From IMG/VR virus record IMGVR_UViG_3300050821_017626, positions 1-64,000 of that record: a stretch of 64,000 nucleotides of DNA, one strand, 5' to 3'. Positions 1 through 64,000 of this stretch are shown here, one piece after another (positions within the stretch are counted from its first letter, which is position 1; each line of letters opens with the position of its first letter). The notes below the pieces were generated by a model that made no database searches, was not told the DNA's origin, and worked only from the letters and a program-made list of their open reading frames with translations. Position numbers and translations under genes: made by a program. Origin of the DNA: a virus.

Positions 1-816
1 AGCGGCCCTCGCTAACTTCTGCGCTACCTCTCGCGAACCTTTGACCCCGGCTTTATCAATATCATAGCAGACGTAGATGATCTTCCCTTTGAACAGCGTG
101 CCCCAGTCATCAGGAAGCGAGCCTTCCCCTCCGGTGAAAGTGAGGGCGTTCTTGATGCCGAAATCCCACATCCGCAGCAGGTCTTTTTCTCCGGCAGCCA
201 GAACGATCTCATCTATTTGCAGCGCCTCGACCGGGAAGCAGCGAACCCCGCCGTGGCCGCGCGCCCAGTGACAATACTTCGGCTTGGTGTTCGGGTTGTA
301 GCGGCGGATATCGACCCACTCCCCTGCGACATCCCGAATGGGGATGGTAATGCGCGAGGGACCGGGCTCACCTCGCATCCATCCGATCTTGAAGTGACGC
401 AGGGTGGCCGGAGATATGCCCAGGATTTTGCCGACCCGTTGCACCAACTCGGTATTGGAGAACAGGAACTGGTGGTGTTGGAGCACCACCTGATCGTCGA
501 TCTCCTTGAGGATCTCCAGTTCCCTCGCCAGTTCCCGGATGGCCTGTGCGTTGTTCTTGATGCCTTTGGCGAGGCGGTAGAGGTCAATAATATCTCCGTC
601 GGGCTTACTGCAGTTGCTGCTGAAACAATGCCAAAGTCCGGTCGTGGTGTTGAAAGAAGCCGAACGAGTGTCATGGGTATGCTCGTGCGCAAGACAGAAG
701 AACGCCGCCTCGCCCTCAGCGTTTATTCCTTCAAACTCCACGAACTTTTGTGCCCAGTCGAGGTAGCCGATCTTTTTTTCGATCTCTTTTTTTACCAACT
801 GGGCTAGTTTTGACAC
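1..816 (-). CDS. DNA primase (zinc-binding N-terminus plus Toprim), cut by window edge
   Basis: Continuous minus-strand frame from a GTG at 816 (AAGGGA ribosome site 8 nt upstream, in-frame stop just before it) to the window edge; at least 272 residues. A CHC2-like zinc finger is visible near residues 41-65 (CLAHEH, then WHCFSSNC), followed by a linker and the start of a Toprim domain (AAGEKDLLRM, later CYDIDKAG). Such proteins make RNA primers at the phage fork; a helicase domain may follow to the left. It is last in the minus-strand replication block. Identification rests on the motifs and their order. Confidence 0.85.
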   Translation of the reverse strand, partial: MSKLAQLVKKEIEKKIGYLDWAQKFVEFEGINAEGEAAFFCLAHEHTHDTRSASFNTTTGLWHCFSSNCSKPDGDIIDLYRLAKGIKNNAQAIRELARELEILKEIDDQVVLQHHQFLFSNTELVQRVGKILGISPATLRHFKIGWMRGEPGPSRITIPIRDVAGEWVDIRRYNPNTKPKYCHWARGHGGVRCFPVEALQIDEIVLAAGEKDLLRMWDFGIKNALTFTGGEGSLPDDWGTLFKGKIIYVCYDIDKAGVKGSREVAQKLARAA

Positions 817-828
817 GTTCAGATCCCT

Positions 829-1320
829 TCAGCTACTCGCCGCATATTGTTCTTTGTAGAGTTCCCAAGATTTTGTAACAGCGCCCGTTCCGTAATACAG
901 ATCATCCAACTGATCCGTCGCAACCATGTTTAAGACTTCAAACAGCCAGATACAGAACGGCTCCGGTTTGGCTCCGCACAATCCCTTCTTCAAGGTGATA
1001 TTGGCAGATACCCAGTCTCGTATCGTTGGTTGTTCGCGAGTTCGCTTTCTCCCGCCCCGCACAATGACCGGTTCCCAAGCATAAGCGGGGTTCACGCCCG
1101 GTTTAAAAGAGCAGAACGGCTTCACCCAGGACATCACTCTAACGTCAGGAGGGCAAAGCGGGAGGATTTGCCTCAGTGAGGGTGAGCTGGCACATAAGGC
1201 CCATCCATCGGGATAATCATTAACCAGAAGCTCGATTAGTTCTTTGTGGTCAATTTCTTCGCACTGATAATGCTTTCGGGCTTGTCCAATGTAGGGTGGG
1301 TCAGCAATAGCGAATTTCAT
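829..1320 (-). CDS. DNA adenine methyltransferase-like protein (DPPY)
   Basis: 163 aa. Starts with the catalytic motif ADPPYIGQ at residues 6-13, typical of N6-adenine methyltransferases; YYGTGAVTKSWE near the C-terminus resembles the site where such enzymes carry part of the AdoMet pocket. No classical FxGxG motif is seen, so it is a minimal or divergent member. It ends just upstream of the primase gene and follows a terminator hairpin, so it may have its own promoter. Likely role: modifying phage DNA against host restriction (inference). Confidence 0.6.
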   Translation of the reverse strand: MKFAIADPPYIGQARKHYQCEEIDHKELIELLVNDYPDGWALCASSPSLRQILPLCPPDVRVMSWVKPFCSFKPGVNPAYAWEPVIVRGGRKRTREQPTIRDWVSANITLKKGLCGAKPEPFCIWLFEVLNMVATDQLDDLYYGTGAVTKSWELYKEQYAASS

Positions 1321-1330
1321 TATTGGTCAT

Positions 1331-1363
1331 ATAAAAAGGGAGGCTCCCGTTGAGGAGCCTCCC
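1331..1363 (-). terminator. Rho-independent terminator after the recombination genes
   Basis: Perfect 10-bp inverted repeat (GGGAGGCTCC at 1338-1347 with GGAGCCTCCC at 1354-1363), loop of 6, followed on the minus strand by TTTTTAT. It separates the Sak4 operon from the methyltransferase and primase genes. Confidence 0.8.
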
Positions 1364-1387
1364 CATCGAGCAAGTGAGAAAACTAAC

Positions 1388-2005
1388 TTACGTAGGCCAC
1401 GGCGGCGTGTTGCCGGCGTTGCTGCGCGGTCGTCCCGGCTTGGCAGTCGGCTTGACCGGTTCCATCTCGACGGGGACTGTTTCCGGCTCGTCGAACTCGT
1501 CGAAGCTCATCCCATCGCCAACGGGCAGCTCATACTTGCTGAGTGGGGCATAGCCACCGAACGGAATGACGGATTTCTCGCGGATCTGGCCCTGCCATTC
1601 GTTCTCTTCTGTTTTTACCTCGCCCCAGCAACGCTTGCCAAGGAAATCGGCGTAGCGACCAATCGGCTTCTTTTCCTGAGCGTCCCACATGCCTACCGCA
1701 GAGGCGTAGTTCGCCATCTTGCCAGCTCCCTTGCCGGAGAGCATCAGGATATCGACAATGAACTGACCCACGTTCGGGCCGGCGAAGGCGGTCTGGGTCA
1801 CCTTCAACCCCTTGTCGCCCTTCTGGCTGACGAACAGTTCGAGGTCCGTGCATTCGAAGGGGTGGGGTCCTTCTACGAAGGTAAAAGATTTGACCTGGCT
1901 GCCATCGTAATCGATGTCGCTGTACAGGTCGCCACCACTGCCCTTCTGGCTGGCAGCCGCTTCCATCCCGGCCAATGAATCCAACTCGTTTTCGGACAAA
2001 GACAT
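1388..2005 (-). CDS. Sak4-partner protein, possible ssDNA-binding protein (DUF669-like)
   Basis: 205 aa. The start codon follows directly on the stop of the Sak4-like ATPase. Acidic N-terminus, a beta-rich middle (SFTFVEGPHPFECTDLEL, FAGPNVGQFIVDIL) and a Pro/Lys/Arg tail ending PRSNAGNTPPWPT. In many phages a DUF669-type or single-strand-binding protein is encoded beside the Sak4 recombinase; gene order and length suggest that here. No catalytic motif is visible. Function inferred from context. Confidence 0.5.
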   Translation of the reverse strand: MSLSENELDSLAGMEAAASQKGSGGDLYSDIDYDGSQVKSFTFVEGPHPFECTDLELFVSQKGDKGLKVTQTAFAGPNVGQFIVDILMLSGKGAGKMANYASAVGMWDAQEKKPIGRYADFLGKRCWGEVKTEENEWQGQIREKSVIPFGGYAPLSKYELPVGDGMSFDEFDEPETVPVEMEPVKPTAKPGRPRSNAGNTPPWPT

Positions 2006-2791
2006 TTAACTTACGCTCCTTGAATTCGTCGTCTTAGCGATCAGGTTTTTAATATCCGGGTCCTCCCAATCCTTGAGGGTGTGGAACCGGGACTTGCACT
2101 CTACGGGCGGCGAGAACTGCTCCCGCGTTCGCAACTTCCGTATCTCCTCAACTCCCTTCCCTTCTTCCTGCTTCTGGAACAGCGTGTAACGGCAGAGGAC
2201 ATCGACATGCCGGATCAACTGCCGAGAAATACGCCCAGAAAGCTCCGGTCGCAGTGCCCCTTTCTCATCCTGATACTCCTGGGCGAGAAAAATTGTGTTG
2301 GCATTCAGGCCCCGCAGCGTGCGCACTACTGCCTCCATTTTGAGGAGGACAACCCCCCAATCCTGTATCTCCATCAGGATCTGTTTGGTTGACTTAAGGC
2401 GCTCCATAATGCAGATGCGTTGCAACTCCGTCAGTGAATCCAGAAATATGGTGCCCCAGAATCCTGGAGAACTCGCCAACTCGCTTTCAATGCGAGCAAT
2501 CAGAGCGCTCATTTCATCCATCGTGCGCACGGTCTCGTAGTAGAGATCCTTGAAGTTACCGTTTGCGTCGAGTTCCAGGCTGTATTGCTTTACTAAGGCT
2601 GGATCGGGGTTCCGCAGGGATGCGATGCCATTCTCGCAGTCGATCACCAGAACGGGACCAGGGCAGGTCGCGGCAAGCGAAGTCTTGCCGACGCCGCTCT
2701 TCCCGTAGATCAACGCATTGAAAAAACCAGCGGAAGAGTCGGAAATATGCTTCGGACGACGCAGTTTTCCTGCGGGTGGAGCGGTTGACAT
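2006..2791 (-). CDS. RecA-like ATPase, Sak4-type single-strand annealing recombinase
   Basis: 261 aa. P-loop GKSGVGKTS near residue 30, Walker B GTIFLDSL near residue 115, and an SGRISRQL segment near residue 186 fit the Sak4/RecA-fold ATPases that phages use with an SSB for homologous recombination. Immediately upstream of the putative SSB-like gene. Promoter P1 (2830-2859) lies about 40 nt upstream, so this two-gene unit can be transcribed alone. Confidence 0.8.
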   Translation of the reverse strand: MSTAPPAGKLRRPKHISDSSAGFFNALIYGKSGVGKTSLAATCPGPVLVIDCENGIASLRNPDPALVKQYSLELDANGNFKDLYYETVRTMDEMSALIARIESELASSPGFWGTIFLDSLTELQRICIMERLKSTKQILMEIQDWGVVLLKMEAVVRTLRGLNANTIFLAQEYQDEKGALRPELSGRISRQLIRHVDVLCRYTLFQKQEEGKGVEEIRKLRTREQFSPPVECKSRFHTLKDWEDPDIKNLIAKTTNSRSVS

Positions 2792-2829
2792 GCATTCACC
2801 TCGATTAGTAAGGGGTTGGTTCTATGAGT

Positions 2830-2859
2830 AGTATACTCGGGCAAGGGGCGGTTTGTTAA
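2830..2859 (-). promoter_or_regulatory. TTAACA-N18-TATACT promoter (P1)
   Basis: On the minus strand TTAACA at 2859-2854 and TATACT at 2835-2830 with exactly 18 nt between. It belongs to a set of five near-identical elements in this window (also 8025, 13673, 46660 and, as CTAACA, 21417). It faces the Sak4 gene and sits in the gap between it and the helicase gene. Confidence 0.75.
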
Positions 2860-2884
2860 TGGAGGTATCAAGTATTGTAGCACA

Positions 2885-4594
2885 TCATGGGTGGGTTGGC
2901 AAGCCGTCCATAAGGAGCATGTCAGCCAGATTCTGTTTCCTATCAATCGCCTTTAGGATTTTTTCGTCGATGCTATCTTCGCACACCAGGTCCAGAATGC
3001 TGTATGGGCGGCTGCGGCCCAGGCGGTGGCCGCGCTCAATGCTTTGATTGCGTTCAAGCAGGCTAAAAGTTCCTGAATGGTATGCGAGGCAATCAGCGGC
3101 CGGAATATCGAGGCCGTAAGAGCACGCCTGAATCTGGCACACCAACACCCGCCTCGGGTGACTTCGATCATTGAACTCCTGGCGCAGTTGCTCCCGTGCT
3201 TCGTTCTTGACCGAGCCATCGATATAGCCCAATGCCTCGTCGGGAATACCTGCCGCGAGTAGCGCTTCGCAAACTCGTTTTCGCTCCGCCACATACCGGG
3301 TCCAGATCACCAGATGCGCGTCAGTAGTTTCCAGTTTGTCCTTCACGTAGTCCACGAGCCATTCCGTCTTGGCGCTCTTGATCGGTAGGCAATAAGGCTC
3401 TCCGTCCCCATTGACGGGAAAAAGTCCGCTAGTGACCTGCTGCAGGCGGATGGCCTGATCCAATGCGGAAGCCGCCGTCAGCACCTCTTCCTCTCCCTGC
3501 TCGTTGATCCGTTTGGCGTAGAGATCATCCGCCATCTGTCGATAGAGGGCGGATTGCTCAGGGCTCATTGGCAACCGGATCACCTCGAATTGTTTTTCGG
3601 GCATTGCCACCGCCGCCGCTTTGGTAATCCGATAGGATTGAAAATAGAGTTTATCGATGAAGCCATGCAGCGACTGTGGCTGGAAGGCGACAAACTCCCG
3701 TCCCGTGAATCCTCCCAGTCGAAAATAGGTTTCCGCAAAGCGCCAGTAGGATTTGCCAAACAATTCCGGTTCCACGAACCGGAAGATGCTCCAGATATCG
3801 GCCGGGGAATTCCCCATTGGCGTTCCCGTCATGGCCAGTCGATAGGGACAGCCATCAGCCAGGCGGTGCGCTGCCTTCGCCATCTTGGTATTCCGTTCCT
3901 TGATGCGGCTGGCCTCATCGAGCACGATCATCTCGGGGCGCCAGTTTTTGAGGAACGTCGTCATCCGGGAGAGCGATTCCCAGTTGACAACCGCAATCAA
4001 GGGCCATGCGGTCGGTGCCTTTACCAGCCGTTCCAGGCGCTTCTCCACGGGCATATCAGTCAACATCAGCGGAGTCGCCTGCGGCCAACTGCGCTCCAGG
4101 TGTTGGCGCCACTGCAGCGCCGTGCTGTTCTGCACCACGACCAACGCCTTCTGAAACACGTAGAAACGCATGAGATCGATAGCCATGCGGGTTTTGCCGA
4201 GTCCCATCTCAGCCAGATTCGCGAACCCACCTCCACCATTCTCAAAGCATTGCCGCGCCCAACAGAAAGCTTCCAATTGATGCGGGTACGGCGGGGGTTC
4301 CCCTGCAGCCGGCTCCGGGTAACTTTGAGCAAATTTACTCGGTGCCTTGAGTAATCGGCTGCGAACGGCTACATACTCGTCGAAGGCTTCCTCGAACTGG
4401 CCGATGGTCTCCAGCAGCAGAACATTGGTGCGTGTCATGGGCAGCGCCAGACAGTTCCACTCAGTCCACCACTCCACGCCGGGGGCGCTGCCCAGCAGAT
4501 CCAACTGCCTCTTGCTGCCTTGGTAGCAGAGATACGACTCTCCCGAGGCATCGGGCGCCACTCCGACGCGGTTGATCTTGGAGAGCCCTACCAC
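2885..4594 (-). CDS. SNF2-family DEAD-like helicase
   Basis: 569 aa from GTG, overlapping the sigma gene by 7 nt. Motif I GLGKTRMAIDLM, motif II VLDEASRIKE, motif III LAMTGTPMGNS, and motif VI in NQSIERGHRLGRSRP define a superfamily-2 SNF2-like ATPase, probably a DNA translocase. Phages carry such genes in replication/recombination blocks, as here between a sigma factor and Sak4. It could remodel branched DNA or displace bound proteins. Family certain; exact role unknown. Confidence 0.88.
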   Translation of the reverse strand: MVGLSKINRVGVAPDASGESYLCYQGSKRQLDLLGSAPGVEWWTEWNCLALPMTRTNVLLLETIGQFEEAFDEYVAVRSRLLKAPSKFAQSYPEPAAGEPPPYPHQLEAFCWARQCFENGGGGFANLAEMGLGKTRMAIDLMRFYVFQKALVVVQNSTALQWRQHLERSWPQATPLMLTDMPVEKRLERLVKAPTAWPLIAVVNWESLSRMTTFLKNWRPEMIVLDEASRIKERNTKMAKAAHRLADGCPYRLAMTGTPMGNSPADIWSIFRFVEPELFGKSYWRFAETYFRLGGFTGREFVAFQPQSLHGFIDKLYFQSYRITKAAAVAMPEKQFEVIRLPMSPEQSALYRQMADDLYAKRINEQGEEEVLTAASALDQAIRLQQVTSGLFPVNGDGEPYCLPIKSAKTEWLVDYVKDKLETTDAHLVIWTRYVAERKRVCEALLAAGIPDEALGYIDGSVKNEAREQLRQEFNDRSHPRRVLVCQIQACSYGLDIPAADCLAYHSGTFSLLERNQSIERGHRLGRSRPYSILDLVCEDSIDEKILKAIDRKQNLADMLLMDGLPTHP

Positions 4595-5469
4595 CCGCCG
4601 ATCACCGAACTGGACATTACGAAATGCGCCTGGAACCCTGCCTTATCCTTCAACGCCTGGCGCAATTTCCACAAAGCGCGGCGCTCCACGTTGCGAACTC
4701 CCTCGCGAGAGAGGCCCACCTGCTCGGCAATCTCCCGCAGCGTATACATCCGGTGACCGTCGAATCCGTATCGCAGGGCGATCACCTCGTGCTCTCGCTC
4801 GGTGAGTTGCTCGCTCATCGTCTGCAGTAGCACCGTCCGATCATGCTGGTGGAGTGAATTCAGCGCCGGATTGACCGCTCCCTTATCCTTGAGCAGTTCC
4901 CAGAAGAAGACATCGGTGCCCTCGCCGGTATTGCCAATCGCCACGACATCGATGGAGAGGGGATCGCTCAGCAGATTGAGAAAACTCCAACAGACGTGCC
5001 GGGGCACACCGCTCGCTTCGCTCAACTCGTCGAGGGTCGGCTCGCGCTCCAACTCAACCTCTAACTCGCGGAAGGATTGGGTCATCTGCTGTTCCATCCG
5101 GCAGCCGTACGAGGGCATGCGAATAACCCGATCCGTCTTCTCAATGGAACGATTGATCGCCTGCCTGATCCAGTAGGTGGCATAGGTGCTGAACTTCAGC
5201 CCCAACTCCAGCTTGAACTTTTCGATAGCCGTGATGAGACCGAAGATCCCTTCCTGCACCCGGTCTTCGAATGACATGCTGCGACACGAGTACCGCTTCG
5301 CGATGCTGGATACCAACCTAATGTTGGCTTCGATCATCCGGTTGCGTGCTTCGATATTCCCCGCCTGCGCTGCGGCAATCAGCGCCCGCTCTTCCTTCTT
5401 GGTCAGCAAAGGGCGAGAAGAAAAGAGCGGGCCTTTGTCTAGTTCTTCCTCATTCATCGTTTTTACCAT
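4588..5469 (-). CDS. Sigma-70 family sigma factor (RpoD/RpoS-like)
   Basis: 293 aa (or from the ATG at 5457). Region 2 is clear: ANIRLVSSIAKRYS, EDRVQEGIFGLITAIEKF, FSTYATYWIRQAINR; then region 3 (PTLDELSEASGVP) and region 4 with its helix-turn-helix (LREIAEQVGLSREGVRNVERRAL). Region 1.1 is absent, as in alternative group-2 factors. This is a nearly full sigma factor, unlike the short late factors of T4. It would redirect host RNA polymerase to phage promoters. Overlaps the clamp gene by 7 nt. Confidence 0.92.
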   Translation of the reverse strand: MVKTMNEEELDKGPLFSSRPLLTKKEERALIAAAQAGNIEARNRMIEANIRLVSSIAKRYSCRSMSFEDRVQEGIFGLITAIEKFKLELGLKFSTYATYWIRQAINRSIEKTDRVIRMPSYGCRMEQQMTQSFRELEVELEREPTLDELSEASGVPRHVCWSFLNLLSDPLSIDVVAIGNTGEGTDVFFWELLKDKGAVNPALNSLHQHDRTVLLQTMSEQLTEREHEVIALRYGFDGHRMYTLREIAEQVGLSREGVRNVERRALWKLRQALKDKAGFQAHFVMSSSVIGGW

Positions 5470-6584
5470 GGCACCAGCGGTGCGAGCAGGCCATAATACC
5501 CCTCCGTTTCCGTCGGGGCAATCTCAACCGGAGAGCGATCCGGGCCAATCCAAATCGATACCTGATCGCCACCGAGGGCATTCAGCAAATTGATTAGTTG
5601 CTTCGCATTGAGAAACACTTCCAGCGTTTCGCCGCCGTCATTTTCAATACTCAAGAATTCCTCACCGTTGCCTTTATCCGTAGGAATCGAATGAAGGGCC
5701 AGTTCGCCTTTGACGGCCTTGAGGTGCAACCGGTAAGAATCGTCCTCGCAGATGGCCGCGAGGCGCTTCACTGCACCGATCAGTTCCGCTCGGTTAACGT
5801 GTAGGCAGCCACATCCGTCGCCGCCTTTGACTATCTTGTCGATCACCCGCTGCACGTTCGGATAAGGGCCGGCAATGACGCGAGATGTAAGACGGAAGCG
5901 GGGGGTCGTAATAGAGATCAGATTTTCATCGAACTGCACCCATATCTCTTTTTGTTCGTCCTGCAGATTACGAGTTAGCGCCCCCATTGTCGCCTTGGGA
6001 ATAACCGTTTCCGCCTCATCGCCGTTCCAGTCCACCGCCGCTCTATAAAATATGAATTGGTAAAGGTCTGATGAAATTAGTTTCACGAAGCGCGGGGTCA
6101 ACTGCAGGAGGGCGCCGTTGAGTGCTGGTTTGTTATCATTGCTCCCGATAGCGGGGAGCGTCTTCTCCACCATGTCTTTCAGGATATCTTCAGGAAGCGT
6201 AATTGTCCAGGGGTCCTGCAGCGCTGGCATTGAAGGGAAGGAGCCCGGTTCCAACCCATTCAGGGTGTAGCGGCTCTTTCCTGATTTTACGGTGCTGGTC
6301 GACCAATTCTTGCTCTCCACGCTCAGTTCGTCGCCCTTCATGTGGCTGACGATCTCGCAAAACTGCTTCGCCGGCAACGTTACTGCGCCGGGATGGCTTA
6401 CCGCGCCGGAAGCGATACATTCTAGTTCTACCTCGTAATCACTGGCTGATAAGATGATCTGCCCACTCTCCAACGCCTCTAGTTTGATGTGCGAGAGCAG
6501 CACAACCGGACTGTTTGGATTGACGACGTGATAAACGCGTTGCAGGGTTTCGCGGAATTCTTTGGTGTTGGCAACGATTTTCAT
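5463..6584 (-). CDS. dnaN: DNA polymerase sliding clamp, bacterial beta-type
   Basis: 373 aa, the usual length of bacterial beta clamps. Opening MKIVANTKEFRETLQRV, then VVLLSHIKLEAL, CIASGAVSHPGAVTLPAKQF, and a domain III ending EGYYGLLAPLVPW where host clamps end MPMRL-like. The clamp would tether a polymerase encoded outside this window or the host polymerase III. A viral copy of the bacterial clamp is uncommon; T4-type phages use a different protein. Confidence 0.88.
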   Translation of the reverse strand: MKIVANTKEFRETLQRVYHVVNPNSPVVLLSHIKLEALESGQIILSASDYEVELECIASGAVSHPGAVTLPAKQFCEIVSHMKGDELSVESKNWSTSTVKSGKSRYTLNGLEPGSFPSMPALQDPWTITLPEDILKDMVEKTLPAIGSNDNKPALNGALLQLTPRFVKLISSDLYQFIFYRAAVDWNGDEAETVIPKATMGALTRNLQDEQKEIWVQFDENLISITTPRFRLTSRVIAGPYPNVQRVIDKIVKGGDGCGCLHVNRAELIGAVKRLAAICEDDSYRLHLKAVKGELALHSIPTDKGNGEEFLSIENDGGETLEVFLNAKQLINLLNALGGDQVSIWIGPDRSPVEIAPTETEGYYGLLAPLVPW

Positions 6585-6853
6585 AGTTTGCTAGTTATGA
6601 TTTCGCACAGATCGAGAGCGGTTCGGAGTTTCAATCCGCATTGCGTGTAAACCCAGCGATTTTCTGGGTCGGCTTCAACCAGTCGGCCACATTCAGCCAG
6701 AATATCCGTTAACATCTTTCGGTTATCCGCAGCGGTTCCCGGAAACCAGGGACTGGATTTCAGCGCCTCGTCCCAGTTGGGCTCTTTGGATTTCTTTGCA
6801 GGGCTTGTCCATTCGATTGGCGCATCCAAACCTGCCCTGTCTTTAGCCATCAA
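6581..6853 (-). CDS. Hypothetical protein upstream of the clamp gene
   Basis: 90 aa, overlaps the clamp start and the preceding gene by 4 nt each, so translation is coupled. Contains a WTSPAKKSKEPNWDEALKSS stretch and a helical C-terminal half (TDILAECGRLVEAD). No family recognised. Co-translation suggests a replication accessory role (inference). Confidence 0.7.
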   Translation of the reverse strand: MMAKDRAGLDAPIEWTSPAKKSKEPNWDEALKSSPWFPGTAADNRKMLTDILAECGRLVEADPENRWVYTQCGLKLRTALDLCEIITSKL

Positions 6854-7065
6854 TTAACCTTGTTCGAAAACACGTCGTCAATGACAATGATCTTGTGAAA
6901 GAACACTTCCGACCCCGGATATTCGCTGGCCCACCGCTTCGCGGCTTCTTGGCTTTCAAATACGGGCGCCAGCCAATCAGGCGCGATGTCGCCCTTTTCG
7001 AGGGCGGTGTTTTTCACAAAGTGGCTCACGAAATACAAAATCTTCTCTGATCTATGATTGGGCAT
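6850..7065 (-). CDS. Hypothetical protein, first of the clamp operon
   Basis: 71 aa from the ATG at 7065. A longer frame continues upstream to 7407 but runs through the tRNA-like region, so I chose the internal ATG. Contains YFVSHFVKN and VFFHKIIVIDD, a small alpha/beta fold. Overlaps the next gene by ATGA. A hairpin sits 18 nt upstream of the start. Confidence 0.6.
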   Translation of the reverse strand: MPNHRSEKILYFVSHFVKNTALEKGDIAPDWLAPVFESQEAAKRWASEYPGSEVFFHKIIVIDDVFSNKVN

Positions 7066-7083
7066 GTTGAATTTTAAAAGGAT

Positions 7084-7107
7084 GGCAAGAGCCCGAAGGC
7101 TCTTGCC
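7084..7107 (-). terminator. Hairpin with 10-bp stem and tetraloop
   Basis: GGCAAGAGCC, CGAA, GGCTCTTGCC: perfect 10-bp stem. Read on the minus strand it has a TTCG loop and is followed by ATCCTTTTAAAA. It ends the tRNA-like transcript and precedes the clamp operon; it may be a terminator or a processing signal. Confidence 0.6.
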
Positions 7108-7152
7108 GCAAGAAGGCATTGGTAATGTTCCACGCTCTCGGTTGCCCGAGAA

Positions 7153-7210
7153 GAGAAGCGGAGGGATCGAACCTCCCCGGCGTATCCGCCGCTGAGCCAT
7201 TAGACTTCTC
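7153..7210 (-). ncRNA. Minimal tRNA-like element A (58 nt)
   Basis: Minus strand: GAGAAGT at the 5' end pairs with GCTTCTC at the 3' end (7 bp), preceded by a perfect T-arm (GGAGG, TTCGATC, CCTCC). Between them is only one further hairpin (CGGC/GCCG, short loop) where D- and anticodon arms should be. It is too short for a standard tRNA and no anticodon can be assigned. Could be a degenerate tRNA, a tRNA-like RNA or an RNase P/Z signal. Confidence 0.45.
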
Positions 7211-7219
7211 AAAAGGTGA

Positions 7220-7243
7220 CAGGTATTTCTGGCAAAATACCTG
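7220..7243. other. Perfect 9-bp inverted repeat between the tRNA-like elements
   Basis: CAGGTATTT, six-base loop, AAATACCTG. No T-run on either side, so a processing or protein-binding structure rather than a terminator. Confidence 0.55.
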
Positions 7244-7290
7244 CCAAGATGAAGTTGAGTAGATCGTTCGTCCCCCCGTCTTGGCACGGG

Positions 7291-7356
7291 AGGGGCGGCT
7301 GTTGGACTCGAACCAACTATTTTATTTCCCGGAACACCGGCTGTTGAAGCGCCCCC
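7291..7356 (-). ncRNA. Minimal tRNA-like element B (66 nt)
   Basis: Minus strand: GGGGGCG pairs with CGCCCCT, and a perfect T-arm (GTTGG, TTCGAGT, CCAAC) sits near the 3' end. As in element A, a single CCGG/CCGG hairpin replaces the D- and anticodon arms and there is no assignable anticodon. Two copies with the same reduced plan 80 nt apart argue against chance. Confidence 0.42.
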
Positions 7357-7590
7357 AGCCGGGAGGAAAGCGTTCCTTCTTTCACTGCGATCCGGTAAGC
7401 ATGTCACCCGCCACGCTGAACCGCCCAGGGTTCCGGTTTAACGAGAACCGGCAACGAGTTTGTAAGGAGCTTTCTTCTCACAGTGTGGCATAGTTATTCG
7501 CGCCCATACTAACCCAACGGGTTATAACGCTACACGTTCTATCCCTGTTTTCCGCCAGGACGTGACCCTGGTTGCCAACTGCTGATGAGC
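7357..7590. other. Noncoding stretch beside the tRNA-like elements
   Basis: No credible gene. Several inverted repeats on the minus strand, including CGGTT/AACCG around the 7-nt loop CTCGTTA and CCAGG/CCTGG around GTCACGT, both with anticodon-stem geometry, but no complete cloverleaf with a T-arm. It may hold further degenerate tRNA-like structures. Confidence 0.35.
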
Positions 7591-7992
7591 CTAGAAACGA
7601 GGGCTCAAGAAATCATACCTGACACCAACAACGTATCGATCTGCGTTCAAGGAGTAGCGGCGTTCCCAATAGGTGTATGCCACCATGCCGCCGTAGATAG
7701 GGTGCTCGACCCCGAGATTGAACTTGTTCTCTTTGTCGAACGGGAACTTGTTGTCGGTCTGATACTGTCCCTTGAAGAAGATGCTGAACTTCTCCCATGC
7801 ATTGTTCAGTTTCAGGTTACCCACGACCATCGGCGAGTTATCCTGCGGCCGATCCGGGTGAACGAGGTTCGTCTCCAGGCCGAGCGAACCGCTGAACCAG
7901 CGGGTACCTTGCTGGCCTTCGGCTACTGCAGGGCGCGGTGCCTGCAAGTTGAGCGATAGAAGCACTGCGGTAATGATAAAAACGTAACGCAC
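7591..7992 (-). CDS. Secreted beta-barrel-like protein
   Basis: 133 aa. Signal peptide at residues 1-25: basic start, hydrophobic VFIITAVLLSLNL, cleavage near AVAEG. The mature part alternates polar and hydrophobic residues in strand-length blocks (RWFSGSLGLETNLV, YGGMVAYTYWERRY) and ends with a terminal aromatic after RYDFLSPRF, the signature of outer-membrane barrel proteins. At about 108 mature residues it is short for a barrel. It has its own promoter (P2). Possible lysogenic-conversion or superinfection-exclusion protein (inference). Confidence 0.65.
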   Translation of the reverse strand: MRYVFIITAVLLSLNLQAPRPAVAEGQQGTRWFSGSLGLETNLVHPDRPQDNSPMVVGNLKLNNAWEKFSIFFKGQYQTDNKFPFDKENKFNLGVEHPIYGGMVAYTYWERRYSLNADRYVVGVRYDFLSPRF

Positions 7993-8024
7993 TTGTTTCT
8001 CCTATTTGAAGCGTGTCTATTTAT

Positions 8025-8054
8025 AGTATACTGGCCGGATGACCAGGATGTTAA
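8025..8054 (-). promoter_or_regulatory. TTAACA-N18-TATACT promoter (P2)
   Basis: Minus strand TTAACA (8054-8049), 18 nt, TATACT (8030-8025), followed by ATAAATAG. It lies 33 nt upstream of the secreted-protein gene and overlaps the end of the RNase H gene, so that gene can be expressed separately. Confidence 0.75.
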
Positions 8055-8488
8055 CCTATTCGAGGATATTTTCCGCTGCCTACGCCCGCTAAGTAATCCG
8101 CTCTAACGTTTTCCTTGTGCCCGGCGTGACCTTTGCACCAACGTAGGTGTATCCTACCGAACTCTTTCATCGTCGCCTTCACATCTTCTACCAACTTCCA
8201 ATTCTCCACGCTGGTTCCCTTTTTACTGAGAACCATCCGTGCATACTCAGAATCGGTGTAGATCGTGACCGTGAGATCGTGGCAGAATTCGTCGCGGGCT
8301 AGAAGCACCTTAAGTACCTCGCGTATCGCGAGAATCTCTGCCCTGTTGCAGTCGGCCTTTCCTGCCGAGCGGCCGTATTCTATGCGCTTTCCTTCGTGGA
8401 GGATCACAACGCCGATGCCAGCCTTCGCCTTCTTCGGGTTGGATGAGCCCCAGCTACTGCCGTCGCACCAAGCTTTTACATGGCGCAT
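8051..8488 (-). CDS. rnhA: Ribonuclease HI
   Basis: 145 aa, usual RNase HI size. All catalytic acids are placed correctly: Asp in WCDGSSWG, Glu in NRAEILAI, Asp in YTDSEYA, the flexible-loop His in KGHAGHKEN and Asp in RADYLAG. It removes RNA from RNA-DNA hybrids such as Okazaki primers, fitting the neighbouring primase and clamp. Overlaps the upstream MT-A70 gene by 13 nt. Confidence 0.92.
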   Translation of the reverse strand: MRHVKAWCDGSSWGSSNPKKAKAGIGVVILHEGKRIEYGRSAGKADCNRAEILAIREVLKVLLARDEFCHDLTVTIYTDSEYARMVLSKKGTSVENWKLVEDVKATMKEFGRIHLRWCKGHAGHKENVRADYLAGVGSGKYPRIG

Positions 8489-9054
8489 TGGGCTTCATCG
8501 CCCCATGTTGCCCATCCTGGCCAGGCTTCGCCTCGCCCAAATAATTCCGCGTAAGGGCCAACAACCAATCGTTCGATTCTGTTGTGAATTTCATCCGGTT
8601 TCCGACTGTGATCTCTGCGAGGACTGATGATTAAATTGGCCACGCTATTATCGACCCGTTTCGGCTTACCACGGGTTGCCAATAGACAGATTTCGGGGTT
8701 GCCACGCGTCCAATATCCCAATCCGAAGTGCCAGCCGACACCAGAGGGATTTTGTTTAACCCATGTGTGAGCCACGGTTTTGTAAGTAAACCCCCATGCC
8801 TTCACAACCTGAAGAGCATCCTGTAGCTTTGGGTACGTGGCCCAACAGAATAACACGCAATCTTTTGCAGCAATATCGGCAACGGGTAACTTACAAAGAT
8901 CATCGGTTCCTTGCACATTGTAAGGGGACCGCCCATTTCTTCGCGCCCATTTCTCGCCGCGAGTGGCGAGTTCATTCATACTCCAGTTTTGGAATCTCCA
9001 TGGTGGATCAGCTAAAATAGCTCCAAATTTTCCATCAGGCAGCGGAGCAAACAA
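8476..9054 (-). CDS. MT-A70 family adenine methyltransferase
   Basis: 192 aa, starting at TTG inside the preceding zinc-finger gene; an AGGAGG site lies about 20 nt upstream. Catalytic motif ILADPPWRFQNWS at residues 13-25, then WVKQNPSGVGWHFGLGYWTRGNPEICLLATRG, characteristic of the MT-A70 family. Phage members methylate adenine in DNA, probably for anti-restriction. Second methyltransferase in this arm. Confidence 0.87.
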   Translation of the reverse strand: MFAPLPDGKFGAILADPPWRFQNWSMNELATRGEKWARRNGRSPYNVQGTDDLCKLPVADIAAKDCVLFCWATYPKLQDALQVVKAWGFTYKTVAHTWVKQNPSGVGWHFGLGYWTRGNPEICLLATRGKPKRVDNSVANLIISPRRDHSRKPDEIHNRIERLVVGPYAELFGRGEAWPGWATWGDEAQCAM

Positions 9055-9214
9055 CTCGTTCTCTATTGCTTTTCCCTCCTGTCATCTTTTTCCGAATCTC
9101 CTCCAAACATTGACTGCAGATATGCTCCCTCCCGAGGGGACGCACTAGCGCCCCCTCGTGGATCTGATCGCAGATGTTGCAGCGCTTGCTGACCGGTTGC
9201 TCTACCGACTGCAA
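9035..9214 (-). CDS. Small zinc-ribbon protein
   Basis: 59 aa from TTG at 9214, overlapping both neighbours. CNIC and CSQC pairs about 22 residues apart form a treble-clef-type zinc ribbon (KRCNICDQI ... HICSQCLEEI). No function recognised. The GGAGG inside its 3' end probably serves the next gene, so the overlap is functional. Confidence 0.55.
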   Translation of the reverse strand: MQSVEQPVSKRCNICDQIHEGALVRPLGREHICSQCLEEIRKKMTGGKSNRERVVCSAA

Positions 9215-9561
9215 CTCAAACGCTCCCGCAGCAGCTCCTCCGCATAGAGGGCCTCATCCTCGCGCTGAATCTCCCGAAATGAGACCTGCAGGGCGTCCAT
9301 GTAGTTCTTCTCCGCCTTCACCTCCGCGTCCAGCGCCTGGCGGTAGGTCTGTTCAGCCATCGCGTCGCGCAAAGCGTAGGCGCCCTTGTCATAGCGACCC
9401 TGGCCGAGCAGGCGATCCCACTCGGTGGACTGGGCCTCCTGCCGCGCTTGGGTGATGTCCTTTGCCCGCCGGGCTTCCGACTTTTCCACCAGCGCATTGT
9501 AAGTATACTGCTGCGCGTCGATCAGTTGGCGCTGCAGTTCTTTGAGCAACATGAAATTCAC
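9202..9561 (-). CDS. Hypothetical helical protein
   Basis: 119 aa from GTG. Almost entirely charged alpha helix (KELQRQLIDAQQYTYNALVEK, LDAEVKAEKNYMDALQ), probably a coiled coil. Follows the preceding gene by 1 nt and overlaps the zinc-ribbon gene by 13 nt. Unknown function. Confidence 0.65.
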   Translation of the reverse strand: MNFMLLKELQRQLIDAQQYTYNALVEKSEARRAKDITQARQEAQSTEWDRLLGQGRYDKGAYALRDAMAEQTYRQALDAEVKAEKNYMDALQVSFREIQREDEALYAEELLRERLSCSR

Positions 9562-9562
9562 G

Positions 9563-9727
9563 TCAAATCCTCCCCGATGATGACAGCCACGGTCGGCAAA
9601 GTTCCTGTATCATTCTCTGATTCATCCGCTGCAGGCGCCAGCCTTCGTTCTCCTGCTGCAGTCGCATCGCAACGCGAATGAATTCGATCCCGAATTCTAA
9701 CTCCTGGTGATCCTGTTCCTTTTCCAT
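9563..9727 (-). CDS. Hypothetical 54-aa protein
   Basis: ATG at 9727 to TGA at 9563. Acidic N-terminus then helical (FIRVAMRLQQENEGWRLQRM). Fits between the second sigma-like gene and the coiled-coil gene with 1-4 nt gaps, supporting it as real. Unknown function. Confidence 0.6.
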   Translation of the reverse strand: MEKEQDHQELEFGIEFIRVAMRLQQENEGWRLQRMNQRMIQELCRPWLSSSGRI

Positions 9728-9731
9728 CGGT

Positions 9732-10403
9732 CTATCTCCAACTCTCTAAAACTTGGCGCAGTTGGGGCAGGGCCTTGTCGACCCTCGCTTTGACTGCGAC
9801 CTGCGAGATGCCGAGTAGACTTCCTGTTTCTCTTAAACTCTTGTCTCTGCCGTCCCCGATTCCGTAATAGGTGACCACTGCTTGCCGCTGCGGCTGCGGC
9901 AGTCGCTCCAGTGCCTGGCGGATGGCCAACTGCAAGAGGCGCTGCTCGATCCCGTCTTCTGGATCGAACAACGAATCCTCCCAACTATCCGACAGTGATA
10001 AAAGCCCCGCTGATTGAGCCTCATTTGGACCGTTCTGGCCCGCTTCTTGCTCTACATAATCCTGAGCCTGTTCGGGCTTCGGGCCGCATCCTTCCCTGCG
10101 AAGGAAGGTTGCGATTCGTTTACGAACTGCATAGGTGAGCGGGACCACAAAGGGGCCGCGCTCCGGGTCCCAGATGGCTATGGCGTCGAGCACAGCAAGC
10201 CTTGTCTCTTGCTGCAAATCGCCCAGCCATCTTTTTTTTGCCTTCCACGCCCACGAAAGCGCTTGCTGTTCGTAGAGGTGGTACAGATCCGCTCTCGCGC
10301 TCATCCAGCCGCACTCATCCCCTTGGGAGAGGCAATACTGCATCCGCTCGTAGAGTCTGAGTGAGAGTTGGTGACGCGCTTTACCGGTGGGTAACATGCG
10401 CAA
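9732..10403 (-). CDS. Sigma-70-like transcription factor (ECF-sized)
   Basis: 223 aa. The N-terminal half resembles a degenerate region 2 (LAVLDAIAIWDPERGPFVVPLTYAVRKRI); the C-terminal half is a clear region 4 (LPQPQRQAVVTYYGIG, LRETGSLLGISQVAVKARVDKALPQLR). Second sigma-type protein of the phage. Its 260-nt leader carries two tandem sigma54-type promoters and several hairpins, suggesting tight conditional expression and a sigma cascade (inference). Confidence 0.8.
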   Translation of the reverse strand: MRMLPTGKARHQLSLRLYERMQYCLSQGDECGWMSARADLYHLYEQQALSWAWKAKKRWLGDLQQETRLAVLDAIAIWDPERGPFVVPLTYAVRKRIATFLRREGCGPKPEQAQDYVEQEAGQNGPNEAQSAGLLSLSDSWEDSLFDPEDGIEQRLLQLAIRQALERLPQPQRQAVVTYYGIGDGRDKSLRETGSLLGISQVAVKARVDKALPQLRQVLESWR

Positions 10404-10589
10404 TCACTCCTGCTGCCATGGGCAGCCCAAGTCTCTGACTCCTGAAGGAGCCAGACTCGAAGTGAACACACCTTGGGGCACTACCTTGAGGATCTGGAGG
10501 TATGTCTGGCGGCGAAACCCGCCAGGCCAACCTTCCACGAGGCTCTTGGAGGTCCTAGTTCTTGCGGCTCGTTGGCCGCACCTTCATTC

Positions 10590-10607
10590 TTGCAAAGATC
10601 GTGCCAA
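10590..10607 (-). promoter_or_regulatory. Sigma54-type promoter (TTGGCACGATCTTTGCAA)
   Basis: Perfect match to the -24/-12 consensus TGGCACG-N4-TTGCW with GG and GC separated by 10 nt. Noncoding; about 190 nt upstream of the sigma-like gene, 48 nt downstream of a second copy. Confidence 0.72.
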
Positions 10608-10637
10608 TCTTTCTTTGGCTCGCTTGCCCTGAAGATG

Positions 10638-10655
10638 AAGCAAGGACCGTGCCAA
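10638..10655 (-). promoter_or_regulatory. Sigma54-type promoter (TTGGCACGGTCCTTGCTT)
   Basis: Perfect TGGCACG-N4-TTGCT element, first of a tandem pair facing the sigma-like gene. It lies just after the stop of the upstream gene (10665), as expected for an operon-internal promoter. Confidence 0.72.
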
Positions 10656-10664
10656 ATAATAGGA

Positions 10665-11015
10665 TTACTTGGGTAGTTTTAGGTTGCCGTCAGGCACATC
10701 GGCGAGGTTATAGAAAACCGGCAACCCCCATGTCTTGGCCATCCCATGCTCCAGATCGGCGCCCGGCGAGCGACTGCAGAGGAACAGGGCGTCGCAGCGC
10801 TCCAGGATGGCCAGGTCCCAGGTTAGGTAATCGGCATACGTCACCTCAATCTGACGTTTTTCGGCACATGGCTCCATCAGAACGTTGAGATGCGGGATGT
10901 AAGGGATGTGACCCTTCAGGTGTAATTCTAGGCCAACATCAATGGCCGCGAGGACATTCGCCGCTTTCTCTTCTTCAGTCGGAGCACTGAGCTTTCCGCT
11001 TACATAGATAATCAA
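10665..11015 (-). CDS. Nucleoside 2-deoxyribosyltransferase-like protein (DUF4406)
   Basis: 116 aa. Rossmann-like: MIIYVSGKLSAP start, then the family signature in WDLAILERCDALFLCSRSPGADLEHGMA, where the D..IL..CD and ADLEHGMA elements form the nucleotide pocket. The family trims or exchanges bases of deoxynucleosides; phage versions are assigned to nucleotide salvage. Overlaps the upstream gene by 4 nt. Confidence 0.75.
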   Translation of the reverse strand: MIIYVSGKLSAPTEEEKAANVLAAIDVGLELHLKGHIPYIPHLNVLMEPCAEKRQIEVTYADYLTWDLAILERCDALFLCSRSPGADLEHGMAKTWGLPVFYNLADVPDGNLKLPK

Positions 11016-11392
11016 CGATCTCTCCTCCCCCGCTCGTCAATGACACGCCAGCCCGCCTCGGCATAGCCTGCCACGTCGACATTCGTATCGCGTTTGGGCG
11101 CTCCCACATTTATACCGTTTGCATAGCGAGAAAGCTTGCAGAGGTTCATGATCGGGAAAACATCTTCTCCGATGATTTCTGCCCCCTCGGCCAACAGATG
11201 TCGGCTCCTAAAATAGGTTGTCAGATAGGCCGCGAAGGTATCAAAATCATCAATCGGATGCCCATAGTCTGTTTCGCGCGGCCCAAAAACCAGTTTGTGG
11301 GCTTCTAGCGTGACAGGCTGGTACTCATCCTCGTTAGTCAAGACTGTGATCCTGATATTACCGGTCGTCACGTTCGATAAATTCTCTTGCAT
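11012..11392 (-). CDS. DUF6378-type conserved phage protein
   Basis: 126 aa. Family pattern: FGPRETDYGHPIDDF, then MNLCKLSRYANG, then DTNVDVAGYAEAGW. Common in phages next to nucleotide-metabolism genes, biochemical role unknown; the helical architecture resembles MazG-type folds. Overlaps both neighbours. Confidence 0.7.
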   Translation of the reverse strand: MQENLSNVTTGNIRITVLTNEDEYQPVTLEAHKLVFGPRETDYGHPIDDFDTFAAYLTTYFRSRHLLAEGAEIIGEDVFPIMNLCKLSRYANGINVGAPKRDTNVDVAGYAEAGWRVIDERGRRDR

Positions 11393-11561
11393 TTACTTGC
11401 TTCTCCTGGCAAGAAGGACAGACATCTTTCTCTCCAAATCGGTCCCAACCTGCCTCCTGCGCCTTCTGGATCACCGACCAGGCATTTTCTGTGTCAACGG
11501 TAAATAGGCAGCCGTCGCGGCAGTGGTCGCAGCGTAGGACGTGAGCGAAGATGCGGACCAC
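11358..11561 (-). CDS. Small zinc-ribbon protein
   Basis: 67 aa. CDHC near residue 11 and CPSC near residue 48 form a zinc ribbon with an intervening helix AWSVIQKAQEAGWDRF. Similar in plan to the product at 28600-28806 (CDDC ... REIGWQHTRKGWICPQC), so the two are probably paralogues. Confidence 0.65.
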   Translation of the reverse strand: MVRIFAHVLRCDHCRDGCLFTVDTENAWSVIQKAQEAGWDRFGEKDVCPSCQEKQVNAREFIERDDR

Positions 11562-11564
11562 GCC

Positions 11565-11741
11565 TTAAATCAGTCTTCGTAGAACGAGCGAGGTTTTGAG
11601 AGCCTCGATCAAGGCGATTGTTTCCCACTCATTGAGTTGGGCGGCGTTCCCATCCAGTTGTAGGAATGCGTAGATATCACCGGGCTTTACGGTGACCCGA
11701 ACGCTTTCGTCTGTCTCGGAGACCTTCATTGTGATTTCCAT
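11565..11741 (-). CDS. Hypothetical 58-aa protein
   Basis: ATG at 11741. N-terminal beta segment (MEITMKVSETDESVRVTVKP) and a helical C-terminus (EWETIALIEALKTSLVLRRLI). Sits directly downstream of the TerL nuclease gene (9-nt gap). Unknown. Confidence 0.6.
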   Translation of the reverse strand: MEITMKVSETDESVRVTVKPGDIYAFLQLDGNAAQLNEWETIALIEALKTSLVLRRLI

Positions 11742-11750
11742 GGTTCCTCC

Positions 11751-12431
11751 TTACCAACTCATGATGTCATGATTTCGATGGGCCTGACCCCAAAGCTGTT
11801 TGTCAATCCATTCTTGCTCTGTTGTGACCTTGGGCTTCGGGTTGATGTCGCGCTCGATCTCTTTGCGGGACCAAGGGACATACGAATCCTCATAGACTGA
11901 GGCTTCCAGGTCGCAGTAACAGTAGGCCATGGCGTCGGCGCAGTCGGGGCTTTTGCCCGTCCGTTTCTTGATCTCATCCTTAGCTTCCAACTGAATGAGT
12001 CCGACCCGATTGAACCAACGGGGTGTGCAGAGCTGCCCAATTAATTCATCGTCGCGAGGCAAAGTAATCTCGGTTTCATTCCTCGGGTCGAGGCAGTCCC
12101 TGAGATTCCAGTACGCGTAACTGCGCATATTGCGAAATCCAAGGAGACCAGTGGAATCTTTTCGCTCGCAACGGGCATTACCATGGAAGGGAATGACTGG
12201 AAGCCCTTTGTCTCGTAGGATATCCAGCACGCCAGCGCCATAACCACCGTCGCAATCGATGATAATGGCGTCGAAGCGGTATCGGTTGTGGTGTTGGATA
12301 ACCCTGCCAGCGGATTCGAGCGAGTCGGCCTTGCTCCACTTATCCATGACGAGGAATTTCATGTCCTCGCGACCATATAGAACGCTTTTATCCACTCCCT
12401 CTCGGGCGATGTCGACTCCCGCGACCCTCAT
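11751..12431 (-). CDS. Large terminase, nuclease domain only (free-standing)
   Basis: 226 aa. Begins straight into the RNase H-fold nuclease of large terminases: GVDIAREGVDKSVL (first catalytic Asp), FDAIIIDCDGGYGAGVLDIL (second), and KSPDCADAMAYCY (third). In ordinary TerL this domain follows the ATPase in one polypeptide of about 450-600 aa. No ATPase is upstream; the complementary ATPase-only gene is at 24439-25431 on the other strand. The nuclease cuts concatemeric DNA during packaging. Overlaps the upstream small membrane-protein gene by 4 nt. Confidence 0.88.
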   Translation of the reverse strand: MRVAGVDIAREGVDKSVLYGREDMKFLVMDKWSKADSLESAGRVIQHHNRYRFDAIIIDCDGGYGAGVLDILRDKGLPVIPFHGNARCERKDSTGLLGFRNMRSYAYWNLRDCLDPRNETEITLPRDDELIGQLCTPRWFNRVGLIQLEAKDEIKKRTGKSPDCADAMAYCYCDLEASVYEDSYVPWSRKEIERDINPKPKVTTEQEWIDKQLWGQAHRNHDIMSW

Positions 12432-12568
12432 TCCTTTTTGTTGCCTTTCAATTTTGCTTTAACCTGAATAACACAGGATACGATTGATAGAATGGTAGCC
12501 ACGGCCGCGAGGATCAAAAGCAAAGCTGGGAACAGGATAATTGGCCCCCACTCGACTAAGAATTTCAT
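12428..12568 (-). CDS. Small membrane protein (46 aa)
   Basis: ATG at 12568. One long hydrophobic helix, ILFPALLLILAAVATILSIV, then a basic tail KAKLKGNKKE: an N-out/C-in single-span protein. With its upstream neighbour it forms a pair of small membrane proteins; holin or spanin-like roles are possible but unproven. Confidence 0.6.
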   Translation of the reverse strand: MKFLVEWGPIILFPALLLILAAVATILSIVSCVIQVKAKLKGNKKE

Positions 12569-12572
12569 AGGG

Positions 12573-12731
12573 CTACTGTTTTCGGAATAGATGGTAGACA
12601 AGGGCATCCACTGCCACAGCGGCAATAAAGAATGCCGCACCACCCCAAGGGTTGTTGTAGTTAAAACAAATTGCGGATGCCCATATACATAGTAAGCCGC
12701 CCACGACGAGCATTCCTTGTGCTTCACTCAT
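12573..12731 (-). CDS. Small membrane protein (52 aa, two spans)
   Basis: ATG at 12731 to TAG at 12573. Two hydrophobic segments, MLVVGGLLCIWASAI and GGAAFFIAAVAVDALVY, joined by a short NYNNPWG loop, ending HLFRKQ. Holin-like by size and topology. Overlaps the upstream gene by 8 nt. Confidence 0.6.
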   Translation of the reverse strand: MSEAQGMLVVGGLLCIWASAICFNYNNPWGGAAFFIAAVAVDALVYHLFRKQ

Positions 12732-12990
12732 CTTGGCTCTTTGCTACTTTCTTTCTCAATTTATTATTCTCGTGTTTGACCATCGCCCACCGCCCGTGCC
12801 AAACAGACGTTAGTTCTATCTGCCGATTCAGTGCCTTCTGCAGGCGTTGCAGCCGAGCCTCGTAATTGGAGACGTATTGCAGAAAATGGGCCGCGCGCCA
12901 TTCATCGGGCGCAATCGGACAAAGGGGGTGATGACCATCGAAGGCGCCGCATTGAGGATGGGGACATTGAATCCTGTCGAGTTGCGTCAA
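12724..12990 (-). CDS. Zinc-binding, coiled-coil hypothetical protein
   Basis: 88 aa. CPHPQCGAFDGHHPLC at residues 9-24 looks like a metal site; the rest is helical (YEARLQRLQKALNRQIEL) with a Lys-rich end. Overlaps neighbours by 4-8 nt. Unknown function. Confidence 0.6.
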   Translation of the reverse strand: MTQLDRIQCPHPQCGAFDGHHPLCPIAPDEWRAAHFLQYVSNYEARLQRLQKALNRQIELTSVWHGRWAMVKHENNKLRKKVAKSQDE

Positions 12991-13394
12991 CTTAACGTCA
13001 CCAGAATGGTCGAATTCAAGTTCCCACTATACGCTGTACACTCGACCCTAAAATGGGTTAACATATTCTTCAAAAGTACTCTAATTTCAGAATCATCGCA
13101 AACTACCGTTTCAACAGGGCTCCCTAAACAAACCATAGGGCTACCGAACCAATCGACCTCCACTGGCACAGCGTCAGTCTTTACTGGAGCAGTCTCCGTC
13201 ACCTCTATTGGCCCCTTGACCACAATCGTTTCAAACCCCTCCGGCTTCTCCGCATTAGGTATCCGATTACCGTTCATGTCGTGGACGTAGATCAGAGCTT
13301 CATTGAGGCAGTCGTCACACCAGATCACATCTGTAAGCACCGATCCACGCAACTTGACGGAAAAGTTCTTGCTGTTTCTTACATGATGGAGCAT
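12987..13394 (-). CDS. Hypothetical protein with a CDDC motif
   Basis: 135 aa. WCDDCLNEALIYV near residue 25 is a single Cys pair; the C-terminal half is beta-rich (SEIRVLLKNMLTHFRVECTAY). No family recognised. Adjacent to its neighbours within a 1-nt gap or 4-nt overlap. Confidence 0.6.
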   Translation of the reverse strand: MLHHVRNSKNFSVKLRGSVLTDVIWCDDCLNEALIYVHDMNGNRIPNAEKPEGFETIVVKGPIEVTETAPVKTDAVPVEVDWFGSPMVCLGSPVETVVCDDSEIRVLLKNMLTHFRVECTAYSGNLNSTILVTLS

Positions 13395-13395
13395 C

Positions 13396-13653
13396 TTACC
13401 ACCTCTCGCTTCCGGGGAGGGCCAACTGCATGGACTTGCCGGTCTCGCCCAGTTCGACGCGGGATGGCCCTGCGACGAATCTTACTTGGGTAGCAATTCC
13501 GTTAGCCAGCAACCGCCTACCCCGAGCCAGGGCTTCCTCGGCACAGTCGTAAAGGATGGGCTCGGTCTCTCCAGCACTATAGCAGTGCCAGTGGCCCTTG
13601 CGCTTGCGATAGATCACCAGGTAATGACTGAGGTCAAATAGCTTTCGAGGCAT
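13396..13653 (-). CDS. Hypothetical protein, first gene of the 10.6-13.7 kb minus operon
   Basis: 85 aa. Begins MPRKLFDLSHYLVIYRKRKG; C-terminus QVRFVAGPSRVELGETG. No recognised family. It lies about 20 nt downstream of promoter P3, making it the leader gene of the operon that contains the TerL nuclease. Confidence 0.65.
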   Translation of the reverse strand: MPRKLFDLSHYLVIYRKRKGHWHCYSAGETEPILYDCAEEALARGRRLLANGIATQVRFVAGPSRVELGETGKSMQLALPGSERW

Positions 13654-13672
13654 CGCGTTCCCTCCAATCTGT

Positions 13673-13702
13673 AGTATACGTCGCCAGGCGCCGACTTGTT
13701 AA
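13673..13702 (-). promoter_or_regulatory. TTAACA-N18-TATACT promoter (P3)
   Basis: Minus strand TTAACA (13702-13697), 18 nt, TATACT (13678-13673). Sits in the divergent gap between the TerL-nuclease operon and the integrase. Confidence 0.75.
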
Positions 13703-13815
13703 CCGGGCAAGAAAGAAGTTTTTGACCTGCAGATGGGCGCTTGGTTGGCCATAATACGAGAGGTCGAACCCAAGAATGTAATTACGGTAATAATAGTGTG
13801 ATAGGGAGGGTTGCA

Positions 13816-14025
13816 ATGGGTTACACACGAACTGAAAAGAAGGAAGAAGCCAAACGCACGGCAAACAAACTCCTGATCCGCTCGCGGGTGGAGTATGTCG
13901 TCGACTCGGAACGGGTCGATCAGGGATTGCGCCTGATCTTACGTCGCGTGATGGGAGAACCCGATGAGCCGCAACCGCTTCCGAGACCCGGAGAAGACCC
14001 TTGCCCGGTACGACGAACAAGATAG
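13816..14025 (+). CDS. Hypothetical protein overlapping the integrase start
   Basis: 69 aa from the ATG at 13816 with GGGAGG 6 nt upstream. Basic and helical (RTEKKEEAKRTANKLLIRSRVEYVV). Its last 62 nt overlap the integrase gene in another frame. Could be a DNA-binding regulator of the integrase (inference from position and charge). Confidence 0.5.
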   Translation: MGYTRTEKKEEAKRTANKLLIRSRVEYVVDSERVDQGLRLILRRVMGEPDEPQPLPRPGEDPCPVRRTR

Positions 14026-15742
14026 TCAAAAACACCGACCCCTTGCTGGGCGCATTGCCGCTCTCTACGAGCGGGTCTCCGGTGATCGCCAGGCCAAAGA
14101 AGCCAGCATCGAAACTCAAGATTCCTACCTCCGGCAATACTGTCAACACCACGACATCTTCATCTATGACACCTATAAGGACGATCCCGCCAAGAGCGAG
14201 GTCCCAATGGCCGAGCGTGCTGAAGGCCACCGACTGATCGAGGATGCCAAGAGAGACTGTTTCGATCTGGTCTTGGTCCACAGTATTTGCCGCTGGAGTC
14301 GCTACCCCGATGTCTACAAACAGGCACAGGGAACGATGCACAAACTGGGCATCGATCTCGACTGCCCCTCCGAGCATCTCTCCTGGGATTCCCCCGGTGA
14401 ATCCTTCGCCTCCGATGTCCGACTGCGAAGCAGTCAGTTGGTCCGCGATATCATCGACAAGGCTACCAGCGACGGGAAGTATACTTGGGCCGCAAAGGGA
14501 GCCGCTCTCGGAGCTGCGCCCCACTATGGCTATCTTCCCATCCCTGCCCCCGAGTGGGGGAAGAATCGAAAGCGGCTCGTTATCGATGAGCAAGAAGCGG
14601 CTATCATCCGGCGGATCTTCGATCTCCTTGTTCGTCAGCGACTGAGCTGCCGGCAGATTGCGGCTCTCTTCAACCAAGAAGGCGTCCCTTTGCCCAGCGC
14701 GTCTCCGAAATGGGATGGCTTCCGCAATCATGTTTCCGCACGAAAATGCCAGGGCCGCTGGTCGGCCTCTCGCGTCAGCCAGATTGTCCGCGACCGACTG
14801 TTTCTCGGGCAGTGTCTCTACGGAGGAACAGACCAGCGCCGCCCAGTTCTCCGTTTGGTCCCGGCAATCATCGATGCCGAGACGTTCGCGCTGGCGCAAC
14901 TGCGTTTAGCGGAGAATTCAAAACGCTCCAGTCGCAACTCCAAGCGGTGCTATCTGCTTTCCGGCAAACTGCGCTGTGCCACCTGCAACGCGGCTTATAC
15001 CGGCGTCACCGAGAACAATGGGACCAAGGCCAAGGCGCGCGGATGGACGCCGCGCCCCATCTACCGTTGCCAAGGATACCAGCGTAAGTTCGATGGCCAA
15101 GACACCCAGTGTCCCTTCTATCGCTTGCCTGCAGTTGCGCTCGAAGACGATCTGTGGGAAACCCTCGTGAACTACCTCGAACATTACGAGGATCGTCTCA
15201 CCGAACTGCGCGATGAATGGCGCAACGATAGTCAGTCCAGAGGCCGCGCTGCCTGTCAGCGAGACGAACTCTTCCGGCGCCAGCGACGACTTGAAGAGGA
15301 AGAGACGGACGCTCTCCGGGGCAAGAGCCGCCTCGGCTTCGACCTGACCCGCGAGCAAGCCCGACAGATCCTGGATACGGTTCGGGAGGAGAAGAAGCAA
15401 CTAGACATTAAAATCTCTGAACTGGATGCGCTGTTGCTTCATCTCGACCAGCGGCAAGCCCATGTGGAAACTGCCGAGGAGTACATCGAACGATACCGGG
15501 CGAACATTCGCGAGGTGCTTGACCCCAAGATGCGCCAGGAGATCGTCGCGGTGTTCCTCGAATCTGCGCTTGTCAAACCGGGTCCTTCTGGCGAGTGTCT
15601 GGTTACTTACCGGTTCTACACGCACGAGGCACTCTCCGAGCACACATCAATAGCGAAAGCAGGGTCAAGACCTCGCTTTATCAATTGGTGTGTGGAAGTG
15701 GTGCGCATATTGCTCTACGGTAGACAAAGGACCAAGGGATGA
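13964..15742 (+). CDS. Large serine recombinase (integrase)
   Basis: 592 aa. Resolvase N-terminal domain with catalytic Ser39 in LYERVSGDRQ and the Arg in SICRWSRYPD; recombinase domain around AALGAAPHYGYLPIP and RQIAALFNQEGVPLP; zinc ribbon LRCATCNAAYTG ... YRCQGY ... DTQCPFY; then a long coiled coil (RRQRRLEEEETDAL). This is the phiC31/Bxb1 class that integrates phage DNA at attB without host factors; it makes the phage temperate. Length is typical. Confidence 0.93.
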   Translation: MSRNRFRDPEKTLARYDEQDSQKHRPLAGRIAALYERVSGDRQAKEASIETQDSYLRQYCQHHDIFIYDTYKDDPAKSEVPMAERAEGHRLIEDAKRDCFDLVLVHSICRWSRYPDVYKQAQGTMHKLGIDLDCPSEHLSWDSPGESFASDVRLRSSQLVRDIIDKATSDGKYTWAAKGAALGAAPHYGYLPIPAPEWGKNRKRLVIDEQEAAIIRRIFDLLVRQRLSCRQIAALFNQEGVPLPSASPKWDGFRNHVSARKCQGRWSASRVSQIVRDRLFLGQCLYGGTDQRRPVLRLVPAIIDAETFALAQLRLAENSKRSSRNSKRCYLLSGKLRCATCNAAYTGVTENNGTKAKARGWTPRPIYRCQGYQRKFDGQDTQCPFYRLPAVALEDDLWETLVNYLEHYEDRLTELRDEWRNDSQSRGRAACQRDELFRRQRRLEEEETDALRGKSRLGFDLTREQARQILDTVREEKKQLDIKISELDALLLHLDQRQAHVETAEEYIERYRANIREVLDPKMRQEIVAVFLESALVKPGPSGECLVTYRFYTHEALSEHTSIAKAGSRPRFINWCVEVVRILLYGRQRTKG

Positions 15743-16053
15743 AACCTCAAAAAGTGACGATCCTACACCCATGCGGTCATTCAGTCGAGCATCGCTCATC
15801 TTGTCCAAGTGCGTTTGCAGCAAGACAGCAGGAGCGCCCTTGCTTGGCATGTCGGCGGAAACAAGAACGAGCCCAAGGGAGGATAGCCAGGAAGCGCATG
15901 GAGCGTTCGTCTCTGTATCTATGTTTAAGGATGGTAGCTCTTTGTCACCCGGCGAAGAAGGAAGTCCAACTGGAGGAGTTGCCGCCCTCACATCAGCGTT
16001 ATGTTCGGATGTTCGAACGAAAGTACCGGGACTACTTCGGGAGGGATGCCTAG
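15739..16053 (+). CDS. Cys-rich protein translationally coupled to the integrase
   Basis: 104 aa, ATGA overlap with the integrase stop. N-terminal LHPCGHSVEHRSSC and RPCLACRRKQ form a zinc ribbon; the rest is basic and helical, ending YVRMFERKYRDYFGRDA. Its coupling to a serine integrase suggests an accessory such as a recombination directionality factor, but that is only inference. Confidence 0.6.
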   Translation: MKPQKVTILHPCGHSVEHRSSCPSAFAARQQERPCLACRRKQERAQGRIARKRMERSSLYLCLRMVALCHPAKKEVQLEELPPSHQRYVRMFERKYRDYFGRDA

Positions 16054-16096
16054 CGACCCCGCTCTGATTGGGTCCTTCTCAACTGTGAAGCAACAT

Positions 16097-16120
16097 GGTA
16101 TACTACTTCGCGCGTATACC
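16097..16120. other. Inverted repeat GGTATAC-N10-GTATACC (operator or attP candidate)
   Basis: Seven-base arms separated by 10 nt in the noncoding gap downstream of the integrase operon, where attP of serine-integrase phages often lies. A single GGTATAC recurs at 16229. Could equally be a repressor site. Confidence 0.35.
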
Positions 16121-16152
16121 CTCGGCTCATTGCAGTCGTAGGGCCTCCTAGT

Positions 16153-16183
16153 GGCCTCCGGTCTTCACCGGGGGCCTTTTCTT
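16153..16183 (+). terminator. Strong rho-independent terminator after the integrase operon
   Basis: GGCCTCCGGT (16153-16162), CTTC loop, ACCGGGGGCC (16167-16176), then TTTTCTT. 10-bp stem with one G-T pair. Confidence 0.88.
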
Positions 16184-16207
16184 CAACTATTCGAAGCAGC
16201 CTTCTCT

Positions 16208-16236
16208 TTGCTTGGCATGCTCGTCTACGGTATACT
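16208..16236 (+). promoter_or_regulatory. Promoter of the small HTH gene
   Basis: TTGCTT, 17 nt, TATACT (16231-16236); about 70 nt upstream of the HTH gene and downstream of the integrase terminator. Confidence 0.5.
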
Positions 16237-16305
16237 AACGTCGTGCGATTGAAAAGTTGAACCTAAAAGCAACCACCGAGATAGAGGTCTGTCAGGAGGA
16301 GTGTC

Positions 16306-16503
16306 TTGCCGGCAAACTGTCCAGCTCGCCCGGAGGAGCTGATCACCGTAGCCCAAGCAGCTAGGCTTAAAGGTTGCAGCACCCGAGCGATCTACGACGC
16401 TATCCGAACCGGAAAACTCAGGCCCTGGAAAGACGAGCCCGTCCTACTGCGGAAGGTTGACGTGTTAGCTTGGACGCCGACCAAGCCGACAGGGCCTCGG
16501 TAA
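16306..16503 (+). CDS. Excisionase/MerR-type helix-turn-helix protein
   Basis: 65 aa from TTG with AGGAGG about 10 nt upstream. ITVAQAARLKGCSTRAIYDAIRTGKLRP is a winged-helix excisionase-type DNA-binding domain, ending VLLRKVDVLAWTP. Near the integrase, it may regulate integration or the lysogeny decision. A similar fold appears at 25424-25621. Confidence 0.8.
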   Translation: MPANCPARPEELITVAQAARLKGCSTRAIYDAIRTGKLRPWKDEPVLLRKVDVLAWTPTKPTGPR

Positions 16504-16504
16504 G

Positions 16505-16534
16505 GCAAGGCGCCGGAACTAACTGGCGCCTTGC
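16505..16534. terminator. Bidirectional terminator hairpin
   Basis: GCAAGGCGCC (16505-16514), 10-nt loop, GGCGCCTTGC (16525-16534): perfect stem between converging genes, overlapping the last codons of the minus gene. Confidence 0.7.
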
Positions 16535-16710
16535 TCTACCAGATCGATGGTTCCTCGTTTTCCTCGCACCCACCGCTCCAACGCCGAGAGAGATTGCCCC
16601 TGCGACCAAGCAAGGATCGGCGCAGTCTTGATGATCGTTCCCTGATCTACCACAACACCCGCGCAGAGATGTGGGAGGACCACCCGATAGAGTTGCGGCT
16701 CAGACGGCAA
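16519..16710 (-). CDS. Small conserved phage protein
   Basis: 63 aa. LYRVVLPHLCAGVVVDQGTIIKTAPILAWSQGQSL matches the plan of a common short phage protein (conserved Cys-Ala-Gly, then APIL and a Trp, then a helix LERWVRGKRG) of unknown function. Overlaps the upstream AT-hook gene by 11 nt. Confidence 0.65.
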   Translation of the reverse strand: MPSEPQLYRVVLPHLCAGVVVDQGTIIKTAPILAWSQGQSLSALERWVRGKRGTIDLVEQGAS

Positions 16711-17014
16711 CGGCTGCCTGACGCTTCTGTTTCGATTCCCTCACCCTCTTGCCAATCTCCTGCCGGTTCTGCAACCCCTCGGGAGTATCGGGATCAAACC
16801 GCCGCTGCTGCGCCAAGCTTTTCGCCTGGCGTGTTTCCTCGCTATCGCGCGAACCGGCGGGACGACCCCGCTGTCGGGTTGGCTCGGTGACAAAACTGCT
16901 GATTCGTATCGCTACCGGAATGGAACACCCTCGCATTGACAGCATCTCCAGCGCCGGCAGCACTTCAAGCGCCTCGCTGGAGGTTAGATCGATGATCGTG
17001 TGATTGTTTTCCAT
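16700..17014 (-). CDS. AT-hook-like DNA-binding hypothetical protein
   Basis: 104 aa. RQRGRPAGSRDSEET near residue 47 is an AT-hook core (RGRP); the tail is helical and basic. Two other AT-hook products occur at 26.5-27.6 kb (RRGRPKGSKNK), so this looks like a paralogous set. A sigma54-type promoter lies about 50 nt upstream of the start. Confidence 0.6.
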   Translation of the reverse strand: MENNHTIIDLTSSEALEVLPALEMLSMRGCSIPVAIRISSFVTEPTRQRGRPAGSRDSEETRQAKSLAQQRRFDPDTPEGLQNRQEIGKRVRESKQKRQAAVAV

Positions 17015-17064
17015 CTTCTTTCCCTTTGACCGTGGGGGGGCTTTACGCCCGCCTAACTACTCTT

Positions 17065-17082
17065 GTGCAATATGTGTGCCAA
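17065..17082 (-). promoter_or_regulatory. Sigma54-type promoter (TTGGCACACATATTGCAC)
   Basis: GG-N10-GC with a perfect TTGCA -12 box, noncoding, about 50 nt before the AT-hook gene start at 17014. Nearly identical to the element at 54310-54327. Confidence 0.72.
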
Positions 17083-17207
17083 AGCGCTACGCGGAAGGCT
17101 TTGTCGTCTGCCGCAAGAGATTATGGCGAGTGAAGAGATGGACTGAAGGTTAAATTATTTGAAGCAACGAGGTGCCGAAAAGTATCGGTAAGCTATTGCT
17201 CGGTCGT

Positions 17208-17441
17208 CTAAAGATCGGGGCCGAACAACTGCACAGGGCCGCGTGTAGTGGTATTGAACTCCCAAGCCGCCACCGGGTTCAGCCCGTCCATCACCCTAAC
17301 CTCGACGGCGGCGCCACTCAAGATCAGGGCTCGCCCCTTGTGATTTGCCTCGTAAGAATCCAGTTCTTTCCGGCCGCTCAACAGACACCGGTACTGAATC
17401 CATTCCCCTTCTGGCTTCTCGCGGTAGTAGACCTGGGCCAT
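17208..17441 (-). CDS. Hypothetical 77-aa protein
   Basis: Beta-rich: AQVYYREKPEGEWIQYRCLL, GRALILSGAAVEVRVMD. No family recognised. Stands alone on the minus strand; 17083-17207 upstream of the AT-hook promoter shows nothing recognisable. Confidence 0.5.
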   Translation of the reverse strand: MAQVYYREKPEGEWIQYRCLLSGRKELDSYEANHKGRALILSGAAVEVRVMDGLNPVAAWEFNTTTRGPVQLFGPDL

Positions 17442-17476
17442 CGATGCTCCTTATGGGGAGGGGTGTTCATCGGTGT

Positions 17477-17494
17477 TTGGCACGTTTTGTGCAA
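17477..17494 (+). promoter_or_regulatory. Sigma54-type promoter (TTGGCACGTTTTGTGCAA)
   Basis: TGGCACG-N4-GTGCA with GG-N10-GC on the plus strand, noncoding, about 120 nt upstream of the plus-strand gene at 17615. A GC-rich hairpin (CCTCCC/GGGGGG near 17575-17590) lies between. Confidence 0.65.
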
Positions 17495-17614
17495 TAACCC
17501 AAAAAATAGGCAAAAAAGACCTAAAGATACTTGAGTTGACGACCGATAACTTGTTGGGAAACGTGAGTAGGAGCCTCCCGCGAGGGGGGGGCATTGATAG
17601 GTTCGGAGAAACAG

Positions 17615-17950
17615 ATGGGTCTCACGGAGACGGAACGGGAAACACTGGTTGGGATCTACCGCCGCGACGTGAGCTACTGGGAGTGGCCCTACTGGGTCGG
17701 CTGCGCGGTGAAACAGGGGCGAGTGAGTATGGGCCTCGCGTATGTGCTGCTGCGCTACCGCCCGCAAGCGGGAATGCCACGACTGCGGAAAGAGATGAAC
17801 GAACTGTACTGGCAATGCCTGGTTGACCGGGCAGATGAGTACGAAATGCGGATCGAGCAGGATCAGGGAAAACTGTTCCTGGTCTCGGATCGGCCGAGCG
17901 ATGAGGTGTTGGAAGAAGAGTTGACAGAAGAACTTTGTTGCACTGAGTGA
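17615..17950 (+). CDS. Hypothetical helical protein
   Basis: 111 aa (an ATG at 17594 is also possible). MGLTETERETLVGIYRRD then YVLLRYRPQAGMPRLRKEMNELYWQ, and an acidic C-terminus. Single gene between a sigma54-type promoter and a terminator, so an isolated transcription unit; function unknown. Confidence 0.6.
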   Translation: MGLTETERETLVGIYRRDVSYWEWPYWVGCAVKQGRVSMGLAYVLLRYRPQAGMPRLRKEMNELYWQCLVDRADEYEMRIEQDQGKLFLVSDRPSDEVLEEELTEELCCTE

Positions 17951-18028
17951 CGACCAATTGGAGGGATACAATGAACTCGCAGGTCCTCTGGGGCGATTGA
18001 GGAGGAGCGAGGGCGTTGAGCAGAAAGA

Positions 18029-18058
18029 GGGCACCCAACGAGGTGCCCTTTTCCTTTT
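18029..18058 (+). terminator. Rho-independent terminator
   Basis: GGGCACC, CAACGA, GGTGCCC, then TTTTCCTTTT. Ends the plus unit at the point where it meets the metallophosphoesterase gene. Confidence 0.88.
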
Positions 18059-19152
18059 CAGGAATAGCGGGCTCGCTGATCCTGAAGAACCTGAAGGGCA
18101 ACGGAAAAGGATTTCCCGAAGAAAGGCAAGAAGTGACGTGTCTCGGGATAGAAGATGAGCATCGGAATGCCGACCGAGCCGCGATAACCGCCCAGGCCCT
18201 GCGCATAGTCATCCATCCTCAAGTATGATCCACAGCGCAAGAAAACAACGTCGCCAAGCGGTTTGCTAACCATCTGCATGTCGTTGTAGTGCTTATCCCC
18301 CATCACAATAGCGTCAGCGTCAGGCCATAACTGCTGATGGATCATGCGCTGTGCGTTGGTTGTGTTGACGGAGCTTTCGTTTTTGAACTTGTGACGGAGG
18401 CCCAGCTTGTATTTTTGATGGCCCACCAGAATATGGACGAGCGCCCCATGCCAAAAATAGGGAACGTTGAGATCAGTCGCCCAACGTTTGGTAAGAGTGA
18501 TCCCCGATGCCTGCTTGCTATTCTCCTCGTGGTTCCCGGTGACCAGGCCGAGCAGCTTAGACTGAACCTTTTTCAGCAGATAGAGAGCGCACTCTTCTTG
18601 CTCTTCGGGACTGGGGAGAACACAATCATGCAACCCTTGGGGGTGCTTTCGCTGGTTCAGATTCTGAATGAGGTCCCCCATCGCGAAGCAATAAAGCCCC
18701 TCCGTGTCCTGGATGGTCTGCGTATCCTTCAAGAGCTGCCGCATCAGGACACCTTTAGCCCCGATCTGCCAATCTCCGGTAAAACAGATCCCGATGGGCT
18801 TGCTCTCCTTGGAAAAATCGACAGTCGCCTGCGTCTGTCCGGCAAAAGCCGCCTCTGCTCTCTCCACCTGCTGCATCGCCAGATCGTAGAGTTCCAACAC
18901 ATCCTCGTCGGAGCCAATGCGCCGATCTGGGAACCGGGCGCCCTCTTCGGGCTGTTGTGGCGGCTGCAATGGGGGGGTGGCTTCTTTGGGTGAATGAAGG
19001 CAGTAATAGTTGCGGATTGCGGAGGGAGATAGGTAGACCTGGAACCGCTCGTAGATGGCCGAGGCCAGTTCTCCCGAGGTGGTGCGGGGGTAGTGCTGGA
19101 GCACGAAGGAGCCAATCTCGGGGTGTGAGGACCATTGAAACGGTTTAGACAA
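18058..19152 (-). CDS. Calcineurin-like metallophosphoesterase
   Basis: 364 aa from a TTG at 19152 with GGAGG 8 nt upstream. Metal-binding motifs in order: FTGDWQIGAKG, FAMGDLIQN, VTGNHEEN, and GDKHYND near the C-terminus. The N-terminal 60 residues hold a helix-turn-helix-like segment (SGELASAIYERFQVYLSPSAIRNYY). Phage members may be nucleases (SbcD-like) or phosphatases. Convergent with the preceding plus unit. Confidence 0.85.
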   Translation of the reverse strand: MSKPFQWSSHPEIGSFVLQHYPRTTSGELASAIYERFQVYLSPSAIRNYYCLHSPKEATPPLQPPQQPEEGARFPDRRIGSDEDVLELYDLAMQQVERAEAAFAGQTQATVDFSKESKPIGICFTGDWQIGAKGVLMRQLLKDTQTIQDTEGLYCFAMGDLIQNLNQRKHPQGLHDCVLPSPEEQEECALYLLKKVQSKLLGLVTGNHEENSKQASGITLTKRWATDLNVPYFWHGALVHILVGHQKYKLGLRHKFKNESSVNTTNAQRMIHQQLWPDADAIVMGDKHYNDMQMVSKPLGDVVFLRCGSYLRMDDYAQGLGGYRGSVGIPMLIFYPETRHFLPFFGKSFSVALQVLQDQRARYS

Positions 19153-19316
19153 GGCTAATCCTCCGAAGCCTCTCCATCCAAAGACCCATAGACAGCGTGA
19201 GTGTAGATGGCTGGCGGTGGGCTGGTAGGTGGGGCTGCAAGGATTATACACCTCGGAAGCCAAGTTTGGCAGATTCTTTGGCCTCTTTCTTGCATTGATG
19301 CCCAAGGAGGGCTAAA

Positions 19317-19484
19317 ATGAAGGTGAAAACGCGCCCAGTACACCTGCGCCGAGGTTTAGGGCTAACCTGGACCTATTGCGGCCGGCGGGTGCAGCGGGTT
19401 GTCTGCGCCGAGCGGCGAGAAGATGTTACCTGCCAACGATGTCTCGCAAGACTGAGGCAGATTGAGAAGGATGCAAACCGGTGA
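19317..19484 (+). CDS. Small Cys-rich protein
   Basis: 55 aa, start with AAGGAGG 6-10 nt upstream. TWTYCGRR ... RVVCAERREDVTCQRC suggests a zinc ribbon. First gene of the plus-strand cluster 19.3-20.9 kb; overlaps the next gene by GTGA. Confidence 0.6.
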   Translation: MKVKTRPVHLRRGLGLTWTYCGRRVQRVVCAERREDVTCQRCLARLRQIEKDANR

Positions 19485-19666
19485 AACTTACATTGGTGGT
19501 CGGAACTGACAACGTTGGATCGGATGTCGAAGAAGTCATAGAAGTTTCAGAAGAAGAACTCGCCGGACTAGATCAGACGGCAAAGGAAAGATTGTTTCAA
19601 AAATACCTGGAAGAATGGGTATGGGAGCATATCGACGCCTGGTATGAGGTAGTGGAGGATGAGTGA
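19481..19666 (+). CDS. Hypothetical acidic protein
   Basis: 61 aa from GTG, overlapping the previous gene by 4 nt. Beta start (KLTLVVGTDNVGSD) and an acidic helix ending WYEVVEDE. Unknown. Confidence 0.6.
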   Translation: MKLTLVVGTDNVGSDVEEVIEVSEEELAGLDQTAKERLFQKYLEEWVWEHIDAWYEVVEDE

Positions 19667-19838
19667 ATTGAAACCAGGCGACCGGGTGAAAGCCCTTGGC
19701 CCCGGCCCCTATAAAGGGAAGAAGGGGACATTGCGAGAGGTGAAAATGAGCGTAGTTCAGTTCTGGGTTGAGTTGGACCTTGACTACGGGGGAATTCTTA
19801 CGGAGTTTCGAGAAGGCGATCTGGTGAAATGCTCATGA
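19659..19838 (+). CDS. KOW-like small protein
   Basis: 59 aa; 8-nt overlap upstream, 4 nt downstream. LKPGDRVKALGPGPYKGKKGTLREV has the pattern of a KOW/SH3-like barrel as in NusG or ribosomal proteins. Possible nucleic-acid binder (inference). Confidence 0.55.
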   Translation: MSELKPGDRVKALGPGPYKGKKGTLREVKMSVVQFWVELDLDYGGILTEFREGDLVKCS

Positions 19839-20038
19839 ATGACGATCTGGGGCGCCGCGCCTCAAGCGGCCCCGGTCTTAGAAATCGATGCCTGATTACG
19901 GGGCAGCCTTTGATTTGTAGTCGCTGCGGCGGATCTTTGGCCGGAAGCGGAGAGTGTTTGCAGGACGAGTGTCCCGGTAATGCCTGGAAGCCCTTGGGTT
20001 CGCGGCATCGCTGGTGGATAGAGGAGGATTGGCGATGA
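19835..20038 (+). CDS. Small zinc-ribbon protein
   Basis: 67 aa from the ATG that overlaps the previous stop (ATGA). CSRCGGSLAGSGECLQDEC at the centre forms a zinc knuckle; ends WWIEE. Overlaps the next gene by ATGA. Confidence 0.6.
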   Translation: MNDDLGRRASSGPGLRNRCLITGQPLICSRCGGSLAGSGECLQDECPGNAWKPLGSRHRWWIEEDWR

Positions 20039-20298
20039 TTGCTTTCGAAGATGCGCCTCCAGGTTGGGACCAGGTAACATGGTCAGCAAGACCCAATCGG
20101 TGCAGTGAGTGTGGCAATTTGTTCGAGATAGGCTGGCGCCAGGCAAAGGGGAAGCGGGAATTCAAATGTGATGACTGTATTATCGGAGCTATGCCGAAGT
20201 CGCCGATGGAAGAATATAAGCAAAAAAAGGATTTGGTGCGCCAGGTGAGGCGAGAAGCGCCGGCCTCGGGATCGCGGCGAAGGAGGAAGAATGGCTGA
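20035..20298 (+). CDS. Small zinc-ribbon protein
   Basis: 87 aa. CSECGNLFEIGWRQAKGKREFKCDDC is a complete two-pair zinc ribbon at residues 23-48; basic RRRRK tail. Overlaps both neighbours. Confidence 0.62.
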   Translation: MIAFEDAPPGWDQVTWSARPNRCSECGNLFEIGWRQAKGKREFKCDDCIIGAMPKSPMEEYKQKKDLVRQVRREAPASGSRRRRKNG

Positions 20299-20503
20299 GA
20301 ATGCATGTCATGGCGGCTGTCAGCAGGTGATCTGCATCTGTCCTGGCCTCTGCTTGGAGTGCTATCAGGTTACGAACGAGCCTCGGAAGGCGTGGAAGCC
20401 CCCGGATCGGCCGGGGCTTTTCTTTGGTCCAATTGCGATTTTCGAGGAGTGCTGGCAGAAGAAAGTAGGATCGGATGAAGAAGAGCCAAAGCCCGCTGGA
20501 TAG
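20291..20503 (+). CDS. Cys-rich small protein
   Basis: 70 aa with seven Cys in the first 25 residues (ACHGGCQQVICICPGLCLECY), then a PDRPGLFFGP segment. Metal-binding likely; function unknown. Confidence 0.55.
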   Translation: MAENACHGGCQQVICICPGLCLECYQVTNEPRKAWKPPDRPGLFFGPIAIFEECWQKKVGSDEEEPKPAG

Positions 20504-20604
20504 GACAAAATGGCTTAACCTGTAAGTTTCGACGGTCTGGTGTCACTTGGGTAAGGGGTGGGTCAAAAGGCTCGTAGAATGGCATATATAGAATTGAGGT
20601 TGGT

Positions 20605-20868
20605 ATGAATGCTGACATAATTAGATTGGTCCTCGATGCGGTGGTCGAGCGCCATGGTAGTCTGGAAGGGGCGAAGTTCGTAGCGTTCAACACTAAGTTG
20701 GACAAGAACGACAACGCGCTGGTGTTCGTCAGTTGGAGCATGGGTTCAGAACGGCAGTGCTTGCGGTATCTGGTTCTGAAGGATCAGACAGTGATGCGAG
20801 TTCCGCCGAAGAAGGAGCTGAAGAACCCTGATTGGGTCAACGCATGGAAATCAGGCGATCAAGGCTAA
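20605..20868 (+). CDS. Hypothetical protein
   Basis: 87 aa. NADIIRLVLDAVVERHGSLEGAKFVAFNTK and ALVFVSWSMGSERQCLRYLVLKD suggest a small alpha/beta fold. Last gene before the left noncoding element. A ggagc-free leader of 100 nt precedes it. Confidence 0.55.
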   Translation: MNADIIRLVLDAVVERHGSLEGAKFVAFNTKLDKNDNALVFVSWSMGSERQCLRYLVLKDQTVMRVPPKKELKNPDWVNAWKSGDQG

Positions 20869-20872
20869 CCTC

Positions 20873-21416
20873 ATGCGCACATGCATGTCACCTGAAGCGG
20901 AAAAAAGACACTAATGCCGTGGGAATCGAGATGCACCTGTTTTTTGTGGTTAAACGCAATCAGAAATGAAAGGGTTAGGCACGGTCGATGGTTGCGTATG
21001 AGAACAAAAGTGCCAAAATAGCTCAAAACAGGGGACATGAGGGAAAAACGCGGTTTTGTGGTTATCTACAACTATCGATTAGTGCCTGTGATAGGCACGT
21101 CGCAATAGTTGTATGGCAGCAGTAAAACCGTGTTTTACTGAATCCCCTGTTTCTCCGTCTTTTCACCCCTATTACGTCTGTCTTTACATCTCGTAGTAAA
21201 AGTGTTATGTCATACAATATCATCACAATATCGGTTTGGCGCCTTTAATAGTTAGTTTTTTCAGGCGTGAGGAGGATTGTATACGGGTGTCACAGGAGTG
21301 GCATTGATTGCAGATAGGGACAAAAACGAGGTTCTATTTTTTATTTTGGGGATAGGTGCGTTTTCGCTATCAGGTGACATGCATGTGTGCGCGTAACATT
21401 ATAGCGAAAAATACGC
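20873..21416 (+). repeat. Left copy of a 560-bp noncoding element, inverted relative to 51240-51800
   Basis: No gene. Shares a long collinear series of blocks with the inverse of 51240-51800, e.g. GTAAAAGTGTTATGTCA (21196-21212) and TTTTTCAGGCGTGAGG (21257-21272), and the order AGGCACGG, AAAACAGG, TTTTGTGGTTAT, AGGCA/TGCCT palindrome, CCGTGTTTT. Its ends are themselves inverted repeats (20881-20895 against 21370-21384). Ends directly at promoter P5. Function unknown: regulatory leader, origin or structured RNA. Confidence 0.75.
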
Positions 21417-21446
21417 CTAACAAAATGAGCCCCGGCGACGTATACT
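21417..21446 (+). promoter_or_regulatory. CTAACA-N18-TATACT promoter (P5)
   Basis: CTAACA (21417-21422), 18 nt, TATACT (21441-21446), immediately after the left noncoding element and 17 nt before the first gene of the packaging arm. The corresponding place in the right element has TTGCCA-N18-TATAAT. Confidence 0.72.
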
Positions 21447-21462
21447 GAGAGTAGGAGGAACT

Positions 21463-21897
21463 ATGCTGGATATACTAGAGTTGGCGGAGATCGAGGGCCG
21501 GGTGACCGCGCTTCCGGCGGGAGCATGGTTCGTGGGGCGGGACCCTGATCACACTTATTGGGTGCAGCGGGTGGTGAACTACGAACGGATTGCCAAAATC
21601 TATGCGCATGATGGTGCCGACAAAGCGGCAAGCGTTGCGGAGTTCATCGCTGCCTCGCGAACGGATGTGCCCCGGTTGGTGGAGGAGGTGTGTCGCCTCA
21701 ACCGGATTGTTGAGGAAGATGAGATTACCATTGCTGCGATCCACCAACAGAGGGATGATTGGCAAAAGTGCTGGGAGGAAGAAGCTGCAGAACGGGCGCA
21801 GTTGGCAGGAAGGGTTGAGCGGGATAACCAGCGCATCATCCAGTTGCTGGAGGAGAGCCTGGAGCTGCGCCGACAACTGATGGAGGCCAAAGCGTGA
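21463..21897 (+). CDS. Conserved phage protein (Ead/Ea22-like C-terminal motif)
   Basis: 144 aa. DKAASVAEFIAASRTDVPRLVEEVCRL is a motif common in Ead/Ea22-like phage proteins, followed by a coiled coil (WEEEAAERAQLAGRVERDN). First gene after promoter P5, with AGGAGG 8 nt upstream. Function unknown. Confidence 0.65.
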   Translation: MLDILELAEIEGRVTALPAGAWFVGRDPDHTYWVQRVVNYERIAKIYAHDGADKAASVAEFIAASRTDVPRLVEEVCRLNRIVEEDEITIAAIHQQRDDWQKCWEEEAAERAQLAGRVERDNQRIIQLLEESLELRRQLMEAKA

Positions 21898-22127
21898 TTG
21901 CGGCGATCTCGATTTCCCTTGCAGTTGGCACGGCGCTGTGGGTGCTGTGGGCGGCGGCGATATTCCTGCTCTACCGGATGGGCGAGCGAGTGGCGGCGCT
22001 GCAGAAACAGGTCAACGAGGTGCAGGGGCAGGTGAATGCGGCGCTTACATCGGCGCAGGGAGGGCACCAGTTGGCTGAAAGGGCGTTGGAACTGGTGTCG
22101 AAGAGGAAGGAAGTGGACTTTGAGTGA
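21894..22127 (+). CDS. Single-span membrane protein with coiled coil
   Basis: 77 aa from GTG. Hydrophobic AAISISLAVGTALWVLWAAAIFLLY then a helical ERVAALQKQVNEVQGQVNAAL segment. GTGA overlap with the previous gene. Could be a spanin- or holin-accessory protein (inference). Confidence 0.6.
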   Translation: MIAAISISLAVGTALWVLWAAAIFLLYRMGERVAALQKQVNEVQGQVNAALTSAQGGHQLAERALELVSKRKEVDFE

Positions 22128-22365
22128 GAGGGCGGTGTGGTGCGACGACTGTGATTGTATTCACCGATATGCGTTCTGTCATGCCTGTGGCGATTGGGTA
22201 AATATTCATCAGTGTGTGACCGTCTACAATCGATATCCTTGGTATCTGTTCTGGCGCCGCAAAACAATGACCTTGTGCGGGGAGTGCGTGGATCAGATGC
22301 GGGAGAATCTGCGGGCGCATGCGACGATGGTTTCGGAGGAATGGTGGGCGGATGAGAGTGAGTGA
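22120..22365 (+). CDS. Zinc-ribbon protein
   Basis: 81 aa starting at a TTG in the tail of the membrane-protein gene. WCDDCDCIHRYAFCHACGDW at the N-terminus and LCGEC near residue 57 indicate two metal pairs. Unknown role. Confidence 0.58.
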   Translation: MSERAVWCDDCDCIHRYAFCHACGDWVNIHQCVTVYNRYPWYLFWRRKTMTLCGECVDQMRENLRAHATMVSEEWWADESE

Positions 22366-22621
22366 AGATAAGAATGGAGTTGGTTGGATGGGGTGGGATG
22401 AACCTGAGGGCCACCGAAGTTACGTGCGCTGCGGTAAATGTGGTCAAGGCGCGCGGGGATCGGCTAATTATTGTGCAAACTGCGGGGATAGATTGCGCTT
22501 TTCCTGCAGTAGCTGCGATCAGATTTTGCCCGAGAAAAGATCCTGCCGGCATTGTGGGTCCGAGATTTTTAAGACGGGCTTGATGGGGGCTAAATGTTCG
22601 ACTTGCGGGAAGGGTCAATAG
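22352..22621 (+). CDS. Double zinc-ribbon protein
   Basis: 89 aa. Four CxxC pairs: CGKCGQGARGSANYCANCG, then CSSCDQ, CRHCGS and CSTCGK. This tandem ribbon resembles zinc-ribbon modules of host regulatory proteins. Overlaps its neighbours. Confidence 0.65.
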   Translation: MRVSEDKNGVGWMGWDEPEGHRSYVRCGKCGQGARGSANYCANCGDRLRFSCSSCDQILPEKRSCRHCGSEIFKTGLMGAKCSTCGKGQ

Positions 22622-22632
22622 TATGGTTTCCG

Positions 22633-22812
22633 ATGGAAATGTCACGTTGGGACGATAAGAAGTGGATTGAATGGTGTTCGGATACGTACTGGCGATTGGT
22701 AGATGAGGGCACAACAATACCCAGTTTTAACTGGAAGCACCATCGGTGGTTACGGACCCAAAAGCGGCGGATGGAGTATCGGGGGAAGGTGAGGAGGAAG
22801 AAAAGGCGATGA
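22633..22812 (+). CDS. Small basic Trp-rich protein
   Basis: 59 aa from the ATG at 22633; upstream in-frame ATG at 22594 overlaps the previous gene. Trp-rich (SRWDDKKWIEWCSDTYWRLV), ends in a basic cluster. Unknown. Confidence 0.5.
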   Translation: MEMSRWDDKKWIEWCSDTYWRLVDEGTTIPSFNWKHHRWLRTQKRRMEYRGKVRRKKRR

Positions 22813-22994
22813 GAGAGCGATTGCGAGAGACGTGTTGTAGTGTATGCTGGCGGTTTTTCCCTGCGCGAGAGCAGAAGACGCTGTGGAGGGAGAATTTTAT
22901 TGAATATCCGCTGACAGTGTGTCCCTCATGCTATGTTGCGAAGACACCAGGGGATCTGGAGAGGCCGATGGATAAGATAGTAGGGGGATCGTAG
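22809..22994 (+). CDS. Small zinc-ribbon protein
   Basis: 61 aa, ATGA overlap. CCSVCWRFF at residues 9-17 and CPSCYV at 38-43 make a zinc ribbon. Unknown. Confidence 0.58.
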   Translation: MRERLRETCCSVCWRFFPAREQKTLWRENFIEYPLTVCPSCYVAKTPGDLERPMDKIVGGS

Positions 22995-23038
22995 CGGGTT
23001 TGGAAGGTGGATGGGGCTTTGATAAGGGAGGGGGCGAA

Positions 23039-23449
23039 TTGGGTCAGGATAAGGCGGCAGAACAATTGGATAGAAAAGTCCGGCAGCCAGATATCAATGC
23101 TCGGTACCGGGAGATCGAAAAGTCGGTAAATGTCAGTGTGCTGGATGTGGCCAAAGCGCGGTGCAGTGGGTGTCGCGGAAAGAGCGGGGGTGATGAAGGA
23201 CTAGTCTACTACGTTCACTGTTTCAGGGAAGAGAATCGGCCGATTCGGGCGTTGTGCAAGAAGTGTGTGGTGGAAATGGCTGGTGGGGTGGAAAAGGTCT
23301 ATGTCAGAGAGGCGATTGGGCCGTTCTTGCGGAAGTTTTGGGAGAAAGATCGGCGGGAGAAGAAGCGGAACGTGACTTTATCAGGGGTGCAGATTGAAGC
23401 GATGCAGAGGGGGAGAAAGAATGCAGCCCGAGAAGAGAGCGCTCTGTGA
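23039..23449 (+). CDS. Hypothetical protein with CxxC pairs
   Basis: 136 aa from TTG with GGGAGGGGG upstream (an in-frame TTG at 23000 is possible). CSGCRGK and LCKKCVVEM are two metal-binding pairs about 30 residues apart. Basic C-terminus. Unknown. Confidence 0.55.
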   Translation: MGQDKAAEQLDRKVRQPDINARYREIEKSVNVSVLDVAKARCSGCRGKSGGDEGLVYYVHCFREENRPIRALCKKCVVEMAGGVEKVYVREAIGPFLRKFWEKDRREKKRNVTLSGVQIEAMQRGRKNAAREESAL

Positions 23450-23603
23450 GGCCCTAAAGGAGATGGCCTGCGCCGCTACTGCGCTTGCAGCAGCCATCGC
23501 GCAGCGAGATACGAAGTGGAGCGAGCGACTGCGGGCGGAGAGTTGGCAGGCGCTGAATGAGGCGATGGATAAGGTGACTTGTTTGAGTGGAGTTCCACGA
23601 TGA
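23421..23603 (+). CDS. Hypothetical helical protein
   Basis: 60 aa from the ATG at 23421. Ala-rich amphipathic helix (CEALKEMACAATALAAAIAQRD). Overlaps both neighbours, directly upstream of the TerS-like gene. Confidence 0.55.
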   Translation: MQPEKRALCEALKEMACAATALAAAIAQRDTKWSERLRAESWQALNEAMDKVTCLSGVPR

Positions 23604-24442
23604 GTGATGTAGTGTTGCATTTCAAAGATGAAACTTCGCAAGAATGTAAGAGCGTGTGCCATGCAATTGCCTTTTCAATGTTCTATGACGAGGAAAAGAT
23701 TGTCGACCGGATTGAACTGAAGGGCGAGCGGGTGTTTCCCGAGGGAGTGAAACCAGAGTACTGGCCACGTTATTGGGATCAGTGGGCAACGGCGGGGATG
23801 GGGCAGGGATTGGGTCGGAGCAAGTTTTTGCAGGAGAAGAAACGGATGATGGAACAGTATGCGCGGACGGAAGAGGAGGAATTGGCGGCGCTGGATGCCA
23901 GTATCGCGGAGCTTGAGGGACGGAAGCAGACGCCGGTCAATCGGAAAAGCTCGCTCATCATCTCGGCGCTTATGACTTCTTCCTCGATTGAGGAGGCGGC
24001 GGCGAAGGCGAAGGTGTCGGGAAAAACCGTGAGCACGCTGTTGCGGGACCCGGATTTCCAGCGGGAATATTATGCGGCACAGAAGATGACGACGGCGCAC
24101 GTCGTGATCTATCTCAAGAATATGTTTGGGGATGTGGTGCAGCGGCTTTATGAGATCCTGTGCAATGAAAGCCATGCGGTGAGTGCTCGGGTGCAGGCGG
24201 CAGGGTTGCTGATGCGGTATTCGTTTGAGATGATTCAGCGGGACGTGGACGAAAAATTCAAAGAGGAAATCCGCTACTTTATAGCTGAGATCAAGGCGCG
24301 CCAGCTAGGTCAGGGTCAGGTTCCTACAATGAAATTAATGGCGCTGGCGGAGGCGGGCGATGAAGAGGCGGAGTTCTATGGGGAAGCGATGGTAGCGGAG
24401 GTGGATAGTAGCGAAGGGATAGGTGGAGGGGTGGGCAGTTGA
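23600..24442 (+). CDS. Small terminase subunit-like protein
   Basis: 280 aa from the ATG at 23600. Central helix-turn-helix, SSSIEEAAAKAKVSGKTVSTLLRDPDFQREY, matches phBC6A51-type TerS DNA-binding domains, followed by a helical oligomerisation region (LYEILCNESHAVSARVQAAGLLMRYS). Directly upstream of, and overlapping by TTGA, the TerL ATPase gene, the normal TerS position. It would recognise the packaging site. Confidence 0.75.
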   Translation: MSDVVLHFKDETSQECKSVCHAIAFSMFYDEEKIVDRIELKGERVFPEGVKPEYWPRYWDQWATAGMGQGLGRSKFLQEKKRMMEQYARTEEEELAALDASIAELEGRKQTPVNRKSSLIISALMTSSSIEEAAAKAKVSGKTVSTLLRDPDFQREYYAAQKMTTAHVVIYLKNMFGDVVQRLYEILCNESHAVSARVQAAGLLMRYSFEMIQRDVDEKFKEEIRYFIAEIKARQLGQGQVPTMKLMALAEAGDEEAEFYGEAMVAEVDSSEGIGGGVGS

Positions 24443-25431
24443 AGCTCACGCTGAATGATCTGGATGTGAGTAAGCCGTCCGATGTTTTGGGGGTGCTGCA
24501 GGCGGAAAAGAAGCGTAAAGATTTATTGCGGGAGTTGAAGCTGGAGTTGCAGGCTGCTTCGACAACGGATTTTTCTGACTTTCAGAAGACAGGTCTCAGG
24601 ATTTTCAAGCGGCCGGATATATTTGCCAGGGAATATGTCAGGTGGCCAGAGGGAGAGAAGCTTACTGCCTATCAGGAGGAGCTTCTACTCGCTATTCCCA
24701 CCAAAGAGCGTATCGCGGTGCGGGGGCCGCGCGGGCTCGGAAAGTCCTGTCTCGCCGCCCTGGCAGTGCTCTGGTTCTGCCTGAGTCGTGAGAGTCTGGG
24801 GGTCGATTACAAGTGTATTATTACAGCCGGTTCAGCAAATCAGCTTCGTAGGTACCTTTTCCCGGAGATACGCAAGTGGGCACTTCGCCTCGATTTCGAT
24901 AAGATCGGCAGGCCAAAGTTCTGCGAACGGAGCGAGCTGCTCAAAGATGCACTACAGATGTCACACGGCGAGGCGTTTTGCGTGAGTCCCGATCAGCCGT
25001 CCTTGCTGGAAGGGCTTCATGCCTCCGAAGTGCTGGTCGTGATCGATGAGGCAAAGACGGTGTGTGACGAGATATTTCACAGCGTTGAGGGCTTCTTCTC
25101 ATCGGCGGGAAAAGACAGCGGCAAACATGCCTTCGCCATTGCGATTTCAACACCATCAATCCCAGTGGGAATGTTCTATCGGCTGCACAGGCGAGAGCCT
25201 GGATTGACCCACTGGCACGCGAGGCATGTCAAATTGGATGAGGCCCTGGCCGCAGGGACGATTACCCAGGAGTATGTTGATCGGCTGGCGGCGCAGTTTG
25301 GCAAGGATTCGTCCTTCTTCCAGCAGCAGGTGCTGGGCGAATTTGCGGCAGATGATGACAGCGGAATTATCTCCTTAGATTGGATACTAAGGGCGTGTGA
25401 TCGATACGAAGAGGAATTAGAGAATGCTTGA
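24439..25431 (+). CDS. Large terminase, ATPase domain only (free-standing)
   Basis: 330 aa from TTG. FAREYVRWPEGEKLTAYQEELL, Walker A VRGPRGLGKSCL near residue 95, Walker B EVLVVIDEAKT near 200, coupling motif AIAISTPSIPVGMF, and the end of the ATPase domain, FQQQVLGEFAADDDSGIISLDWILRA. A normal TerL would continue into the nuclease; here the gene stops. The missing half is at 11751-12431 on the minus strand. This is the DNA-translocating motor. Confidence 0.9.
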   Translation: MKLTLNDLDVSKPSDVLGVLQAEKKRKDLLRELKLELQAASTTDFSDFQKTGLRIFKRPDIFAREYVRWPEGEKLTAYQEELLLAIPTKERIAVRGPRGLGKSCLAALAVLWFCLSRESLGVDYKCIITAGSANQLRRYLFPEIRKWALRLDFDKIGRPKFCERSELLKDALQMSHGEAFCVSPDQPSLLEGLHASEVLVVIDEAKTVCDEIFHSVEGFFSSAGKDSGKHAFAIAISTPSIPVGMFYRLHRREPGLTHWHARHVKLDEALAAGTITQEYVDRLAAQFGKDSSFFQQQVLGEFAADDDSGIISLDWILRACDRYEEELENA

Positions 25432-25621
25432 TAACCAAAGTGGGCAGTCATCTCTTACCGTTTCCGAAGCCTCTGACCTGAAGATGATCGAGCCCTCCCT
25501 GATCCTGCGGGCCATCAAGACGGGGCGGCTTCCTGCAGTCGAGGAGGCATACGGTAAACGGAAACGCTATCGGATCGATTCGGATGACCTGGAGCGGTGG
25601 GTTGAGTGGCGGAAAGGCTGA
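25424..25621 (+). CDS. Excisionase/MerR-type DNA-binding protein
   Basis: 65 aa, 8-nt overlap with the TerL ATPase gene. LTVSEASDLKMIEPSLILRAIKTGRLPAVEE then KRYRIDSDDLERWVEWR is a winged-helix excisionase fold. It sits exactly where the nuclease half of TerL would be expected. Confidence 0.72.
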   Translation: MLDNQSGQSSLTVSEASDLKMIEPSLILRAIKTGRLPAVEEAYGKRKRYRIDSDDLERWVEWRKG

Positions 25622-25788
25622 TGGCTTCCTGGACTGCAGTGAGCGATAAAGCTATCTGGCGCATTCATTTACACCTAGGATTTTATCGCGTGTTCGTGGG
25701 CGCAAACCTATTTGTCAGTGGGCGACAATGGACCTTCAACCTTGGCGTCCCCGGAGTTCATCTACAGTTTCTCTGGTGTAGGAAATAA
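25621..25788 (+). CDS. Hypothetical 55-aa protein
   Basis: ATG overlaps the preceding TGA. Aromatic-rich, beta-like (AIWRIHLHLGFYRVFVGANLFVSG). Unknown. Confidence 0.5.
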   Translation: MASWTAVSDKAIWRIHLHLGFYRVFVGANLFVSGRQWTFNLGVPGVHLQFLWCRK

Positions 25789-25907
25789 TGCTTGCCTTTT
25801 GGCATTGGTGGATTGGTCCTTGGGCGTATGAACCTGTGTGGTTGCATATGTTTGGTCTTTGGGGCATGTTCAAATTGGGGCAGATTACGGGTAGGTGCGG
25901 GAGGTGA
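25788..25907 (+). CDS. Aromatic-rich 39-aa peptide
   Basis: Starts at ATG 25788 inside the previous stop. Contains seven Trp in 39 residues (FWHWWIGPWAYEPVWLH). Possibly membrane-associated. Unknown; small size limits confidence. Confidence 0.4.
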   Translation: MLAFWHWWIGPWAYEPVWLHMFGLWGMFKLGQITGRCGR

Positions 25908-25911
25908 CGCG

Positions 25912-26163
25912 ATGTTGGTTTACGGCATTCAAATCGAGCCCGTTAAGGGCTGGGTCGAGCAGTTCGAGCATCCCGAGGGCGGAGCGGTCGTATTCATGAG
26001 CGCTCGGGATGCTCTGATGGTGGCGCAAACGCTTTACGATCTGCTGAAGGTCCCGGTGACGGTTTACTGGGCAGAAGCGGATCGGAATGATTTCGCCTGG
26101 AAAGGGAATGTTCTGGATTTGCGTGAGTATGTGTCGCTGGAGCAGGAGAGGCCGAAGGGTTAG
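25912..26163 (+). CDS. Hypothetical protein
   Basis: 83 aa. LVYGIQIEPVKGWVEQFEHPEGGAVVFMSARDALMVAQTLYDLL: a small alpha/beta fold. Last gene of the plus packaging-side cluster, convergent with the minus genes. Confidence 0.55.
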   Translation: MLVYGIQIEPVKGWVEQFEHPEGGAVVFMSARDALMVAQTLYDLLKVPVTVYWAEADRNDFAWKGNVLDLREYVSLEQERPKG

Positions 26164-26328
26164 TCATCTCCAACCGTAGTGGGCAATATCCCAAAAACCA
26201 AGGCCAACAAGTGATAGATTGGCAAGGATCAGAGACCATACCACGATACAGAAGCAGACCCAGTGGTGGCGGGCGGCAGCGTGAATGCCGAGCTTCATGG
26301 TTTCCCATAGCCATTGGAGTGATTTCAT
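26164..26328 (-). CDS. Small membrane protein
   Basis: 54 aa from ATG 26328. Hydrophobic WVCFCIVVWSLILANLSLVGLG, ending DIAHYGWR, where the IAHY codons contain the TGCCCACT repeat. First-listed member of the large minus-strand accessory arm. Confidence 0.55.
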   Translation of the reverse strand: MKSLQWLWETMKLGIHAAARHHWVCFCIVVWSLILANLSLVGLGFWDIAHYGWR

Positions 26329-26507
26329 GCCACAACCTCTTCCGTTCGGGTCACTTTCAACAGGCGATATTTGTCGTGGCCTTTTTCCGAACGCAGTTCT
26401 TCGAGTTTTGCAAGAGCCGGTTTCAAGTCGAAATATAGGAATACAGTACCATCCCAAATTTCGTGTTCCTTATCATCCCACCTCGTCTCGATGATGTATT
26501 TTACCAT
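26325..26507 (-). CDS. Hypothetical protein
   Basis: 60 aa from ATG 26507. MVKYIIETRWDDKEHEIWDGTVFLYF then a charged helix. ATGA-type overlap with the next gene. Unknown. Confidence 0.55.
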   Translation of the reverse strand: MVKYIIETRWDDKEHEIWDGTVFLYFDLKPALAKLEELRSEKGHDKYRLLKVTRTEEVVA

Positions 26508-27109
26508 GTGATTTCCTCCAGTCGGGCGATGAGCCGATCTCCGGCCTCGCGGTCTTCCACTGTCAATGCGGCTTCTTCTTCTTCTTCGAATGTCAGACAC
26601 GCCTTCAGATAAGCGCGGATGACGCGAAGTTCCTGAGGCGTTAGGGAGAGGGTGATGCTTTGGTCTTTTTGCGCCCCCCTCGCCTCCGGTTCAAGCGGTC
26701 GATCTCTTGTTGAAATAATTGGCGATGGCAGGTCTCGCACAGCCATTGGGATGGTTTGTTCGGATGTCTGACCTGCCATGTCGCTGGTTGGCCGCACGGG
26801 CAGTCTCGTTGGTTGGACATTTTTCTCCTTGTTCTTCGATCCTTTGGGACGGCCCCGCCGTTTGGGAGTGGGCTCGGGTGTTTCTTCGACCGACGTGGGC
26901 ACTACGCTGATAGCCTGGCCGATGGCGCGCTGCGTGGCCATATCCTGCAGTTGGCGCAGCTCCTCCTCCAAGTAGGCGGGAAACCGAGCGTTCTTGCGCA
27001 GGCTGGATTTCTGCTGCAGTAAGTCGATGCGGCGGGTGTTCAGGATTTCCCAGTTCACTTGCTCTCGTTCCCGGTCGTGATTGGGATATTCCGCTGCCAC
27101 TCCTTCCAT
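26501..27109 (-). CDS. AT-hook protein (copy B of a duplicated pair)
   Basis: 202 aa. Helical N-terminus (LLQQKSSLRKNARFPAYLEEELRQLQ), AT-hook PKRRGRPKGSKNKEKN near residue 85, then a low-complexity stretch and a helical acidic C-terminus (LTPQELRVIRAYLKACLTFEEEEE). A 59-aa zinc gene lies wholly inside it in another frame. The same frame stays open upstream to about 27308 and includes a second AT-hook, evidence of duplication. Binds AT-rich minor groove if functional. Confidence 0.6.
   Translation of the reverse strand: MEGVAAEYPNHDREREQVNWEILNTRRIDLLQQKSSLRKNARFPAYLEEELRQLQDMATQRAIGQAISVVPTSVEETPEPTPKRRGRPKGSKNKEKNVQPTRLPVRPTSDMAGQTSEQTIPMAVRDLPSPIISTRDRPLEPEARGAQKDQSITLSLTPQELRVIRAYLKACLTFEEEEEAALTVEDREAGDRLIARLEEITW
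26641..26820 (-). CDS. Zinc-finger protein nested in another frame of the AT-hook gene
   Basis: 59 aa, ATG at 26820 with AGGAG 5 nt upstream, which strongly supports translation. CPCGQPATWQVRHPNKP then CETCHRQLF is a CxC/CxxC metal site; basic tail RRRGGRKKTK. The end of the 27055-27636 product has the related sequence CRCGCPATQVLILPNYP, so this is a duplicated gene pair. Confidence 0.55.
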   Translation of the reverse strand: MSNQRDCPCGQPATWQVRHPNKPSQWLCETCHRQLFQQEIDRLNRRRGGRKKTKASPSP

Positions 27110-27636
27110 GCGCAGTGATGGAAGGGGAACGGATAGTTTGGCAATATTAGGACTTGCGTTGCTGGGCAGCCGCAGCGGCAGCGTTGCCTTTGGCTTGTTC
27201 TTGGAGCCCTTGGGGCGACCGCGCCGAGGTGATTGATGCAGCGGCGATTCCTCGGGCTCTGAAGGGATGGGGGGCCTTCGGTCGCGGGAGTGGGTTGGAG
27301 CCCCAGGTTAAGCGGCACAGTCATATCAGACGGCTCGATAGTCTGGTGGATTCGGTCGGCGAACATGGTTGTGGCATCCAGCAGCGAGTACGGGCCGCGA
27401 ACGAGGATCTCCTCGCCCCATGAGATGATGGTCTGGCCTAAATAGGGTCGGTGTAATAGGTAGGCTCGTCTGCGGTGGGCAGGGATGGCGATTTCCCACA
27501 GTTCGTATTCTTCGTTGAGGTTGAGAAGGTCCTGGATTTCCTCCAGCAATGGGTTCGCGCCCATGTCGACTGGATTGGTGGGACGCAGAGTGAGGCCGGC
27601 GACTTCCATTGGTTCACTTGGGTATTGTTCTTCCAT
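27055..27636 (-). CDS. AT-hook/zinc protein copy A, probably frameshifted
   Basis: 193 aa from ATG 27636. N-terminal half is a normal domain (EEIQDLLNLNEEYELWEIAIPAHRRRAYLLHRPYLGQTI). After residue ~115 it passes a run of six C (27269-27274) and turns into unnatural sequence, while the neighbouring frame there encodes SPRRGRPKGSKNKPK, an AT-hook matching copy B. The C-terminus (CRCGCPATQ) then matches the zinc gene nested in copy B. Either a real slippage site, an indel, or two overlapping genes. Confidence 0.55.
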   Translation of the reverse strand: MEEQYPSEPMEVAGLTLRPTNPVDMGANPLLEEIQDLLNLNEEYELWEIAIPAHRRRAYLLHRPYLGQTIISWGEEILVRGPYSLLDATTMFADRIHQTIEPSDMTVPLNLGLQPTPATEGPPSLQSPRNRRCINHLGAVAPRAPRTSQRQRCRCGCPATQVLILPNYPFPFHHCAWKEWQRNIPITTGNESK

Positions 27637-27641
27637 TAGTA

Positions 27642-27860
27642 TCACCACCTATCAGGCTTGGTCCGAAAGTATTCCGCTCGTAAATCTTCAGCGCTCTCCA
27701 GCATCGCTAGGCGCGTTTCGAGTTCGTCAAGTTTAGAACTCAAGTGGGCAATCGTTTCGTCGGCCGCTTGGGCGCGATCCTCGCTTTTCTGCAGTCGGTC
27801 GTTCAGCCGGGCGATGGCGGAGCGTGTTGCTATCGCTTCAAGAAGACGTTCGTCGGACAT
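27642..27860 (-). CDS. Coiled-coil protein
   Basis: 72 aa. Heptad-like ARLNDRLQKSEDRAQAADETIAHLSSKLDELETRLAMLES. Overlaps the upstream gene by 1 nt. Unknown. Confidence 0.6.
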   Translation of the reverse strand: MSDERLLEAIATRSAIARLNDRLQKSEDRAQAADETIAHLSSKLDELETRLAMLESAEDLRAEYFRTKPDRW

Positions 27861-28063
27861 TAGAGTTCTTCCTCCTCCTCAAACCCATCAAAGATACCCT
27901 GCTTATATTTTTCGGGATATTGCCGTATCCAGTCTGCCGTTGCGTCAAAGCCTAGTTCTCCGGCAATATCGGCGACGCGAGTTCGAACGAACATGTTGGT
28001 GAGGCCGGATTCTCGGACGGCGTTTAAACCTTCCAGGACTTCGGCTGTTACTTGGATGGGCAT
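27860..28063 (-). CDS. DUF5049-type small phage protein
   Basis: 67 aa. VTAEVLEGLNAVRESGLTNMFVRTRVADIAGELGF matches the DUF5049 pattern (RESG.TNM then a helix), common in phages, function unknown. Acidic tail. Confidence 0.65.
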   Translation of the reverse strand: MPIQVTAEVLEGLNAVRESGLTNMFVRTRVADIAGELGFDATADWIRQYPEKYKQGIFDGFEEEEEL

Positions 28064-28106
28064 TATTCTACCTCCTCAATTTGACATTCGTGGGTGTATA
28101 TTGCCA

Positions 28107-28316
28107 TTAGTCGTTTTCTCCCGTAAACTGGCCGCAGAGTGGGCAGTGTTTTTCGCGTCGTATTAGTTCTTCGACAATGTTGCTGGCGAGATAGCAGCTT
28201 TCCTTTTGCCAAGTGTCGCCTGTTTGGGGACACCAATCACCAAGCAACGTATCAATGGCGTCAAGCAGATCGAGCTTTGATGCTTTCTCAATGTCGTGTC
28301 GACTGGTTATTTTCAT
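28107..28316 (-). CDS. Hypothetical protein with a C-terminal zinc pair
   Basis: 69 aa. Helical (SKLDLLDAIDTLLGDW) with CPLCGQF at the end; Cys at 29 and 41 may complete the site. A sigma54-type element lies 23-40 nt upstream of its ATG. Confidence 0.58.
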   Translation of the reverse strand: MKITSRHDIEKASKLDLLDAIDTLLGDWCPQTGDTWQKESCYLASNIVEELIRREKHCPLCGQFTGEND

Positions 28317-28603
28317 TGTTCTTCTCCTTCTTGACTTCCTGCAATCTTCGTGCCATGCCTTTCAAACCAATCGAGCAACATGAGCCTTACCTGGCCATTG
28401 ATGCTCCGGTCACCTTTTTGGGCTTGCAGACGTATCTGATTGGCCAGCCAGCCGGGGAACTGGATGCTGATTGTCACTCTCTCGGCATCATCATAAGGCA
28501 TGGCAGGGTCGCGCGTTCTCCTGCCTCTAGGATTGATGGAAGGGCGCGGCTCCGGCGGGTCAAGAAGATTCCTAAGTTCTTTTGGAAGGGTTGGGTATTT
28601 CAT
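28313..28603 (-). CDS. Arc-like ribbon-helix-helix protein
   Basis: 96 aa from ATG 28603. C-terminal RVTISIQFPGWLANQIRLQAQKGDRSINGQVRLMLLDWF is a ribbon-helix-helix DNA-binding fold (strand, then two helices). Probable transcriptional regulator of the accessory arm. ATGA overlaps with both neighbours. Confidence 0.7.
   Translation of the reverse strand: MKYPTLPKELRNLLDPPEPRPSINPRGRRTRDPAMPYDDAERVTISIQFPGWLANQIRLQAQKGDRSINGQVRLMLLDWFERHGTKIAGSQEGEEQ
28339..28356 (-). promoter_or_regulatory. Sigma54-type promoter (ATGGCACGAAGATTGCAG)
   Basis: TGGCACG-N4-TTGCA, GG-N10-GC, pointing at the gene starting 28316. It overlaps the last codons of the ribbon-helix-helix gene, so coding constraint could explain it; lower confidence. 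Confidence 0.5.
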
Positions 28604-28806
28604 TTGGTTGCCTCTTTGTCTGTAGTGGGCAGTTCGCTGGCGTTGTGTGGGTTGCACTGGGGACAGATCCAGCCTTTTCGAGTATGCTGCCAGCCTATCT
28701 CGCGCGCTTCCTCTGCGGCCATCTTGTCCGTAGGGGAAAGGAGTTCGTAATGTTCTAAACAATCATCACAAGAGATGCTTCTGGTAATTTGAATGTGATA
28801 GGCCAT
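28600..28806 (-). CDS. Zinc-ribbon protein
   Basis: 68 aa. CDDCLEHYELL at residue 13 and CPQCNPH at 48 with a helix between; same plan as the product at 11358-11561. TGCCCACT repeat encodes its LPT residues near the end. Confidence 0.62.
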   Translation of the reverse strand: MAYHIQITRSISCDDCLEHYELLSPTDKMAAEEAREIGWQHTRKGWICPQCNPHNASELPTTDKEATK

Positions 28807-28835
28807 TGGGGTACCCCTTATAGAGTGGGCAGTGT

Positions 28836-29849
28836 TTAACTGCGTAGTTCCTTTTTCTGTGTAGTGGGCGGATACTTCGCCGCGTATTGCTCGGCCGTGA
28901 TGTGCTGCTCGATCTCGGCATAGGGAATGCGCGGCTTGTAGTCAGACAGGTTGGGCGTCAGACACTGGCCGGTTACGGATTGGGCGTTGACACGAAGAAC
29001 TTGGTAAAAATGACGGTCGCTCATGATGTAGTCGCCCTTCTTGATGGCGGCTTTCTTCCAGGCGTCCGCTTCCGAGATACCTTTGGTGATGGTGCCGGCA
29101 CCGGCCGCTTCGATCTGCTGGCGCCAGTAGTCGGCCTTTTCCTGGTATTCGGCGACGAGATTGGTATAACGAAGAATGGCTGCCTGGCGTTTCTCGTCGC
29201 CCCATTGAGGGTGAATGGAAGGGGCGATGGATGGATTGTATTCTGGATTGCTCACGCGGTCAAGGTGACGCTGGCAGACGCGCCGTTCCGCTTCCGCTTC
29301 CTTCAGTCGGCGGTGCATGAAGGCAACGTCTTTATCTTCAGCTTTGAAGGAGGAGGAGAGGGCTCGGCCTCGGTAATATTTTGCTTTGTCTGCTTCTTCG
29401 ACGGCTGATCGTAAGGCATTGTCCGCCTTTTCGAGCGTCCTTCTGTGCTTTCTTTCAGAATAATGTCCGACGAGAATTGGTTGACCAAATGGGATTGGGT
29501 CAAGAATGGCGCGAAATCTGTCGTGGGCAGCTTCCGAGCGGGCGCTAGCGTTCTCGGAATAGGTGCGGTATCTATCAGTCCGCTTGGCTGATCGAGCTTT
29601 CGCGCTGTCGACTCGATCTGCAAAGGTTGTCTTACCGTAGTGGGCAATGGCTTCGAGGAGTTCCTCGGTCGGGTCGTGCCAGAAGGAGAAAGCGCCGCGC
29701 CATTTCTTGGCACCGAGCGCATAGAGCGCATCTTCGTATCCTGCAGTCGTGCCGGTGACGTTCCATACGGGCCGAGCCGCCTTGCCGGGTTTGCTTGGCG
29801 TGGTCATTGCTTCGGTAACAGTAAGGCCGTAGTCGGATAGGGTAGCCAT
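28836..29849 (-). CDS. DUF3560-family protein
   Basis: 337 aa. The diagnostic region is DRYRTYSENASARSEAAHDRFRAI, then FGQPILVGHYSERKHRR, then a coiled coil with AEADKAKYYRGRA-like repeats. DUF3560 proteins occur on phages and conjugative plasmids near anti-restriction genes; the function is unknown. N-terminal part (YALGAKKWRGAFSFWHDPTEELL) is a small domain. Two TGCCCACT repeats lie in it. Confidence 0.72.
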   Translation of the reverse strand: MATLSDYGLTVTEAMTTPSKPGKAARPVWNVTGTTAGYEDALYALGAKKWRGAFSFWHDPTEELLEAIAHYGKTTFADRVDSAKARSAKRTDRYRTYSENASARSEAAHDRFRAILDPIPFGQPILVGHYSERKHRRTLEKADNALRSAVEEADKAKYYRGRALSSSFKAEDKDVAFMHRRLKEAEAERRVCQRHLDRVSNPEYNPSIAPSIHPQWGDEKRQAAILRYTNLVAEYQEKADYWRQQIEAAGAGTITKGISEADAWKKAAIKKGDYIMSDRHFYQVLRVNAQSVTGQCLTPNLSDYKPRIPYAEIEQHITAEQYAAKYPPTTQKKELRS

Positions 29850-29907
29850 TGGATTGCCTCCTAACGGTTATAGTTGTGTTTGATTGGTGTGTTTGATGGA
29901 CTTGATT

Positions 29908-30174
29908 TTACTTTGTTGGCTGCGGCAGGAGAATCCTCTCCGTTTCGGGATCACGTGTTTCGGCAATCATCTTCAATCCCTTTCCTTCACCTAGAGGAAG
30001 GTATTCCTGCTTCCATATTTCCCCCTCCGGTGTCACGCGCCAACAGCTTGTCGTGGGTGATTTCTCGCAGTAGGTGTGGAAGTCAGTGCCAATGGTAACG
30101 AAGCGGTCCTTGTTGTCTCGCAGAGCGTTTGCATGGGCACGCTTGATCGTTTCCTTGAAGTCTTTGATATACAT
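29908..30174 (-). CDS. Hypothetical protein
   Basis: 88 aa. KDFKETIKRAHANALRDNKDRFVTIGTDFHTYC then a beta C-terminal half. Unknown; separated from neighbours by 58 and 73 nt. Confidence 0.6.
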   Translation of the reverse strand: MYIKDFKETIKRAHANALRDNKDRFVTIGTDFHTYCEKSPTTSCWRVTPEGEIWKQEYLPLGEGKGLKMIAETRDPETERILLPQPTK

Positions 30175-30247
30175 CGGTCCTTTTCTCCTGTGGGCGTTGT
30201 TCTATTCGTTCCACTGGTTAATTTGATCGTAGAACAATGTCCGACTC

Positions 30248-30316
30248 CTAATAGAGCTTAATACTGATGGTGCAAAGGGCGAGCAGGATGATGAACATCA
30301 GGGTGTTGAGGAACAT
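30248..30316 (-). CDS. 22-aa membrane micropeptide
   Basis: ATG 30316: MFLNTLMFIILLALCTISIK, a single hydrophobic helix. Preceded by AGGAGAAT. One of several tiny membrane peptides in this arm (36916, 37761, 49459). Confidence 0.4.
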   Translation of the reverse strand: MFLNTLMFIILLALCTISIKLY

Positions 30317-30333
30317 GGGTATTCTCCTGTGAG

Positions 30334-30504
30334 TTATTTCGATTTCGGATAGGTGCCGAAGACTAATTGAGCATCGCGCTTCTTGTAAATGCGCTTCGAT
30401 AATTCTCGTTCGGCCGTCTCTTTGGTACGAAAGGAACGGGTGACTTCTTGAGTTCCGGTCAGGTAATTCGCATACCGGATATACCAGATGCCATGGGTAT
30501 TCAT
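30334..30504 (-). CDS. Small basic protein
   Basis: 56 aa from ATG 30504 with AAGGAAT upstream. GIWYIRYANYLTGTQEVTRSF then KTAERELSKRIYKKR. Unknown. Confidence 0.55.
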   Translation of the reverse strand: MNTHGIWYIRYANYLTGTQEVTRSFRTKETAERELSKRIYKKRDAQLVFGTYPKSK

Positions 30505-30534
30505 CCTGTATTCCTTTCTAATCGAAGTGGGCAG

Positions 30535-31050
30535 TCAATCGGCGATAACTTCGGCAATGCCTTTGTCTAGTGCTTCCTGTGCAGTAAGCCCCCATACAGG
30601 TTCGAATGTGTATCCATCCTCAAGGAGAATGCTTGTTCCGAAAGGTAGGAATAGCAGTGTATCGCCATTTCTGGCTTCGGTGAGAAAGGCACCTTTTATC
30701 TTCACGCGAATGCGACAAGGGGAGGTGTAACCCTGAATGTGGCCGCGTGTGGCGTTGCTGTAGTCTCCGTGTTGATCAAGGGACCCCCAGGAGTAGCCGG
30801 TGCCTTCTTCCCCCATGTATTGGCCTTTCGTGGTTACATCTTCCTCACCGATGTATTCCCCGTCTGAATTGAAAGTGTCGCCTTCGGCATAGCTTTCTAC
30901 GAGTTCGAAGTCGCTATACTCAAATATACGAGCGATCAGTCGGCAGCCATTTCCCATGGCGAACTGGCGAGCTTCTGCTATGTCCTGGGTTGTGTAATCG
31001 GATACGGAATTGCCTTCTTTATCCTCAAAGGCGTAGACTTCGATGCTCAT
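30535..31050 (-). CDS. Hypothetical protein
   Basis: 171 aa. EVYAFEDKEGNSVSDYTTQDIAEARQFA, a Tyr/Gly-rich middle and LLFLPFGTSILLEDGYTFEP. CTGCCCACT follows directly after its stop codon. Unknown. Confidence 0.6.
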   Translation of the reverse strand: MSIEVYAFEDKEGNSVSDYTTQDIAEARQFAMGNGCRLIARIFEYSDFELVESYAEGDTFNSDGEYIGEEDVTTKGQYMGEEGTGYSWGSLDQHGDYSNATRGHIQGYTSPCRIRVKIKGAFLTEARNGDTLLFLPFGTSILLEDGYTFEPVWGLTAQEALDKGIAEVIAD

Positions 31051-31226
31051 TCGGTTTCCTCCTCGGCATAGGTCTCATCTGTCAGGAAGGAGTCGAAACT
31101 GTCTTCTTCGACGATGGCTTTTGCGTCGCCTTCATGCACCATAGCGATGGCATCTTCTGCGAATTCTGCTTCGACGCGATACATAACCTCATGGAGTTCC
31201 TTGGCGTGGACGTAAAAGACTGGCAT
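31047..31226 (-). CDS. Hypothetical acidic protein
   Basis: 59 aa from ATG 31226. VFYVHAKELHEVMYRVEAEFAEDAIAMV; ends EEETE. ATGA overlap with the next gene. Unknown. Confidence 0.55.
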   Translation of the reverse strand: MPVFYVHAKELHEVMYRVEAEFAEDAIAMVHEGDAKAIVEEDSFDSFLTDETYAEEETE

Positions 31227-31262
31227 TGTTGTTTCCTCGTTGTATAGGGTTGTTAGGGCTTG

Positions 31263-31514
31263 TTAGGGGTCAGGTATACCAAGAGTGGGCAAGATTGTTA
31301 GGGGTTTGATCCCCAGTTCGGCGCGTAGTCGGTCCTTCTCCCGTGCGTAGGCATCCTCGGTGCCTGCTTGCGAGATAGAGTAGTATTCGGCGATCTTGTT
31401 CTTAAGGAAGTGATAGCCTGTTGCTGTCGGTCCTTCAAGGTAGATGTTTAGGTAAACACGCAGGTTTTCGGCCATTTCTTCGAGTTCGTTGGTTTCATCT
31501 GACGTGGGCAGCAT
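31263..31514 (-). CDS. Hypothetical helical protein
   Basis: 83 aa. LEEMAENLRVYLNIYLEGPTATGYHFL; both ends carry the CTGCCCAC repeat (encoding LPT). Directly abuts the upstream gene. Confidence 0.58.
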   Translation of the reverse strand: MLPTSDETNELEEMAENLRVYLNIYLEGPTATGYHFLKNKIAEYYSISQAGTEDAYAREKDRLRAELGIKPLTILPTLGIPDP

Positions 31515-31847
31515 TTATCCCTCCTTTGCAGTAGCGATCCACTCTTCAGCTATCTGCAACCAGTCTACACGCCCTAACGCGGCTGTTAGGAGTTCGTGGG
31601 CCAGGTAATCGTCGTCGGTTTTGCAGGCGGCTTCTCTGCAGTCAAGGGTAAGCCAGCGACCTTCTACGTATGCTTCCAGTTCGTCGGCAAGCTGGCGAGA
31701 GGCAGCGTCGTCTGTGGGGTTCTCCTCAAGGACTGTTAGGGCCAGGTCTCTGGCATCGTCATATTGTGGGCGATTGTTGGAGAGGAAGAGGGCACAGTGG
31801 AATGTGAAATAATTGGAATATCCTGAGACTTCGGTTTCTGGGGTCAT
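31515..31847 (-). CDS. Hypothetical phage protein
   Basis: 110 aa. NYFTFHCALFLSNNRPQYDDARDLALTVLEENP and LAHELLTAALGRVDWLQIAEEWI, a helical protein whose WLQIAEEW ending is common in small phage proteins. Unknown. Confidence 0.6.
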   Translation of the reverse strand: MTPETEVSGYSNYFTFHCALFLSNNRPQYDDARDLALTVLEENPTDDAASRQLADELEAYVEGRWLTLDCREAACKTDDDYLAHELLTAALGRVDWLQIAEEWIATAKEG

Positions 31848-31924
31848 TGGTTGGTTCTCCGCCTAGCGCTCGGCCAAACGCCCGGAGGGTGATTGGCGAG
31901 AGTGATAGGCAACAGTGGGCAGAG

Positions 31925-32299
31925 TTATTGTGCTGCATTCAACAGCGCGCAGAAGGAGAAGGGCGGATTAGGCAGTTCGATGGCATCGAGCGTTTGGATA
32001 TCGAAGGGTTCGCCGGCATTGCCGAGCCGGGCGATACCTTCTTCTTCGTCCCCATAGTCGGGTAGATCTTGGTCGGCAACAAGGAATTGATCTAGTTTGT
32101 CATTGTCTACGGCTTCGTCAAAGGCATCCTGGAGGCAGGAGGCGAACACAATGGCGACAGGGAATCCATGGGCGTGGATAAGGAAAGGTCGCACATTGTG
32201 CGGATTGTATTCGCCTGCAGGGATGTAATCCGAAGGGTTGGCAACGTCGGCGTCGGAGAGGGTGAAGTCGAGATTGTTAATGGTAATAGTCGTGGTCAT
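31925..32299 (-). CDS. Hypothetical acidic protein
   Basis: 124 aa from ATG 32299. TTTITINNLDFTLSDADVANPSDYIPAGEYNPHNVRPFLIHAHG; very acidic middle. CTGCCCACT immediately downstream of the stop. Unknown. Confidence 0.58.
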   Translation of the reverse strand: MTTTITINNLDFTLSDADVANPSDYIPAGEYNPHNVRPFLIHAHGFPVAIVFASCLQDAFDEAVDNDKLDQFLVADQDLPDYGDEEEGIARLGNAGEPFDIQTLDAIELPNPPFSFCALLNAAQ

Positions 32300-32342
32300 G
32301 ATTGGCCCCCTTTGGTTGATTGGTGGCAGCAGTGGGCAGGAT

Positions 32343-32645
32343 CTAGCGGCCATTAGCATTGAGAAGTTCGGCAATGACATGGGTTATCATGTCTGCTTCT
32401 GTGGGACTGGTTTCTCCTGCTTTTTGGATATAGATGAAGGGGATACCATTCCGGTAGATGTTCCTCCCTGGCTCGACAGTGTAGCGGAAATTTAACTTCT
32501 CGGTTGCTTCCTTGGCTGTTCGGGAGGTGAAGGGTAGAGTGACACCATTGGCAATGGAATGCCATGCCCATCGGTCGCCGAGCCAAACCTTCTTAATTTG
32601 TCCCCCTTTGACTTTTCGTGGCTCTAAGTTGTGATTGATGTTCAT
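32343..32645 (-). CDS. Hypothetical protein
   Basis: 100 aa. KKVWLGDRWAWHSIANGVTLPF then YRNGIPFIYIQKAGETSPTEADMITHVIAELLN. Repeat AGTGGGCAG just downstream of the stop. Unknown. Confidence 0.58.
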   Translation of the reverse strand: MNINHNLEPRKVKGGQIKKVWLGDRWAWHSIANGVTLPFTSRTAKEATEKLNFRYTVEPGRNIYRNGIPFIYIQKAGETSPTEADMITHVIAELLNANGR

Positions 32646-32647
32646 AT

Positions 32648-32965
32648 TTATTCCTCGTAATTACCACAGTGGGCAGTGTTTCCCGCAGTGGGCAGTTCGC
32701 TTGTCAGTAGGTCGCGACATGCTTGGTCGGCTTCTCCGTAGTGGAGGAAGGCAGAGTCGCCTTGCATTCCACAGATGGAGGCGAGTTTGTCAACGAAGAG
32801 ACGGATGATGGGGTGATTGTTGCGCCATTCGGTTCCTTCATTCAGTCGGTTGGCTTCATCGTTGACAGCCTTCACCGCTTCGAGGAAGGAGCGTGCTACT
32901 CCCGATAGGTTGCAGGCGTTCTGAACTTGGAGAGCGTCGCTGGCGGCTTGCTGTAGGTTAGTCAT
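32648..32965 (-). CDS. Hypothetical helical protein
   Basis: 105 aa. SDALQVQNACNLSGVARSFLEAVKAVNDEANRL; NNHPIIRLFVDKLASICG. The last 20 codons contain two copies of the TGCCCACT repeat. Unknown. Confidence 0.58.
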   Translation of the reverse strand: MTNLQQAASDALQVQNACNLSGVARSFLEAVKAVNDEANRLNEGTEWRNNHPIIRLFVDKLASICGMQGDSAFLHYGEADQACRDLLTSELPTAGNTAHCGNYEE

Positions 32966-33143
32966 GGTTTAGTTCCTCCCGAAGGTTGCGACATTGGATT
33001 TCAAGTCGCATGACTTGAAATAGGAGTTCAGCCGTGTTTGTGGGCTGATTGGCGCGGATGGCTGCTTCAATTGAGTCGAGTTCGTGGCGGATGGCTGCTA
33101 TATTGTCGAGTGACCATTTCTTGTAAAAGATTGCGTTAGGCAT
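32958..33143 (-). CDS. Hypothetical helical protein
   Basis: 61 aa from ATG 33143. KKWSLDNIAAIRHELDSIEAAIRANQ and a second helix. 8-nt overlap with the next gene. Unknown. Confidence 0.55.
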   Translation of the reverse strand: MPNAIFYKKWSLDNIAAIRHELDSIEAAIRANQPTNTAELLFQVMRLEIQCRNLREELNHD

Positions 33144-33459
33144 GGTTGGCTTCCTGTTGATCGGGAAGGGCGTAGAAAGATGCCCACACTGTGAGAGCAA
33201 TAGAACCAAGCGAGGAGTTCGCTATCTGTTCCCTCACGTATTCGTTCCCGTCAGACGTGAGAGGGTTCTCAAGAAAAAGGTTGCAAGAGTCGCAATGTTG
33301 GGGACAGTCCGCTTCTCCCCCGCCGTTAGAGAATGGCCCTTGAGGGAAATCTTCGCTGTCGTCCATGTTCAGTGGACGAGGGTCTGAACAACGCTCTTCG
33401 GTCGCTGCGAGTCCGCAGTCCTCACAAAGTAAGGCAGATTTGTATATGTATGCATTCAT
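33136..33459 (-). CDS. Cys-rich zinc-binding protein
   Basis: 107 aa from ATG 33459 (GGAGG 7 nt upstream). Cys pairs in LLCEDCGLAATEERC and ADCPQHCDSCNLF; the C-terminal part is helical. Unknown. Confidence 0.58.
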   Translation of the reverse strand: MNAYIYKSALLCEDCGLAATEERCSDPRPLNMDDSEDFPQGPFSNGGGEADCPQHCDSCNLFLENPLTSDGNEYVREQIANSSLGSIALTVWASFYALPDQQEANHA

Positions 33460-33668
33460 GGAATTTCCTCCAGCCATTCTTCGGAGCGGATGATACGAAC
33501 TTCACTGTAACGGTTTTCGGAGCGGTATCGTTCAGCTTGTGAGATAACGACCGAGCGGATATGGTCGGAATAGATGTTGTTTGTCCAACAGAGAGAGCCA
33601 TGCTCCCGTACGTCTATCCTCCACCATGTTTGTTTGTCTGGTTTCCAGTTTGGGTTAGGTTTGGTCAT
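33456..33668 (-). CDS. Hypothetical protein
   Basis: 70 aa. KQTWWRIDVREHGSLCWTNNIYSDHIRSVVISQAERYRSE. ATGA overlap with the next gene. Unknown. Confidence 0.55.
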   Translation of the reverse strand: MTKPNPNWKPDKQTWWRIDVREHGSLCWTNNIYSDHIRSVVISQAERYRSENRYSEVRIIRSEEWLEEIP

Positions 33669-33696
33669 GGTTTGTTAGGTTCCTAATGAATAATGG

Positions 33697-34269
33697 CTAG
33701 AGTGGGCAGATCGCTTTTGTTTGCTCTTTGACGCAGTATTCTGCTGCTTCCCTCGCTTGCTCTTCGCAGTAGGTAAGCCCATAGAAACCCCAACAGGAGT
33801 CAAGATGGTTTCCGTTGCTGTCCTCTACGGTGTAGCCGTATACCTCTCCTTGGAGAAACTGATTGTAGGTTTCGACTTCGCAACGCAGGACACCTTCGGC
33901 GGCTTGCTCCTTCTCCTCTGGCGTCATGGCAGCGTTGACGTATTCCTGTTTGACGACATGGATGGGAGCGAAGATGAAACCTACTTGTCCACTGTCCCAT
34001 GGACAAGAGAAAGGTTTGGTGGAGATGGTCAAGCCACTATGGTCGTACAGGTAAAGGGGGAGAATGATGGTATCCTGTCCATGGTCGGAGCGAATGGATT
34101 CCTCTAGATCCTGCCACGAGGAGAAGTCTCCAGAGGAGTAGCCGTGTTTCTTGTCGCCAAGTTCGTACCGTTTGTGGAAGCATACCATGGTCCCTAGGTT
34201 GTCCCATTCACGAGGGGAGTCGGCGTCAGTGTCCTGTTCAATCTTGATGGTCAAGCCTTTGTATAGCAT
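33697..34269 (-). CDS. Conserved phage protein of unknown function
   Basis: 190 aa. The stretch LPLYLYDHSGLTISTKPFSCPWDSGQVGFIF and the later YTVEDSNGNHLDSCWGFYG belong to a protein seen in many phages and plasmid-like elements, uncharacterised. The last codons contain the TGCCCACT repeat. Confidence 0.65.
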   Translation of the reverse strand: MLYKGLTIKIEQDTDADSPREWDNLGTMVCFHKRYELGDKKHGYSSGDFSSWQDLEESIRSDHGQDTIILPLYLYDHSGLTISTKPFSCPWDSGQVGFIFAPIHVVKQEYVNAAMTPEEKEQAAEGVLRCEVETYNQFLQGEVYGYTVEDSNGNHLDSCWGFYGLTYCEEQAREAAEYCVKEQTKAICPL

Positions 34270-34272
34270 GGG

Positions 34273-34719
34273 TTAGTCCTCCTCGGGAGAGAGCAGCGTA
34301 TCAACAATATCACAGGCAAGGGAGAAGCCGGCATCGGCCGTTACCTCGTCAACATAGAGTCGATGAGTAGGGGGCAGATCGGTTAGAGTGGGCAGATCGT
34401 AAAGACGCCGAAGGAGAGTGGGCAGGGATTCGGGAGAGACGGAACAGCGGATGCCTGTTGCTAGGACAGCTCCTTCAGGGAATCTACTGCAAGGATCTAG
34501 ACGGCGCTCTATGGGTTCGTAGGTATCGGTTTCCTGGCGATAGCACGCCTCAAGATGGGAGTCGATGCCTTGATTGACAGCGGCAATGACGGCCGCAGCG
34601 TCGGAACTGACGAGTTCCATGCGGTAGGGCTTGCCTTGCATGGCCGATCTGATCTGTTCGTAAGTGACGGTGCCATGGTCGTCAATGTAGCCGATTATGT
34701 TGGTGTCGGTCATGGTCAT
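34273..34719 (-). CDS. Hypothetical protein
   Basis: 148 aa. IGYIDDHGTVTYEQIRSAMQGKPYRMELV; the repeat CTGCCCACTCT occurs twice, encoding SLPTLLRRL and DLPTLTDLP, so the motif is also fixed within coding sequence. Unknown. Confidence 0.58.
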   Translation of the reverse strand: MTMTDTNIIGYIDDHGTVTYEQIRSAMQGKPYRMELVSSDAAAVIAAVNQGIDSHLEACYRQETDTYEPIERRLDPCSRFPEGAVLATGIRCSVSPESLPTLLRRLYDLPTLTDLPPTHRLYVDEVTADAGFSLACDIVDTLLSPEED

Positions 34720-34734
34720 GGTCGGTTCCTCTTT

Positions 34735-34929
34735 CTAGCCGTTGTCAGACGACCGATAGTAGTTTGGGCATGGCCACACCTCTGTGTTCTTTGGCAAGCG
34801 GGATATCCCTGCCCATTCTTTGGCGCGTTCCCTTGCTTGTGCCTCCCCTACTGGGGAAGAGAAGCGGAACGTCATGGCATTCTCTGATTCGGGGAAGCGA
34901 ACCCACCATAAGACGCAAGTGCCGAACAT
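34735..34929 (-). CDS. Hypothetical protein
   Basis: 64 aa from ATG 34929 with AGGAGG 8 nt upstream. CVLWWVRFPESENAMTFRFS; GEAQARERAKEWAGI. Unknown. Confidence 0.52.
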   Translation of the reverse strand: MFGTCVLWWVRFPESENAMTFRFSSPVGEAQARERAKEWAGISRLPKNTEVWPCPNYYRSSDNG

Positions 34930-34961
34930 AGTTGTGTCCTCCTTTCCGAGTCGTGCGGTGA

Positions 34962-35204
34962 TCAGCCGACCTTTCGCCATGTGAGTGTTGACGCGGCCCG
35001 TGCCTCCTCCACTTCTTGACAGCGTAGAAGCTCTTCCTCGGTCGCAAGGCGGGCGACATAGGCGGTGCGGGGACCATGAGCGCCCGTGAGCATGTGGGCG
35101 CGCTTCTCGGCCGTCTCTTGGTCGTACAGATCGGGTGTGGCCATTCGGCGAATGAGCTTGCCCCCGGAGTAGAACTGCGCTTCAACGACGAAGGTCGGTT
35201 TCAT
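34962..35204 (-). CDS. Hypothetical protein
   Basis: 80 aa from ATG 35204, overlapping the previous stop. FVVEAQFYSGGKLIRRMATPDLYDQETAEKRAHML. Unknown. Confidence 0.52.
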   Translation of the reverse strand: MKPTFVVEAQFYSGGKLIRRMATPDLYDQETAEKRAHMLTGAHGPRTAYVARLATEEELLRCQEVEEARAASTLTWRKVG

Positions 35205-35350
35205 CGAGTCCACCCTTCCCCGGTAGGAGCCCAATCGAGTCCGCCGGTATGGCGGCTGTTGAGAAGATGGGCCGCTAGGCGAGCGAGCCACGCGAAAGGA
35301 AAGCGGTAGATGGGACGGCCGTCGGATGGGCTGAAGACTTCATAGCGCAT
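35201..35350 (-). CDS. Hypothetical 49-aa protein
   Basis: ATG 35350 with AGGAGG 7-12 nt upstream. YEVFSPSDGRPIYRFPFAWLARLAAHLLN. ATGA overlap with the next gene. Unknown. Confidence 0.5.
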   Translation of the reverse strand: MRYEVFSPSDGRPIYRFPFAWLARLAAHLLNSRHTGGLDWAPTGEGWTR

Positions 35351-35374
35351 GTCAAGATCCTCCTCTTAGGCGCG

Positions 35375-35704
35375 TTAAGCGAATTGTATAGGGCGGTTTG
35401 GAGTGCAAGCTGGACAGAATCCCTCGGAACTCAAGTCGCTTGTGGCAGCGTAGAAGGTGCATCCTGCAGCGTTACACTGCAGCAGCAGTTCCCCGTCAAC
35501 GGCCGCTAGTGCCTCCTCACGGGTGGAGTATACTTCGTCGGTCTCCTCTTGGTCGGAAGATTTCCAAACAATCCAACAGTCGTGGAGACCTACCGACATA
35601 TCTCCTGCTTCGAAGTAAATCTGCGGGTAGCCGTACGGGTAGCATGTGCCGAGTGGGTAGTAAACGACGTTCTTAACATGTGAAGCGCGAATGAACTTCA
35701 CCAT
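35375..35704 (-). CDS. Hypothetical protein with CxxC zinc pair
   Basis: 109 aa from ATG 35704. VKFIRASHVKNVVYYPLGTCYPYGYPQIYFEAGD; C-terminal CNAAGC and CPACTPN. Unknown. Confidence 0.55.
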   Translation of the reverse strand: MVKFIRASHVKNVVYYPLGTCYPYGYPQIYFEAGDMSVGLHDCWIVWKSSDQEETDEVYSTREEALAAVDGELLLQCNAAGCTFYAATSDLSSEGFCPACTPNRPIQFA

Positions 35705-35991
35705 CAGCGAATCTCCACTTGGAACTTGGTCGGGACGGCAAGGAAGCGCTTGTCCCATCGCTGCATGAAGGCGCGCATTTTGGCAGTAGGGGAGAAGGAT
35801 GGTCCGGTTCCCCAGTGATTGATTGTGACGGAGCATAGGTCCGGCATGGCGTAAACTCTGGTTGTCGAGAGGTACTCTCGGATGAGAGCGCAAGCGATGG
35901 GACAGTTTGAGGGGGATACACCTCCTTCTTGCTGACGGAGTTCAGTGGCTCGGTCGATATCCTGCTGGGTGACTGAGATGTTACGCTTCAT
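35704..35991 (-). CDS. CPIA-motif conserved phage protein
   Basis: 95 aa from ATG 35991. ISVTQQDIDRATELRQQ, then SNCPIACALIREYL, then AKMRAFMQRWDKRFLAVPTKFQVEI. The same plan (CPIARAL, then FIKDLLDG, then VKPFLFTLEE) occurs in the product at 39582-39848, so the two are paralogues of a widespread phage family of unknown function. Confidence 0.6.
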   Translation of the reverse strand: MKRNISVTQQDIDRATELRQQEGGVSPSNCPIACALIREYLSTTRVYAMPDLCSVTINHWGTGPSFSPTAKMRAFMQRWDKRFLAVPTKFQVEIR

Positions 35992-36037
35992 GGTCGGTTT
36001 CTCCAGTGTGTATAAGTGTGTATAGCAGTGTGTAGGG

Positions 36038-36268
36038 TTACTTGCCTGTGTCGGGTGGGTTTCCTTTACATCCGCCCGCGTACCACATGGTACGGCCTTC
36101 CCAATATGAGCAACGCTCATAAGCTTTTTCTAAAGATTCTTTCAATCCTCTGTTTTCCTCCTGAAGGGCAAGTACTTGGTCAATCGCCTTGTCGGCCATG
36201 GCCTGGTAATGTCTGGCTTGATTTTTTGCATCTTGCAGTTCGAGTCGAATCGTTTCGTTGTCCTTCAT
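36038..36268 (-). CDS. Coiled-coil protein
   Basis: 76 aa. IRLELQDAKNQARHYQAMADKAIDQVLALQEENRGLKESL. 4-nt overlap upstream. Unknown. Confidence 0.58.
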   Translation of the reverse strand: MKDNETIRLELQDAKNQARHYQAMADKAIDQVLALQEENRGLKESLEKAYERCSYWEGRTMWYAGGCKGNPPDTGK

Positions 36269-36459
36269 GGTGTCCTCACAAAATCAACAGTATGAATGTG
36301 TAACCCGTCCTTTGAACGGATGGGAGTAACCTTCACTTGCCAACGTTGCCCACATTTACAGGTTCGCTTGACGACTAAAGTAGCTTGTGACATGAGAGGA
36401 GTTCCCGGCAGTATCCGATCACAATCGGGACACTTAAAGCATACTTTCGTAGTGGGCAT
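36265..36459 (-). CDS. Zinc-ribbon protein
   Basis: 64 aa. CFKCPDCDRILPG and CKCGQRWQVKV make a zinc ribbon. Its second to fourth codons (PTT) carry the TGCCCACT repeat. Confidence 0.6.
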   Translation of the reverse strand: MPTTKVCFKCPDCDRILPGTPLMSQATLVVKRTCKCGQRWQVKVTPIRSKDGLHIHTVDFVRTP

Positions 36460-36562
36460 CTTCAGAGTCCCCTGTATGGGTTTCGAGTGGAAACATTGAC
36501 AACCAGAGTCTCAGTCTGAGATTCAAAGGTTCTATTCGTTGTATCCTGTGTCCAATGAATTC

Positions 36563-36913
36563 CTACCCCCTTTCAAGCCACACAACGTGGCCCGCGAGAA
36601 GGTTCCGGCGATGGGCCATCAGCTCTTTGGGGGTGAAGAGGGAGGAAGCAGGTTCCTGGCCGACGCCAGACCAACAGAGATCCGGTTCGCAGATTTCGCA
36701 AGTGGCCTCATCCTCACAGCCGCAGCCGTAGTCACAGGAGAGGCAATGGGAGCGTTCCTCGGCCATGGCGTCAAGGATTGCGACTTCAAGCTTCGCCTTA
36801 TGGGTCCGGTTGATTAAGGTATGATCTTCCGGGTAGGCCAGGATAACAGCGACCGACGAGGGTTCGCAGTCGCGGTGCCAGTAGGAGGCACAGTAGTACG
36901 TATAGCGGCCCAT
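36563..36913 (-). CDS. Cys-rich hypothetical protein
   Basis: 116 aa. YYCASYWHRDCEPSSVAVILAYPEDHT, then CLSCDYGCGCEDEATCEICEPDLC, eight Cys in 24 residues. Likely multi-metal binding. Unknown. 36460-36562 upstream holds no gene. Confidence 0.58.
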   Translation of the reverse strand: MGRYTYYCASYWHRDCEPSSVAVILAYPEDHTLINRTHKAKLEVAILDAMAEERSHCLSCDYGCGCEDEATCEICEPDLCWSGVGQEPASSLFTPKELMAHRRNLLAGHVVWLERG

Positions 36914-36915
36914 GG

Positions 36916-37005
36916 TCAGTTACTCCAAACCGCGTTAGCGGCGAAGGTCGAAAGAAGGTAGCCGATAAGGAAGCCAGAGAGAACGACGGTGAGATAGCGG
37001 AACAT
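36916..37005 (-). CDS. 29-aa membrane micropeptide
   Basis: ATG 37005. FRYLTVVLSGFLIGYLLSTFA: one membrane span. Placed 2 nt from the next gene. Confidence 0.42.
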   Translation of the reverse strand: MFRYLTVVLSGFLIGYLLSTFAANAVWSN

Positions 37006-37096
37006 GGTTGTGCCTTTCTGCAGTAGGTATCCTGCGACTCGTTCCCCTTTCGCCCATCGCTGGGCTCATCAGTACCCGACTAGCCGGGTAGAGGGG

Positions 37097-37288
37097 TCAC
37101 CGCTCCCGTAAGAGCGGTGAGGTGATGTATACATTGACGGTGGAGCCGTATTGGTCGCGAGTGGGCTCCAATTCAACAGTGACGACTTCAACAGGGTCGA
37201 CGCGGTGAGGGAACTTGATAACTTCCGAGTCGATCATGGTCCCCAGCCGACCGTCGAAGGTGATGAGTTTCCCGAATACATACTTCAT
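37097..37288 (-). CDS. Hypothetical beta-rich protein
   Basis: 63 aa from ATG 37288. KYVFGKLITFDGRLGTMIDSEVIKF, PVEVVTVELEPTRD. Its final codons form a CACCGCTC/GAGCGGTG inverted repeat. Unknown. Confidence 0.52.
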   Translation of the reverse strand: MKYVFGKLITFDGRLGTMIDSEVIKFPHRVDPVEVVTVELEPTRDQYGSTVNVYITSPLLRER

Positions 37289-37588
37289 GGTGTCGTTCCC
37301 CTTTCGGCTGTCGCCAGCCATCATCAGCGAGCGCTATTGCTCGGAGGGGTTCCGCTGCCTTCACCGTCTCATCCTGTCGCATTCAGGCGGGATTGTGGCA
37401 GCGGGGCCGCTTCTGGCGTGTTGACCGCGTACCACGGCAACCGCCAGGGAAAGCGCGCTATGAAGTTCCTCGCTCTGCGTTGTGCAAACTCGGCAGCGAG
37501 CGAACGTTGTCAAGGTTCCGACGGCAGGCTCTCATCCTGCGCGCTATGCGGTGCCTTCCTTATATAAGGAAGGGCCGCGTTGTTTGGG
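37289..37588. other. Sparse stretch with no confident gene
   Basis: Open frames here are short, lack ribosome sites and look like chance frames. A minus-strand transcript would cross it. Nothing else recognised. Confidence 0.4.
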
Positions 37589-37750
37589 TTAGCGGCGGTT
37601 GCGCCTTCTAGGCAAGCGAACAACTATCTCGCCAGGGAATGCTTCGCCATTGGCTATACGATCAGCCAGCAGCATACGCATTCGGCCGATTTCTCCCGCT
37701 GTTCCTGATACTTGCCCAACCTTGGGCGCCCAAAGAATAGCTTTCCGCAT
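37589..37750 (-). CDS. Small basic protein
   Basis: 53 aa from ATG 37750 (GAGGAT upstream). KAILWAPKVGQVSGTAGEIGRMRMLLADRIANGEAF, tail LPRRRNRR. Unknown. Confidence 0.5.
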   Translation of the reverse strand: MRKAILWAPKVGQVSGTAGEIGRMRMLLADRIANGEAFPGEIVVRLPRRRNRR

Positions 37751-37760
37751 ATCATCCTCT

Positions 37761-37877
37761 CTAGCGGCGGCTGATTGTGTAAAACGGGCAGCCAGCGTTA
37801 ACCCAAACGATGATACCGACGATGCTGGCCAGCAGAAGGCCGGCTTTCGTGACTACTGCGAACAGCGTTGCTTCCAT
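37761..37877 (-). CDS. 38-aa membrane peptide
   Basis: ATG 37877, GAGGAACGAGGAATGG context. TLFAVVTKAGLLLASIVGIIVWV is one membrane span; ends CPFYTISRR. Confidence 0.45.
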   Translation of the reverse strand: MEATLFAVVTKAGLLLASIVGIIVWVNAGCPFYTISRR

Positions 37878-38075
37878 TCCTCGTTCCTCCTTGCGTCATA
37901 ACCGTTATGGTTATCGGTTGGTCGGTCAGGTTTCTTTAGGTCGGTTGGGTGAAGTAATCCTCTCCGATTGTCCCCGAGGGGAGGGAGAGGAGGAGGTCAC
38001 TCCATCCTGTGCCTTGCTCTTCGTTATACGCGGGCTTGCAACCGCCGTCGGCCGAGTTAAGGCGCCTTTAGGCGC

Positions 38076-38222
38076 TTACATCTTGCTTTCTGCTTTCCGC
38101 AGATCGTCCCCCAACGACATGAGTTCGTTGTGTAAGGCAAGATACTCTCCACTCAGGTAAGGAGTTGCTCGAAGCAACTGGTATACCCGATCAATCTCCG
38201 CACATATTCTCTTGAGATCCAT
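38076..38222 (-). CDS. Hypothetical helical protein, first gene of the minus accessory arm
   Basis: 48 aa from ATG 38222 with GGAG about 10 nt upstream. DLKRICAEIDRVYQLLRATPYLSGEYLALHNELMSLGDDL. Lies 50 nt below a sigma54-type promoter. Confidence 0.55.
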   Translation of the reverse strand: MDLKRICAEIDRVYQLLRATPYLSGEYLALHNELMSLGDDLRKAESKM

Positions 38223-38274
38223 CAGTTTCTCCTCGGTCGGTTGGGTGAACTCTGCTGCTCACATAGGGATTATT

Positions 38275-38292
38275 CCGCACATCCCGTGCCAT
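38275..38292 (-). promoter_or_regulatory. Sigma54-type promoter (ATGGCACGGGATGTGCGG)
   Basis: TGGCACG-N4-GTGCG, GG-N10-GC, noncoding, about 50 nt upstream of the first gene of the minus accessory arm. Paired with the plus-strand element at 38931, on the other side of the central region. Confidence 0.58.
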
Positions 38293-38930
38293 GTGAGATA
38301 CTATTTTTTGGGTTTCTGCGACCGTGCCTGTACCGTGCCTGTGGCCCAACCCATCTATAGTATAGCACAGGGTGACGCTATGGGTCAATATGGGTGACGC
38401 GTTGGGTCAGGGTGAGGTGAGGGAGGGGGAGAGCTGGTGGGGGCCAGGATGGGGAGGAGAGGGGGAGCGGAAGGGATGGAGGCACGATACTGTTCGCAAC
38501 TTCCGATAATATTTATTACGTTGCGAAGGTTTGATAGTCGCTAGGCACGGACTATCGAACTATATGGGTATGACGTCGGAGCGTGACGGTATGATGGCTG
38601 TCAAAGAGGGGGCCGATTCACTCTTTTTACGACTGTCACAGGAGGCGCGCGGGTATGTCTAAGGGGCCATGAAATTTTTTCGAAAAAAGTAAAACCTTAC
38701 TGGTGTAATTCATAGCTTCTAGGCACGACTGTTGGTATAATTGAGGTAACCCGAGATGGGAGATCCAACTAGATGCTTTCAGAAACCATTGCCCCTCGCA
38801 AGATCGTCAGCGAACGACGGAAACAGAGCAAACGTGATTGGTCAAGAGAGAACCTCCGCAGCCCGAACTGCAACCATTCTATCAAGTGTTATGGCCTTTG
38901 TCCACACACCATTACCACCAACCCTTGACT
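38293..38930. other. Central divergent noncoding region: iterons, G-rich tract, inverted repeats
   Basis: No gene. Contains two ACCGTGCCTGT repeats (38321-38342), two 18-bp direct repeats GGGTGACGC..TGGGTCA (38370-38387, 38392-38409, period 22), a G-rich purine strand (38410-38480), TTCGCAAC/GTTGCGAA (38492-38526), GATAGTC/GACTATC around AGGCACG (38531-38556), and TTTTTTCGAAAAAA. Minus genes run left and plus genes run right. Candidate replication origin or genetic switch. Confidence 0.5.
38370..38409 (+). repeat. Tandem 22-nt iteron-like repeats
   Basis: Two copies of GGGTGACGC(T/G)(A/T)TGGGTCA, 16 of 18 identical, starting 22 nt apart. Period of two helix turns suggests a protein array. 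Confidence 0.6.
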
Positions 38931-38948
38931 TTGGCACATTTCTTGCCT
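38931..38948 (+). promoter_or_regulatory. Sigma54-type promoter (TTGGCACATTTCTTGCCT)
   Basis: TGGCACA-N4-TTGCC, GG-N10-GC, 26 nt upstream of the ATG at 38974, the first gene of the plus cluster. Position is ideal. Confidence 0.7.
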
Positions 38949-38973
38949 ACAATACTTGGGAGGACATTGGCGT

Positions 38974-39204
38974 ATGAAATGGAAAGGTGACGCCACCGAT
39001 GATGGCCGGTATGCAATCGACAGCGAACACGTTCATGGAGAACCCAAGGTCTATTACGTCATGATCAGGGCAGCTCCTGGACAAGGGCATCGCGGCTCCA
39101 GTTGGAAATACGGTCAACTGGGACCATTTTTGACCAAGCGCGAAGCGCGAGCAGCGGCGAAAGAGTATGACCATTCGATTGTCCTGGAGAAAAATAAGGA
39201 GTGA
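38974..39204 (+). CDS. Hypothetical protein, first gene of plus accessory cluster
   Basis: 76 aa from ATG 38974. RYAIDSEHVHGEPKVYYVMIRAAP; LTKREARAAAKEYDHSIVLE. GTGA overlap with the next gene. Unknown. Confidence 0.58.
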   Translation: MKWKGDATDDGRYAIDSEHVHGEPKVYYVMIRAAPGQGHRGSSWKYGQLGPFLTKREARAAAKEYDHSIVLEKNKE

Positions 39205-39572
39205 CTGAATGCCACCTCATCCGCCACCTCATCCGCGATCCATTGCCTCCATTCGGCTTCGAGATGGCGAGTGGGCGAAGTGCCACAGCCCATTATGCCA
39301 TTGTGAGACGTGCAGAAAGGGAACCAGATGAAACATCCCGCCTCATCTGCCTCTGGCGCGGCTCCCACCTCTGGCACTATGGCAACCCAGAGGGGATCTG
39401 CGAGCGCTGCGGCGCCACCCTTAGCAGCAGTTTGATGGTGACATTCCGATCATCCGGTATTCAAGTTTTCATCAATGATTGGGTCATCTCTATCTGGTGG
39501 GAGTATCCAAAAGGGATAGTCATAGGGTACGGGGATGAGCGTAAGCCTCGATTTCAATTCCCGAGGAGTTAA
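39201..39572 (+). CDS. Hypothetical protein with zinc pair
   Basis: 123 aa from GTG. CLWRGSHLWHYGNPEGICERCGATLSSS and a beta C-terminus (GIQVFINDWVISIWWEYPKG). A second, shorter frame (ATG 39210, Cys-rich) overlaps the N-terminus, so the true start is uncertain. Confidence 0.5.
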   Translation: MTECHLIRHLIRDPLPPFGFEMASGRSATAHYAIVRRAEREPDETSRLICLWRGSHLWHYGNPEGICERCGATLSSSLMVTFRSSGIQVFINDWVISIWWEYPKGIVIGYGDERKPRFQFPRS

Positions 39573-39581
39573 AAACTGAAC

Positions 39582-39848
39582 ATGACGATTCATGTAGAAC
39601 GAAGCCACATAATGGGTTCCGAGCCTCGCAGCACTACCATGTGTCCCATTGCCCGCGCCCTACAAGAACAGATTCCCGGTCAAGGGACTTGGTGCGTGTG
39701 GCTGAACAAAGCGGCTCTGTGGCCCGGCAAAAGTTACGATCTGCCTACGACAGCCGTAGATTTTATCAAGGATTTACTGGATGGAAAGTCAGTGAAGCCG
39801 TTCCTGTTCACCCTGGAAGAATCCCATTATGCGTACGATCACAGATAA
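39582..39848 (+). CDS. CPIA-motif conserved phage protein
   Basis: 88 aa. CPIARALQEQIPGQGTWCVWLNKAALWPG, then VDFIKDLLDGKSVKPFLFTLEE: a widespread phage family of unknown function; paralogue of 35704-35991 on the opposite arm. Confidence 0.62.
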   Translation: MTIHVERSHIMGSEPRSTTMCPIARALQEQIPGQGTWCVWLNKAALWPGKSYDLPTTAVDFIKDLLDGKSVKPFLFTLEESHYAYDHR

Positions 39849-40026
39849 AGAGATAAACAGCGATACTCCTCCTCCCGACTTTGGGCCACGACGGTGTATC
39901 GTCTGTGGTTGTCGTTTCTGGTGTTGCGACGACAAACCGAACTGCCCGCTCTGTGGAGGATTCGCCCAAGACGAAGAATTTCTAGCGTGCAGGCGGCAGC
40001 AGCACAGGCTAGAGGAGCACAATTAA
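39829..40026 (+). CDS. Cys-rich zinc-binding protein
   Basis: 65 aa overlapping the previous gene by 20 nt. CIVCGCRFWCCDDKPNCPLCGG has seven Cys in 22 residues. Unknown. Confidence 0.55.
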   Translation: MRTITDKEINSDTPPPDFGPRRCIVCGCRFWCCDDKPNCPLCGGFAQDEEFLACRRQQHRLEEHN

Positions 40027-40328
40027 TGGCAGGGGAAAGAACAATGGAACTAAACGAAGAGGACATTTACAGCGAGATCATCCTCGAAGAAGAGCAGCGA
40101 CACATGTATGTCACTGCCACTCGTTGGGGATTGGAGTTCTACTGCAAAGAGTTTATCGAGGATGAAGTAGCCTGGTACTCCCTCTCTTGGGCCGAGGTTC
40201 CCGCCTTTATGGCCCACCTGCAGAAGATTGTTGAAAAGTGGCAACCTAAAGAAGAAACCGGTCTCTCCAAGGCTATCCACAAAGCGCGCGGTGGGGATGC
40301 CCCCACGCCAAGGCAGGGGTTTGCGTAA
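40026..40328 (+). CDS. Hypothetical acidic protein
   Basis: 100 aa from ATG 40026 (AGAGGAG 9 nt upstream; ATG 40044 also possible). NEEDIYSEIILEEEQRHMYVTATRWGLEFYCKEF then a helical C-terminus. Unknown. Confidence 0.55.
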   Translation: MAGERTMELNEEDIYSEIILEEEQRHMYVTATRWGLEFYCKEFIEDEVAWYSLSWAEVPAFMAHLQKIVEKWQPKEETGLSKAIHKARGGDAPTPRQGFA

Positions 40329-40428
40329 TGTTCGTCGGCAACAGGCAATACAAGAGTTTGTGGGCCTAGAACGGATGGGAGATGGCCCTGACGAGCGTAT
40401 TTTTAATTTGGAAGGAAAGAAGCCATGA
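40321..40428 (+). CDS. Hypothetical 35-aa peptide
   Basis: TTG start inside the previous stop; RNVRRQQAIQEFVGLERMGD. ATGA overlap with the MazG-like gene. The chain of overlaps supports translation; unknown. Confidence 0.42.
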   Translation: MRNVRRQQAIQEFVGLERMGDGPDERIFNLEGKKP

Positions 40429-40676
40429 ACGGTATCAGAAAAGAAGTAACTGCATTTGCCCAAATAATGGAGGAGATGCTTCAACAAAACGACTATAAAG
40501 GTGGATGGTCTAAATGTAACCCACAGTGGCTTCTGATGCGGTTGCAACAAGAAGTTGAGGAGTTAGACGCAGAACTTTCCGTTACTCCTTTTAACCAGGA
40601 AAACATTCGCAAGGAAGCGGCTGACGTTGCGAATTTTGCTATGATGGTAGTTGATGTTTGTGGAGGGCTTGAATGA
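40425..40676 (+). CDS. MazG-like nucleotide pyrophosphohydrolase
   Basis: 83 aa. Helical with the metal-binding pattern of the family: LLMRLQQEVEELDAEL then IRKEAADVANFAMMVVD. Minimal single-domain members hydrolyse (d)NTPs or (p)ppGpp-type alarmones; in phages they are thought to keep the host growing or purge nucleotides. ATGA overlaps both ways. Confidence 0.78.
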   Translation: MNGIRKEVTAFAQIMEEMLQQNDYKGGWSKCNPQWLLMRLQQEVEELDAELSVTPFNQENIRKEAADVANFAMMVVDVCGGLE

Positions 40677-40852
40677 ACTTTCACCGCTACTACGTCATCG
40701 ACTTATGGAACGCCAGCAAACTCACTTGGGAGCGCCGAAGAGACGGCTTTGAATTCGCCTCTAAACCTGAAGCTGAAGATTACATCAAATGTTACAATCT
40801 ACAGTGTAAATGGCGCATCCTGGAGATCACCATCAAGGATCTGACAGTATGA
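40673..40852 (+). CDS. Hypothetical 59-aa protein
   Basis: ATGA overlap with the MazG-like gene. NFHRYYVIDLWNASKLTWERR then PEAEDYIKCYNLQCKWRILEITI. Unknown. Confidence 0.55.
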   Translation: MNFHRYYVIDLWNASKLTWERRRDGFEFASKPEAEDYIKCYNLQCKWRILEITIKDLTV

Positions 40853-40880
40853 CCCACCTTCTATGGTCCCACCACAGCAA

Positions 40881-41111
40881 CTATTCGCGCTCAAAAGCCT
40901 CTCTTATCTCCCGAACAATGCCATCTCTCACATGCAACTCCACCTCACTTTTAATATCCATCACCTCAAGGTCAGAAATTGCGAACGGCACAGTCCTATC
41001 GCCTTTCACGCACCGAAACTCATGAAAGTATCTGTCTTTGCGCCAACGATACTGGACCTCATCATACCCCTGGCAGCGCAACGTATCCAACAGACGCCCT
41101 ATGTCAAGCAT
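40881..41111 (-). CDS. Hypothetical protein
   Basis: 76 aa. GRLLDTLRCQGYDEVQYRWRKDRYFHEFRC; charged C-terminal helix. Last of a three-gene minus operon. Confidence 0.58.
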   Translation of the reverse strand: MLDIGRLLDTLRCQGYDEVQYRWRKDRYFHEFRCVKGDRTVPFAISDLEVMDIKSEVELHVRDGIVREIREAFERE

Positions 41112-41445
41112 CCTTGCCCTTCTCCAGAATCTGCCTCACTCGCTCGTGTGAGATACCCAGGCGCGCTCCGATGGCTCGCAGCGTCAGTCCCTCCTCTTTG
41201 GCGGCACGTATCTGTTCATTCCTATCCGGCCCGCGATCAAGTTTTCCGGTGAACGCCTCTTGCCAATCAGACTCTGTGCCCGTCCAGCAGCGTGTCTGGG
41301 CGGGCAGTTGCTCCAATCCAAAATGCTCCCGCATCGCCTGCTCGAATTGGCGGCGTGTCACCGGTTGATAGAACCGAAACGGCCCAGCGTTCCGCGCGGC
41401 ACCAGGAAACCGGAGAAACCAAATATTACTCATCTCATTTTTCAT
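41104..41445 (-). CDS. Helix-turn-helix regulator (sigma region 4-like)
   Basis: 113 aa. C-terminal EQIRAAKEEGLTLRAIGARLGISHERVRQILEKG is a sigma-region-4-type HTH almost identical in form to sigma factors. The N-terminal half (FLRFPGAARNAGPFRFYQPVTRRQFEQAM) is unrecognised. It lies next to the TCGCGACA repeats and may bind them (inference). Confidence 0.7.
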   Translation of the reverse strand: MKNEMSNIWFLRFPGAARNAGPFRFYQPVTRRQFEQAMREHFGLEQLPAQTRCWTGTESDWQEAFTGKLDRGPDRNEQIRAAKEEGLTLRAIGARLGISHERVRQILEKGKDA

Positions 41446-41654
41446 TTCTGTCTCCTCTTGATCTCTTCCGCTAACCTGCCAACCAGCGACACCTGTTCTT
41501 CATAGAGCCGGTCCATCTCCTCCTCATTCTTGCCTTCGTAGTTCACCAGCTCGCTCAACAACCACACTGCTTCGTCGAACGTCTTCTTGAGGGTGGCCTC
41601 ATCGCATTTGCGTATCCAGTTGTCTTCCATCTGCGTGACCAGCCGATCAATCAT
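41442..41654 (-). CDS. Hypothetical helical protein
   Basis: 70 aa. KKTFDEAVWLLSELVNYEGKNEEEMDRLYEEQ. First gene of the operon behind promoter P7. Confidence 0.58.
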   Translation of the reverse strand: MIDRLVTQMEDNWIRKCDEATLKKTFDEAVWLLSELVNYEGKNEEEMDRLYEEQVSLVGRLAEEIKRRQK

Positions 41655-41672
41655 GGCTCTCTCCCTCTTCTG

Positions 41673-41701
41673 AGTATACCGTTGGACAGCCTTCCGGTCA
41701 A
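41673..41701 (-). promoter_or_regulatory. Sigma70 promoter TTGACC-N17-TATACT (P7)
   Basis: Minus strand TTGACC at 41701-41696 and TATACT at 41678-41673. 19 nt upstream of the first gene of the minus operon; its -35 is beside the TCGCGACA repeats. Confidence 0.68.
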
Positions 41702-41709
41702 GCCCTGTA

Positions 41710-41740
41710 TCGCGACAACTATCGCGACAAACTGTCGCGA
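41710..41740. promoter_or_regulatory. TCGCGACA operator-like repeats
   Basis: Two direct copies TCGCGACA (41710, 41722) and one inverted TGTCGCGA (41733), in a divergent gap between the 41104-41654 regulator operon and the plus genes starting 41791. Classic place for a repressor switch. Confidence 0.6.
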
Positions 41741-41790
41741 TTCCCTAGCCTTTTGGCCTCGTTCTTGCTATACTGAGGGTGGAGGGACCC

Positions 41791-42003
41791 ATGCCAAACA
41801 AAGAACCCCGCCGCGTCTTGGATCTCCCACTCTGGGATGGCCCGCCAGACACGCTGCCTTGCGGCTGCAGTTGCGAACTGACCTTGGGTGACAAGCACGG
41901 GCCTGTGTTTTGGAATCATTGGAATAAGGTTTGCCAATGCCACAAGTGTGGTCAGGTATATACTCCCTTCGCACCGCAAAAGGTCGAAGCCGATGAAGAC
42001 TAA
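41791..42003 (+). CDS. Zinc-ribbon protein
   Basis: 70 aa, GGAGG 6 nt upstream of ATG 41791. CGCSCELTLGDKHGP and CQCHKCGQVYTPF form a zinc ribbon. Preceded by a TATACT -10 box at 41769. Unknown. Confidence 0.6.
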   Translation: MPNKEPRRVLDLPLWDGPPDTLPCGCSCELTLGDKHGPVFWNHWNKVCQCHKCGQVYTPFAPQKVEADED

Positions 42004-42274
42004 CTATCGGGGCTTCACCATAAACGTCGAGCGCGAAAAATGTCTGGCTGGGCATTCAATGCTCTATTGGACGGTCATCCGAGAGGCGGATGGGTGGTTC
42101 TTCGAAGACAACTTTGCCGACACTGAAGATACCGCCCAAACGATTACTCAAGCAATGAAGCATCGCATCGATGACTACTTCCTCCATCCAGAGGATTACG
42201 AGGACTGCCCTGTCTGCGATCAGCCGCACCCATGTGAGTGTGGTATCAACGACGAAGATGATGAGAATGAATGA
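41993..42274 (+). CDS. Hypothetical protein with C-terminal zinc knuckle
   Basis: 93 aa from ATG 41993. YRGFTINVEREKCLAGHSMLYWTVIREADGWFF then CPVCDQPHPCECG. Acidic tail. Unknown. Confidence 0.6.
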   Translation: MKTNYRGFTINVEREKCLAGHSMLYWTVIREADGWFFEDNFADTEDTAQTITQAMKHRIDDYFLHPEDYEDCPVCDQPHPCECGINDEDDENE

Positions 42275-42299
42275 AACCCGACGGCTGGAGTAAAAACAG

Positions 42300-42593
42300 T
42301 TGATCTACATATTCTTCGGGGGCGAATATGAGCAACGCTGGCCCGTAGCCGTGTTCGAAGCGCCGGAAGGCGTTCACGTCGACTACGCAGCCTTCCTTCA
42401 TGCACTTGGCGTTCCTCCCTTCCCCATCTGGAAGGGGGACGTGAAGCAATGGGACCTCGAACGAACACGATGGAATTTGGACCGAGATAGGGTTTTCGCT
42501 CTCAAAGGAATTACCGATGCAGAAAGCGCCCATCGCCAGTGGTTGGAGAACCACCCGCAGGTGAAGTCCCTGCCTTTTGAGTCCTGGGACTAA
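42300..42593 (+). CDS. Hypothetical protein
   Basis: 97 aa from TTG. IYIFFGGEYEQRWPVAVFEAPEGVHVDYAAFLHALG then a charged C-terminal region. Unknown. Confidence 0.52.
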   Translation: MIYIFFGGEYEQRWPVAVFEAPEGVHVDYAAFLHALGVPPFPIWKGDVKQWDLERTRWNLDRDRVFALKGITDAESAHRQWLENHPQVKSLPFESWD

Positions 42594-42622
42594 TGTGATA
42601 GAATATATTTGGAGGAAACACA

Positions 42623-42802
42623 ATGAAATTTGCCGATGATTTTCTTACATCGAAAACAACCATTACTGCTTTCGTAACCATCATCACCTCGATCTTTGCG
42701 GCTTACCACCATCAGATAACCTGGCACGAAGCGCTGCTCACCGTTGCTGCAGCCGCCCAGACCGCCTTCCTTCGGGATGCTTTCGTAAAATCCGCGAAGT
42801 GA
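42623..42802 (+). CDS. Holin-like small membrane protein
   Basis: 59 aa, GGAGGAAA 8 nt upstream. One clear hydrophobic helix TTITAFVTIITSIFAAY and a second Ala-rich helix (EALLTVAAAAQTAFL), basic end. Size and topology fit small holins; no lysin is adjacent. Confidence 0.5.
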   Translation: MKFADDFLTSKTTITAFVTIITSIFAAYHHQITWHEALLTVAAAAQTAFLRDAFVKSAK

Positions 42803-43002
42803 GGCGCTCGTTCCGCGCCAGGAATGACCGGCGCAAAGAACTCATCGCCCAGTTCCTTGCAGATGGCCTCACCTTGGCCGAAGAGGAAGAGTTGTTCCAA
42901 CTGCAGGAGTGGCTCTACACCTGGATCGACCCTCGGTATCCGCTCCCCAAGAAGGTTTACAACGTGATGGCGGAGCGGTATCGGGACCTTGCTCGGGGGT
43001 GA
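42799..43002 (+). CDS. Hypothetical basic protein
   Basis: 67 aa from GTG, 4-nt overlap. RRKELIAQFLADGLTLAEEEELFQLQEWLYTW; helix-turn-helix-like but uncertain. Unknown. Confidence 0.55.
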   Translation: MRRSFRARNDRRKELIAQFLADGLTLAEEEELFQLQEWLYTWIDPRYPLPKKVYNVMAERYRDLARG

Positions 43003-43011
43003 AAGGATCGC

Positions 43012-43059
43012 CCAGGTATCTCCCCAGGGGAGGCAAATCTTCCTGAGCTAGATACCTGG
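43012..43059 (+). other. Structured leader with 10-bp closing stem
   Basis: CCAGGTATCT (43012-43021) pairs with AGATACCTGG (43050-43059); an inner AGGGGAGG/CTTCCT pairing is possible. It ends about 50 nt before the gene at 43112: possible attenuator or small RNA. Confidence 0.5.
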
Positions 43060-43111
43060 TGACCCGGCTTCGATGCCGGCACCTCCATCTCCATTCCCAA
43101 GAGAGGAAGTG

Positions 43112-43315
43112 ATGGACAGCCAACCAATCTTCCAACGCCTCAACATCCTTCTCTCCGAAGCCTCGGATCAGATCGACGCCATCCTCGGTGGTCAGGACGA
43201 CCCGAAGCGGGCGCTGCAATTGGCCGAGGAGATTGAGGTTCAAGTGACAGTCTTTCTCGCCCTCACCCGGAGTCGGACGGCTGCACTGAGACGAGAAAGC
43301 AGCGCTGGTTCTTAG
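43112..43315 (+). CDS. Hypothetical acidic helical protein
   Basis: 67 aa from ATG 43112 (GAGGAAG 4-8 nt upstream). QRLNILLSEASDQIDAILGG; LAEEIEVQVTVFLALTR. Ends in a strong terminator. Confidence 0.58.
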   Translation: MDSQPIFQRLNILLSEASDQIDAILGGQDDPKRALQLAEEIEVQVTVFLALTRSRTAALRRESSAGS

Positions 43316-43331
43316 CCAGCGCTGCTTTCTC
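43293..43331. terminator. Bidirectional terminator, 16-bp perfect stem
   Basis: GAGAAAGCAGCGCTGG (43293-43308), TTCTTAG loop, perfect complement (43316-43331). Lies between converging genes ending 43315 and 43330. Confidence 0.88.
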
Positions 43332-43533
43332 AATCTGATCGGAAGGCGTTCAAAGTCAACACTCCATCTTCCGTCAGGATCTCGCACCTCGGGATCATTT
43401 CTCCTTTCACCAGCGCCAAGACTCGTACGGGCCTCCCCGTCTCCTTGTGGATGCGCATGGCTCGCTCGATGCCGGATGCCCACCCCTCACGCGCCGTGAT
43501 CCGGTTCCAAGTAACCGAACGCTCCCCTATCAA
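43330..43533 (-). CDS. Hypothetical protein
   Basis: 67 aa. RSVTWNRITAREGWASGIERAMRIHKETGRPVRVLALVKGEM: a compact alpha/beta domain. Unknown. Confidence 0.55.
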   Translation of the reverse strand: MIGERSVTWNRITAREGWASGIERAMRIHKETGRPVRVLALVKGEMIPRCEILTEDGVLTLNAFRSD

Positions 43534-43587
43534 CTCGATCTGACCGATTACGTTCGTGTCATGGTCGATTCCCCCCGCTCGAAGTTG

Positions 43588-43615
43588 TTGACTCTTGATA
43601 GACTTGGGGTATAAT
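43588..43615 (+). promoter_or_regulatory. Sigma70 promoter TTGACT-N16-TATAAT (P9)
   Basis: TTGACT (43588-43593), 16 nt, TATAAT (43610-43615). Expected start near 43621, at the foot of a long RNA stem and not of any gene. Confidence 0.75.
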
Positions 43616-43617
43616 AA

Positions 43618-43710
43618 GGACGCCCCCCGAGGCGACGCGCCGGGGAGAAGGCCCTTGGAAGCGGTTCTCTAAGGCGGTCGGTCTTCCTCGGGGGCGTCCC
43701 TTTGCACTCT
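43618..43710 (+). ncRNA. Rod-like structured small RNA (about 85-90 nt)
   Basis: Closing helix: GGACGCCCCCCGAGG (43618-43632) against CCTCGGGGGCGTCC (43686-43699), 14 pairs with one bulged C. Inside, CGAC/GTCG with GCC/GGC, then GGGGAGAA against TTCTCT. The whole reads as one long interrupted rod, followed by CCTTTGC. It has its own promoter and no open frame. Not recognised as tRNA, tmRNA or a known riboswitch; 6S-like regulation is only a thought. Confidence 0.65.
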
Positions 43711-43741
43711 ACCGCGATGCTTCCAAAGAGTCAAGAAAGAA

Positions 43742-43770
43742 GCCGGCCTCCTGACGTATCGGAGGCCGGC
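43742..43770. terminator. Terminator hairpin, 10-bp stem
   Basis: GCCGGCCTCC (43742-43751), TGACGTATC, GGAGGCCGGC (43761-43770). The minus-strand side is followed by TTCTTTCTT; on the plus strand it would stop the small RNA transcript weakly. Confidence 0.6.
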
Positions 43771-43799
43771 CATACGAGCGAGCGCACAAAAAATTCTTC

Positions 43800-43829
43800 T
43801 TGACAACTTTGAAGCAATCGGAGTAGACT
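43800..43829 (+). promoter_or_regulatory. Sigma70 promoter TTGACA-N18-TAGACT (P8)
   Basis: TTGACA (43800-43805), 18 nt, TAGACT (43824-43829), 40 nt upstream of the ATG at 43872. The 18-nt spacing matches the other phage promoters. Confidence 0.62.
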
Positions 43830-43871
43830 GAGCCTCAGGCCAACCCAGGCCACATTGACCTTTGAGGCTCG

Positions 43872-44117
43872 ATGCCCTACACCATCACCGTGCGGCTTTG
43901 CACGCCGCGCCGACGGAGCATTTATATTTGGCTGCACCGGGGTCCATTGCCCGTCCCTTTACTAACGGTTTCTTCTCGCCTTGCCTATCAGCGCCGGCAA
44001 GAAGCGCTGCGCCGGATATGCCTCAGCGGCCGGTGCTACCAAACCCCTGGGCTCCACGCTTTGAGAATGGTAGTTCGTCTACCTCTCGAAACGAGATCGT
44101 CGGGTAGGAAAGAATGA
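43872..44117 (+). CDS. Hypothetical basic protein, antisense to the dUTPase end
   Basis: 81 aa. PYTITVRLCTPRRRSIYIWLHRGPLPVPLLTV then Arg-rich. No strong ribosome site; supported mainly by promoter P8. Its last 95 nt run antisense to the dUTPase gene, so it might instead be an antisense transcript. Low confidence. Confidence 0.35.
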   Translation: MPYTITVRLCTPRRRSIYIWLHRGPLPVPLLTVSSRLAYQRRQEALRRICLSGRCYQTPGLHALRMVVRLPLETRSSGRKE

Positions 44118-44469
44118 GGAGTTGGCCGATCCGATCCCCTCTCTCTACCGAGAAAGGCTTCTCACCCCGGTTTTCCAAGAGGGCAAAACACTCCCCCCGG
44201 TAGTCCGAATCGACGAGCCCCGGAGAGTTGACAATGCTAACTTGACAACTTGCAGCAAGCCCCGAACGGGCGCAGAAAAGGCCAACGTTACCATCTGGAA
44301 CGGCAATGCAAAATCCCGTAGGAATCTTTGTCGATTCTCCAGGAGCCAACCACCAGACAGCGCTTTCAGGAATAGCTGCCCGCATATCCAGCCCCGCTGC
44401 GCCATCGGTGGCATAGGATGGAAGAGGAAGTCCAACTGCGTGCGGTAGGCGTTTGATGAGCAGTTCCAT
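44023..44469 (-). CDS. dut: dUTP pyrophosphatase
   Basis: 148 aa, normal trimeric dUTPase length. Motifs in order: YATDGAAGLDMRAA (1), ARSGLAASCQVSIVNSPGLVDSDYRGE (2-3), ERGDRIGQLL (4), and the flexible C-terminal GAQGFGSTGR (5). It removes dUTP to keep uracil out of phage DNA and supplies dUMP. Confidence 0.95.
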   Translation of the reverse strand: MELLIKRLPHAVGLPLPSYATDGAAGLDMRAAIPESAVWWLAPGESTKIPTGFCIAVPDGNVGLFCARSGLAASCQVSIVNSPGLVDSDYRGECFALLENRGEKPFSVERGDRIGQLLILSYPTISFREVDELPFSKRGAQGFGSTGR

Positions 44470-44669
44470 CAGTACCCCACAGCCGAATTGACAGAATTGA
44501 CGTACTCGGGATCGCTCGTAAGAACCACGAACGCCCCCGCCTCGTCATTATCGAGTACCACATCAGCCAGAATAGTCTCATCTTCATTGAGCAGGTCGAG
44601 ATAGACGTGAAGATCATCCTCCAGCAGTGCCAGACTGGCCTTCAAGTCACCAACAGTCAAATATTTCAT
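44469..44669 (-). CDS. Hypothetical acidic protein
   Basis: 66 aa from ATG 44669. KYLTVGDLKASLALLEDDLHVYLDLLNEDETILADVVL: resembles small phage proteins with a DxxVxxD strand pattern. Overlaps the dUTPase start by 1 nt. Confidence 0.58.
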   Translation of the reverse strand: MKYLTVGDLKASLALLEDDLHVYLDLLNEDETILADVVLDNDEAGAFVVLTSDPEYVNSVNSAVGY

Positions 44670-44899
44670 CAGCCTCTGTCCCTTCGAATCAAGCAGTTGT
44701 TGCAAACAACATACAATTCCAGATCGTTCAATCGCTGCCATCCCGTAAAATATTGTTCACCACAGCGCAAACAAAGGATCAGGTTGGTTTCAGCTCTGGG
44801 GCTGGAGAACTTCTTCCAGAAGGTGCCACAGCGATCTTCCACAAGGTCCGAACAACTCATAATGTCGTCGCCAGGGGCCAAGAGCAGGTAGCCGTTCAC
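44669..44899 (-). CDS. Zinc-binding hypothetical protein
   Basis: 76 aa. Cys pairs CLRCGEQYF and CNNCLIRRD, with an N-terminal MSCSDLVEDRCG. Unknown. Confidence 0.58.
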   Translation of the reverse strand: MNGYLLLAPGDDIMSCSDLVEDRCGTFWKKFSSPRAETNLILCLRCGEQYFTGWQRLNDLELYVVCNNCLIRRDRG

Positions 44900-45108
44900 T
44901 CCTTCACCTCAAACTCCGACACGACATTCTCGGTTCGATCATAAACCCGAGCGAATCGATACATACCTTCGCAGAGAATATTATTCGCCACACGCTCGGC
45001 GTCTTCTGCAGAGGCGAAGAGAAAAGGAGAGTGGGTAGTCTTGGTTCCGGGTGCAGGAAACGGGTTCCAGGTCTCTCCGTCCATCGAAAGCCAGATTGTG
45101 TAATTCAA
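44896..45108 (-). CDS. Hypothetical protein
   Basis: 70 aa. YTIWLSMDGETWNPF; FASAEDAERVANNILCEGMYRFARVYDRT. ATGA-type overlap both sides. Unknown. Confidence 0.58.
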   Translation of the reverse strand: MNYTIWLSMDGETWNPFPAPGTKTTHSPFLFASAEDAERVANNILCEGMYRFARVYDRTENVVSEFEVKE

Positions 45109-45623
45109 GGATTCACCCCCAGAGCGGCACGCAACTTCCGCGTTGCCTTGTAGACCACGTTGTAAACCCGCTTGCGCGTCACTCCTTCTGCAGTCGCCAC
45201 CTCTTCTCCCGACATTCCTTCCAGGTAGATGAGTCGCATCATTTTCTGCTCGAACGGGTTGAGGGCCGACTGCAGGACCTGGTTCCAGCCTATTCGATCA
45301 ACCAGTTCGCTGGAGAAGTCAGCCATCCGAGGCTCACCAACCTCCCCACAGAGGGATTCGATCTGAACAACCTCAGCGCTGCGCTTCTGGCGCGATTTGT
45401 GGCGCCAGAAGTTTTTGATGGATGAGCCCGCACCTACATAAGCCACCGACTTCAACTGCTTGCCGGACTGTTTCTCTTCCGCGACTGACTGGAAAGCGCC
45501 GAGCAGCGCCTCTCCGATGAGGTCGTCGTAATCCGGGTGGTCGCCCCACCCTTTCAGGTGTGAAAGGGCGAGGCGCACGTATTCTTCCTGTTCCGGGGTA
45601 AGACCTACGGCACGGTAGCCCAT
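45105..45623 (-). CDS. Sigma-70 family factor, short form (third)
   Basis: 172 aa. Region 2-like HPDYDDLIGEALLGAFQSVAEE and region 4 LNPFEQKMMRLIYLEGMSGEEVATAEGVTRKRVYNVVYKATRKLRAAL. ECF-sized and lacking region 3. Head of the dUTPase operon, possibly a middle/late factor (inference). Confidence 0.78.
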   Translation of the reverse strand: MGYRAVGLTPEQEEYVRLALSHLKGWGDHPDYDDLIGEALLGAFQSVAEEKQSGKQLKSVAYVGAGSSIKNFWRHKSRQKRSAEVVQIESLCGEVGEPRMADFSSELVDRIGWNQVLQSALNPFEQKMMRLIYLEGMSGEEVATAEGVTRKRVYNVVYKATRKLRAALGVNP

Positions 45624-46174
45624 CAGGACTTAGGAACAATGGAGAGGCCACCGTTGTTCGTCCAGGCCAGGAGCAGCCCCTTCGCAGAGACCACCTGCAC
45701 GGCGGGAATGTGGGGCTGCGCCGCTACATGGGGAAGCACGATGGTTAGCCCTGTATCCGACCAGCGGGTCACGGGCACGCCAATCGTGGTGTCATCGATC
45801 ACTGACCCCATCGCGTCCCCAAAGCCAGTCCCTACCATCACGACCGTATCTCCCTCGCTGGCGCGAGTGATCCAGTTGTGATTCAGATCCTGATAGCCTT
45901 GGATGATCCCGGCGACCGGAGCAGTTCCCGTGATTACTGGGACAGAGGGAGCAGGGGGAATTCCACTCCCGGTCACGACAACAGGAGTGAATGTCAAGGT
46001 TCCGGTCACGGTGTAGGCCACGCCTCCCACAGTGACGCTCTGGCTCACCTGAACCTGAATGGGGCTCGGAGGCGGAGGAGTAACCTGAATCGTCAGGGGG
46101 ACCGGAATCGGGGCCGCAAAGACCAGGGCACAACTCACGAGAGACAGGAAAAAGCAGTTCAAAATGTGTTTCAC
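45623..46174 (-). CDS. Secreted IPT/TIG-fold protein
   Basis: 183 aa from GTG 46174 with AAGGAA upstream. Signal peptide: ILNCFFLSLVSCALVFAAP, cleavage near Ala20. Pro/Thr-rich strand region, then an IPT/TIG-like Ig domain: GDTVVMVGTGFGDAMGSVI, TRWSDTGLTIVLPHVAA, VQVVSAKGLLLAWTN. Such domains bind surfaces or sugars. Exported by the host Sec pathway, so a possible lysogenic-conversion or virion-release factor. Confidence 0.7.
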   Translation of the reverse strand: MKHILNCFFLSLVSCALVFAAPIPVPLTIQVTPPPPSPIQVQVSQSVTVGGVAYTVTGTLTFTPVVVTGSGIPPAPSVPVITGTAPVAGIIQGYQDLNHNWITRASEGDTVVMVGTGFGDAMGSVIDDTTIGVPVTRWSDTGLTIVLPHVAAQPHIPAVQVVSAKGLLLAWTNNGGLSIVPKS

Positions 46175-46374
46175 GGTATCGTTCCTTTGTTGTAAACGTC
46201 TTGTGATAGTCGTTCGAAATAGAGAGGATGAGCCAGTCGTAGGTAGGTTCTCCCTACTCGATAGTGGATGGCAAACAGGAAATTGTAGACGGGAGTTGGC
46301 CAGCAATCCAGGTCGAGAATCCAGTTGATGAAACCAACTGCAGAACTGGTAAGGGTGATAGCAGCGTGTTTCAT
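46171..46374 (-). CDS. Hypothetical protein, possible membrane
   Basis: 67 aa from ATG 46374. KHAAITLTSSAVGFINWILDLDCWPTPVYNFLFAIHY; moderately hydrophobic. Overlaps neighbours by 1-4 nt. Unknown. Confidence 0.5.
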   Translation of the reverse strand: MKHAAITLTSSAVGFINWILDLDCWPTPVYNFLFAIHYRVGRTYLRLAHPLYFERLSQDVYNKGTIP

Positions 46375-46613
46375 TACTCCCATTTCTGAAATACATCGCG
46401 GCCACGCACACTATTCTGCAGTTGTTCCCGCGCTGCGGCCTCGCGCTCGCGGCGGCGGTTTTCGGGCCAAGTCACAACGGCCCAGTAGACAACGAACAAA
46501 ACAAGAACTGAAATCAGAAATAGGGCGAATTCCGTAGTTTGTATCACCAGGTGGTCAAGTCGGGTCTGTGCCAGGTAAGGGGTTGAAAACGCTTGTTGGA
46601 TACGGGTCAGCAT
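46374..46613 (-). CDS. Single-span membrane protein
   Basis: 79 aa from ATG 46613. EFALFLISVLVLFVVYWAVV is a membrane span; then a basic helix ENRRREREAAAREQLQ. First gene after promoter P4; topology resembles i-spanins (inference). Confidence 0.58.
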   Translation of the reverse strand: MLTRIQQAFSTPYLAQTRLDHLVIQTTEFALFLISVLVLFVVYWAVVTWPENRRREREAAAREQLQNSVRGRDVFQKWE

Positions 46614-46659
46614 GGTTCTCCTCAAAGGAAAGAGCGCCACTCTGGCGCCCTCAGTAGTC

Positions 46660-46689
46660 AGTATACGCCCTTGTCCTGCGCTTTGTTAA
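46660..46689 (-). promoter_or_regulatory. TTAACA-N18-TATACT promoter (P4)
   Basis: Minus strand TTAACA (46689-46684), 18 nt, TATACT (46665-46660), followed by GACTACTGA. Drives the membrane/secreted-protein/sigma operon. Confidence 0.75.
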
Positions 46690-46697
46690 CCCCTTAT

Positions 46698-46904
46698 TCA
46701 CCCTTGACATAGGTAATTGTCTTCCGGGATTGCCTCCACGTCCTGCTGCTCCATCAATCGCGTCCGCTTGCTGATCTCATAGCGATTGCCCTGCGCGGCC
46801 CACTGCGCCGTACGGGCCTGAACAAGGGAACTGTCGAGGGTTATGAAGCCTCCGACCTTCCTGTCTCCCTTGAAAAACTCCACCACATATTCTTCTTGCA
46901 TCAT
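46698..46904 (-). CDS. Hypothetical protein
   Basis: 68 aa from ATG 46904. QEEYVVEFFKGDRKVGGFITLDSSLVQARTAQWAAQG. Overlaps the upstream gene. Unknown. Confidence 0.55.
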   Translation of the reverse strand: MMQEEYVVEFFKGDRKVGGFITLDSSLVQARTAQWAAQGNRYEISKRTRLMEQQDVEAIPEDNYLCQG

Positions 46905-47080
46905 GCTTCCTTCTTCAAAATGATCCGTCGCTTGTTGGATTGAACAACTTCCCAACAGTCGGCTCCCAGGACGTTGAGGGCGGTACATAGGTCATCAATA
47001 CCACAGACACTCACCCCAGTCTCGTCATACCAGCCGACCTCATCCTCGCGGCAGAGGACCTTGTAGCACCAGCGCGGCAT
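46901..47080 (-). CDS. Hypothetical 59-aa protein
   Basis: ATG 47080, one nt from the next stop. RWCYKVLCREDEVGWYDETGVSVCGIDDLCTALNVLG. Unknown. Confidence 0.55.
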   Translation of the reverse strand: MPRWCYKVLCREDEVGWYDETGVSVCGIDDLCTALNVLGADCWEVVQSNKRRIILKKEA

Positions 47081-47311
47081 CTAGGGCCTCCCTTGCAGCC
47101 GGCGTCCTTGCCGACGAGGAACTGACGGAATCTGTCTACTGCAGGAACCGGGTGTTGCTGCACGTCGCACTAACCCAGGTTTGCTCACCAAGATAGGGGC
47201 TCGATGTTCCATTGTGTCTTCGCCCAAGGCGCGCTCGTTCCAAGCTTTGCAGATTGCCCGTGAGTAGGCTAAGAAAATCTCATTTATCTCGTGTTGTATT
47301 GGATTGATCAT
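47081..47311 (-). CDS. Hypothetical basic protein
   Basis: 76 aa. INPIQHEINEIFLAYSRAICKAWNERALGED then a basic Arg/Gly-rich tail. Unknown. Confidence 0.52.
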   Translation of the reverse strand: MINPIQHEINEIFLAYSRAICKAWNERALGEDTMEHRAPILVSKPGLVRRAATPGSCSRQIPSVPRRQGRRLQGRP

Positions 47312-47544
47312 GGCCGACCCTTCATCGCCGCGTCCCGGTAGGTATCGGCTGCCTTGCGACCTCGCTTTTTGGCCCTGATCGAGCCCGATCCAGGCGGCAT
47401 CGCGCCATCACTCCCCGGAGCTGCGCCGGTCTTTGCCGACAACTCCGTTCCTGGCTGCCAGGAGCCAGCAGGCCCATCTTGGTCCAAGACGTTAACACAT
47501 TCGGTGAGACCGGACCAGTCTACCGCGAAATCAAACTCTTCCAT
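47308..47544 (-). CDS. Acidic-head/basic-tail microprotein 1
   Basis: 78 aa. Head EEFDFAVDWSGL, a Gly/Pro/Ser linker (DGPAGSWQPGTELSAKTGAAPG), tail RAKKRGRKAADTYRDAAMKGRP. Member of a tandem set of at least eight similar small proteins up to 50.5 kb. Confidence 0.6.
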   Translation of the reverse strand: MEEFDFAVDWSGLTECVNVLDQDGPAGSWQPGTELSAKTGAAPGSDGAMPPGSGSIRAKKRGRKAADTYRDAAMKGRP

Positions 47545-47545
47545 G

Positions 47546-47812
47546 TTATCCCTCCGCCGGAAGCCGCTTTTGACGGATCACCTTGAAACCGTGACCCTGT
47601 TCGCGGAACCAGAAGATATCGTTCACCGCGTTGTGTATCTCGTAGATAAGCACCCCGCGTTCTACAGGCGTGAGGGCCATGGCGCGATCACATGCCATCC
47701 AGGAATCGAGGTAGCGATTGAGCACCCCGTCCAACGCCTGGCCGCTGTCCCACAAATCCCGGAACAGGGGGTCCTCCGCCCGCATCTCCTCCAGGTGTTC
47801 TTGAAAGGTCAA
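47546..47812 (-). CDS. Hypothetical helical protein
   Basis: 88 aa. FQEHLEEMRAEDPLFRDLWDSGQALDGVLNRYLDSWMACDRA. Not a member of the repeated microprotein set. Unknown. Confidence 0.58.
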   Translation of the reverse strand: MTFQEHLEEMRAEDPLFRDLWDSGQALDGVLNRYLDSWMACDRAMALTPVERGVLIYEIHNAVNDIFWFREQGHGFKVIRQKRLPAEG

Positions 47813-47816
47813 GTCG

Positions 47817-48029
47817 CTACGCCTCCTTCAGCCGGCTAGGCTTCTTCGCATCCTTGAGGGCCAGAGCCCCTTTCTTGCGCAATTTGGTGGCCGGCGGGTT
47901 GTATTGCTCTCCGCTGGTTCGAGTTACCATGCGCCCCATCGTGGGAGAGATTGGATTTCCGCCGCCTGGGATGGAATCAGGAAAGACGTTATCCTGGTAC
48001 AGGTCTTCGAAGGAGGGCCACTCGAACAT
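47817..48029 (-). CDS. Acidic-head/basic-tail microprotein 2
   Basis: 70 aa. Head FEWPSFEDLYQDNVF, Gly/Pro linker, tail KLRKKGALALKDAKKPSRLK. The DLYQDN core recurs in the neighbours. Confidence 0.6.
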   Translation of the reverse strand: MFEWPSFEDLYQDNVFPDSIPGGGNPISPTMGRMVTRTSGEQYNPPATKLRKKGALALKDAKKPSRLKEA

Positions 48030-48304
48030 CACTCTTCCTCCTGAAAATGGGTAGCATTCGGATGATGCTCGTGCTTATGTAGAGTCGGCATCGGCGGCAT
48101 CATCTTGGCTTTACGCTCCAAATGCTTGCGCATTGCCTTTCCACCGCGAACGTGGAAGTTTCCAGGGCTGCCGTAAGGGATGCCCGTGAGGCCATCGCGA
48201 TTGAAACCCTGGTCGCCCCCAGCTTCGGTGCGCTTTTTCCCGTTGGCCTGATAAAGGTCGGCTAGGTCGTCGGTGCCAATCTCAAAATCGGTTCCAAGTT
48301 CCAA
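48029..48304 (-). CDS. Acidic-head/basic-tail microprotein 3
   Basis: 91 aa from TTG 48304 (longer frames start upstream). Head ELGTDFEIGTDDLADLYQAN, linker, tail KAMRKHLERKAKMMPPMP, then a His-rich end HKHEHHPNATH. Confidence 0.52.
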   Translation of the reverse strand: MELGTDFEIGTDDLADLYQANGKKRTEAGGDQGFNRDGLTGIPYGSPGNFHVRGGKAMRKHLERKAKMMPPMPTLHKHEHHPNATHFQEEE

Positions 48305-48497
48305 TTTGGACCTTCTTTCGCGGCAGTTTGGCCGTCTTCTTCGCATCCACCCGGAGATCAACTGCAGTTGGTGACAGGCGCGGGCGTCCTTTGGCCCAGG
48401 CAGGAAAGGCGAATCCGGCATCTGAGTAGTTGCGCAGCCGGTCTAATTGGTCGGTGTCCTGCTGCAGGCAAGGCATACCAAGTTCGAACTCTTCCAT
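48282..48497 (-). CDS. Acidic-head/basic-tail microprotein 4
   Basis: 71 aa. Head EEFELGMPCLQQDTDQLD, Pro-rich middle, tail DAKKTAKLPRKKVQ. Overlaps microprotein 3 by 23 nt. Confidence 0.57.
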   Translation of the reverse strand: MEEFELGMPCLQQDTDQLDRLRNYSDAGFAFPAWAKGRPRLSPTAVDLRVDAKKTAKLPRKKVQIGTWNRF

Positions 48498-48676
48498 TAG
48501 TCTACCCTCTCGGCCACTTCTTCGACGTGAATGATGTCGTTTATCTTCAGGATGTGATCGGTTCCCGTGCGATCTCTAATTACTAACCATTGGCCGTAGC
48601 GACCTTGGATACTTCCTTGCAGTGGCTCGGAATTGGTCAGGGAGAGCCAGACGAGGGTAGAAGGAATTAACTTCAT
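48497..48676 (-). CDS. Small beta-barrel-like protein
   Basis: 59 aa from ATG 48676. STLVWLSLTNSEPLQGSIQGRYGQWLVIRDRTGTDHILKINDIIHVEEV: Sm/SH3-like strand pattern. Possible RNA or protein binder. Unknown. Confidence 0.52.
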   Translation of the reverse strand: MKLIPSTLVWLSLTNSEPLQGSIQGRYGQWLVIRDRTGTDHILKINDIIHVEEVAERVD

Positions 48677-49074
48677 GAGTGGTTCTTGGCATCCCAAGCA
48701 GACATCATTCCGTCACCGATCTTAGATAGATTCTCTCGAACGAACTGCCGGAACTCATCGCGGCTTCCATCTCTGCCCAATAGGCCCTGCGCCAGTGCAA
48801 GAACATGAATGGCGATAGCGTCACGATTTTTCTGGTCTGCAGATTGCCACACAGCGAGTCCGTTACCGAGTGCCTCCAGGTCCGTTTGTGCCTTACTGCC
48901 CGTTAACTTCTCCGCTACCCGATTGGCCAATTCTTCTTGTGCTTTGTCAGTGAGAACTGCATAGACAGTTGATCCTATTGATGCGTTTATTCCACCCAAT
49001 CTGGGGGCTGGGAGCGTATTAACATCCTCGAAATAAACCGAGCCACCGGAGAATTCGAAATTGTTACCTGCCAC
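48673..49074 (-). CDS. Hypothetical protein
   Basis: 133 aa. NNFEFSGGSVYFEDVNTLPAPRLGGINASIGS, then helices ADQKNRDAIAIHVLALAQGLLG. The N-terminal beta part might be structural. Unknown. Confidence 0.58.
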   Translation of the reverse strand: MAGNNFEFSGGSVYFEDVNTLPAPRLGGINASIGSTVYAVLTDKAQEELANRVAEKLTGSKAQTDLEALGNGLAVWQSADQKNRDAIAIHVLALAQGLLGRDGSRDEFRQFVRENLSKIGDGMMSAWDAKNHS

Positions 49075-49077
49075 AAT

Positions 49078-49293
49078 TTATCCTTTCGATGCAGAATTCT
49101 GCGGTACCTGTAACTTACCCTTACGCTTCTTGCGGCCGTTGTAGGAAGGGATTGAACCACCTGCACCAGGAGCAATGCCAGTGCCTGCTGCAGAGACTGA
49201 GGTTACCCCGCTTGCGCCCGTAGGCCCCGCACCTGTTCCGGCACCATCCTGGGACAGATTGGGCATCACAAGTTCGAAATCATCGAGCGGCAT
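49078..49293 (-). CDS. Acidic-head/basic-tail microprotein 5
   Basis: 71 aa. Head PLDDFELVMPNLSQDGAG, linker made of Gly/Ala/Thr/Ser, tail NGRKKRKGKLQVPQ. Confidence 0.58.
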   Translation of the reverse strand: MPLDDFELVMPNLSQDGAGTGAGPTGASGVTSVSAAGTGIAPGAGGSIPSYNGRKKRKGKLQVPQNSASKG

Positions 49294-49459
49294 TTTTCTT
49301 CCTCTTTTTCTTTACTTTGGACATCTTTGCTAGATCATCAGTGCTTAAGCCGTTGCTTGGTAGTTTTCCCCCATCAGCAAAAGCTCCCGCTCCCCCCAGC
49401 GGCGGAGGAAGGTTGTTGGCGTCGCTCTGGTAGAGGTTAGTGTAGTCAGGGTACTCCAT
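49280..49459 (-). CDS. Acidic-head/basic-tail microprotein 6
   Basis: 59 aa from ATG 49459. Head EYPDYTNLYQSDANN, Gly/Pro linker, tail DDLAKMSKVKKKRKKNAAR. The clearest member. Confidence 0.6.
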   Translation of the reverse strand: MEYPDYTNLYQSDANNLPPPLGGAGAFADGGKLPSNGLSTDDLAKMSKVKKKRKKNAAR

Positions 49460-49554
49460 CACTTGCTGCTCCCGCCCGGTGTGCCGAAAATCTTAGTGAA
49501 AATAAATAATAAGAAATAGACGATGTAGCCGCCGATGGTCGCCAGGATACGCAT
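49459..49554 (-). CDS. 31-aa membrane micropeptide
   Basis: ATG 49554. RILATIGGYIVYFLLFIFTKIFG is one span; stop overlaps the next start (TGATG). Confidence 0.42.
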   Translation of the reverse strand: MRILATIGGYIVYFLLFIFTKIFGTPGGSSK

Positions 49555-49561
49555 ATCACTT

Positions 49562-49744
49562 CTAACCTTTCTGACCATTATTTTCTTCGCCGCCAAAGCA
49601 TGGATCTTGGCGATGGCAAGGAACTGCTGTTTGGTCGCCGCAACGGAGACACTCTAGGTACCACTCTGCGGGGTGGTGTTCCCACCACTGGCCCCACTTG
49701 AGTTGCCAATCACAGCCGACCCACCGGCAGAGAAAACGCCACAT
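49562..49744 (-). CDS. Trp-rich zinc-binding protein
   Basis: 60 aa. WRFLCRWVGCDWQLKWGQWWEHHPAEWYLECLRCGDQ; Cys/His set fits a small zinc ribbon. Unknown. Confidence 0.57.
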   Translation of the reverse strand: MWRFLCRWVGCDWQLKWGQWWEHHPAEWYLECLRCGDQTAVPCHRQDPCFGGEENNGQKG

Positions 49745-49989
49745 CAGATCGCCCTCTCCAATCGGATTTTCAGATCCGGTATTTCTCCGTCGATTGCTTT
49801 CTTCAGGTTCTCAAGGTAATCCAGCCGACATTGAACCGCCTGGGCTTCGGAGTGAAACGCGTTTATGCGTATCTTAACTCCGAACGGCCCTGTGTCATCA
49901 TAGACCATGAACCAGCCATTGCGACCGGGTACTGCATCTACCTCATAGATACGTGGCCCATCGACGAGCCATAGTCGTTCCTTGCTCAC
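49744..49989 (-). CDS. Hypothetical protein
   Basis: 81 aa. RLWLVDGPRIYEVDAVPGRNGWFMVYDDTGPFGV then a helix. Unknown. Confidence 0.57.
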   Translation of the reverse strand: MSKERLWLVDGPRIYEVDAVPGRNGWFMVYDDTGPFGVKIRINAFHSEAQAVQCRLDYLENLKKAIDGEIPDLKIRLERAI

Positions 49990-50174
49990 TTGCGTGTATT
50001 GAGCGGGTCAGAAAGGTCGACAGCGCGCATTCCGAACTTGGTTACCGCTGGCTTTTTGTCCTTATTCTTCGTTCCCTTCGCCACTGTTTTCAGGGGCTTA
50101 TCCTCTTTCGAAGGAGGGCCATCGTTGAAATCGTCGTCCTGCGCGGCGTAAATGTCCTTGATTCCAATTTCCAT
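49986..50174 (-). CDS. Acidic-head/basic-tail microprotein 7
   Basis: 62 aa. Head EIGIKDIYAAQDDDFND, Lys-rich tail KGTKNKDKKPAVTK. Overlaps the next gene by 4 nt. Confidence 0.57.
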   Translation of the reverse strand: MEIGIKDIYAAQDDDFNDGPPSKEDKPLKTVAKGTKNKDKKPAVTKFGMRAVDLSDPLNTRK

Positions 50175-50175
50175 A

Positions 50176-50505
50176 TCACTTATCCTCCCTTGAAGTGTTC
50201 GGCTGACCAGTCATCAAACTGCGGAGCGGCTTGGGCTCCATCGGATCGTTCTTCTTCTTTCGAGCCTTACCCCGGCCTTTGATAAAGCCCTCTACCTGCC
50301 CGTCCGCATTGCCACTGGGGCCTAGCGTCCCTAAGTATGGCAGGTTCGCATCCCCTTTCGGTTCTTGCTGATCCAGCCATGGTTTGTATTCTTCCAGGTC
50401 AATCATACCCACCAAGCGCTTTCTTCGGGGTCCCACATAGGACGCCCTTTTTCGCATGGCTCGTTCCAAAAGTCCCAATGGCTTTTTAGAAATCGGAATA
50501 GCCAT
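50176..50505 (-). CDS. Acidic-head/basic-tail microprotein 8
   Basis: 109 aa (a start at 50406, giving MIDLEEYKPWLDQQEP, would make it match the family). Linker PYLGTLGPSGNADGQ, tail KGRGKARKKKNDPMEPKP. Start uncertain. Confidence 0.52.
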   Translation of the reverse strand: MAIPISKKPLGLLERAMRKRASYVGPRRKRLVGMIDLEEYKPWLDQQEPKGDANLPYLGTLGPSGNADGQVEGFIKGRGKARKKKNDPMEPKPLRSLMTGQPNTSREDK

Positions 50506-50506
50506 C

Positions 50507-50671
50507 TCATAGTTTATGTCCCTCGTTATATTGTACCCTTTTTCGGCAACGAGAGCAAAGCCAAGCGCCCTTCAAATCCATTCTAAAGACCATGTGAACT
50601 TTTTTCTTGCACTGGTCGCATTTTATGTCAGGTAAAGAACTTTCGGATCTTGTGACGCCACTTCCAGCCAT
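50507..50671 (-). CDS. Small zinc-ribbon protein
   Basis: 54 aa from ATG 50671. CDQCKKKVHMVF and CSRCRKRV are a two-pair zinc ribbon. Overlaps the upstream membrane-protein gene by 44 nt. Confidence 0.55.
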   Translation of the reverse strand: MAGSGVTRSESSLPDIKCDQCKKKVHMVFRMDLKGAWLCSRCRKRVQYNEGHKL

Positions 50672-50792
50672 TGTGCTCCCACTCATCGTACAGCCACACT
50701 ACAACGAACAAAAGCCCCACCACAAAGAGTATGGAGAGGCAGAGGCCAACTGCAAGTCCGAGGACGACCTCAAGGGTTTTCAGGAAGAGCAT
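50628..50792 (-). CDS. Single-span membrane protein
   Basis: 54 aa from ATG 50792. VVLGLAVGLCLSILFVVGLLFVVVWLY span, then EWEHNGWKWRHKI. Overlaps both neighbours. Unknown. Confidence 0.55.
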   Translation of the reverse strand: MLFLKTLEVVLGLAVGLCLSILFVVGLLFVVVWLYDEWEHNGWKWRHKIRKFFT

Positions 50793-51168
50793 CGGGTTCT
50801 TCGACTGCAATGGGATAAGACTTGTCTTCGAACCAATCCGACGGATAGCGCTGGCGGAAATCACTCGCGTGGGAAAGCAAGTGCTGGGCCACGCCCTCGG
50901 CGATGGGAACTTCCAGGAGGTATTCTGGGGAGAGGGTCTTGTCGGGGAGGATCACCTGCAGGGAGACATGGGGCGTTCCGGTCTCGGGGCAGTAGCGCTG
51001 CCGCGTCAGGTAGGTAAAGGTCGGTCCCTGGTTGGGCAACTGCGCGGCGAGCGCAGCAGCCTCGGCCTGGCGCTTGCGCATTTCTAGCAGTTGGGTCAAC
51101 GTGGTTTCCTCTTCAGGGGTGATGCTCATGAAGAGATCACGAAGGGCGGTCATGCGGTCGGCATCCAT
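50770..51168 (-). CDS. Hypothetical protein, first gene after the right noncoding element
   Basis: 132 aa from ATG 51168 (GGAGCC about 10 nt upstream). RMTALRDLFMSITPEEETTLTQLLEMRKRQAEAAAL, then a beta part (FTYLTRQRYC) and an acidic end. Unknown. Confidence 0.57.
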   Translation of the reverse strand: MDADRMTALRDLFMSITPEEETTLTQLLEMRKRQAEAAALAAQLPNQGPTFTYLTRQRYCPETGTPHVSLQVILPDKTLSPEYLLEVPIAEGVAQHLLSHASDFRQRYPSDWFEDKSYPIAVEEPDALPENP

Positions 51169-51208
51169 GAAAGCTTGGGCTCCTTTCGAAACGGAAAATA
51201 TACAGGGC

Positions 51209-51238
51209 ATTATACCGTCCAAAGGCAAGGTTTGGCAA
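51209..51238 (-). promoter_or_regulatory. Sigma70 promoter TTGCCA-N18-TATAAT (P6)
   Basis: Minus strand TTGCCA (51238-51233), 18 nt, TATAAT (51214-51209), at the end of the right noncoding element, in the position corresponding to P5 at the left element. Confidence 0.7.
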
Positions 51239-51239
51239 C

Positions 51240-51800
51240 GTGTTTTTGCATATAGAATACGCGCACGCACGCATGTCAGGTGAGGGAGAAAATACACCTA
51301 CACTCTCGTTGAAAAATAGAGGACCAGTTTTGGTAGCATAAGCCATCTACGCTGATTATCTTACCAACGTATAAGGATACGCCTCACGCCTGAAAAACTC
51401 ACTTTTAAAGGCGTCATTGTCGTAGTTGTAATAATATCGTCTGACATAACACTTTTACGATATGGGGTATGTTACAGTTGTAAGAGAGTAAAAACAGGTG
51501 ATTCGGGAAAACACGGTATTACTGAGTAAATACAACTATCGTTTTAGGCACGGATTATGCCTAAAACGTTAAGAGTAAATAACCACAAAACTGACATTTT
51601 CTGATTCCGCTTTGGGAGGACCTGTTTTCACGGATTTTCTCAATTTTGTGGTTAAAGGGAACTAACGGCCGTGCCTGAAGTGGGTTGTAACGATTGGGGA
51701 TAGACACAAAATTGAGGTGCATGTTGATTCCCACAGCATAGCGGGATGTTTTCTCTTCGCCTAGCATGCGCGCATACGCGCGAGGGTTGCCAACCGCTCT
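51240..51800 (-). repeat. Right copy of the 560-bp noncoding element, inverted
   Basis: Reads on the minus strand like 20873-21416. Shared blocks include the 17-mer GTAAAAGTGTTATGTCA (minus, 51458-51442) and TTTTTCAGGCGTGAGG (minus, 51397-51382), with TGTGGGAATC, ATGCACCT, AAAACAGG, TTTTGTGGTTAT, an AGGCA/TGCCT palindrome and CCGTGTTTT in the same order. Leads to promoter P6. No gene of credible size inside. Confidence 0.75.
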
Positions 51801-51821
51801 GCAGTTGGCTACAATGCGGAT

Positions 51822-52151
51822 ATGACCCACCAAGAATTGATCGACGAACTCATGGCGCTCCCCGACCGGATCTATGTCGAGGAGCAGCGACTGATTGGAA
51901 TGCAGCACCAGCAGGAGGAGCAACGGTTCCTAATTAAGAACCGGGAGGCGGATCTGTTGGGACAGGAATACGGCCCGATCACAGGCAAGAATGAAGCCGT
52001 GCGCTCGGCGCAGCTCCACCTGCACACAGCGCCGGAGCGGGTGCAACTGCTGGAGATGGAGAGTGTCAGCCGTCGGCAGTTGGCACTGGTGGAGAAGTTG
52101 CGCAATCTTTTGGTTGCTTGTGAGGCGGCGGCGAGGTTGATGGCGGGCTAA
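51822..52151 (+). CDS. Hypothetical helical protein
   Basis: 109 aa. HQELIDELMALPDRIYVEEQRL, then helical segments to the end, LRNLLVACEAAARLMAG. First gene right of the noncoding element on the plus strand. Unknown. Confidence 0.57.
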   Translation: MTHQELIDELMALPDRIYVEEQRLIGMQHQQEEQRFLIKNREADLLGQEYGPITGKNEAVRSAQLHLHTAPERVQLLEMESVSRRQLALVEKLRNLLVACEAAARLMAG

Positions 52152-52552
52152 TGGCAAGGCACGAGACTGAAATCGTTCGATCAGGGAGCTTGCAAGCTTG
52201 TATCGATTTGCAATTGGCTCCAATCATTCGATGGCTGTGGGGTCGGGGTATAAAAACCCTGCAATGTTGCCAGGGAGATGTTGGAAAGTCTGCCTATATT
52301 GTCTTCAAGACTTGCCGAGACCTGGAGATGTTCCTAGAAGCACTGCTTGGGGATAAAAGTGATCGCGATTTTACAGATAGGGTTCTTCCCAATGATTGGG
52401 TTGGCAACGAGAACCTGACCTTCAAAAGCGAAACTAAGAAATGGAGATACGATATGAAATGCAACTTCGGGGCTTGTGATATTAGATTTTGCGCTGGCGT
52501 TTATTTCCCACCAGAAGATATTCCTGAGGTGATGGAAAGGTTGATGGCTTAA
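52151..52552 (+). CDS. Hypothetical protein
   Basis: 133 aa, 1-nt overlap. ACIDLQLAPIIRWLWGRGIKTLQCCQGDVGKSAYIVF, and CNFGACDIRFCAGVYFPPEDI. A small alpha/beta domain of unknown role, seen in phages. Confidence 0.58.
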   Translation: MARHETEIVRSGSLQACIDLQLAPIIRWLWGRGIKTLQCCQGDVGKSAYIVFKTCRDLEMFLEALLGDKSDRDFTDRVLPNDWVGNENLTFKSETKKWRYDMKCNFGACDIRFCAGVYFPPEDIPEVMERLMA

Positions 52553-52881
52553 TGGGGCACATCGCAGTTGATCTTGACGGAACCCTAGCTTACTACGAGT
52601 CAGGCTACGCTACCCAGGGCACCATTGGCCGTCCGATTCCGTCCATGTTGGCACGGGTGAAGAGGTGGCTTGCCGAAGGTCGGGAGGTGAAGATATTCAC
52701 GGCCCGTGTCTCACACGGAGACGAAAGCATTCGTCAAGAGATCGAGGATTGGTGCCAGCAGCATATCGGTCGGGTGATTCCGATTACTTGCTGCAAAGAT
52801 TATCAGACCATTGAAATTTGGGATGATCGCGCGGTACAGGTCGGGATGAATACAGGTGCAAGGGTGGACGGGAAGGAATGA
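52552..52881 (+). CDS. HAD-superfamily phosphatase-like protein
   Basis: 109 aa. Motif I VDLDGTLAYYE at residues 6-16, motif II region FTARVSHGDES, C-terminal QTIEIWDDRAVQV carrying motif IV acids. Short phage members probably act on nucleotides. 1-nt overlap with the previous gene. Confidence 0.72.
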   Translation: MGHIAVDLDGTLAYYESGYATQGTIGRPIPSMLARVKRWLAEGREVKIFTARVSHGDESIRQEIEDWCQQHIGRVIPITCCKDYQTIEIWDDRAVQVGMNTGARVDGKE

Positions 52882-53087
52882 CCGAAGCCGAATGCCTGGA
52901 ACTGGTCTACCGACTGATTGCAGACAGCACAGATGGGATGACCGAGGAAGAAATTCAACGGATCGTTGACTGGGTGCATATTGTTCGTTCCGACAGTATG
53001 GTGTTGAAGTTGTTTTATGCGGGTAAGGTTCGATTGTATTGGCCTGATGGTGGGGAATTGATGATTGGGCTGCGGGAGAAAGCGTGA
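52878..53087 (+). CDS. Hypothetical protein
   Basis: 69 aa. EAECLELVYRLIADSTDGMTEEEIQRIVDWVHIVRSDSM; helical then beta (KVRLYWPDGGELMI). ATGA overlaps. Unknown. Confidence 0.57.
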   Translation: MTEAECLELVYRLIADSTDGMTEEEIQRIVDWVHIVRSDSMVLKLFYAGKVRLYWPDGGELMIGLREKA

Positions 53088-53314
53088 TGGAATGCGCCAA
53101 CTGCGGCGGCATAATCCAGTCTGTGGATGACGTAGAGTTTCATAAAGGCCGCTGTCTTGATTATCTGTATGTGCCCGCCGAAGATTTGGCGGACGTTCTC
53201 AAAGTGATTGGGCAAGCGTTAAGCGTCACAGCGCATAGCCCGGCAAAATGTGGAAATCGAGTGTGGGAGAGGCTTAACCGGTGGTGCGCGGTGAGGAAAG
53301 CAACCCGGAAATGA
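53087..53314 (+). CDS. Small zinc-binding protein
   Basis: 75 aa from ATG 53087. CANCGGIIQSVDDVEFHKGRC; a basic helical C-terminus. Unknown. Confidence 0.55.
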   Translation: MECANCGGIIQSVDDVEFHKGRCLDYLYVPAEDLADVLKVIGQALSVTAHSPAKCGNRVWERLNRWCAVRKATRK

Positions 53315-53397
53315 CGGAGTTGACAGGGCAGGTGTATAATAGTAGAGACCAATTTTGATTTTTCAGCAACTGCTATCATACAAGGGAGACCACCGCC

Positions 53398-53778
53398 ATG
53401 TTTGATTGTCCGAACATGTATTCCGGCAAGCCGATGGGCGACTACATGGATACGGCCGAGACGATTCCGGGTGTCTCGGTTCCGCCTGCGCCGATGTCGC
53501 ACCCGGAGTATGGCCATGCGCCCGGTCCCTGGCCGGAGCAGATGGGGGTAATGGGCGGCGGTGGCTGGGCGGACGAGGTGCTGCCGAAGGGACCGGAGCA
53601 CGGCAAGGGCCTCTGGATGGCCCCTATCGGTGTTGATGGAGAGCATTTTAACGAGGAGATCCCGGTCGAGAAGCCTTACTTTGGAACCGAGTACGTCGGA
53701 ACTGATGGTATTCTTAAAACGGTGATGGATTGGGATGATCGCTATCTGGAACATCGCCGGATGACGGATACTCACTAG
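53398..53778 (+). CDS. Hypothetical Pro/Gly-rich protein
   Basis: 126 aa. Pro/Met/Gly-rich N-terminus (FDCPNMYSGKPMGDYMDTAETIPG) with a folded C-terminus. Possibly disordered or virion-associated. Unknown. Confidence 0.52.
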   Translation: MFDCPNMYSGKPMGDYMDTAETIPGVSVPPAPMSHPEYGHAPGPWPEQMGVMGGGGWADEVLPKGPEHGKGLWMAPIGVDGEHFNEEIPVEKPYFGTEYVGTDGILKTVMDWDDRYLEHRRMTDTH

Positions 53779-53798
53779 CGAAGATACGGGAGGTTCAC

Positions 53799-53945
53799 AT
53801 GAGTTGCCTATCCGTCATCGCTGTCTTCGTATTGTTCCTGTGGCTCCTCGGCTTTTCATTCCACCTGGGAAGTTTGATCCATTTGCTTCTTTTTGTGGCA
53901 TTGGTCGTTTTTGTTGCGGATATTTTGCGTAGTGGGAGCCGGTAG
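53799..53945 (+). CDS. lmo0937/DUF5670-type membrane protein
   Basis: 48 aa, GGGAGG 6-10 nt upstream. VFVLFLWLLGFSFHLGSLIHLLLFVALVVFVADILR: two spans with the LIHLLL.VA core typical of this family, common in bacteria and phages, function unknown. Confidence 0.75.
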   Translation: MSCLSVIAVFVLFLWLLGFSFHLGSLIHLLLFVALVVFVADILRSGSR

Positions 53946-53976
53946 GAGATTTTCGCGCAGCAGGGGGTTGGAGCTT

Positions 53977-54008
53977 GGGCGCCTGAGGGTTCAGGCGCCC
54001 ATTTTTTC
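53977..54008. terminator. Rho-independent terminator
   Basis: GGGCGCCTGA, GGGT, TCAGGCGCCC, then ATTTTTT. Separates the plus cluster from the minus gene that ends at 54008. Confidence 0.9.
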
Positions 54009-54271
54009 TACGAAGCCACTTCTTCAGACAGCCCCTCGTTCTCCTCTTCCTCTGTTGGACTGGGATGGAACTCAAATCGAGCTGCGACTTCGGGATCTTC
54101 GGTGATGAGCAGGGCGTAGTCGTCAGCGGTGCCGGTGCAGTCGGCTAGGTATATACCAGCCTTTTTCATCTCTTCCAGTTGGTCGGCGCCTCGGCGTAGA
54201 CCGTTGATCATGTCGTCGATGGATTCAGCATCGGACGTAATCCATTTATTCCTCCAAGTCATTTCCCACAT
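54008..54271 (-). CDS. Hypothetical acidic protein
   Basis: 87 aa. DAESIDDMINGLRRGADQLEEMKKAGIYLADCTGTADDYALLIT then an acidic tail. About 40 nt below a near-perfect sigma54-type promoter. Confidence 0.58.
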   Translation of the reverse strand: MWEMTWRNKWITSDAESIDDMINGLRRGADQLEEMKKAGIYLADCTGTADDYALLITEDPEVAARFEFHPSPTEEEENEGLSEEVAS

Positions 54272-54309
54272 TGGTTTCTCCTTTCGAAAGTAGATATCCA
54301 GTGTTTACG

Positions 54310-54327
54310 ATGCAAGATGTGTGCCAA
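54310..54327 (-). promoter_or_regulatory. Sigma54-type promoter (TTGGCACACATCTTGCAT)
   Basis: TGGCACA-N4-TTGCA, GG-N10-GC, in the gap between two minus genes (54271, 54329). Shares TTGGCACACAT with the element at 17065. Confidence 0.72.
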
Positions 54328-54328
54328 T

Positions 54329-55231
54329 CTATAGGTCCCACACCTGCGTTACGTCTTTTAGTTTGCGGAGAGTGTCCTGAGTGTACTTCATGAATTCTTG
54401 ATCTAGGTTCAATTTGGATCGGCCAGGGTTGATTGGAAACTGAAGGCGGTATGTCAGCCAATCAAGGGCAACGTCTACTTGCTGTTGTTTTTCAATCAGG
54501 TATGGGCGCATAGCTTTTAGCATGTAGTAGCTACTTTCAATTGAAGCAATACAGGCTTGGTGCATGGGTTTGTGGTTTTCGGTCTTTGTTTTATGATTGG
54601 TGTTCCTAGTTATGCTTCCGCCAAACGCGGCAGTATAGTCTTCTAGGATTGGGAGACAAGCAGAACTTACTTGAATTAACAGTCGCAGGCTATTCTTCCC
54701 GCGCTGATAATCGGTGGTCACCGACCCCTCGCCGTCGTAATGTCCTGCGAAATACTGGTTTGTGCAAGGATTAATGGTCTTTCCTTCAAAACGGCCGCTA
54801 GTTTTGTCTCCGTTGAGTGCTATTAATGTAGAATAAGTTTTTTGCGCGACATCTGGGTTCATTGGGATGTTGTTAGCGGATACGGGCCATTGTAAGCGAT
54901 AGTATAGGTAACGGAGGGCTGTTTCAATCTGATCCAGTTTCTCAAACGCGTACGGTTTTATGGTTTCAAGAAAGCGCTTTGTTTCCAACAAACCTTGCGA
55001 TGACCACTGGTGGGCAAGTGTTCTGTTCTGTTCCTTGTCTTTTTCCGTATGGTTTACTTTCGTTATGCATCCTCCAAAAGCGTCCTTGTAGATTGAAATA
55101 TTGGGGAGACAGACGCCAGGGACAGCGCAGCAAAGAAATAATGTCTTTTTATTTGGTCTCAATCTACAGCTTATACTACCTTCCGCATCAAAATGGCCCG
55201 CAAAGTACTTGGCACTAGGAGTTTGTGACAT
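54329..55231 (-). CDS. LAGLIDADG homing endonuclease
   Basis: 300 aa. Two repeats of the signature at the start of each half: YFAGHFDAEGSIS and YFAGHYDGEGSVT (residues ~10 and ~162). Each half then carries a beta-sheet region and helices (LRYLYYRLQWP; LDWLTYRLQFP). A free-standing monomeric endonuclease next to the portal gene; no intron is visible. A sigma54-type promoter precedes it. Confidence 0.88.
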   Translation of the reverse strand: MSQTPSAKYFAGHFDAEGSISCRLRPNKKTLFLCCAVPGVCLPNISIYKDAFGGCITKVNHTEKDKEQNRTLAHQWSSQGLLETKRFLETIKPYAFEKLDQIETALRYLYYRLQWPVSANNIPMNPDVAQKTYSTLIALNGDKTSGRFEGKTINPCTNQYFAGHYDGEGSVTTDYQRGKNSLRLLIQVSSACLPILEDYTAAFGGSITRNTNHKTKTENHKPMHQACIASIESSYYMLKAMRPYLIEKQQQVDVALDWLTYRLQFPINPGRSKLNLDQEFMKYTQDTLRKLKDVTQVWDL

Positions 55232-55282
55232 CTGTTTCCCTCTCCACGATCTAACTTGTGCCGTTATTGGCTACACTCATAG

Positions 55283-55300
55283 TAGCATAAACCGTGCCAA
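55283..55300 (-). promoter_or_regulatory. Sigma54-type promoter (TTGGCACGGTTTATGCTA)
   Basis: TGGCACG-N4-ATGCT, GG-N10-GC, about 52 nt upstream of the endonuclease start. The -12 box (ATGC) is weaker than at 10590. On the plus strand it overlaps the possible GTG start of the portal gene (55294). Confidence 0.6.
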
Positions 55301-55326
55301 ATAAAGGGTTTGGAGCTATATTACTG

Positions 55327-57102
55327 ATGGCAAAACCAAATACGAATCCGGGAACAGATATCTCCCCCATCCCTAGCCAAACTCCGTTGCCAACCATTGG
55401 TTTCATCAGGAAGCTTACGCAACGCATTACTACCATACTGCTTGGCCGGGACATAACCACGTATCCACAGGTCCTTGGGAACACATCTGAGACTGGCGCT
55501 TCCGACGCAAGCTACCAAAGCTTCACGAACCCTTTCTGGAGAATTAACTACGAAAGGCGTTCCATAGCCATGGATTTGAGGGATCAAGACATGAACGACC
55601 CTCTTATTTCCACGGCGCTAGATGTGATTGCGGACTGCGCCACAGGCATGGAAAATCCTGCAGAAGACGCCTTCATGTGGCAGTTCGATCAGAACAACCC
55701 TGCTGCCGAGAAAATTCTGCAAGAGATGAAGATACGCACGGATTTGGGGCATGAATGTTGGCGTATCGTTCGTGGGTTTGTCCGTGACGGGGAAGAGTTT
55801 CGTGAGGTCGTGGCGGATGAATCCTATACCATACGTCGCTTTAAGTTCCTCCCCAATTATCAAGTGACCCCTTCTCTTGACCCTTACGGCAATAAAAGTC
55901 CGGGGTGGGAGCAACGCTTAGACGGTGCGAATTTCGGGCGCCCTATTCTGTTTGCCGAATGGCAGATATGCCCTTTCATCTATGGAGCCCGACGAGGGTA
56001 CTACGGAACGGGCTTGATGATGCCAGCCCGAAGGACCTGGAAACGCCTTACCAAGATGGAAGACGGTATGGCGATGGCTCGTATGATACGGGCTTATGAT
56101 CGTCTTGTTCACCATATTCCTGTCAAAGAGGAGTGGGACGAGCGGCGGCAACTCGATAAGGTGCGCAATTACTATCAATCTATACTCCGTAGGCGCGGCA
56201 TTGATCAGGACAACAACCTATTCTGGCGTGAGAATCCCTATCAGGTAGAAACGGACTTCTTTCTTCCGCAGGACGGCAGCGAGAGAGCCAAGATAGAGAT
56301 TCTTGAGTCGAAGAACAATCAGTTGATGAATATCGACGACGTTCTTTATCATCAAGCGTTATTGTTGGCTAGAACAAAGGTGCCCGCAAAGTATCTCAAT
56401 TTGGTACGTAAGTCAGGCGCCCTCATCGATGCCAACCTTTCCGCTGAGGACATTCAGTTCGCTCGCACCCTTCGCCAAGTGCAGGCCGTCCTCCGCCAAG
56501 GACTTCTTCGTCTAGCCCACTACGCACTTGCGTTTCAGGGTTATGATGCTGACGCCATCGGAGTAGGGGTGATTCTTCCAAAGATTTCAACGGAAGATCA
56601 ACTCCGCGACGCTAAAATTCAGTTCACCGCCTCGCAAGCAGCTCTTACCTTTTCACAGGTACTTCCCCACGGCCTGCCACCCGACCTGATTGCTAACAAG
56701 TACATGTCGCTCGGCCCCGACGACAAAAAGATCCTCGCCGAATGGATCGCCGCCGGAGACGAGACCCATGCCGAACTCCATCGCCAGATGGGCATCATCA
56801 TCCCTGATAGCAAAATTCCAGGCGCCCCTGGAGCCCAGAACTTCAAACCCTTCGCCAAACCCGGCATGGCCGGCGATGATGGGGGCGACGACGAGGATGG
56901 AGATGGCGGAGACGATGCTACCCAGAGCCAGGTAACCCTGGATCAGGTGGCGCAATCGCTGACCAATCTGCAACTTCTGGCGCAGCAGGAGATGGAGAAG
57001 CGGGGCAGCCGGTTCAAAGTAGGTCGTGCCGAGCGTCTCGACAACACCCGGCGGATTCTCCAAGAAATCATGGATGAGGGCCATGCTGGCAGCACTCTCT
57101 AA
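55327..57102 (+). CDS. Portal protein (T4 gp20-like)
   Basis: 591 aa from ATG 55327 (a GTG at 55294 would add 11 residues). Portal features: PLISTALDVIADCATG, YRRFKFLPNYQVTP-like wing, NQLMNIDDVLYHQALLLARTKVPAKYL, and EDIQFARTLRQVQAVLRQGL, the conserved crown region. The Asp/Gly-rich loop and helical C-terminus follow. Forms the dodecameric ring through which DNA is packaged. Confidence 0.85.
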   Translation: MAKPNTNPGTDISPIPSQTPLPTIGFIRKLTQRITTILLGRDITTYPQVLGNTSETGASDASYQSFTNPFWRINYERRSIAMDLRDQDMNDPLISTALDVIADCATGMENPAEDAFMWQFDQNNPAAEKILQEMKIRTDLGHECWRIVRGFVRDGEEFREVVADESYTIRRFKFLPNYQVTPSLDPYGNKSPGWEQRLDGANFGRPILFAEWQICPFIYGARRGYYGTGLMMPARRTWKRLTKMEDGMAMARMIRAYDRLVHHIPVKEEWDERRQLDKVRNYYQSILRRRGIDQDNNLFWRENPYQVETDFFLPQDGSERAKIEILESKNNQLMNIDDVLYHQALLLARTKVPAKYLNLVRKSGALIDANLSAEDIQFARTLRQVQAVLRQGLLRLAHYALAFQGYDADAIGVGVILPKISTEDQLRDAKIQFTASQAALTFSQVLPHGLPPDLIANKYMSLGPDDKKILAEWIAAGDETHAELHRQMGIIIPDSKIPGAPGAQNFKPFAKPGMAGDDGGDDEDGDGGDDATQSQVTLDQVAQSLTNLQLLAQQEMEKRGSRFKVGRAERLDNTRRILQEIMDEGHAGSTL

Positions 57103-58087
57103 TCGCCAACTCACTCTGCTCTATCAGCAACTCGACCTAACGCGCCGCCAATACCACCTTCTGCTGCAGTCGCGTCCACCGCGAAACAAGAGACGGGAAC
57201 GCGGAGCCTGGGTTAGGCCAGGCTTGAGTGAGAGTGCCCTGGCCCTGGAGACGCGCCTCCTGAAGAGCTACAACAATCTTGGCAGCGATCTGCTGAAGTC
57301 GCTCTCCGGTCCGATGGATGATATATCCTCGGGCCGGATGCTCCAGGCCAAGAAGATCGGCACCCATCGCCAGGAAGAGGAAGACGCCCTGAAGTTCTTC
57401 GGGGTGGATGAGGACGAGATCGACCAGCCGGTGGACAAGAACCGTCTCCCGGCTCTTCTCGCGCTCCTTGCCCTCTGGAAGACACGCCACTTGGCGATCA
57501 GTGATGCGGCCATCTCGGAGGAGTTTCAGCGAGGGCGAACTAAGGCGCTGGCCGCTGCAAAGCGGCCCAACGCTTCCTCGCAGCCGGACACGGCCGCGCT
57601 GGAACATGCGGTTCTGGCGAAGTTCGAGGGCGATATCGACCGGCTGGAGGCTGGGCTTCGAGATGGGACTGTAAGGTCGTATGGCATTCAGTGGATCTTG
57701 GAAAACAGCGCAAGTATCGGCCAGGCGGCTGCCTATACGAGGAGGCTCCTAGACGCCGAATCCTTCCGCGTTTCGATGCTGGCCGAAGCGGCTACCTGGG
57801 ATGCGTTTCGCAGTGGGGAAAGAGCTGGCGCTGTGGAGGCGTCAAGAAGCATCCTCGCTGCGCTCGGCCACCCTTTTCCGCAGTTGGCCACCGATTTGAC
57901 GGACGATGAAAAAGAAGAACTGCCGCGCTACGCATGGTCTGGGCCACAGGATTCAGTAACCTGCGGGCCTTGCAGCGGTCATGCCGGAATTGTAGTTTAC
58001 GCTCTTTCTCTCGATGCTCTTCCTGACCCAACCTCAATATGTGATTACGGTCGTAATTGTAGACATTCATGGGAGATTGTCTCCTGA
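57083..58087 (+). CDS. Head morphogenesis protein (SPP1 gp7/MuF-like)
   Basis: 334 aa from ATG 57083. Helical N-terminus (LTLLYQQLDLTRRQYHLLLQ), and the family C-terminal motif DSVTCGPCSGHAGIVVYALSLDALPDPTSICDYGRNCRHSW, with the Cys/His arrangement of phage minor head proteins. Directly after and overlapping the portal gene, as usual. It helps head assembly and DNA ejection. Confidence 0.82.
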   Translation: MLAALSNRQLTLLYQQLDLTRRQYHLLLQSRPPRNKRRERGAWVRPGLSESALALETRLLKSYNNLGSDLLKSLSGPMDDISSGRMLQAKKIGTHRQEEEDALKFFGVDEDEIDQPVDKNRLPALLALLALWKTRHLAISDAAISEEFQRGRTKALAAAKRPNASSQPDTAALEHAVLAKFEGDIDRLEAGLRDGTVRSYGIQWILENSASIGQAAAYTRRLLDAESFRVSMLAEAATWDAFRSGERAGAVEASRSILAALGHPFPQLATDLTDDEKEELPRYAWSGPQDSVTCGPCSGHAGIVVYALSLDALPDPTSICDYGRNCRHSWEIVS

Positions 58088-58181
58088 AATGCTCTGTTGT
58101 CACCACTCGGTATAATAAATAGGGAGCCCTGTTTCCCCTCCTTTTTCCCCGCCTCACCCTGCCGCACGAGGGCCTTTTCCG

Positions 58182-61166
58182 ATGCCTCTCCCCGAGAGAA
58201 CCGTAAAAATAGTCGATGCTAGTGGCAACGACATTAATTCACTGAATCCGCTTCCCACAACGGGCGGAGGCGGCGGTGGTGGTGGCACGTCTCAGGCGGA
58301 CAACAGCACCTTTACTGAAGGGACTACAAGCGTCACCCCGATTGCCGGTGAATACAATACCTCGGCAGGCGCGGCCACCTCGGGAAAAGCGGCAGCGGTT
58401 CAGATCACCCAGAATCGTGGCCTCCACATCAATCTCCGCAACGCGGCCGGGACGGAAATTGGCACGGTGGCCAACCCAGTGCAGGTGGCCGGAATCAGTG
58501 GCGGCGGGTCCTCTTCGGTTTTTGCCTCTCAGGTGGGAACCTGGAATGTTGGCATCACGGGCACAGCAGCCGTTACCCAGTCGGGAGGCTGGACGGTCTC
58601 CGCCAACCAGGGAACCGCAGCCGCTAAGTCTTCCGCGTGGCCGTTTATCCTTACCGACAGCGTTCAGAATCAGGCGGGTATCACTGCAGCCGGGGCGCTC
58701 AAGGTCGACGGCAGCGCTGTTACGCAGCCGGTATCAGGGACGGTGACAGCCAACGCTGGCAGCGGAACTTTCACTGTTGGTGGAACGGTGACGGCAAATG
58801 CGGGTTCAGGCACTTTCGCCATTCAGGCCACTGCTGGGGCGCCTGCCTCCGCGCAGCTTTCTGATGGTGCTGCCTTCTATGTTGCCGCAAAAACGGGACA
58901 ACTCCCGACCGCTTTGACGGGCAGCGGCAATTTGAAGGTATCGCTGGCAGAAAGCACGGCAACGCAAGCCGTTAGCGGGACCATCACGGCTAACCAGGGA
59001 ACGGCGGGTGGATCTTCCTGGCCGGTAGCCTTGCCGGGCACCGTTTCTGCGGTCAACTCCACGACCGTTACTCTCCCTAGCAGCAGCGTTTTTACCGGAA
59101 CGTCCGAAGACATTTCCGGCTTTGCCTCTGTGGCCGTTTCGGTATTTACCGACCAGAACAGTGCGGCCGGCGGTCTTTCCCCACAGTTCTCCTCAGATGG
59201 CACCCACTGGGATTTCGCTGGCTCCCACACGATCTCTTCTTCGATTGGACAGGTATTTACCTGGCCGGCACAGGCTCGTTTCTGGCGAATTGTCTACACG
59301 AATGGAGCACAAACGCAAGGAACGTTCCGCCTGCAGACGGTTTATCATCCTGTTGAGATCAGTCCGGCTACCCGCTACACTTTGCAGGATGGGGATGCTA
59401 ACGTTAGCACCATGCGGTTCGGTGCCAACCTTTGTGCCCTGAACACTTCGTCACAGTGGGATCGGATGCGGGGGTCGGTTACAGGAGGCTTGTGGGTTCA
59501 GGGTCCGGCGGTAACCGGAGCGCCGGTTGCTGGGAACCCAGTCTATGTGGGTGGTAAGGATGGGAGTGGAAACCTACAACCGTTCACCATTGCCAACAGT
59601 CGCCTCGACGTAAACGTTGGTAAAATTCCCGGCACCATTTCCGCAGTCAACTCCTCGACGGCAACCTTGACCTCCGGCTCCGCTTTTACTGGCACTTCGG
59701 AAGATGTGTCGGGATATGGGTCGATCACGATCAACGTTTTCGCGGATCAATCCTCGGCCGCAGGTGGTCTCTCTCTACAGTTTTCTTCAGACGGGACCCA
59801 TTGGGATGTCTCAATGGGCCTTACTGTAACTTTGAATGTGGGAGCGTCCTACACTGTTGCTCCCGAGGCTCAGTTCTTTAGGGTTGTATATACGAACGGC
59901 GGCACCAACCAGGGAACATTCCGGCTGCAGACGGTTTACCACCAGACAACGGCTCAGCAGTATACATTCTTCCAAGATGTAAACGCCTCCATAAACCCCA
60001 CTGCAGCGGGTCAGCGAGTGATGGCTGATCTTCTTATTCAAGATCCCGTGGGCGGGGTGACGAACCGGGCGCGAGCGGCGATTGCGTTGGTAGCGGGCGT
60101 GGGTGGTGGAGCGCACCTGGGGCAGGCAGCGGCTCTTTACGATATCAGTTCCACTAAATTTTGGCCGATGGAGAATACTCCTTCGGTGACGGCTACAACG
60201 GGGCAGAACCTGCTGGGCGTCGGGCCTTGCCTTTGGGATCTTGTGGGCACCACGAACTTCGTCAAGCAGGCCGGTGATGGTTCCGGGAGGACCATGGTGG
60301 TGGGGCCGGCGGCTATCGGCGCGGCGGCAGCAGCGAACCCGGTTCTTCCAGGCATAACTGATGCCAGCGGCAACGTGCAGTATGTCAAGCAGACTACGGC
60401 AGTTACCGGGACGACGGGTTTGGGGCTGGCGGCGGCGGGACCGTGCCTTTGGGATCTTGTGGGCACCACGAGCTTTGTGAAGCAGGCGGGAGATGGGTCG
60501 GGCCGGGCAATGGTAGTTGGTGCGGCAGCGGCGGGTTCAGCGGTGGCAGGGAACCCGGTGCTCCTGGCCGGCAGTGATAATACCAACGCTCAAACTCTGT
60601 CCACGACAACCACTTCTGGCGCAGCTATCCCCAACAACGGCAAGGGCATCTTGGCGACTGCCTTGTGCAGCTTTCATAGCTCCAGCACCTATTTCCCAGC
60701 GGGCGATTTCCAGGCAGATGGAAACAACTCACAGGGGATGATCGGGGCGCAGCCTCTCATTTATAATGGCGTCAACTGGGATCGGCCCCGGAACAACGTC
60801 GATGTTACTCTGCTGGCCTCCGCCGCGCGCACTACCACGCAGACGAGCGCGGATATCGTGGCCTATAATTGCCAGGCCATTATCTTGACTCTTGATGTCA
60901 CCGCTACGGGTGGCACGATAAGTTTGACACCGACGATCAATTATAAAGACCCCGCAAGCGGGAAGTACATTCAATTGCTGGCCGGAACCACCGTGGCGGC
61001 AACAGGAACGACAACGTATGTGATCGATCCGAGGTTGGTGAGCGGAACCCCTCCCTGGACGAAGACGGTTCCTTCGGCGTTAGGTAGGATCTTCCAGGTG
61101 GTAATTACGGTTGGAAATGCGAATTCACAGACCTACAGCGTAGGTTATACGCTGGTGCCCACATAA
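58182..61166 (+). CDS. Large repetitive virion protein (possible fibre or decoration)
   Basis: 994 aa, Gly/Ala/Thr/Ser-rich, mostly beta. Two copies of FTGTSEDxSGxxSxxxxVFxDQ..AAGGLS.QFSSDGTHWD (residues ~300-390 and ~500-590), and a later module LGVGPCLWDLVGTTNFVKQAGDGSGR repeated twice. Low-complexity linkers between. No enzymatic motif. By position after portal and head genes it is structural. Confidence 0.7.
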   Translation: MPLPERTVKIVDASGNDINSLNPLPTTGGGGGGGGTSQADNSTFTEGTTSVTPIAGEYNTSAGAATSGKAAAVQITQNRGLHINLRNAAGTEIGTVANPVQVAGISGGGSSSVFASQVGTWNVGITGTAAVTQSGGWTVSANQGTAAAKSSAWPFILTDSVQNQAGITAAGALKVDGSAVTQPVSGTVTANAGSGTFTVGGTVTANAGSGTFAIQATAGAPASAQLSDGAAFYVAAKTGQLPTALTGSGNLKVSLAESTATQAVSGTITANQGTAGGSSWPVALPGTVSAVNSTTVTLPSSSVFTGTSEDISGFASVAVSVFTDQNSAAGGLSPQFSSDGTHWDFAGSHTISSSIGQVFTWPAQARFWRIVYTNGAQTQGTFRLQTVYHPVEISPATRYTLQDGDANVSTMRFGANLCALNTSSQWDRMRGSVTGGLWVQGPAVTGAPVAGNPVYVGGKDGSGNLQPFTIANSRLDVNVGKIPGTISAVNSSTATLTSGSAFTGTSEDVSGYGSITINVFADQSSAAGGLSLQFSSDGTHWDVSMGLTVTLNVGASYTVAPEAQFFRVVYTNGGTNQGTFRLQTVYHQTTAQQYTFFQDVNASINPTAAGQRVMADLLIQDPVGGVTNRARAAIALVAGVGGGAHLGQAAALYDISSTKFWPMENTPSVTATTGQNLLGVGPCLWDLVGTTNFVKQAGDGSGRTMVVGPAAIGAAAAANPVLPGITDASGNVQYVKQTTAVTGTTGLGLAAAGPCLWDLVGTTSFVKQAGDGSGRAMVVGAAAAGSAVAGNPVLLAGSDNTNAQTLSTTTTSGAAIPNNGKGILATALCSFHSSSTYFPAGDFQADGNNSQGMIGAQPLIYNGVNWDRPRNNVDVTLLASAARTTTQTSADIVAYNCQAIILTLDVTATGGTISLTPTINYKDPASGKYIQLLAGTTVAATGTTTYVIDPRLVSGTPPWTKTVPSALGRIFQVVITVGNANSQTYSVGYTLVPT

Positions 61167-61182
61167 GGAGCAAAGATACACA

Positions 61183-61458
61183 ATGCAAGACGCAAACACT
61201 TACATCCATCTCACGCCTGCGAGCACTACGGTTAACGCGAAGATTGGGCCAGGCGCACTGCACACGGTCTCGATTAACGAGGTCGGTACCTCTATCGTGA
61301 CGATGTACGATGGCGTAGATGGCTCGGGAACGATCATCGCTAAGCTCGATCCAGGTGAGAAGAGGACATATATTTACGACGTAGGGTTTACGGTCGGCCT
61401 CTCTGTGGTCGTGGGTGCCGGTGCTGGCACTCTGGATGCGACTGTAAGTTTTCGCTAG
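61183..61458 (+). CDS. Small beta-structured virion protein
   Basis: 91 aa. YIHLTPASTTVNAKIGPGALHTVSINEVGTSIVTMYDG and GAGAGTLDATVSFR: compact beta sandwich like head or tail decoration proteins. Follows the 994-aa gene with a 16-nt gap. Confidence 0.6.
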   Translation: MQDANTYIHLTPASTTVNAKIGPGALHTVSINEVGTSIVTMYDGVDGSGTIIAKLDPGEKRTYIYDVGFTVGLSVVVGAGAGTLDATVSFR

Positions 61459-61466
61459 GAGATACT

Positions 61467-61805
61467 ATGCCCAGCAAAATCCTCCATGCCACCAAAGACA
61501 GGTCGGGCTACCACTTCCTGGTCCACCTCGACACCGCCATGACCGTGGGCTCGCACGAGGCGCACGAGTTGTCGCTGCCCGAAGGCGCGCCGCACCCGCA
61601 TTTCGTCAGGAAGTGGGACTTCGGCAATCTGACGCCGGGCGTCCACGTGCAGTATGGCAAGGACATGACCGAGAAGGAGTACCTGGCCTCGATCAAGGAG
61701 CACCTGGCCGAGCAGGTGGCTCTGGAACTGGAGGGCATCCGCTTCTATCAGCCTGCGGCCCCGAAACATGAGAAGGTGGAAGAACTCCACGGATTGGAGA
61801 TTTAA
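61467..61805 (+). CDS. Hypothetical structural-region protein
   Basis: 112 aa. His-rich N-terminus (SGYHFLVHLDTAMTVGSHEAHELSLPEGAPHPHF) and a helical C-terminus. Unknown. Confidence 0.57.
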   Translation: MPSKILHATKDRSGYHFLVHLDTAMTVGSHEAHELSLPEGAPHPHFVRKWDFGNLTPGVHVQYGKDMTEKEYLASIKEHLAEQVALELEGIRFYQPAAPKHEKVEELHGLEI

Positions 61806-61806
61806 G

Positions 61807-62157
61807 ATGGCCTTAACAGACTACCAAGCGGAAGCGTTACTCACGTCCACTCCCTTCCTGCAGCGTGTGGCGCTCAATCTCGGCATCATCTGCCAGAACA
61901 TCGAGAGCGAATCGGCGGGAACGGCGCTCCACGCGCAGCGCGTGCGATTGGCGAACCAGATCATCACCGGAACCGGGGGCAACCCTGCGTCGGCCCCCAT
62001 CGTGGCTGAGTTCGCGGAGCAGGTTCTTACGCAGCTCAACCTCTCGACCACGAGTCTGGTCACCGTCAATGGGGTCGCCAATGCTGATGTGGACACCACC
62101 GACGCAAGTTTGCAAACTGTAATATCTAGCATTTACAACGATTTTATCTCTAGCTGA
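61807..62157 (+). CDS. Hypothetical structural-region protein
   Basis: 116 aa from ATG 61807. ALTDYQAEALLTSTPFLQRVALNLGIICQNIESES, then Ala/Val/Thr-rich. Gene order in the virion module suggests a tail or head completion protein (inference). Confidence 0.57.
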   Translation: MALTDYQAEALLTSTPFLQRVALNLGIICQNIESESAGTALHAQRVRLANQIITGTGGNPASAPIVAEFAEQVLTQLNLSTTSLVTVNGVANADVDTTDASLQTVISSIYNDFISS

Positions 62158-62180
62158 GATCGATTGTCCCGACTTGAAAG

Positions 62181-62239
62181 CCAGCGAGACCGGCAAGGGC
62201 CTCGCTGGCGGGCACGCGCATTTCGATCCTGCGCGTGCC
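62181..62239 (+). terminator. Two tandem hairpins
   Basis: CCAGCGAG/CTCGCTGG (62181-62188, 62201-62208) and GGCACGCGCA/TGCGCGTGCC (62211-62220, 62230-62239). No long T-run; terminator or processing structure between virion genes and the lysin. Confidence 0.6.
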
Positions 62240-62271
62240 AATCATACCACAGTTGCTTCTAAACTTTCAAG

Positions 62272-62715
62272 ATGAATCTGCAACCTCACGACCTCCATCT
62301 CGTCTTCAATCCCAAGACGAACCATCTGGCCATCTGGGACGCCAACCACCATCAGGTGCTAGCATGCGAGGCGCACAACCGAACGGTGGCTGATGGGCAG
62401 TTGGGTCATTTTGGCAATTGTCCCGCTGGGGAGTTCTTGCTAGGAGAACCAATAGTCAAGAATACGGTTCCTTTTGGGCCTTTCTTTATTCCAGTCCTTG
62501 ACTATCTCAACCACCATACGATGCGAGACTTTCATCGGGAAGGGATTGGTATCCATGGGGGCGGAAGCGGGCTGCCCCATCCCTTCATGGGGCGACAAGG
62601 CTGGGTCGAGACCGAGGGCTGCATCCGGGTTCAAAACGTAGACTTAGGATCAATTGTAACGTTGGTCAGAATAGCGCAGAAGAAAACCGGAAAGTGTTAC
62701 TTGACGGTTATTTGA
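62272..62715 (+). CDS. L,D-transpeptidase-like (YkuD) protein, candidate lysin
   Basis: 147 aa. The catalytic pattern HxxG...S(E)GCIRV: IGIHGGGSGLPHPFMGRQGWVETEGCIRVQN, with the Cys as nucleophile. N-terminal part NLQPHDLHLVFNPKTNHLAIWDANHHQVLAC is the small beta lid. Such enzymes cross-link or cleave peptidoglycan stem peptides; phages use them unusually. Confidence 0.72.
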   Translation: MNLQPHDLHLVFNPKTNHLAIWDANHHQVLACEAHNRTVADGQLGHFGNCPAGEFLLGEPIVKNTVPFGPFFIPVLDYLNHHTMRDFHREGIGIHGGGSGLPHPFMGRQGWVETEGCIRVQNVDLGSIVTLVRIAQKKTGKCYLTVI

Positions 62716-62745
62716 TGGGCACTTGATTCTGGAGGCTAAACCACC

Positions 62746-63183
62746 GTGTCTTTATTTGACGGTCTGATCAAAGATGTTCTCCCTTCCCTGGAAAAGGATG
62801 CCGCCGGTTCCTTGCTGAAGAACCTGGAATCCGTTGGCGAGGGGATTGCTCTGCACCGCGTGTCCGCCGAGGTTGCTCACATCGTGTTGAAATCGATTGA
62901 CGGTGTAGTCGCGGCTGCGGTGAAAACTCTTTCTGCCGAAGAGGCAACGAAGATCGGTGATGCCTATCTGGCCGAGATCGACACGCAGGTCATCAACCTG
63001 GGTGAAGCGCTGGCGCATTACATTCCGCTCCAGGCCGAGGTGGAGTTTGCTAAGCGAATCCATGGCAACAATTCGGCCGAGGCGAATGCAGCGCGAGCGG
63101 CCCGGCAGGTGGGGATAGACCTTATTCGGAAAGACATAGATCAGGCGTTCGGAGAACTTATTGGTAAACATTCGTCCGCCTGA
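62746..63183 (+). CDS. Hypothetical helical protein
   Basis: 145 aa from GTG. SLFDGLIKDVLPSLEKDAAGSLLKNLESVGEGIALHRVSAEVAHIVL; fully helical, may be virion internal or a lysis regulator. Unknown. Confidence 0.57.
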   Translation: MSLFDGLIKDVLPSLEKDAAGSLLKNLESVGEGIALHRVSAEVAHIVLKSIDGVVAAAVKTLSAEEATKIGDAYLAEIDTQVINLGEALAHYIPLQAEVEFAKRIHGNNSAEANAARAARQVGIDLIRKDIDQAFGELIGKHSSA

Positions 63184-63228
63184 GATGAGCCCCGTTGAGC
63201 GTTCGTTGAATGACACAGGAGATCCGCC

Positions 63229-64000
63229 GTGAACCTGCAATTGCATAAGGGAACTACTAGCAAGATCAGAAGGTTTTTTATCAAGAATAGCTCGGTCACG
63301 ACGGGAGCAGGGCTCACGGGTCTCGTTTATAACAGTTCTAACCTGATTGCGTATTACATCCGTGAAGGAGACGCCACGGCAACGGCGATCACTCTTGCAG
63401 CCGGCACGGTTGGCACCTGGAGCAGCGGCGGCTTCAAGGAGGTGGATGCAACCCATCTTCCCGGCGTTTACGAATTGGGGCTGCCGGATGCGGCGCTGCT
63501 GACCGGAGCAAATAGCGTTTTAGTGATGCTCTCGGGCGCGACGAACATGACGCCCGCATGGGAAGAGATCCAGTTGACGGATACGGACGTGAACGACGCG
63601 CAGCATTTCGGGTTAACGGGTCTGCCGAGCCTGGGCACGGACAGCCGCGTCCTCGTCTCTGGGGATGCTCATACGGCCGGGGTTTCGGTGACAGTGGGGA
63701 TCAACAACGACAAACTGAATTACGGCCTCTCGATGCTGGAAAGCCTGGTGGTGCAGAGCGGCATGGCGCAGGGCGCGACTGCCACAACGCTGACCTTGGG
63801 AGGCCATCCGAGCGCGATCAACGATGAATACAAGCGGAACGTGGTCCGCATTTATTCCGGCACCGGAGCTGGACAAGCGCGCACCTTTACGGCCTATGAT
63901 GGTTCGACCGGCACTGGCACCGTGAATAGTCCGTGGGTGACCGTTCCCGATACCACTTCGATCTACGCGGTTATGGCGTTCGATACCGGGGCGCTGGATC
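63229..64000 (+). CDS. Virion structural protein, cut by the right edge
   Basis: At least 257 aa from GTG 63229. KIRRFFIKNSSVTTGAGLTGLVYNSSNLIAYYIREGD, then GTWSSGGFKEVDATHLPGVYELGLPDAALLTGA and an Ig-like repeat region. This start occurs in many uncultured-phage baseplate or receptor-binding proteins. Reading frame continues beyond the window. Confidence 0.6.
   Translation, partial: MNLQLHKGTTSKIRRFFIKNSSVTTGAGLTGLVYNSSNLIAYYIREGDATATAITLAAGTVGTWSSGGFKEVDATHLPGVYELGLPDAALLTGANSVLVMLSGATNMTPAWEEIQLTDTDVNDAQHFGLTGLPSLGTDSRVLVSGDAHTAGVSVTVGINNDKLNYGLSMLESLVVQSGMAQGATATTLTLGGHPSAINDEYKRNVVRIYSGTGAGQARTFTAYDGSTGTGTVNSPWVTVPDTTSIYAVMAFDTGALD

What the first reader, a model, noticed from the sequence alone, without database searches (positions are those of the whole stretch)
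11751..25431. Large terminase split into two free-standing genes on opposite strands
24439-25431 (+) ends exactly where a TerL ATPase domain ends (GEFAADDDSGII...WILRA), while 11751-12431 (-) begins exactly where a TerL nuclease begins (GVDIAREGVDKS) and has the third catalytic Asp context SPDCADAMAYCY. In ordinary TerL these are one chain. No intein, intron or homing endonuclease sits between; they are 12 kb apart, on opposite strands, in different operons, with a HTH gene where the nuclease should be. So motor and nuclease must assemble in trans, and could be regulated separately.
Basis: partly seen in the sequence, partly recalled or inferred. Interest (0 to 1): 0.88.

Follow-up and report, generated by a model that had tools for sequence, protein, structure and literature searches.

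The report
Phage DNA-packaging motor in two genes
In one tailed phage known only from a metagenome, the enzyme that pumps and cuts DNA during virus assembly is encoded as two complete, separate proteins from genes 12 kb apart on opposite strands, whereas it is a single chain in essentially all of the roughly 300 related loci I could check; laboratory splitting of the T4 enzyme is reported to stop pumping, so this phage offers a natural test of that rule.

Summary
24439-25431(+) is a complete TerL ATPase (Walker A/B, ISTP motif; AlphaFold pLDDT 92, best PDB match T4 gp17). 11751-12431(-) is a complete TerL nuclease (D7, D59, D163/D166; pLDDT 87, best match Sf6 gp2 nuclease). They cover adjacent, non-overlapping parts of one profile (phrog_2, 262-474 and 482-596) and match back to back in single proteins of TurkishDelight and phiAsp2. 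The break lies in the inter-domain linker, and both genes overlap their neighbours, so frameshift, intein, intron or chimeric assembly explain it poorly. No second TerL is in the 96-kb record; a colinear sister phage covers the roughly 12 kb probably missing and has none there. None of 311 related IMG/VR loci has a free-standing half. The halves have diverged in the usual proportion (1.54, median 1.54), so neither seems to be decaying. That they reassemble in trans as a working motor is inference: T4 gp17 cut at the linker keeps both activities but loses translocation. The nuclease lies in a replication-type operon, the ATPase behind TerS. Limits: one uncultivated contig, and no close relative covers the locus. 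Verdict: real, a new variant of a known machine.

The parts
24439..25431 (+). Free-standing TerL ATPase (330 aa): Walker A RGPRGLGKS (95-103), Walker B/catalytic VVIDE (D203-E204), ISTP motif (S237-P239), ends in the linker helix
   Evidence: phrog_2 262-474; AlphaFold pLDDT 91.9; best PDB match T4 gp17 (2o0j, 3cpe)
11751..12431 (-). Free-standing TerL nuclease (226 aa), RNase H fold, acidic residues D7, D59, D163/D166
   Evidence: phrog_2 482-596; AlphaFold pLDDT 86.8; best PDB match Sf6 gp2 nuclease (5c10)
23600..24442 (+). Probable small terminase (TerS), overlapping the ATPase start by 4 nt
   Evidence: (longer ORF form 23579-24442): phrog_2538 terminase small subunit E 1.1e-4, phrog_7344 E 1.5e-3
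25424..25621 (+). Excisionase-like HTH protein (65 aa) overlapping the end of the ATPase gene, where the nuclease part would follow in a fused TerL
   Evidence: phrog_66 E 2.4e-4
12428..12727 (-). Small hydrophobic protein (a shorter start at 12607 is possible) whose stop overlaps the nuclease start (ATGA)
55327..57102 (+). Portal protein; in more distant relatives the fused TerL gene lies directly upstream of its homologue, here it does not
   Evidence: phrog_213 E 1.3e-15

Best explanation
This is a large terminase broken by gene fission at the inter-domain linker. The ATPase (made with TerS from a rightward operon) and the RNase H-fold nuclease (made from a leftward replication-type operon) are both intact. 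Most likely they reassemble non-covalently at the portal: the ATPase ring powers translocation, and the nuclease, recruited as a separate subunit, makes the initiation and headful cuts. Shown: identity of both halves, intact catalytic residues, complete genes, absence of another TerL in the record, proportional divergence. Inferred: physical re-association, recruitment to the portal, different timing of expression. My confidence that the gene fission is real is about 0.9; that both halves serve packaging about 0.65; that they form a stable complex about 0.45. The figure below is for the statement as a whole, read as 'both halves serve packaging'.
For: Adjacent, non-overlapping coverage of one TerL profile and of the same single proteins in other phages. 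Catalytic motifs intact; the nuclease agrees with 23 of 24 columns that are at least 95% conserved in fused relatives. Folds match TerL ATPase and TerL nuclease structures. Only one match of each kind in G000. Nuclease/ATPase divergence ratio 1.54 against a median of 1.54 over 61 taxa, both halves being long branches, so they diverged together under similar constraint. Gene boundaries are sealed by overlapping neighbours. Composition of both loci matches the rest of the contig. Sister phage G001 is colinear over the structural module and its far end matches the start of G000. Precedents for phage enzymes that work in two pieces: Aeh1 NrdA, phage 25 gp43 (PMC2988022).
Against: Splitting T4 gp17 at the linker keeps ATPase and nuclease activity but abolishes translocation (PMC3012670, PMC9958956). 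Only one contig shows the split. About 12 kb of this genome is probably missing, so a second TerL is unlikely but not strictly excluded. No complex could be modelled here. The ATPase departs from near-invariant positions mainly in its C-terminal part (13 of 26 columns against 10 of 58 elsewhere; Fisher p 0.003, region chosen after seeing the data), which could be adaptation to the split or loosened contact.
Confidence: 0.6

Rival explanations
1. The ATPase translocates DNA alone, and the nuclease works in packaging as a separate soluble enzyme that cuts concatemers at initiation and at headful, without being part of the translocating ring.
For: T4 ATPase and nuclease domains keep their activities apart, and nuclease-dead gp17 still packages linear DNA (PMC3012670). 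The nuclease is coded with replication genes, far from portal and TerS. The C-terminal part of the ATPase, which leads to the linker, is where it departs most from fused relatives.
Against: In T4 the C-domain carries the DNA translocation groove, and the separated ATPase domain does not pump (PMC3012670, PMC9958956).
Confidence: 0.2
2. The nuclease has been co-opted for DNA metabolism, for example as a Holliday-junction resolvase in the replication operon, and no longer serves packaging.
For: It sits in the leftward operon with sliding clamp, sigma factors, SNF2-type helicase, an AAA_24 ATPase and RNase HI. Weaker structural matches include poxvirus resolvases.
Against: Sequence and fold are closest to TerL nucleases, not resolvases. 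Its divergence is in the normal proportion to that of the ATPase and 23 of 24 signature columns are kept. The phage would then lack a TerL nuclease.
Confidence: 0.12
3. A complete TerL lies in the unsequenced part of the genome, and the two halves are leftovers or a duplicate.
For: G000 is a linear record; comparison with G001 suggests that about 12 kb is missing.
Against: The corresponding stretch of the sister phage codes for primase, Pol III alpha and other genes and has no TerL match. Leftovers would not be expected to keep both active sites and normal divergence.
Confidence: 0.05
4. Artefact: assembly chimera, frameshift, or a hidden intein or trans-spliced intron.
For: A single metagenomic contig. 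Inteins occur in TerLs of relatives, one of them close to this boundary (L043; also L022 and Mwe-JY05).
Against: Both genes are complete on their own and overlap their neighbours, so a chimera would have to break twice exactly at a domain boundary. No nuclease remnant follows the ATPase and no ATPase precedes the nuclease. Neither chain carries intein halves. No intron family matches. Composition is uniform.
Confidence: 0.03

Closest known systems
TerL of Streptomyces phage TurkishDelight (gp2) and Actinoplanes phage phiAsp2 (Pas60)
   Same: ATPase 46% and nuclease about 38% identical; same motifs; a putative small-terminase or HTH gene just upstream
   Different: One chain of 547 and 492 aa; here two genes on opposite strands
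T4 gp17
   Same: ATPase fold (2o0j, 3cpe) and RNase H-fold nuclease with an acidic triad, joined by a linker at the same place
   Different: Single chain; experimental splitting at the linker abolishes translocation (PMC3012670)
Sf6 gp2 and E217 TerL nuclease domains
   Same: Closest solved structures to the free-standing nuclease (5c10, 8dkr)
   Different: There they are C-terminal domains of a longer TerL
ICP1 terL (two exons) and inteins in TerL
   Same: TerL coding sequence interrupted
   Different: Joined again by RNA or protein splicing (PMC10448857; inteins); here no splicing element was found
Aeh1 NrdA and phage 25 gp43, genes in pieces
   Same: One enzyme permanently made as two polypeptides
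   Different: There a homing endonuclease gene or other insertion separates the pieces of the gene (PMC2988022); here the pieces are 12 kb apart on opposite strands
Bajarodcaudo virus 4 TerL in two ORFs (PQ006095)
   Same: Two annotated TerL ORFs
   Different: Overlapping and in tandem; the first ORF is only 155 aa, so the break is not at the domain boundary and a frameshift is likelier

Membership tests
Large terminase (TerL) | Walker A, Walker B with catalytic acid, and ATPase coupling motif | tested here: met
   R95-S103, D203-E204, S237-P239 in the alignments
Large terminase (TerL) | RNase H-fold nuclease with acidic catalytic residues | tested here: met
   D7, D59, D163/D166; fold match to 5c10
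Large terminase (TerL) | ATPase fold of packaging motors | tested here: met
   the best 32 PDB matches are TerL structures or TerL threading models
Large terminase (TerL) | Both domains in one polypeptide (nuclease domain called universal in Caudovirales, PMC7824862) | tested here: not met
Large terminase (TerL) | Gene next to TerS | tested here: met
   true of the ATPase half only
Large terminase (TerL) | Gene next to portal, as in distant relatives L085 and L177-L182 | tested here: not met
   portal at 55327, 30 kb from the ATPase
Large terminase (TerL) | ATP-driven DNA packaging and headful cleavage | not testable with these tools
   needs biochemistry
Fractured gene with split intein | Intein halves at the C-end of the first piece and the N-end of the second | tested here: not met
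   ATPase ends in the linker, nuclease starts MRVAGVDIAR
Trans-spliced group I/II intron | Intron RNA at the break | tested here: not met
   Rfam; coding neighbours overlap both ends
Genes in pieces by homing endonuclease | Two active polypeptides from one ancestral gene | tested here: inconclusive
   two complete polypeptides found; activity not testable
Genes in pieces by homing endonuclease | Homing endonuclease gene between the pieces | tested here: not met
   homing-type genes found at 54329, 77735 and 89103, none recognised between 12431 and 24439. Small ORFs in between were not all scanned

The most novel reading that the evidence does not exclude
A natural two-subunit terminase: an ATPase pump and a separately expressed nuclease that reassemble at the portal, which would show that the covalent hinge thought essential for packaging is dispensable and that motor and cutter can be regulated independently.
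Probability: 0.45. Interest if true: 0.87.

Novelty: new variant of a known kind. Interest (0 to 1): 0.73.

Why it matters
The nuclease domain joined to the ATPase is treated as universal in tailed phages (PMC7824862), and in T4 the linker is reported essential for translocation (PMC3012670, PMC9958956). A phage that has evolved without it would be a natural counter-example: it lets one ask directly what the hinge is for, whether the nuclease domain is part of the moving motor or only the cutter, and how headful cutting is timed. It would also give a two-part motor that can be reconstituted from separately made subunits. A practical point: TerL is the usual marker gene for tailed phages, and a split TerL is easily missed or called incomplete (Pfam gave no match at all for the nuclease half).

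Tried and rejected
1) Inversion of 12432-25431: it would bring the halves back into one orientation, but no repeat of 11 nt or more was found between the flanks, and TerS-ATPase already points the same way as the portal, so a move of the nuclease part is at least as likely. 2) A rearrangement by the serine integrase: its position is suggestive only. 3) Split intein or trans-splicing: no sequence for it. 4) Decay of one half: divergence ratio normal. 5) phrog_5902, a 359-position family of unknown function that matches the ATPase, looked like a family of free-standing ATPases, but it matches fused TerLs as well. 6) Single-protein scan for close relatives of the ATPase in IMG/VR: none; scans of bacterial genomes with portal and capsid: none. 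7) Other split TerLs: none among 311 loci; bajarodcaudo virus 4 is a tandem overlap inside one domain. 8) Papers on split or free-standing TerL halves: none found in the held library. 9) A joint two-chain model could not be run with the tool.
Full report
What is there. The window is bases 1-64000 of a 96,261-bp virus record. ORF 24439-25431(+) encodes 330 aa and ORF 11751-12431(-) encodes 226 aa. Against PHROGs the first matches phrog_2 (terminase large subunit) over profile positions 262-474 (E 1.3e-23) and the second over 482-596 (E 2.2e-9): adjacent and not overlapping. Pfam gives the ATPase only a sub-threshold Terminase_6N match and the nuclease nothing, so routine annotation would easily miss the second half.

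Same protein, two halves. With tblastn in 50,697 phage records, both queries hit the same single genes back to back: TurkishDelight gp2 (ATPase 46% identity at 549-1379, nuclease 38% at 1416-1937) and phiAsp2 Pas60. In 129 fused relatives with good coverage, the stretch between the equivalents of ATPase residue 325 and nuclease residue 1 is most often 11 residues. Here the ATPase keeps five residues after 325 and the nuclease starts at its methionine. The break therefore lies in the linker and only a few linker residues are missing.

Both halves look functional. The ATPase keeps Walker A, Walker B with catalytic glutamate and the ISTP motif; the nuclease keeps D7, D59 and D163/D166. AlphaFold models built on alignments of homologues reach pLDDT 91.9 (ATPase) and 86.8 (nuclease). 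Foldseek puts the ATPase nearest T4 gp17 (2o0j, 3cpe) and other TerLs, and the nuclease nearest Sf6 gp2 and E217 TerL nuclease domains; profile searches of PDB sequences agree. In trees of 61 taxa the window's nuclease-to-ATPase divergence ratio is 1.54 against a median of 1.54 (range 1.14-2.13), so neither half runs ahead of the other, though the window is the longest terminal branch in both trees. The nuclease agrees with 23 of 24 columns that are at least 95% conserved in fused relatives; the ATPase with 61 of 84. The ATPase departures are concentrated in residues 258-325 (13 of 26 against 10 of 58 elsewhere, Fisher p 0.003), whereas five fused outgroups depart about evenly along the domain. 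The region was chosen after seeing the data, so this is a lead only; it is the part of the ATPase that leads into the linker.

Not an artefact, as far as sequence can tell. The ATPase start overlaps the stop of the TerS-like gene and its stop overlaps the start of an HTH gene; the nuclease start overlaps the stop of the preceding gene. A chimeric contig would have had to break twice at a domain boundary and produce these overlaps. No nuclease sequence follows the ATPase in any frame and no ATPase sequence precedes the nuclease. Tetranucleotide usage of both loci fits the rest of the contig (correlation 0.66 and 0.74, against 0.26-0.36 for other phages). Rfam finds no intron.

No other TerL. 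Profiles of each half and phrog_2 find exactly one ATPase and one nuclease in the record. A sister phage, G001 (IMGVR_UViG_3300005534_000015, 63 kb), is colinear with the record from portal (54% identity) through a protease-capsid fusion (57%) to the tail genes, and its other end matches the first gene of the window. From this I estimate that about 12 kb of the window's genome is missing; in G001 that stretch codes for primase, Pol III alpha (names read by eye) and others, and the whole of G001 has no TerL match. G001 in turn lacks the part that holds both TerL halves here, so it cannot say whether the split is shared. More distant relatives (L085, L177-L182) have a fused TerL directly upstream of the portal, which I take as the ancestral arrangement. 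Immediately upstream of the portal the window has a LAGLIDADG-type homing endonuclease gene on the other strand (54329-55231) and G001 has an HNH-type one.

How common. Four alignment-based scans of IMG/VR with the two halves, together with the portal-found relatives, gave 311 loci with a relative of either half (some contigs counted more than once). 275 are fused, 30 are long ORFs in which only one half is recognised, 6 are cut by an edge; none is a free-standing half. In one, L017, the nuclease runs into an overlapping second ORF on the same strand, probably a frameshift. The tools may leave out records very near the window's own. Relatives do carry inteins: in L043 just inside the nuclease start (GVDVAR-intein-SGLDKT), in L022 within the nuclease, and in Microcystis phage Mwe-JY05 at Walker A, so this gene is a target of homing elements.

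What is known. The C-terminal nuclease is described as universal in tailed phages (PMC7824862). T4 gp17 cut at the linker keeps ATPase and nuclease activity but loses translocation (PMC3012670, PMC9958956). ICP1 terL is interrupted but spliced (PMC10448857). Phage enzymes made permanently in two pieces exist (Aeh1 NrdA, phage 25 gp43; PMC2988022). I found no report of TerL split into two free genes in the held library; subscription journals are mostly missing from it.

How it probably works. The ATPase lies behind TerS in a rightward operon; the nuclease lies in a leftward operon with sliding clamp, sigma factors, helicase, AAA_24 ATPase, RNase HI and a methylase. My preferred reading is non-covalent reassembly at the portal, with a soluble cutter as the main rival and a co-opted resolvase as the next. 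How the split arose is open: a homing event followed by loss of the element, or transfer of the nuclease part into the replication operon, would both do; a simple inversion is not supported by repeats.

Limits. One uncultivated contig, no close relative covering the locus, no two-chain model, no expression data.

Noticed in passing
window 20869-21462 and 51169-51821: Two non-coding stretches of about 600 bp, 30 kb apart, are diverged inverted copies of each other (blastn 68% over 295 bp, E 3e-19; shared 17-mer GTAAAAGTGTTATGTCA) and hold several short inverted repeats. One lies upstream of the TerS-ATPase operon, the other between divergent genes. Candidate paired origins or control regions; no match in phage records.
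   Followed up: partly
L001 10041-13550 (record 70041-73550); also G001 23819-27292: Head maturation protease and major capsid protein fused in one 1169-aa protein (phrog_207 and phrog_138), conserved in the sister phage at 57% identity.
   Followed up: partly
window 54329-55231; record 77735-79018 and 89103-90158: At least three free-standing homing-type endonuclease genes (LAGLIDADG, HNH, and endonuclease VII-like with two repeats) among the structural genes; G001 also has an HNH-type gene just upstream of the portal.
   Followed up: partly
L001 4950-8792 (record 64950-68792): A 1280-aa protein with RHS/YD-like repeats (read by eye; only profile match phrog_10385, unknown function) inside the head module, starting with a signal-like hydrophobic stretch.
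   Followed up: no
window 13964-15742 and 25424-25621: Large serine integrase (phrog_95, E 1.2e-66) and an excisionase-like HTH gene, so the phage is probably temperate.
   Followed up: no
L043 2443-5079, L022 9554-12811, L010 3018-5678: Inteins inside fused TerLs of relatives: just inside the nuclease start, within the nuclease, and at Walker A.
   Followed up: partly
L017 1469-3725: TerL relative with its nuclease part broken into an overlapping second ORF on the same strand, probably a frameshift.
   Followed up: no
record 83752-87072 (L002): Several genes that look like glycosyltransferases or methyltransferases lie among the tail genes and are conserved at 53-60% in G001; function read by eye only.
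   Followed up: no
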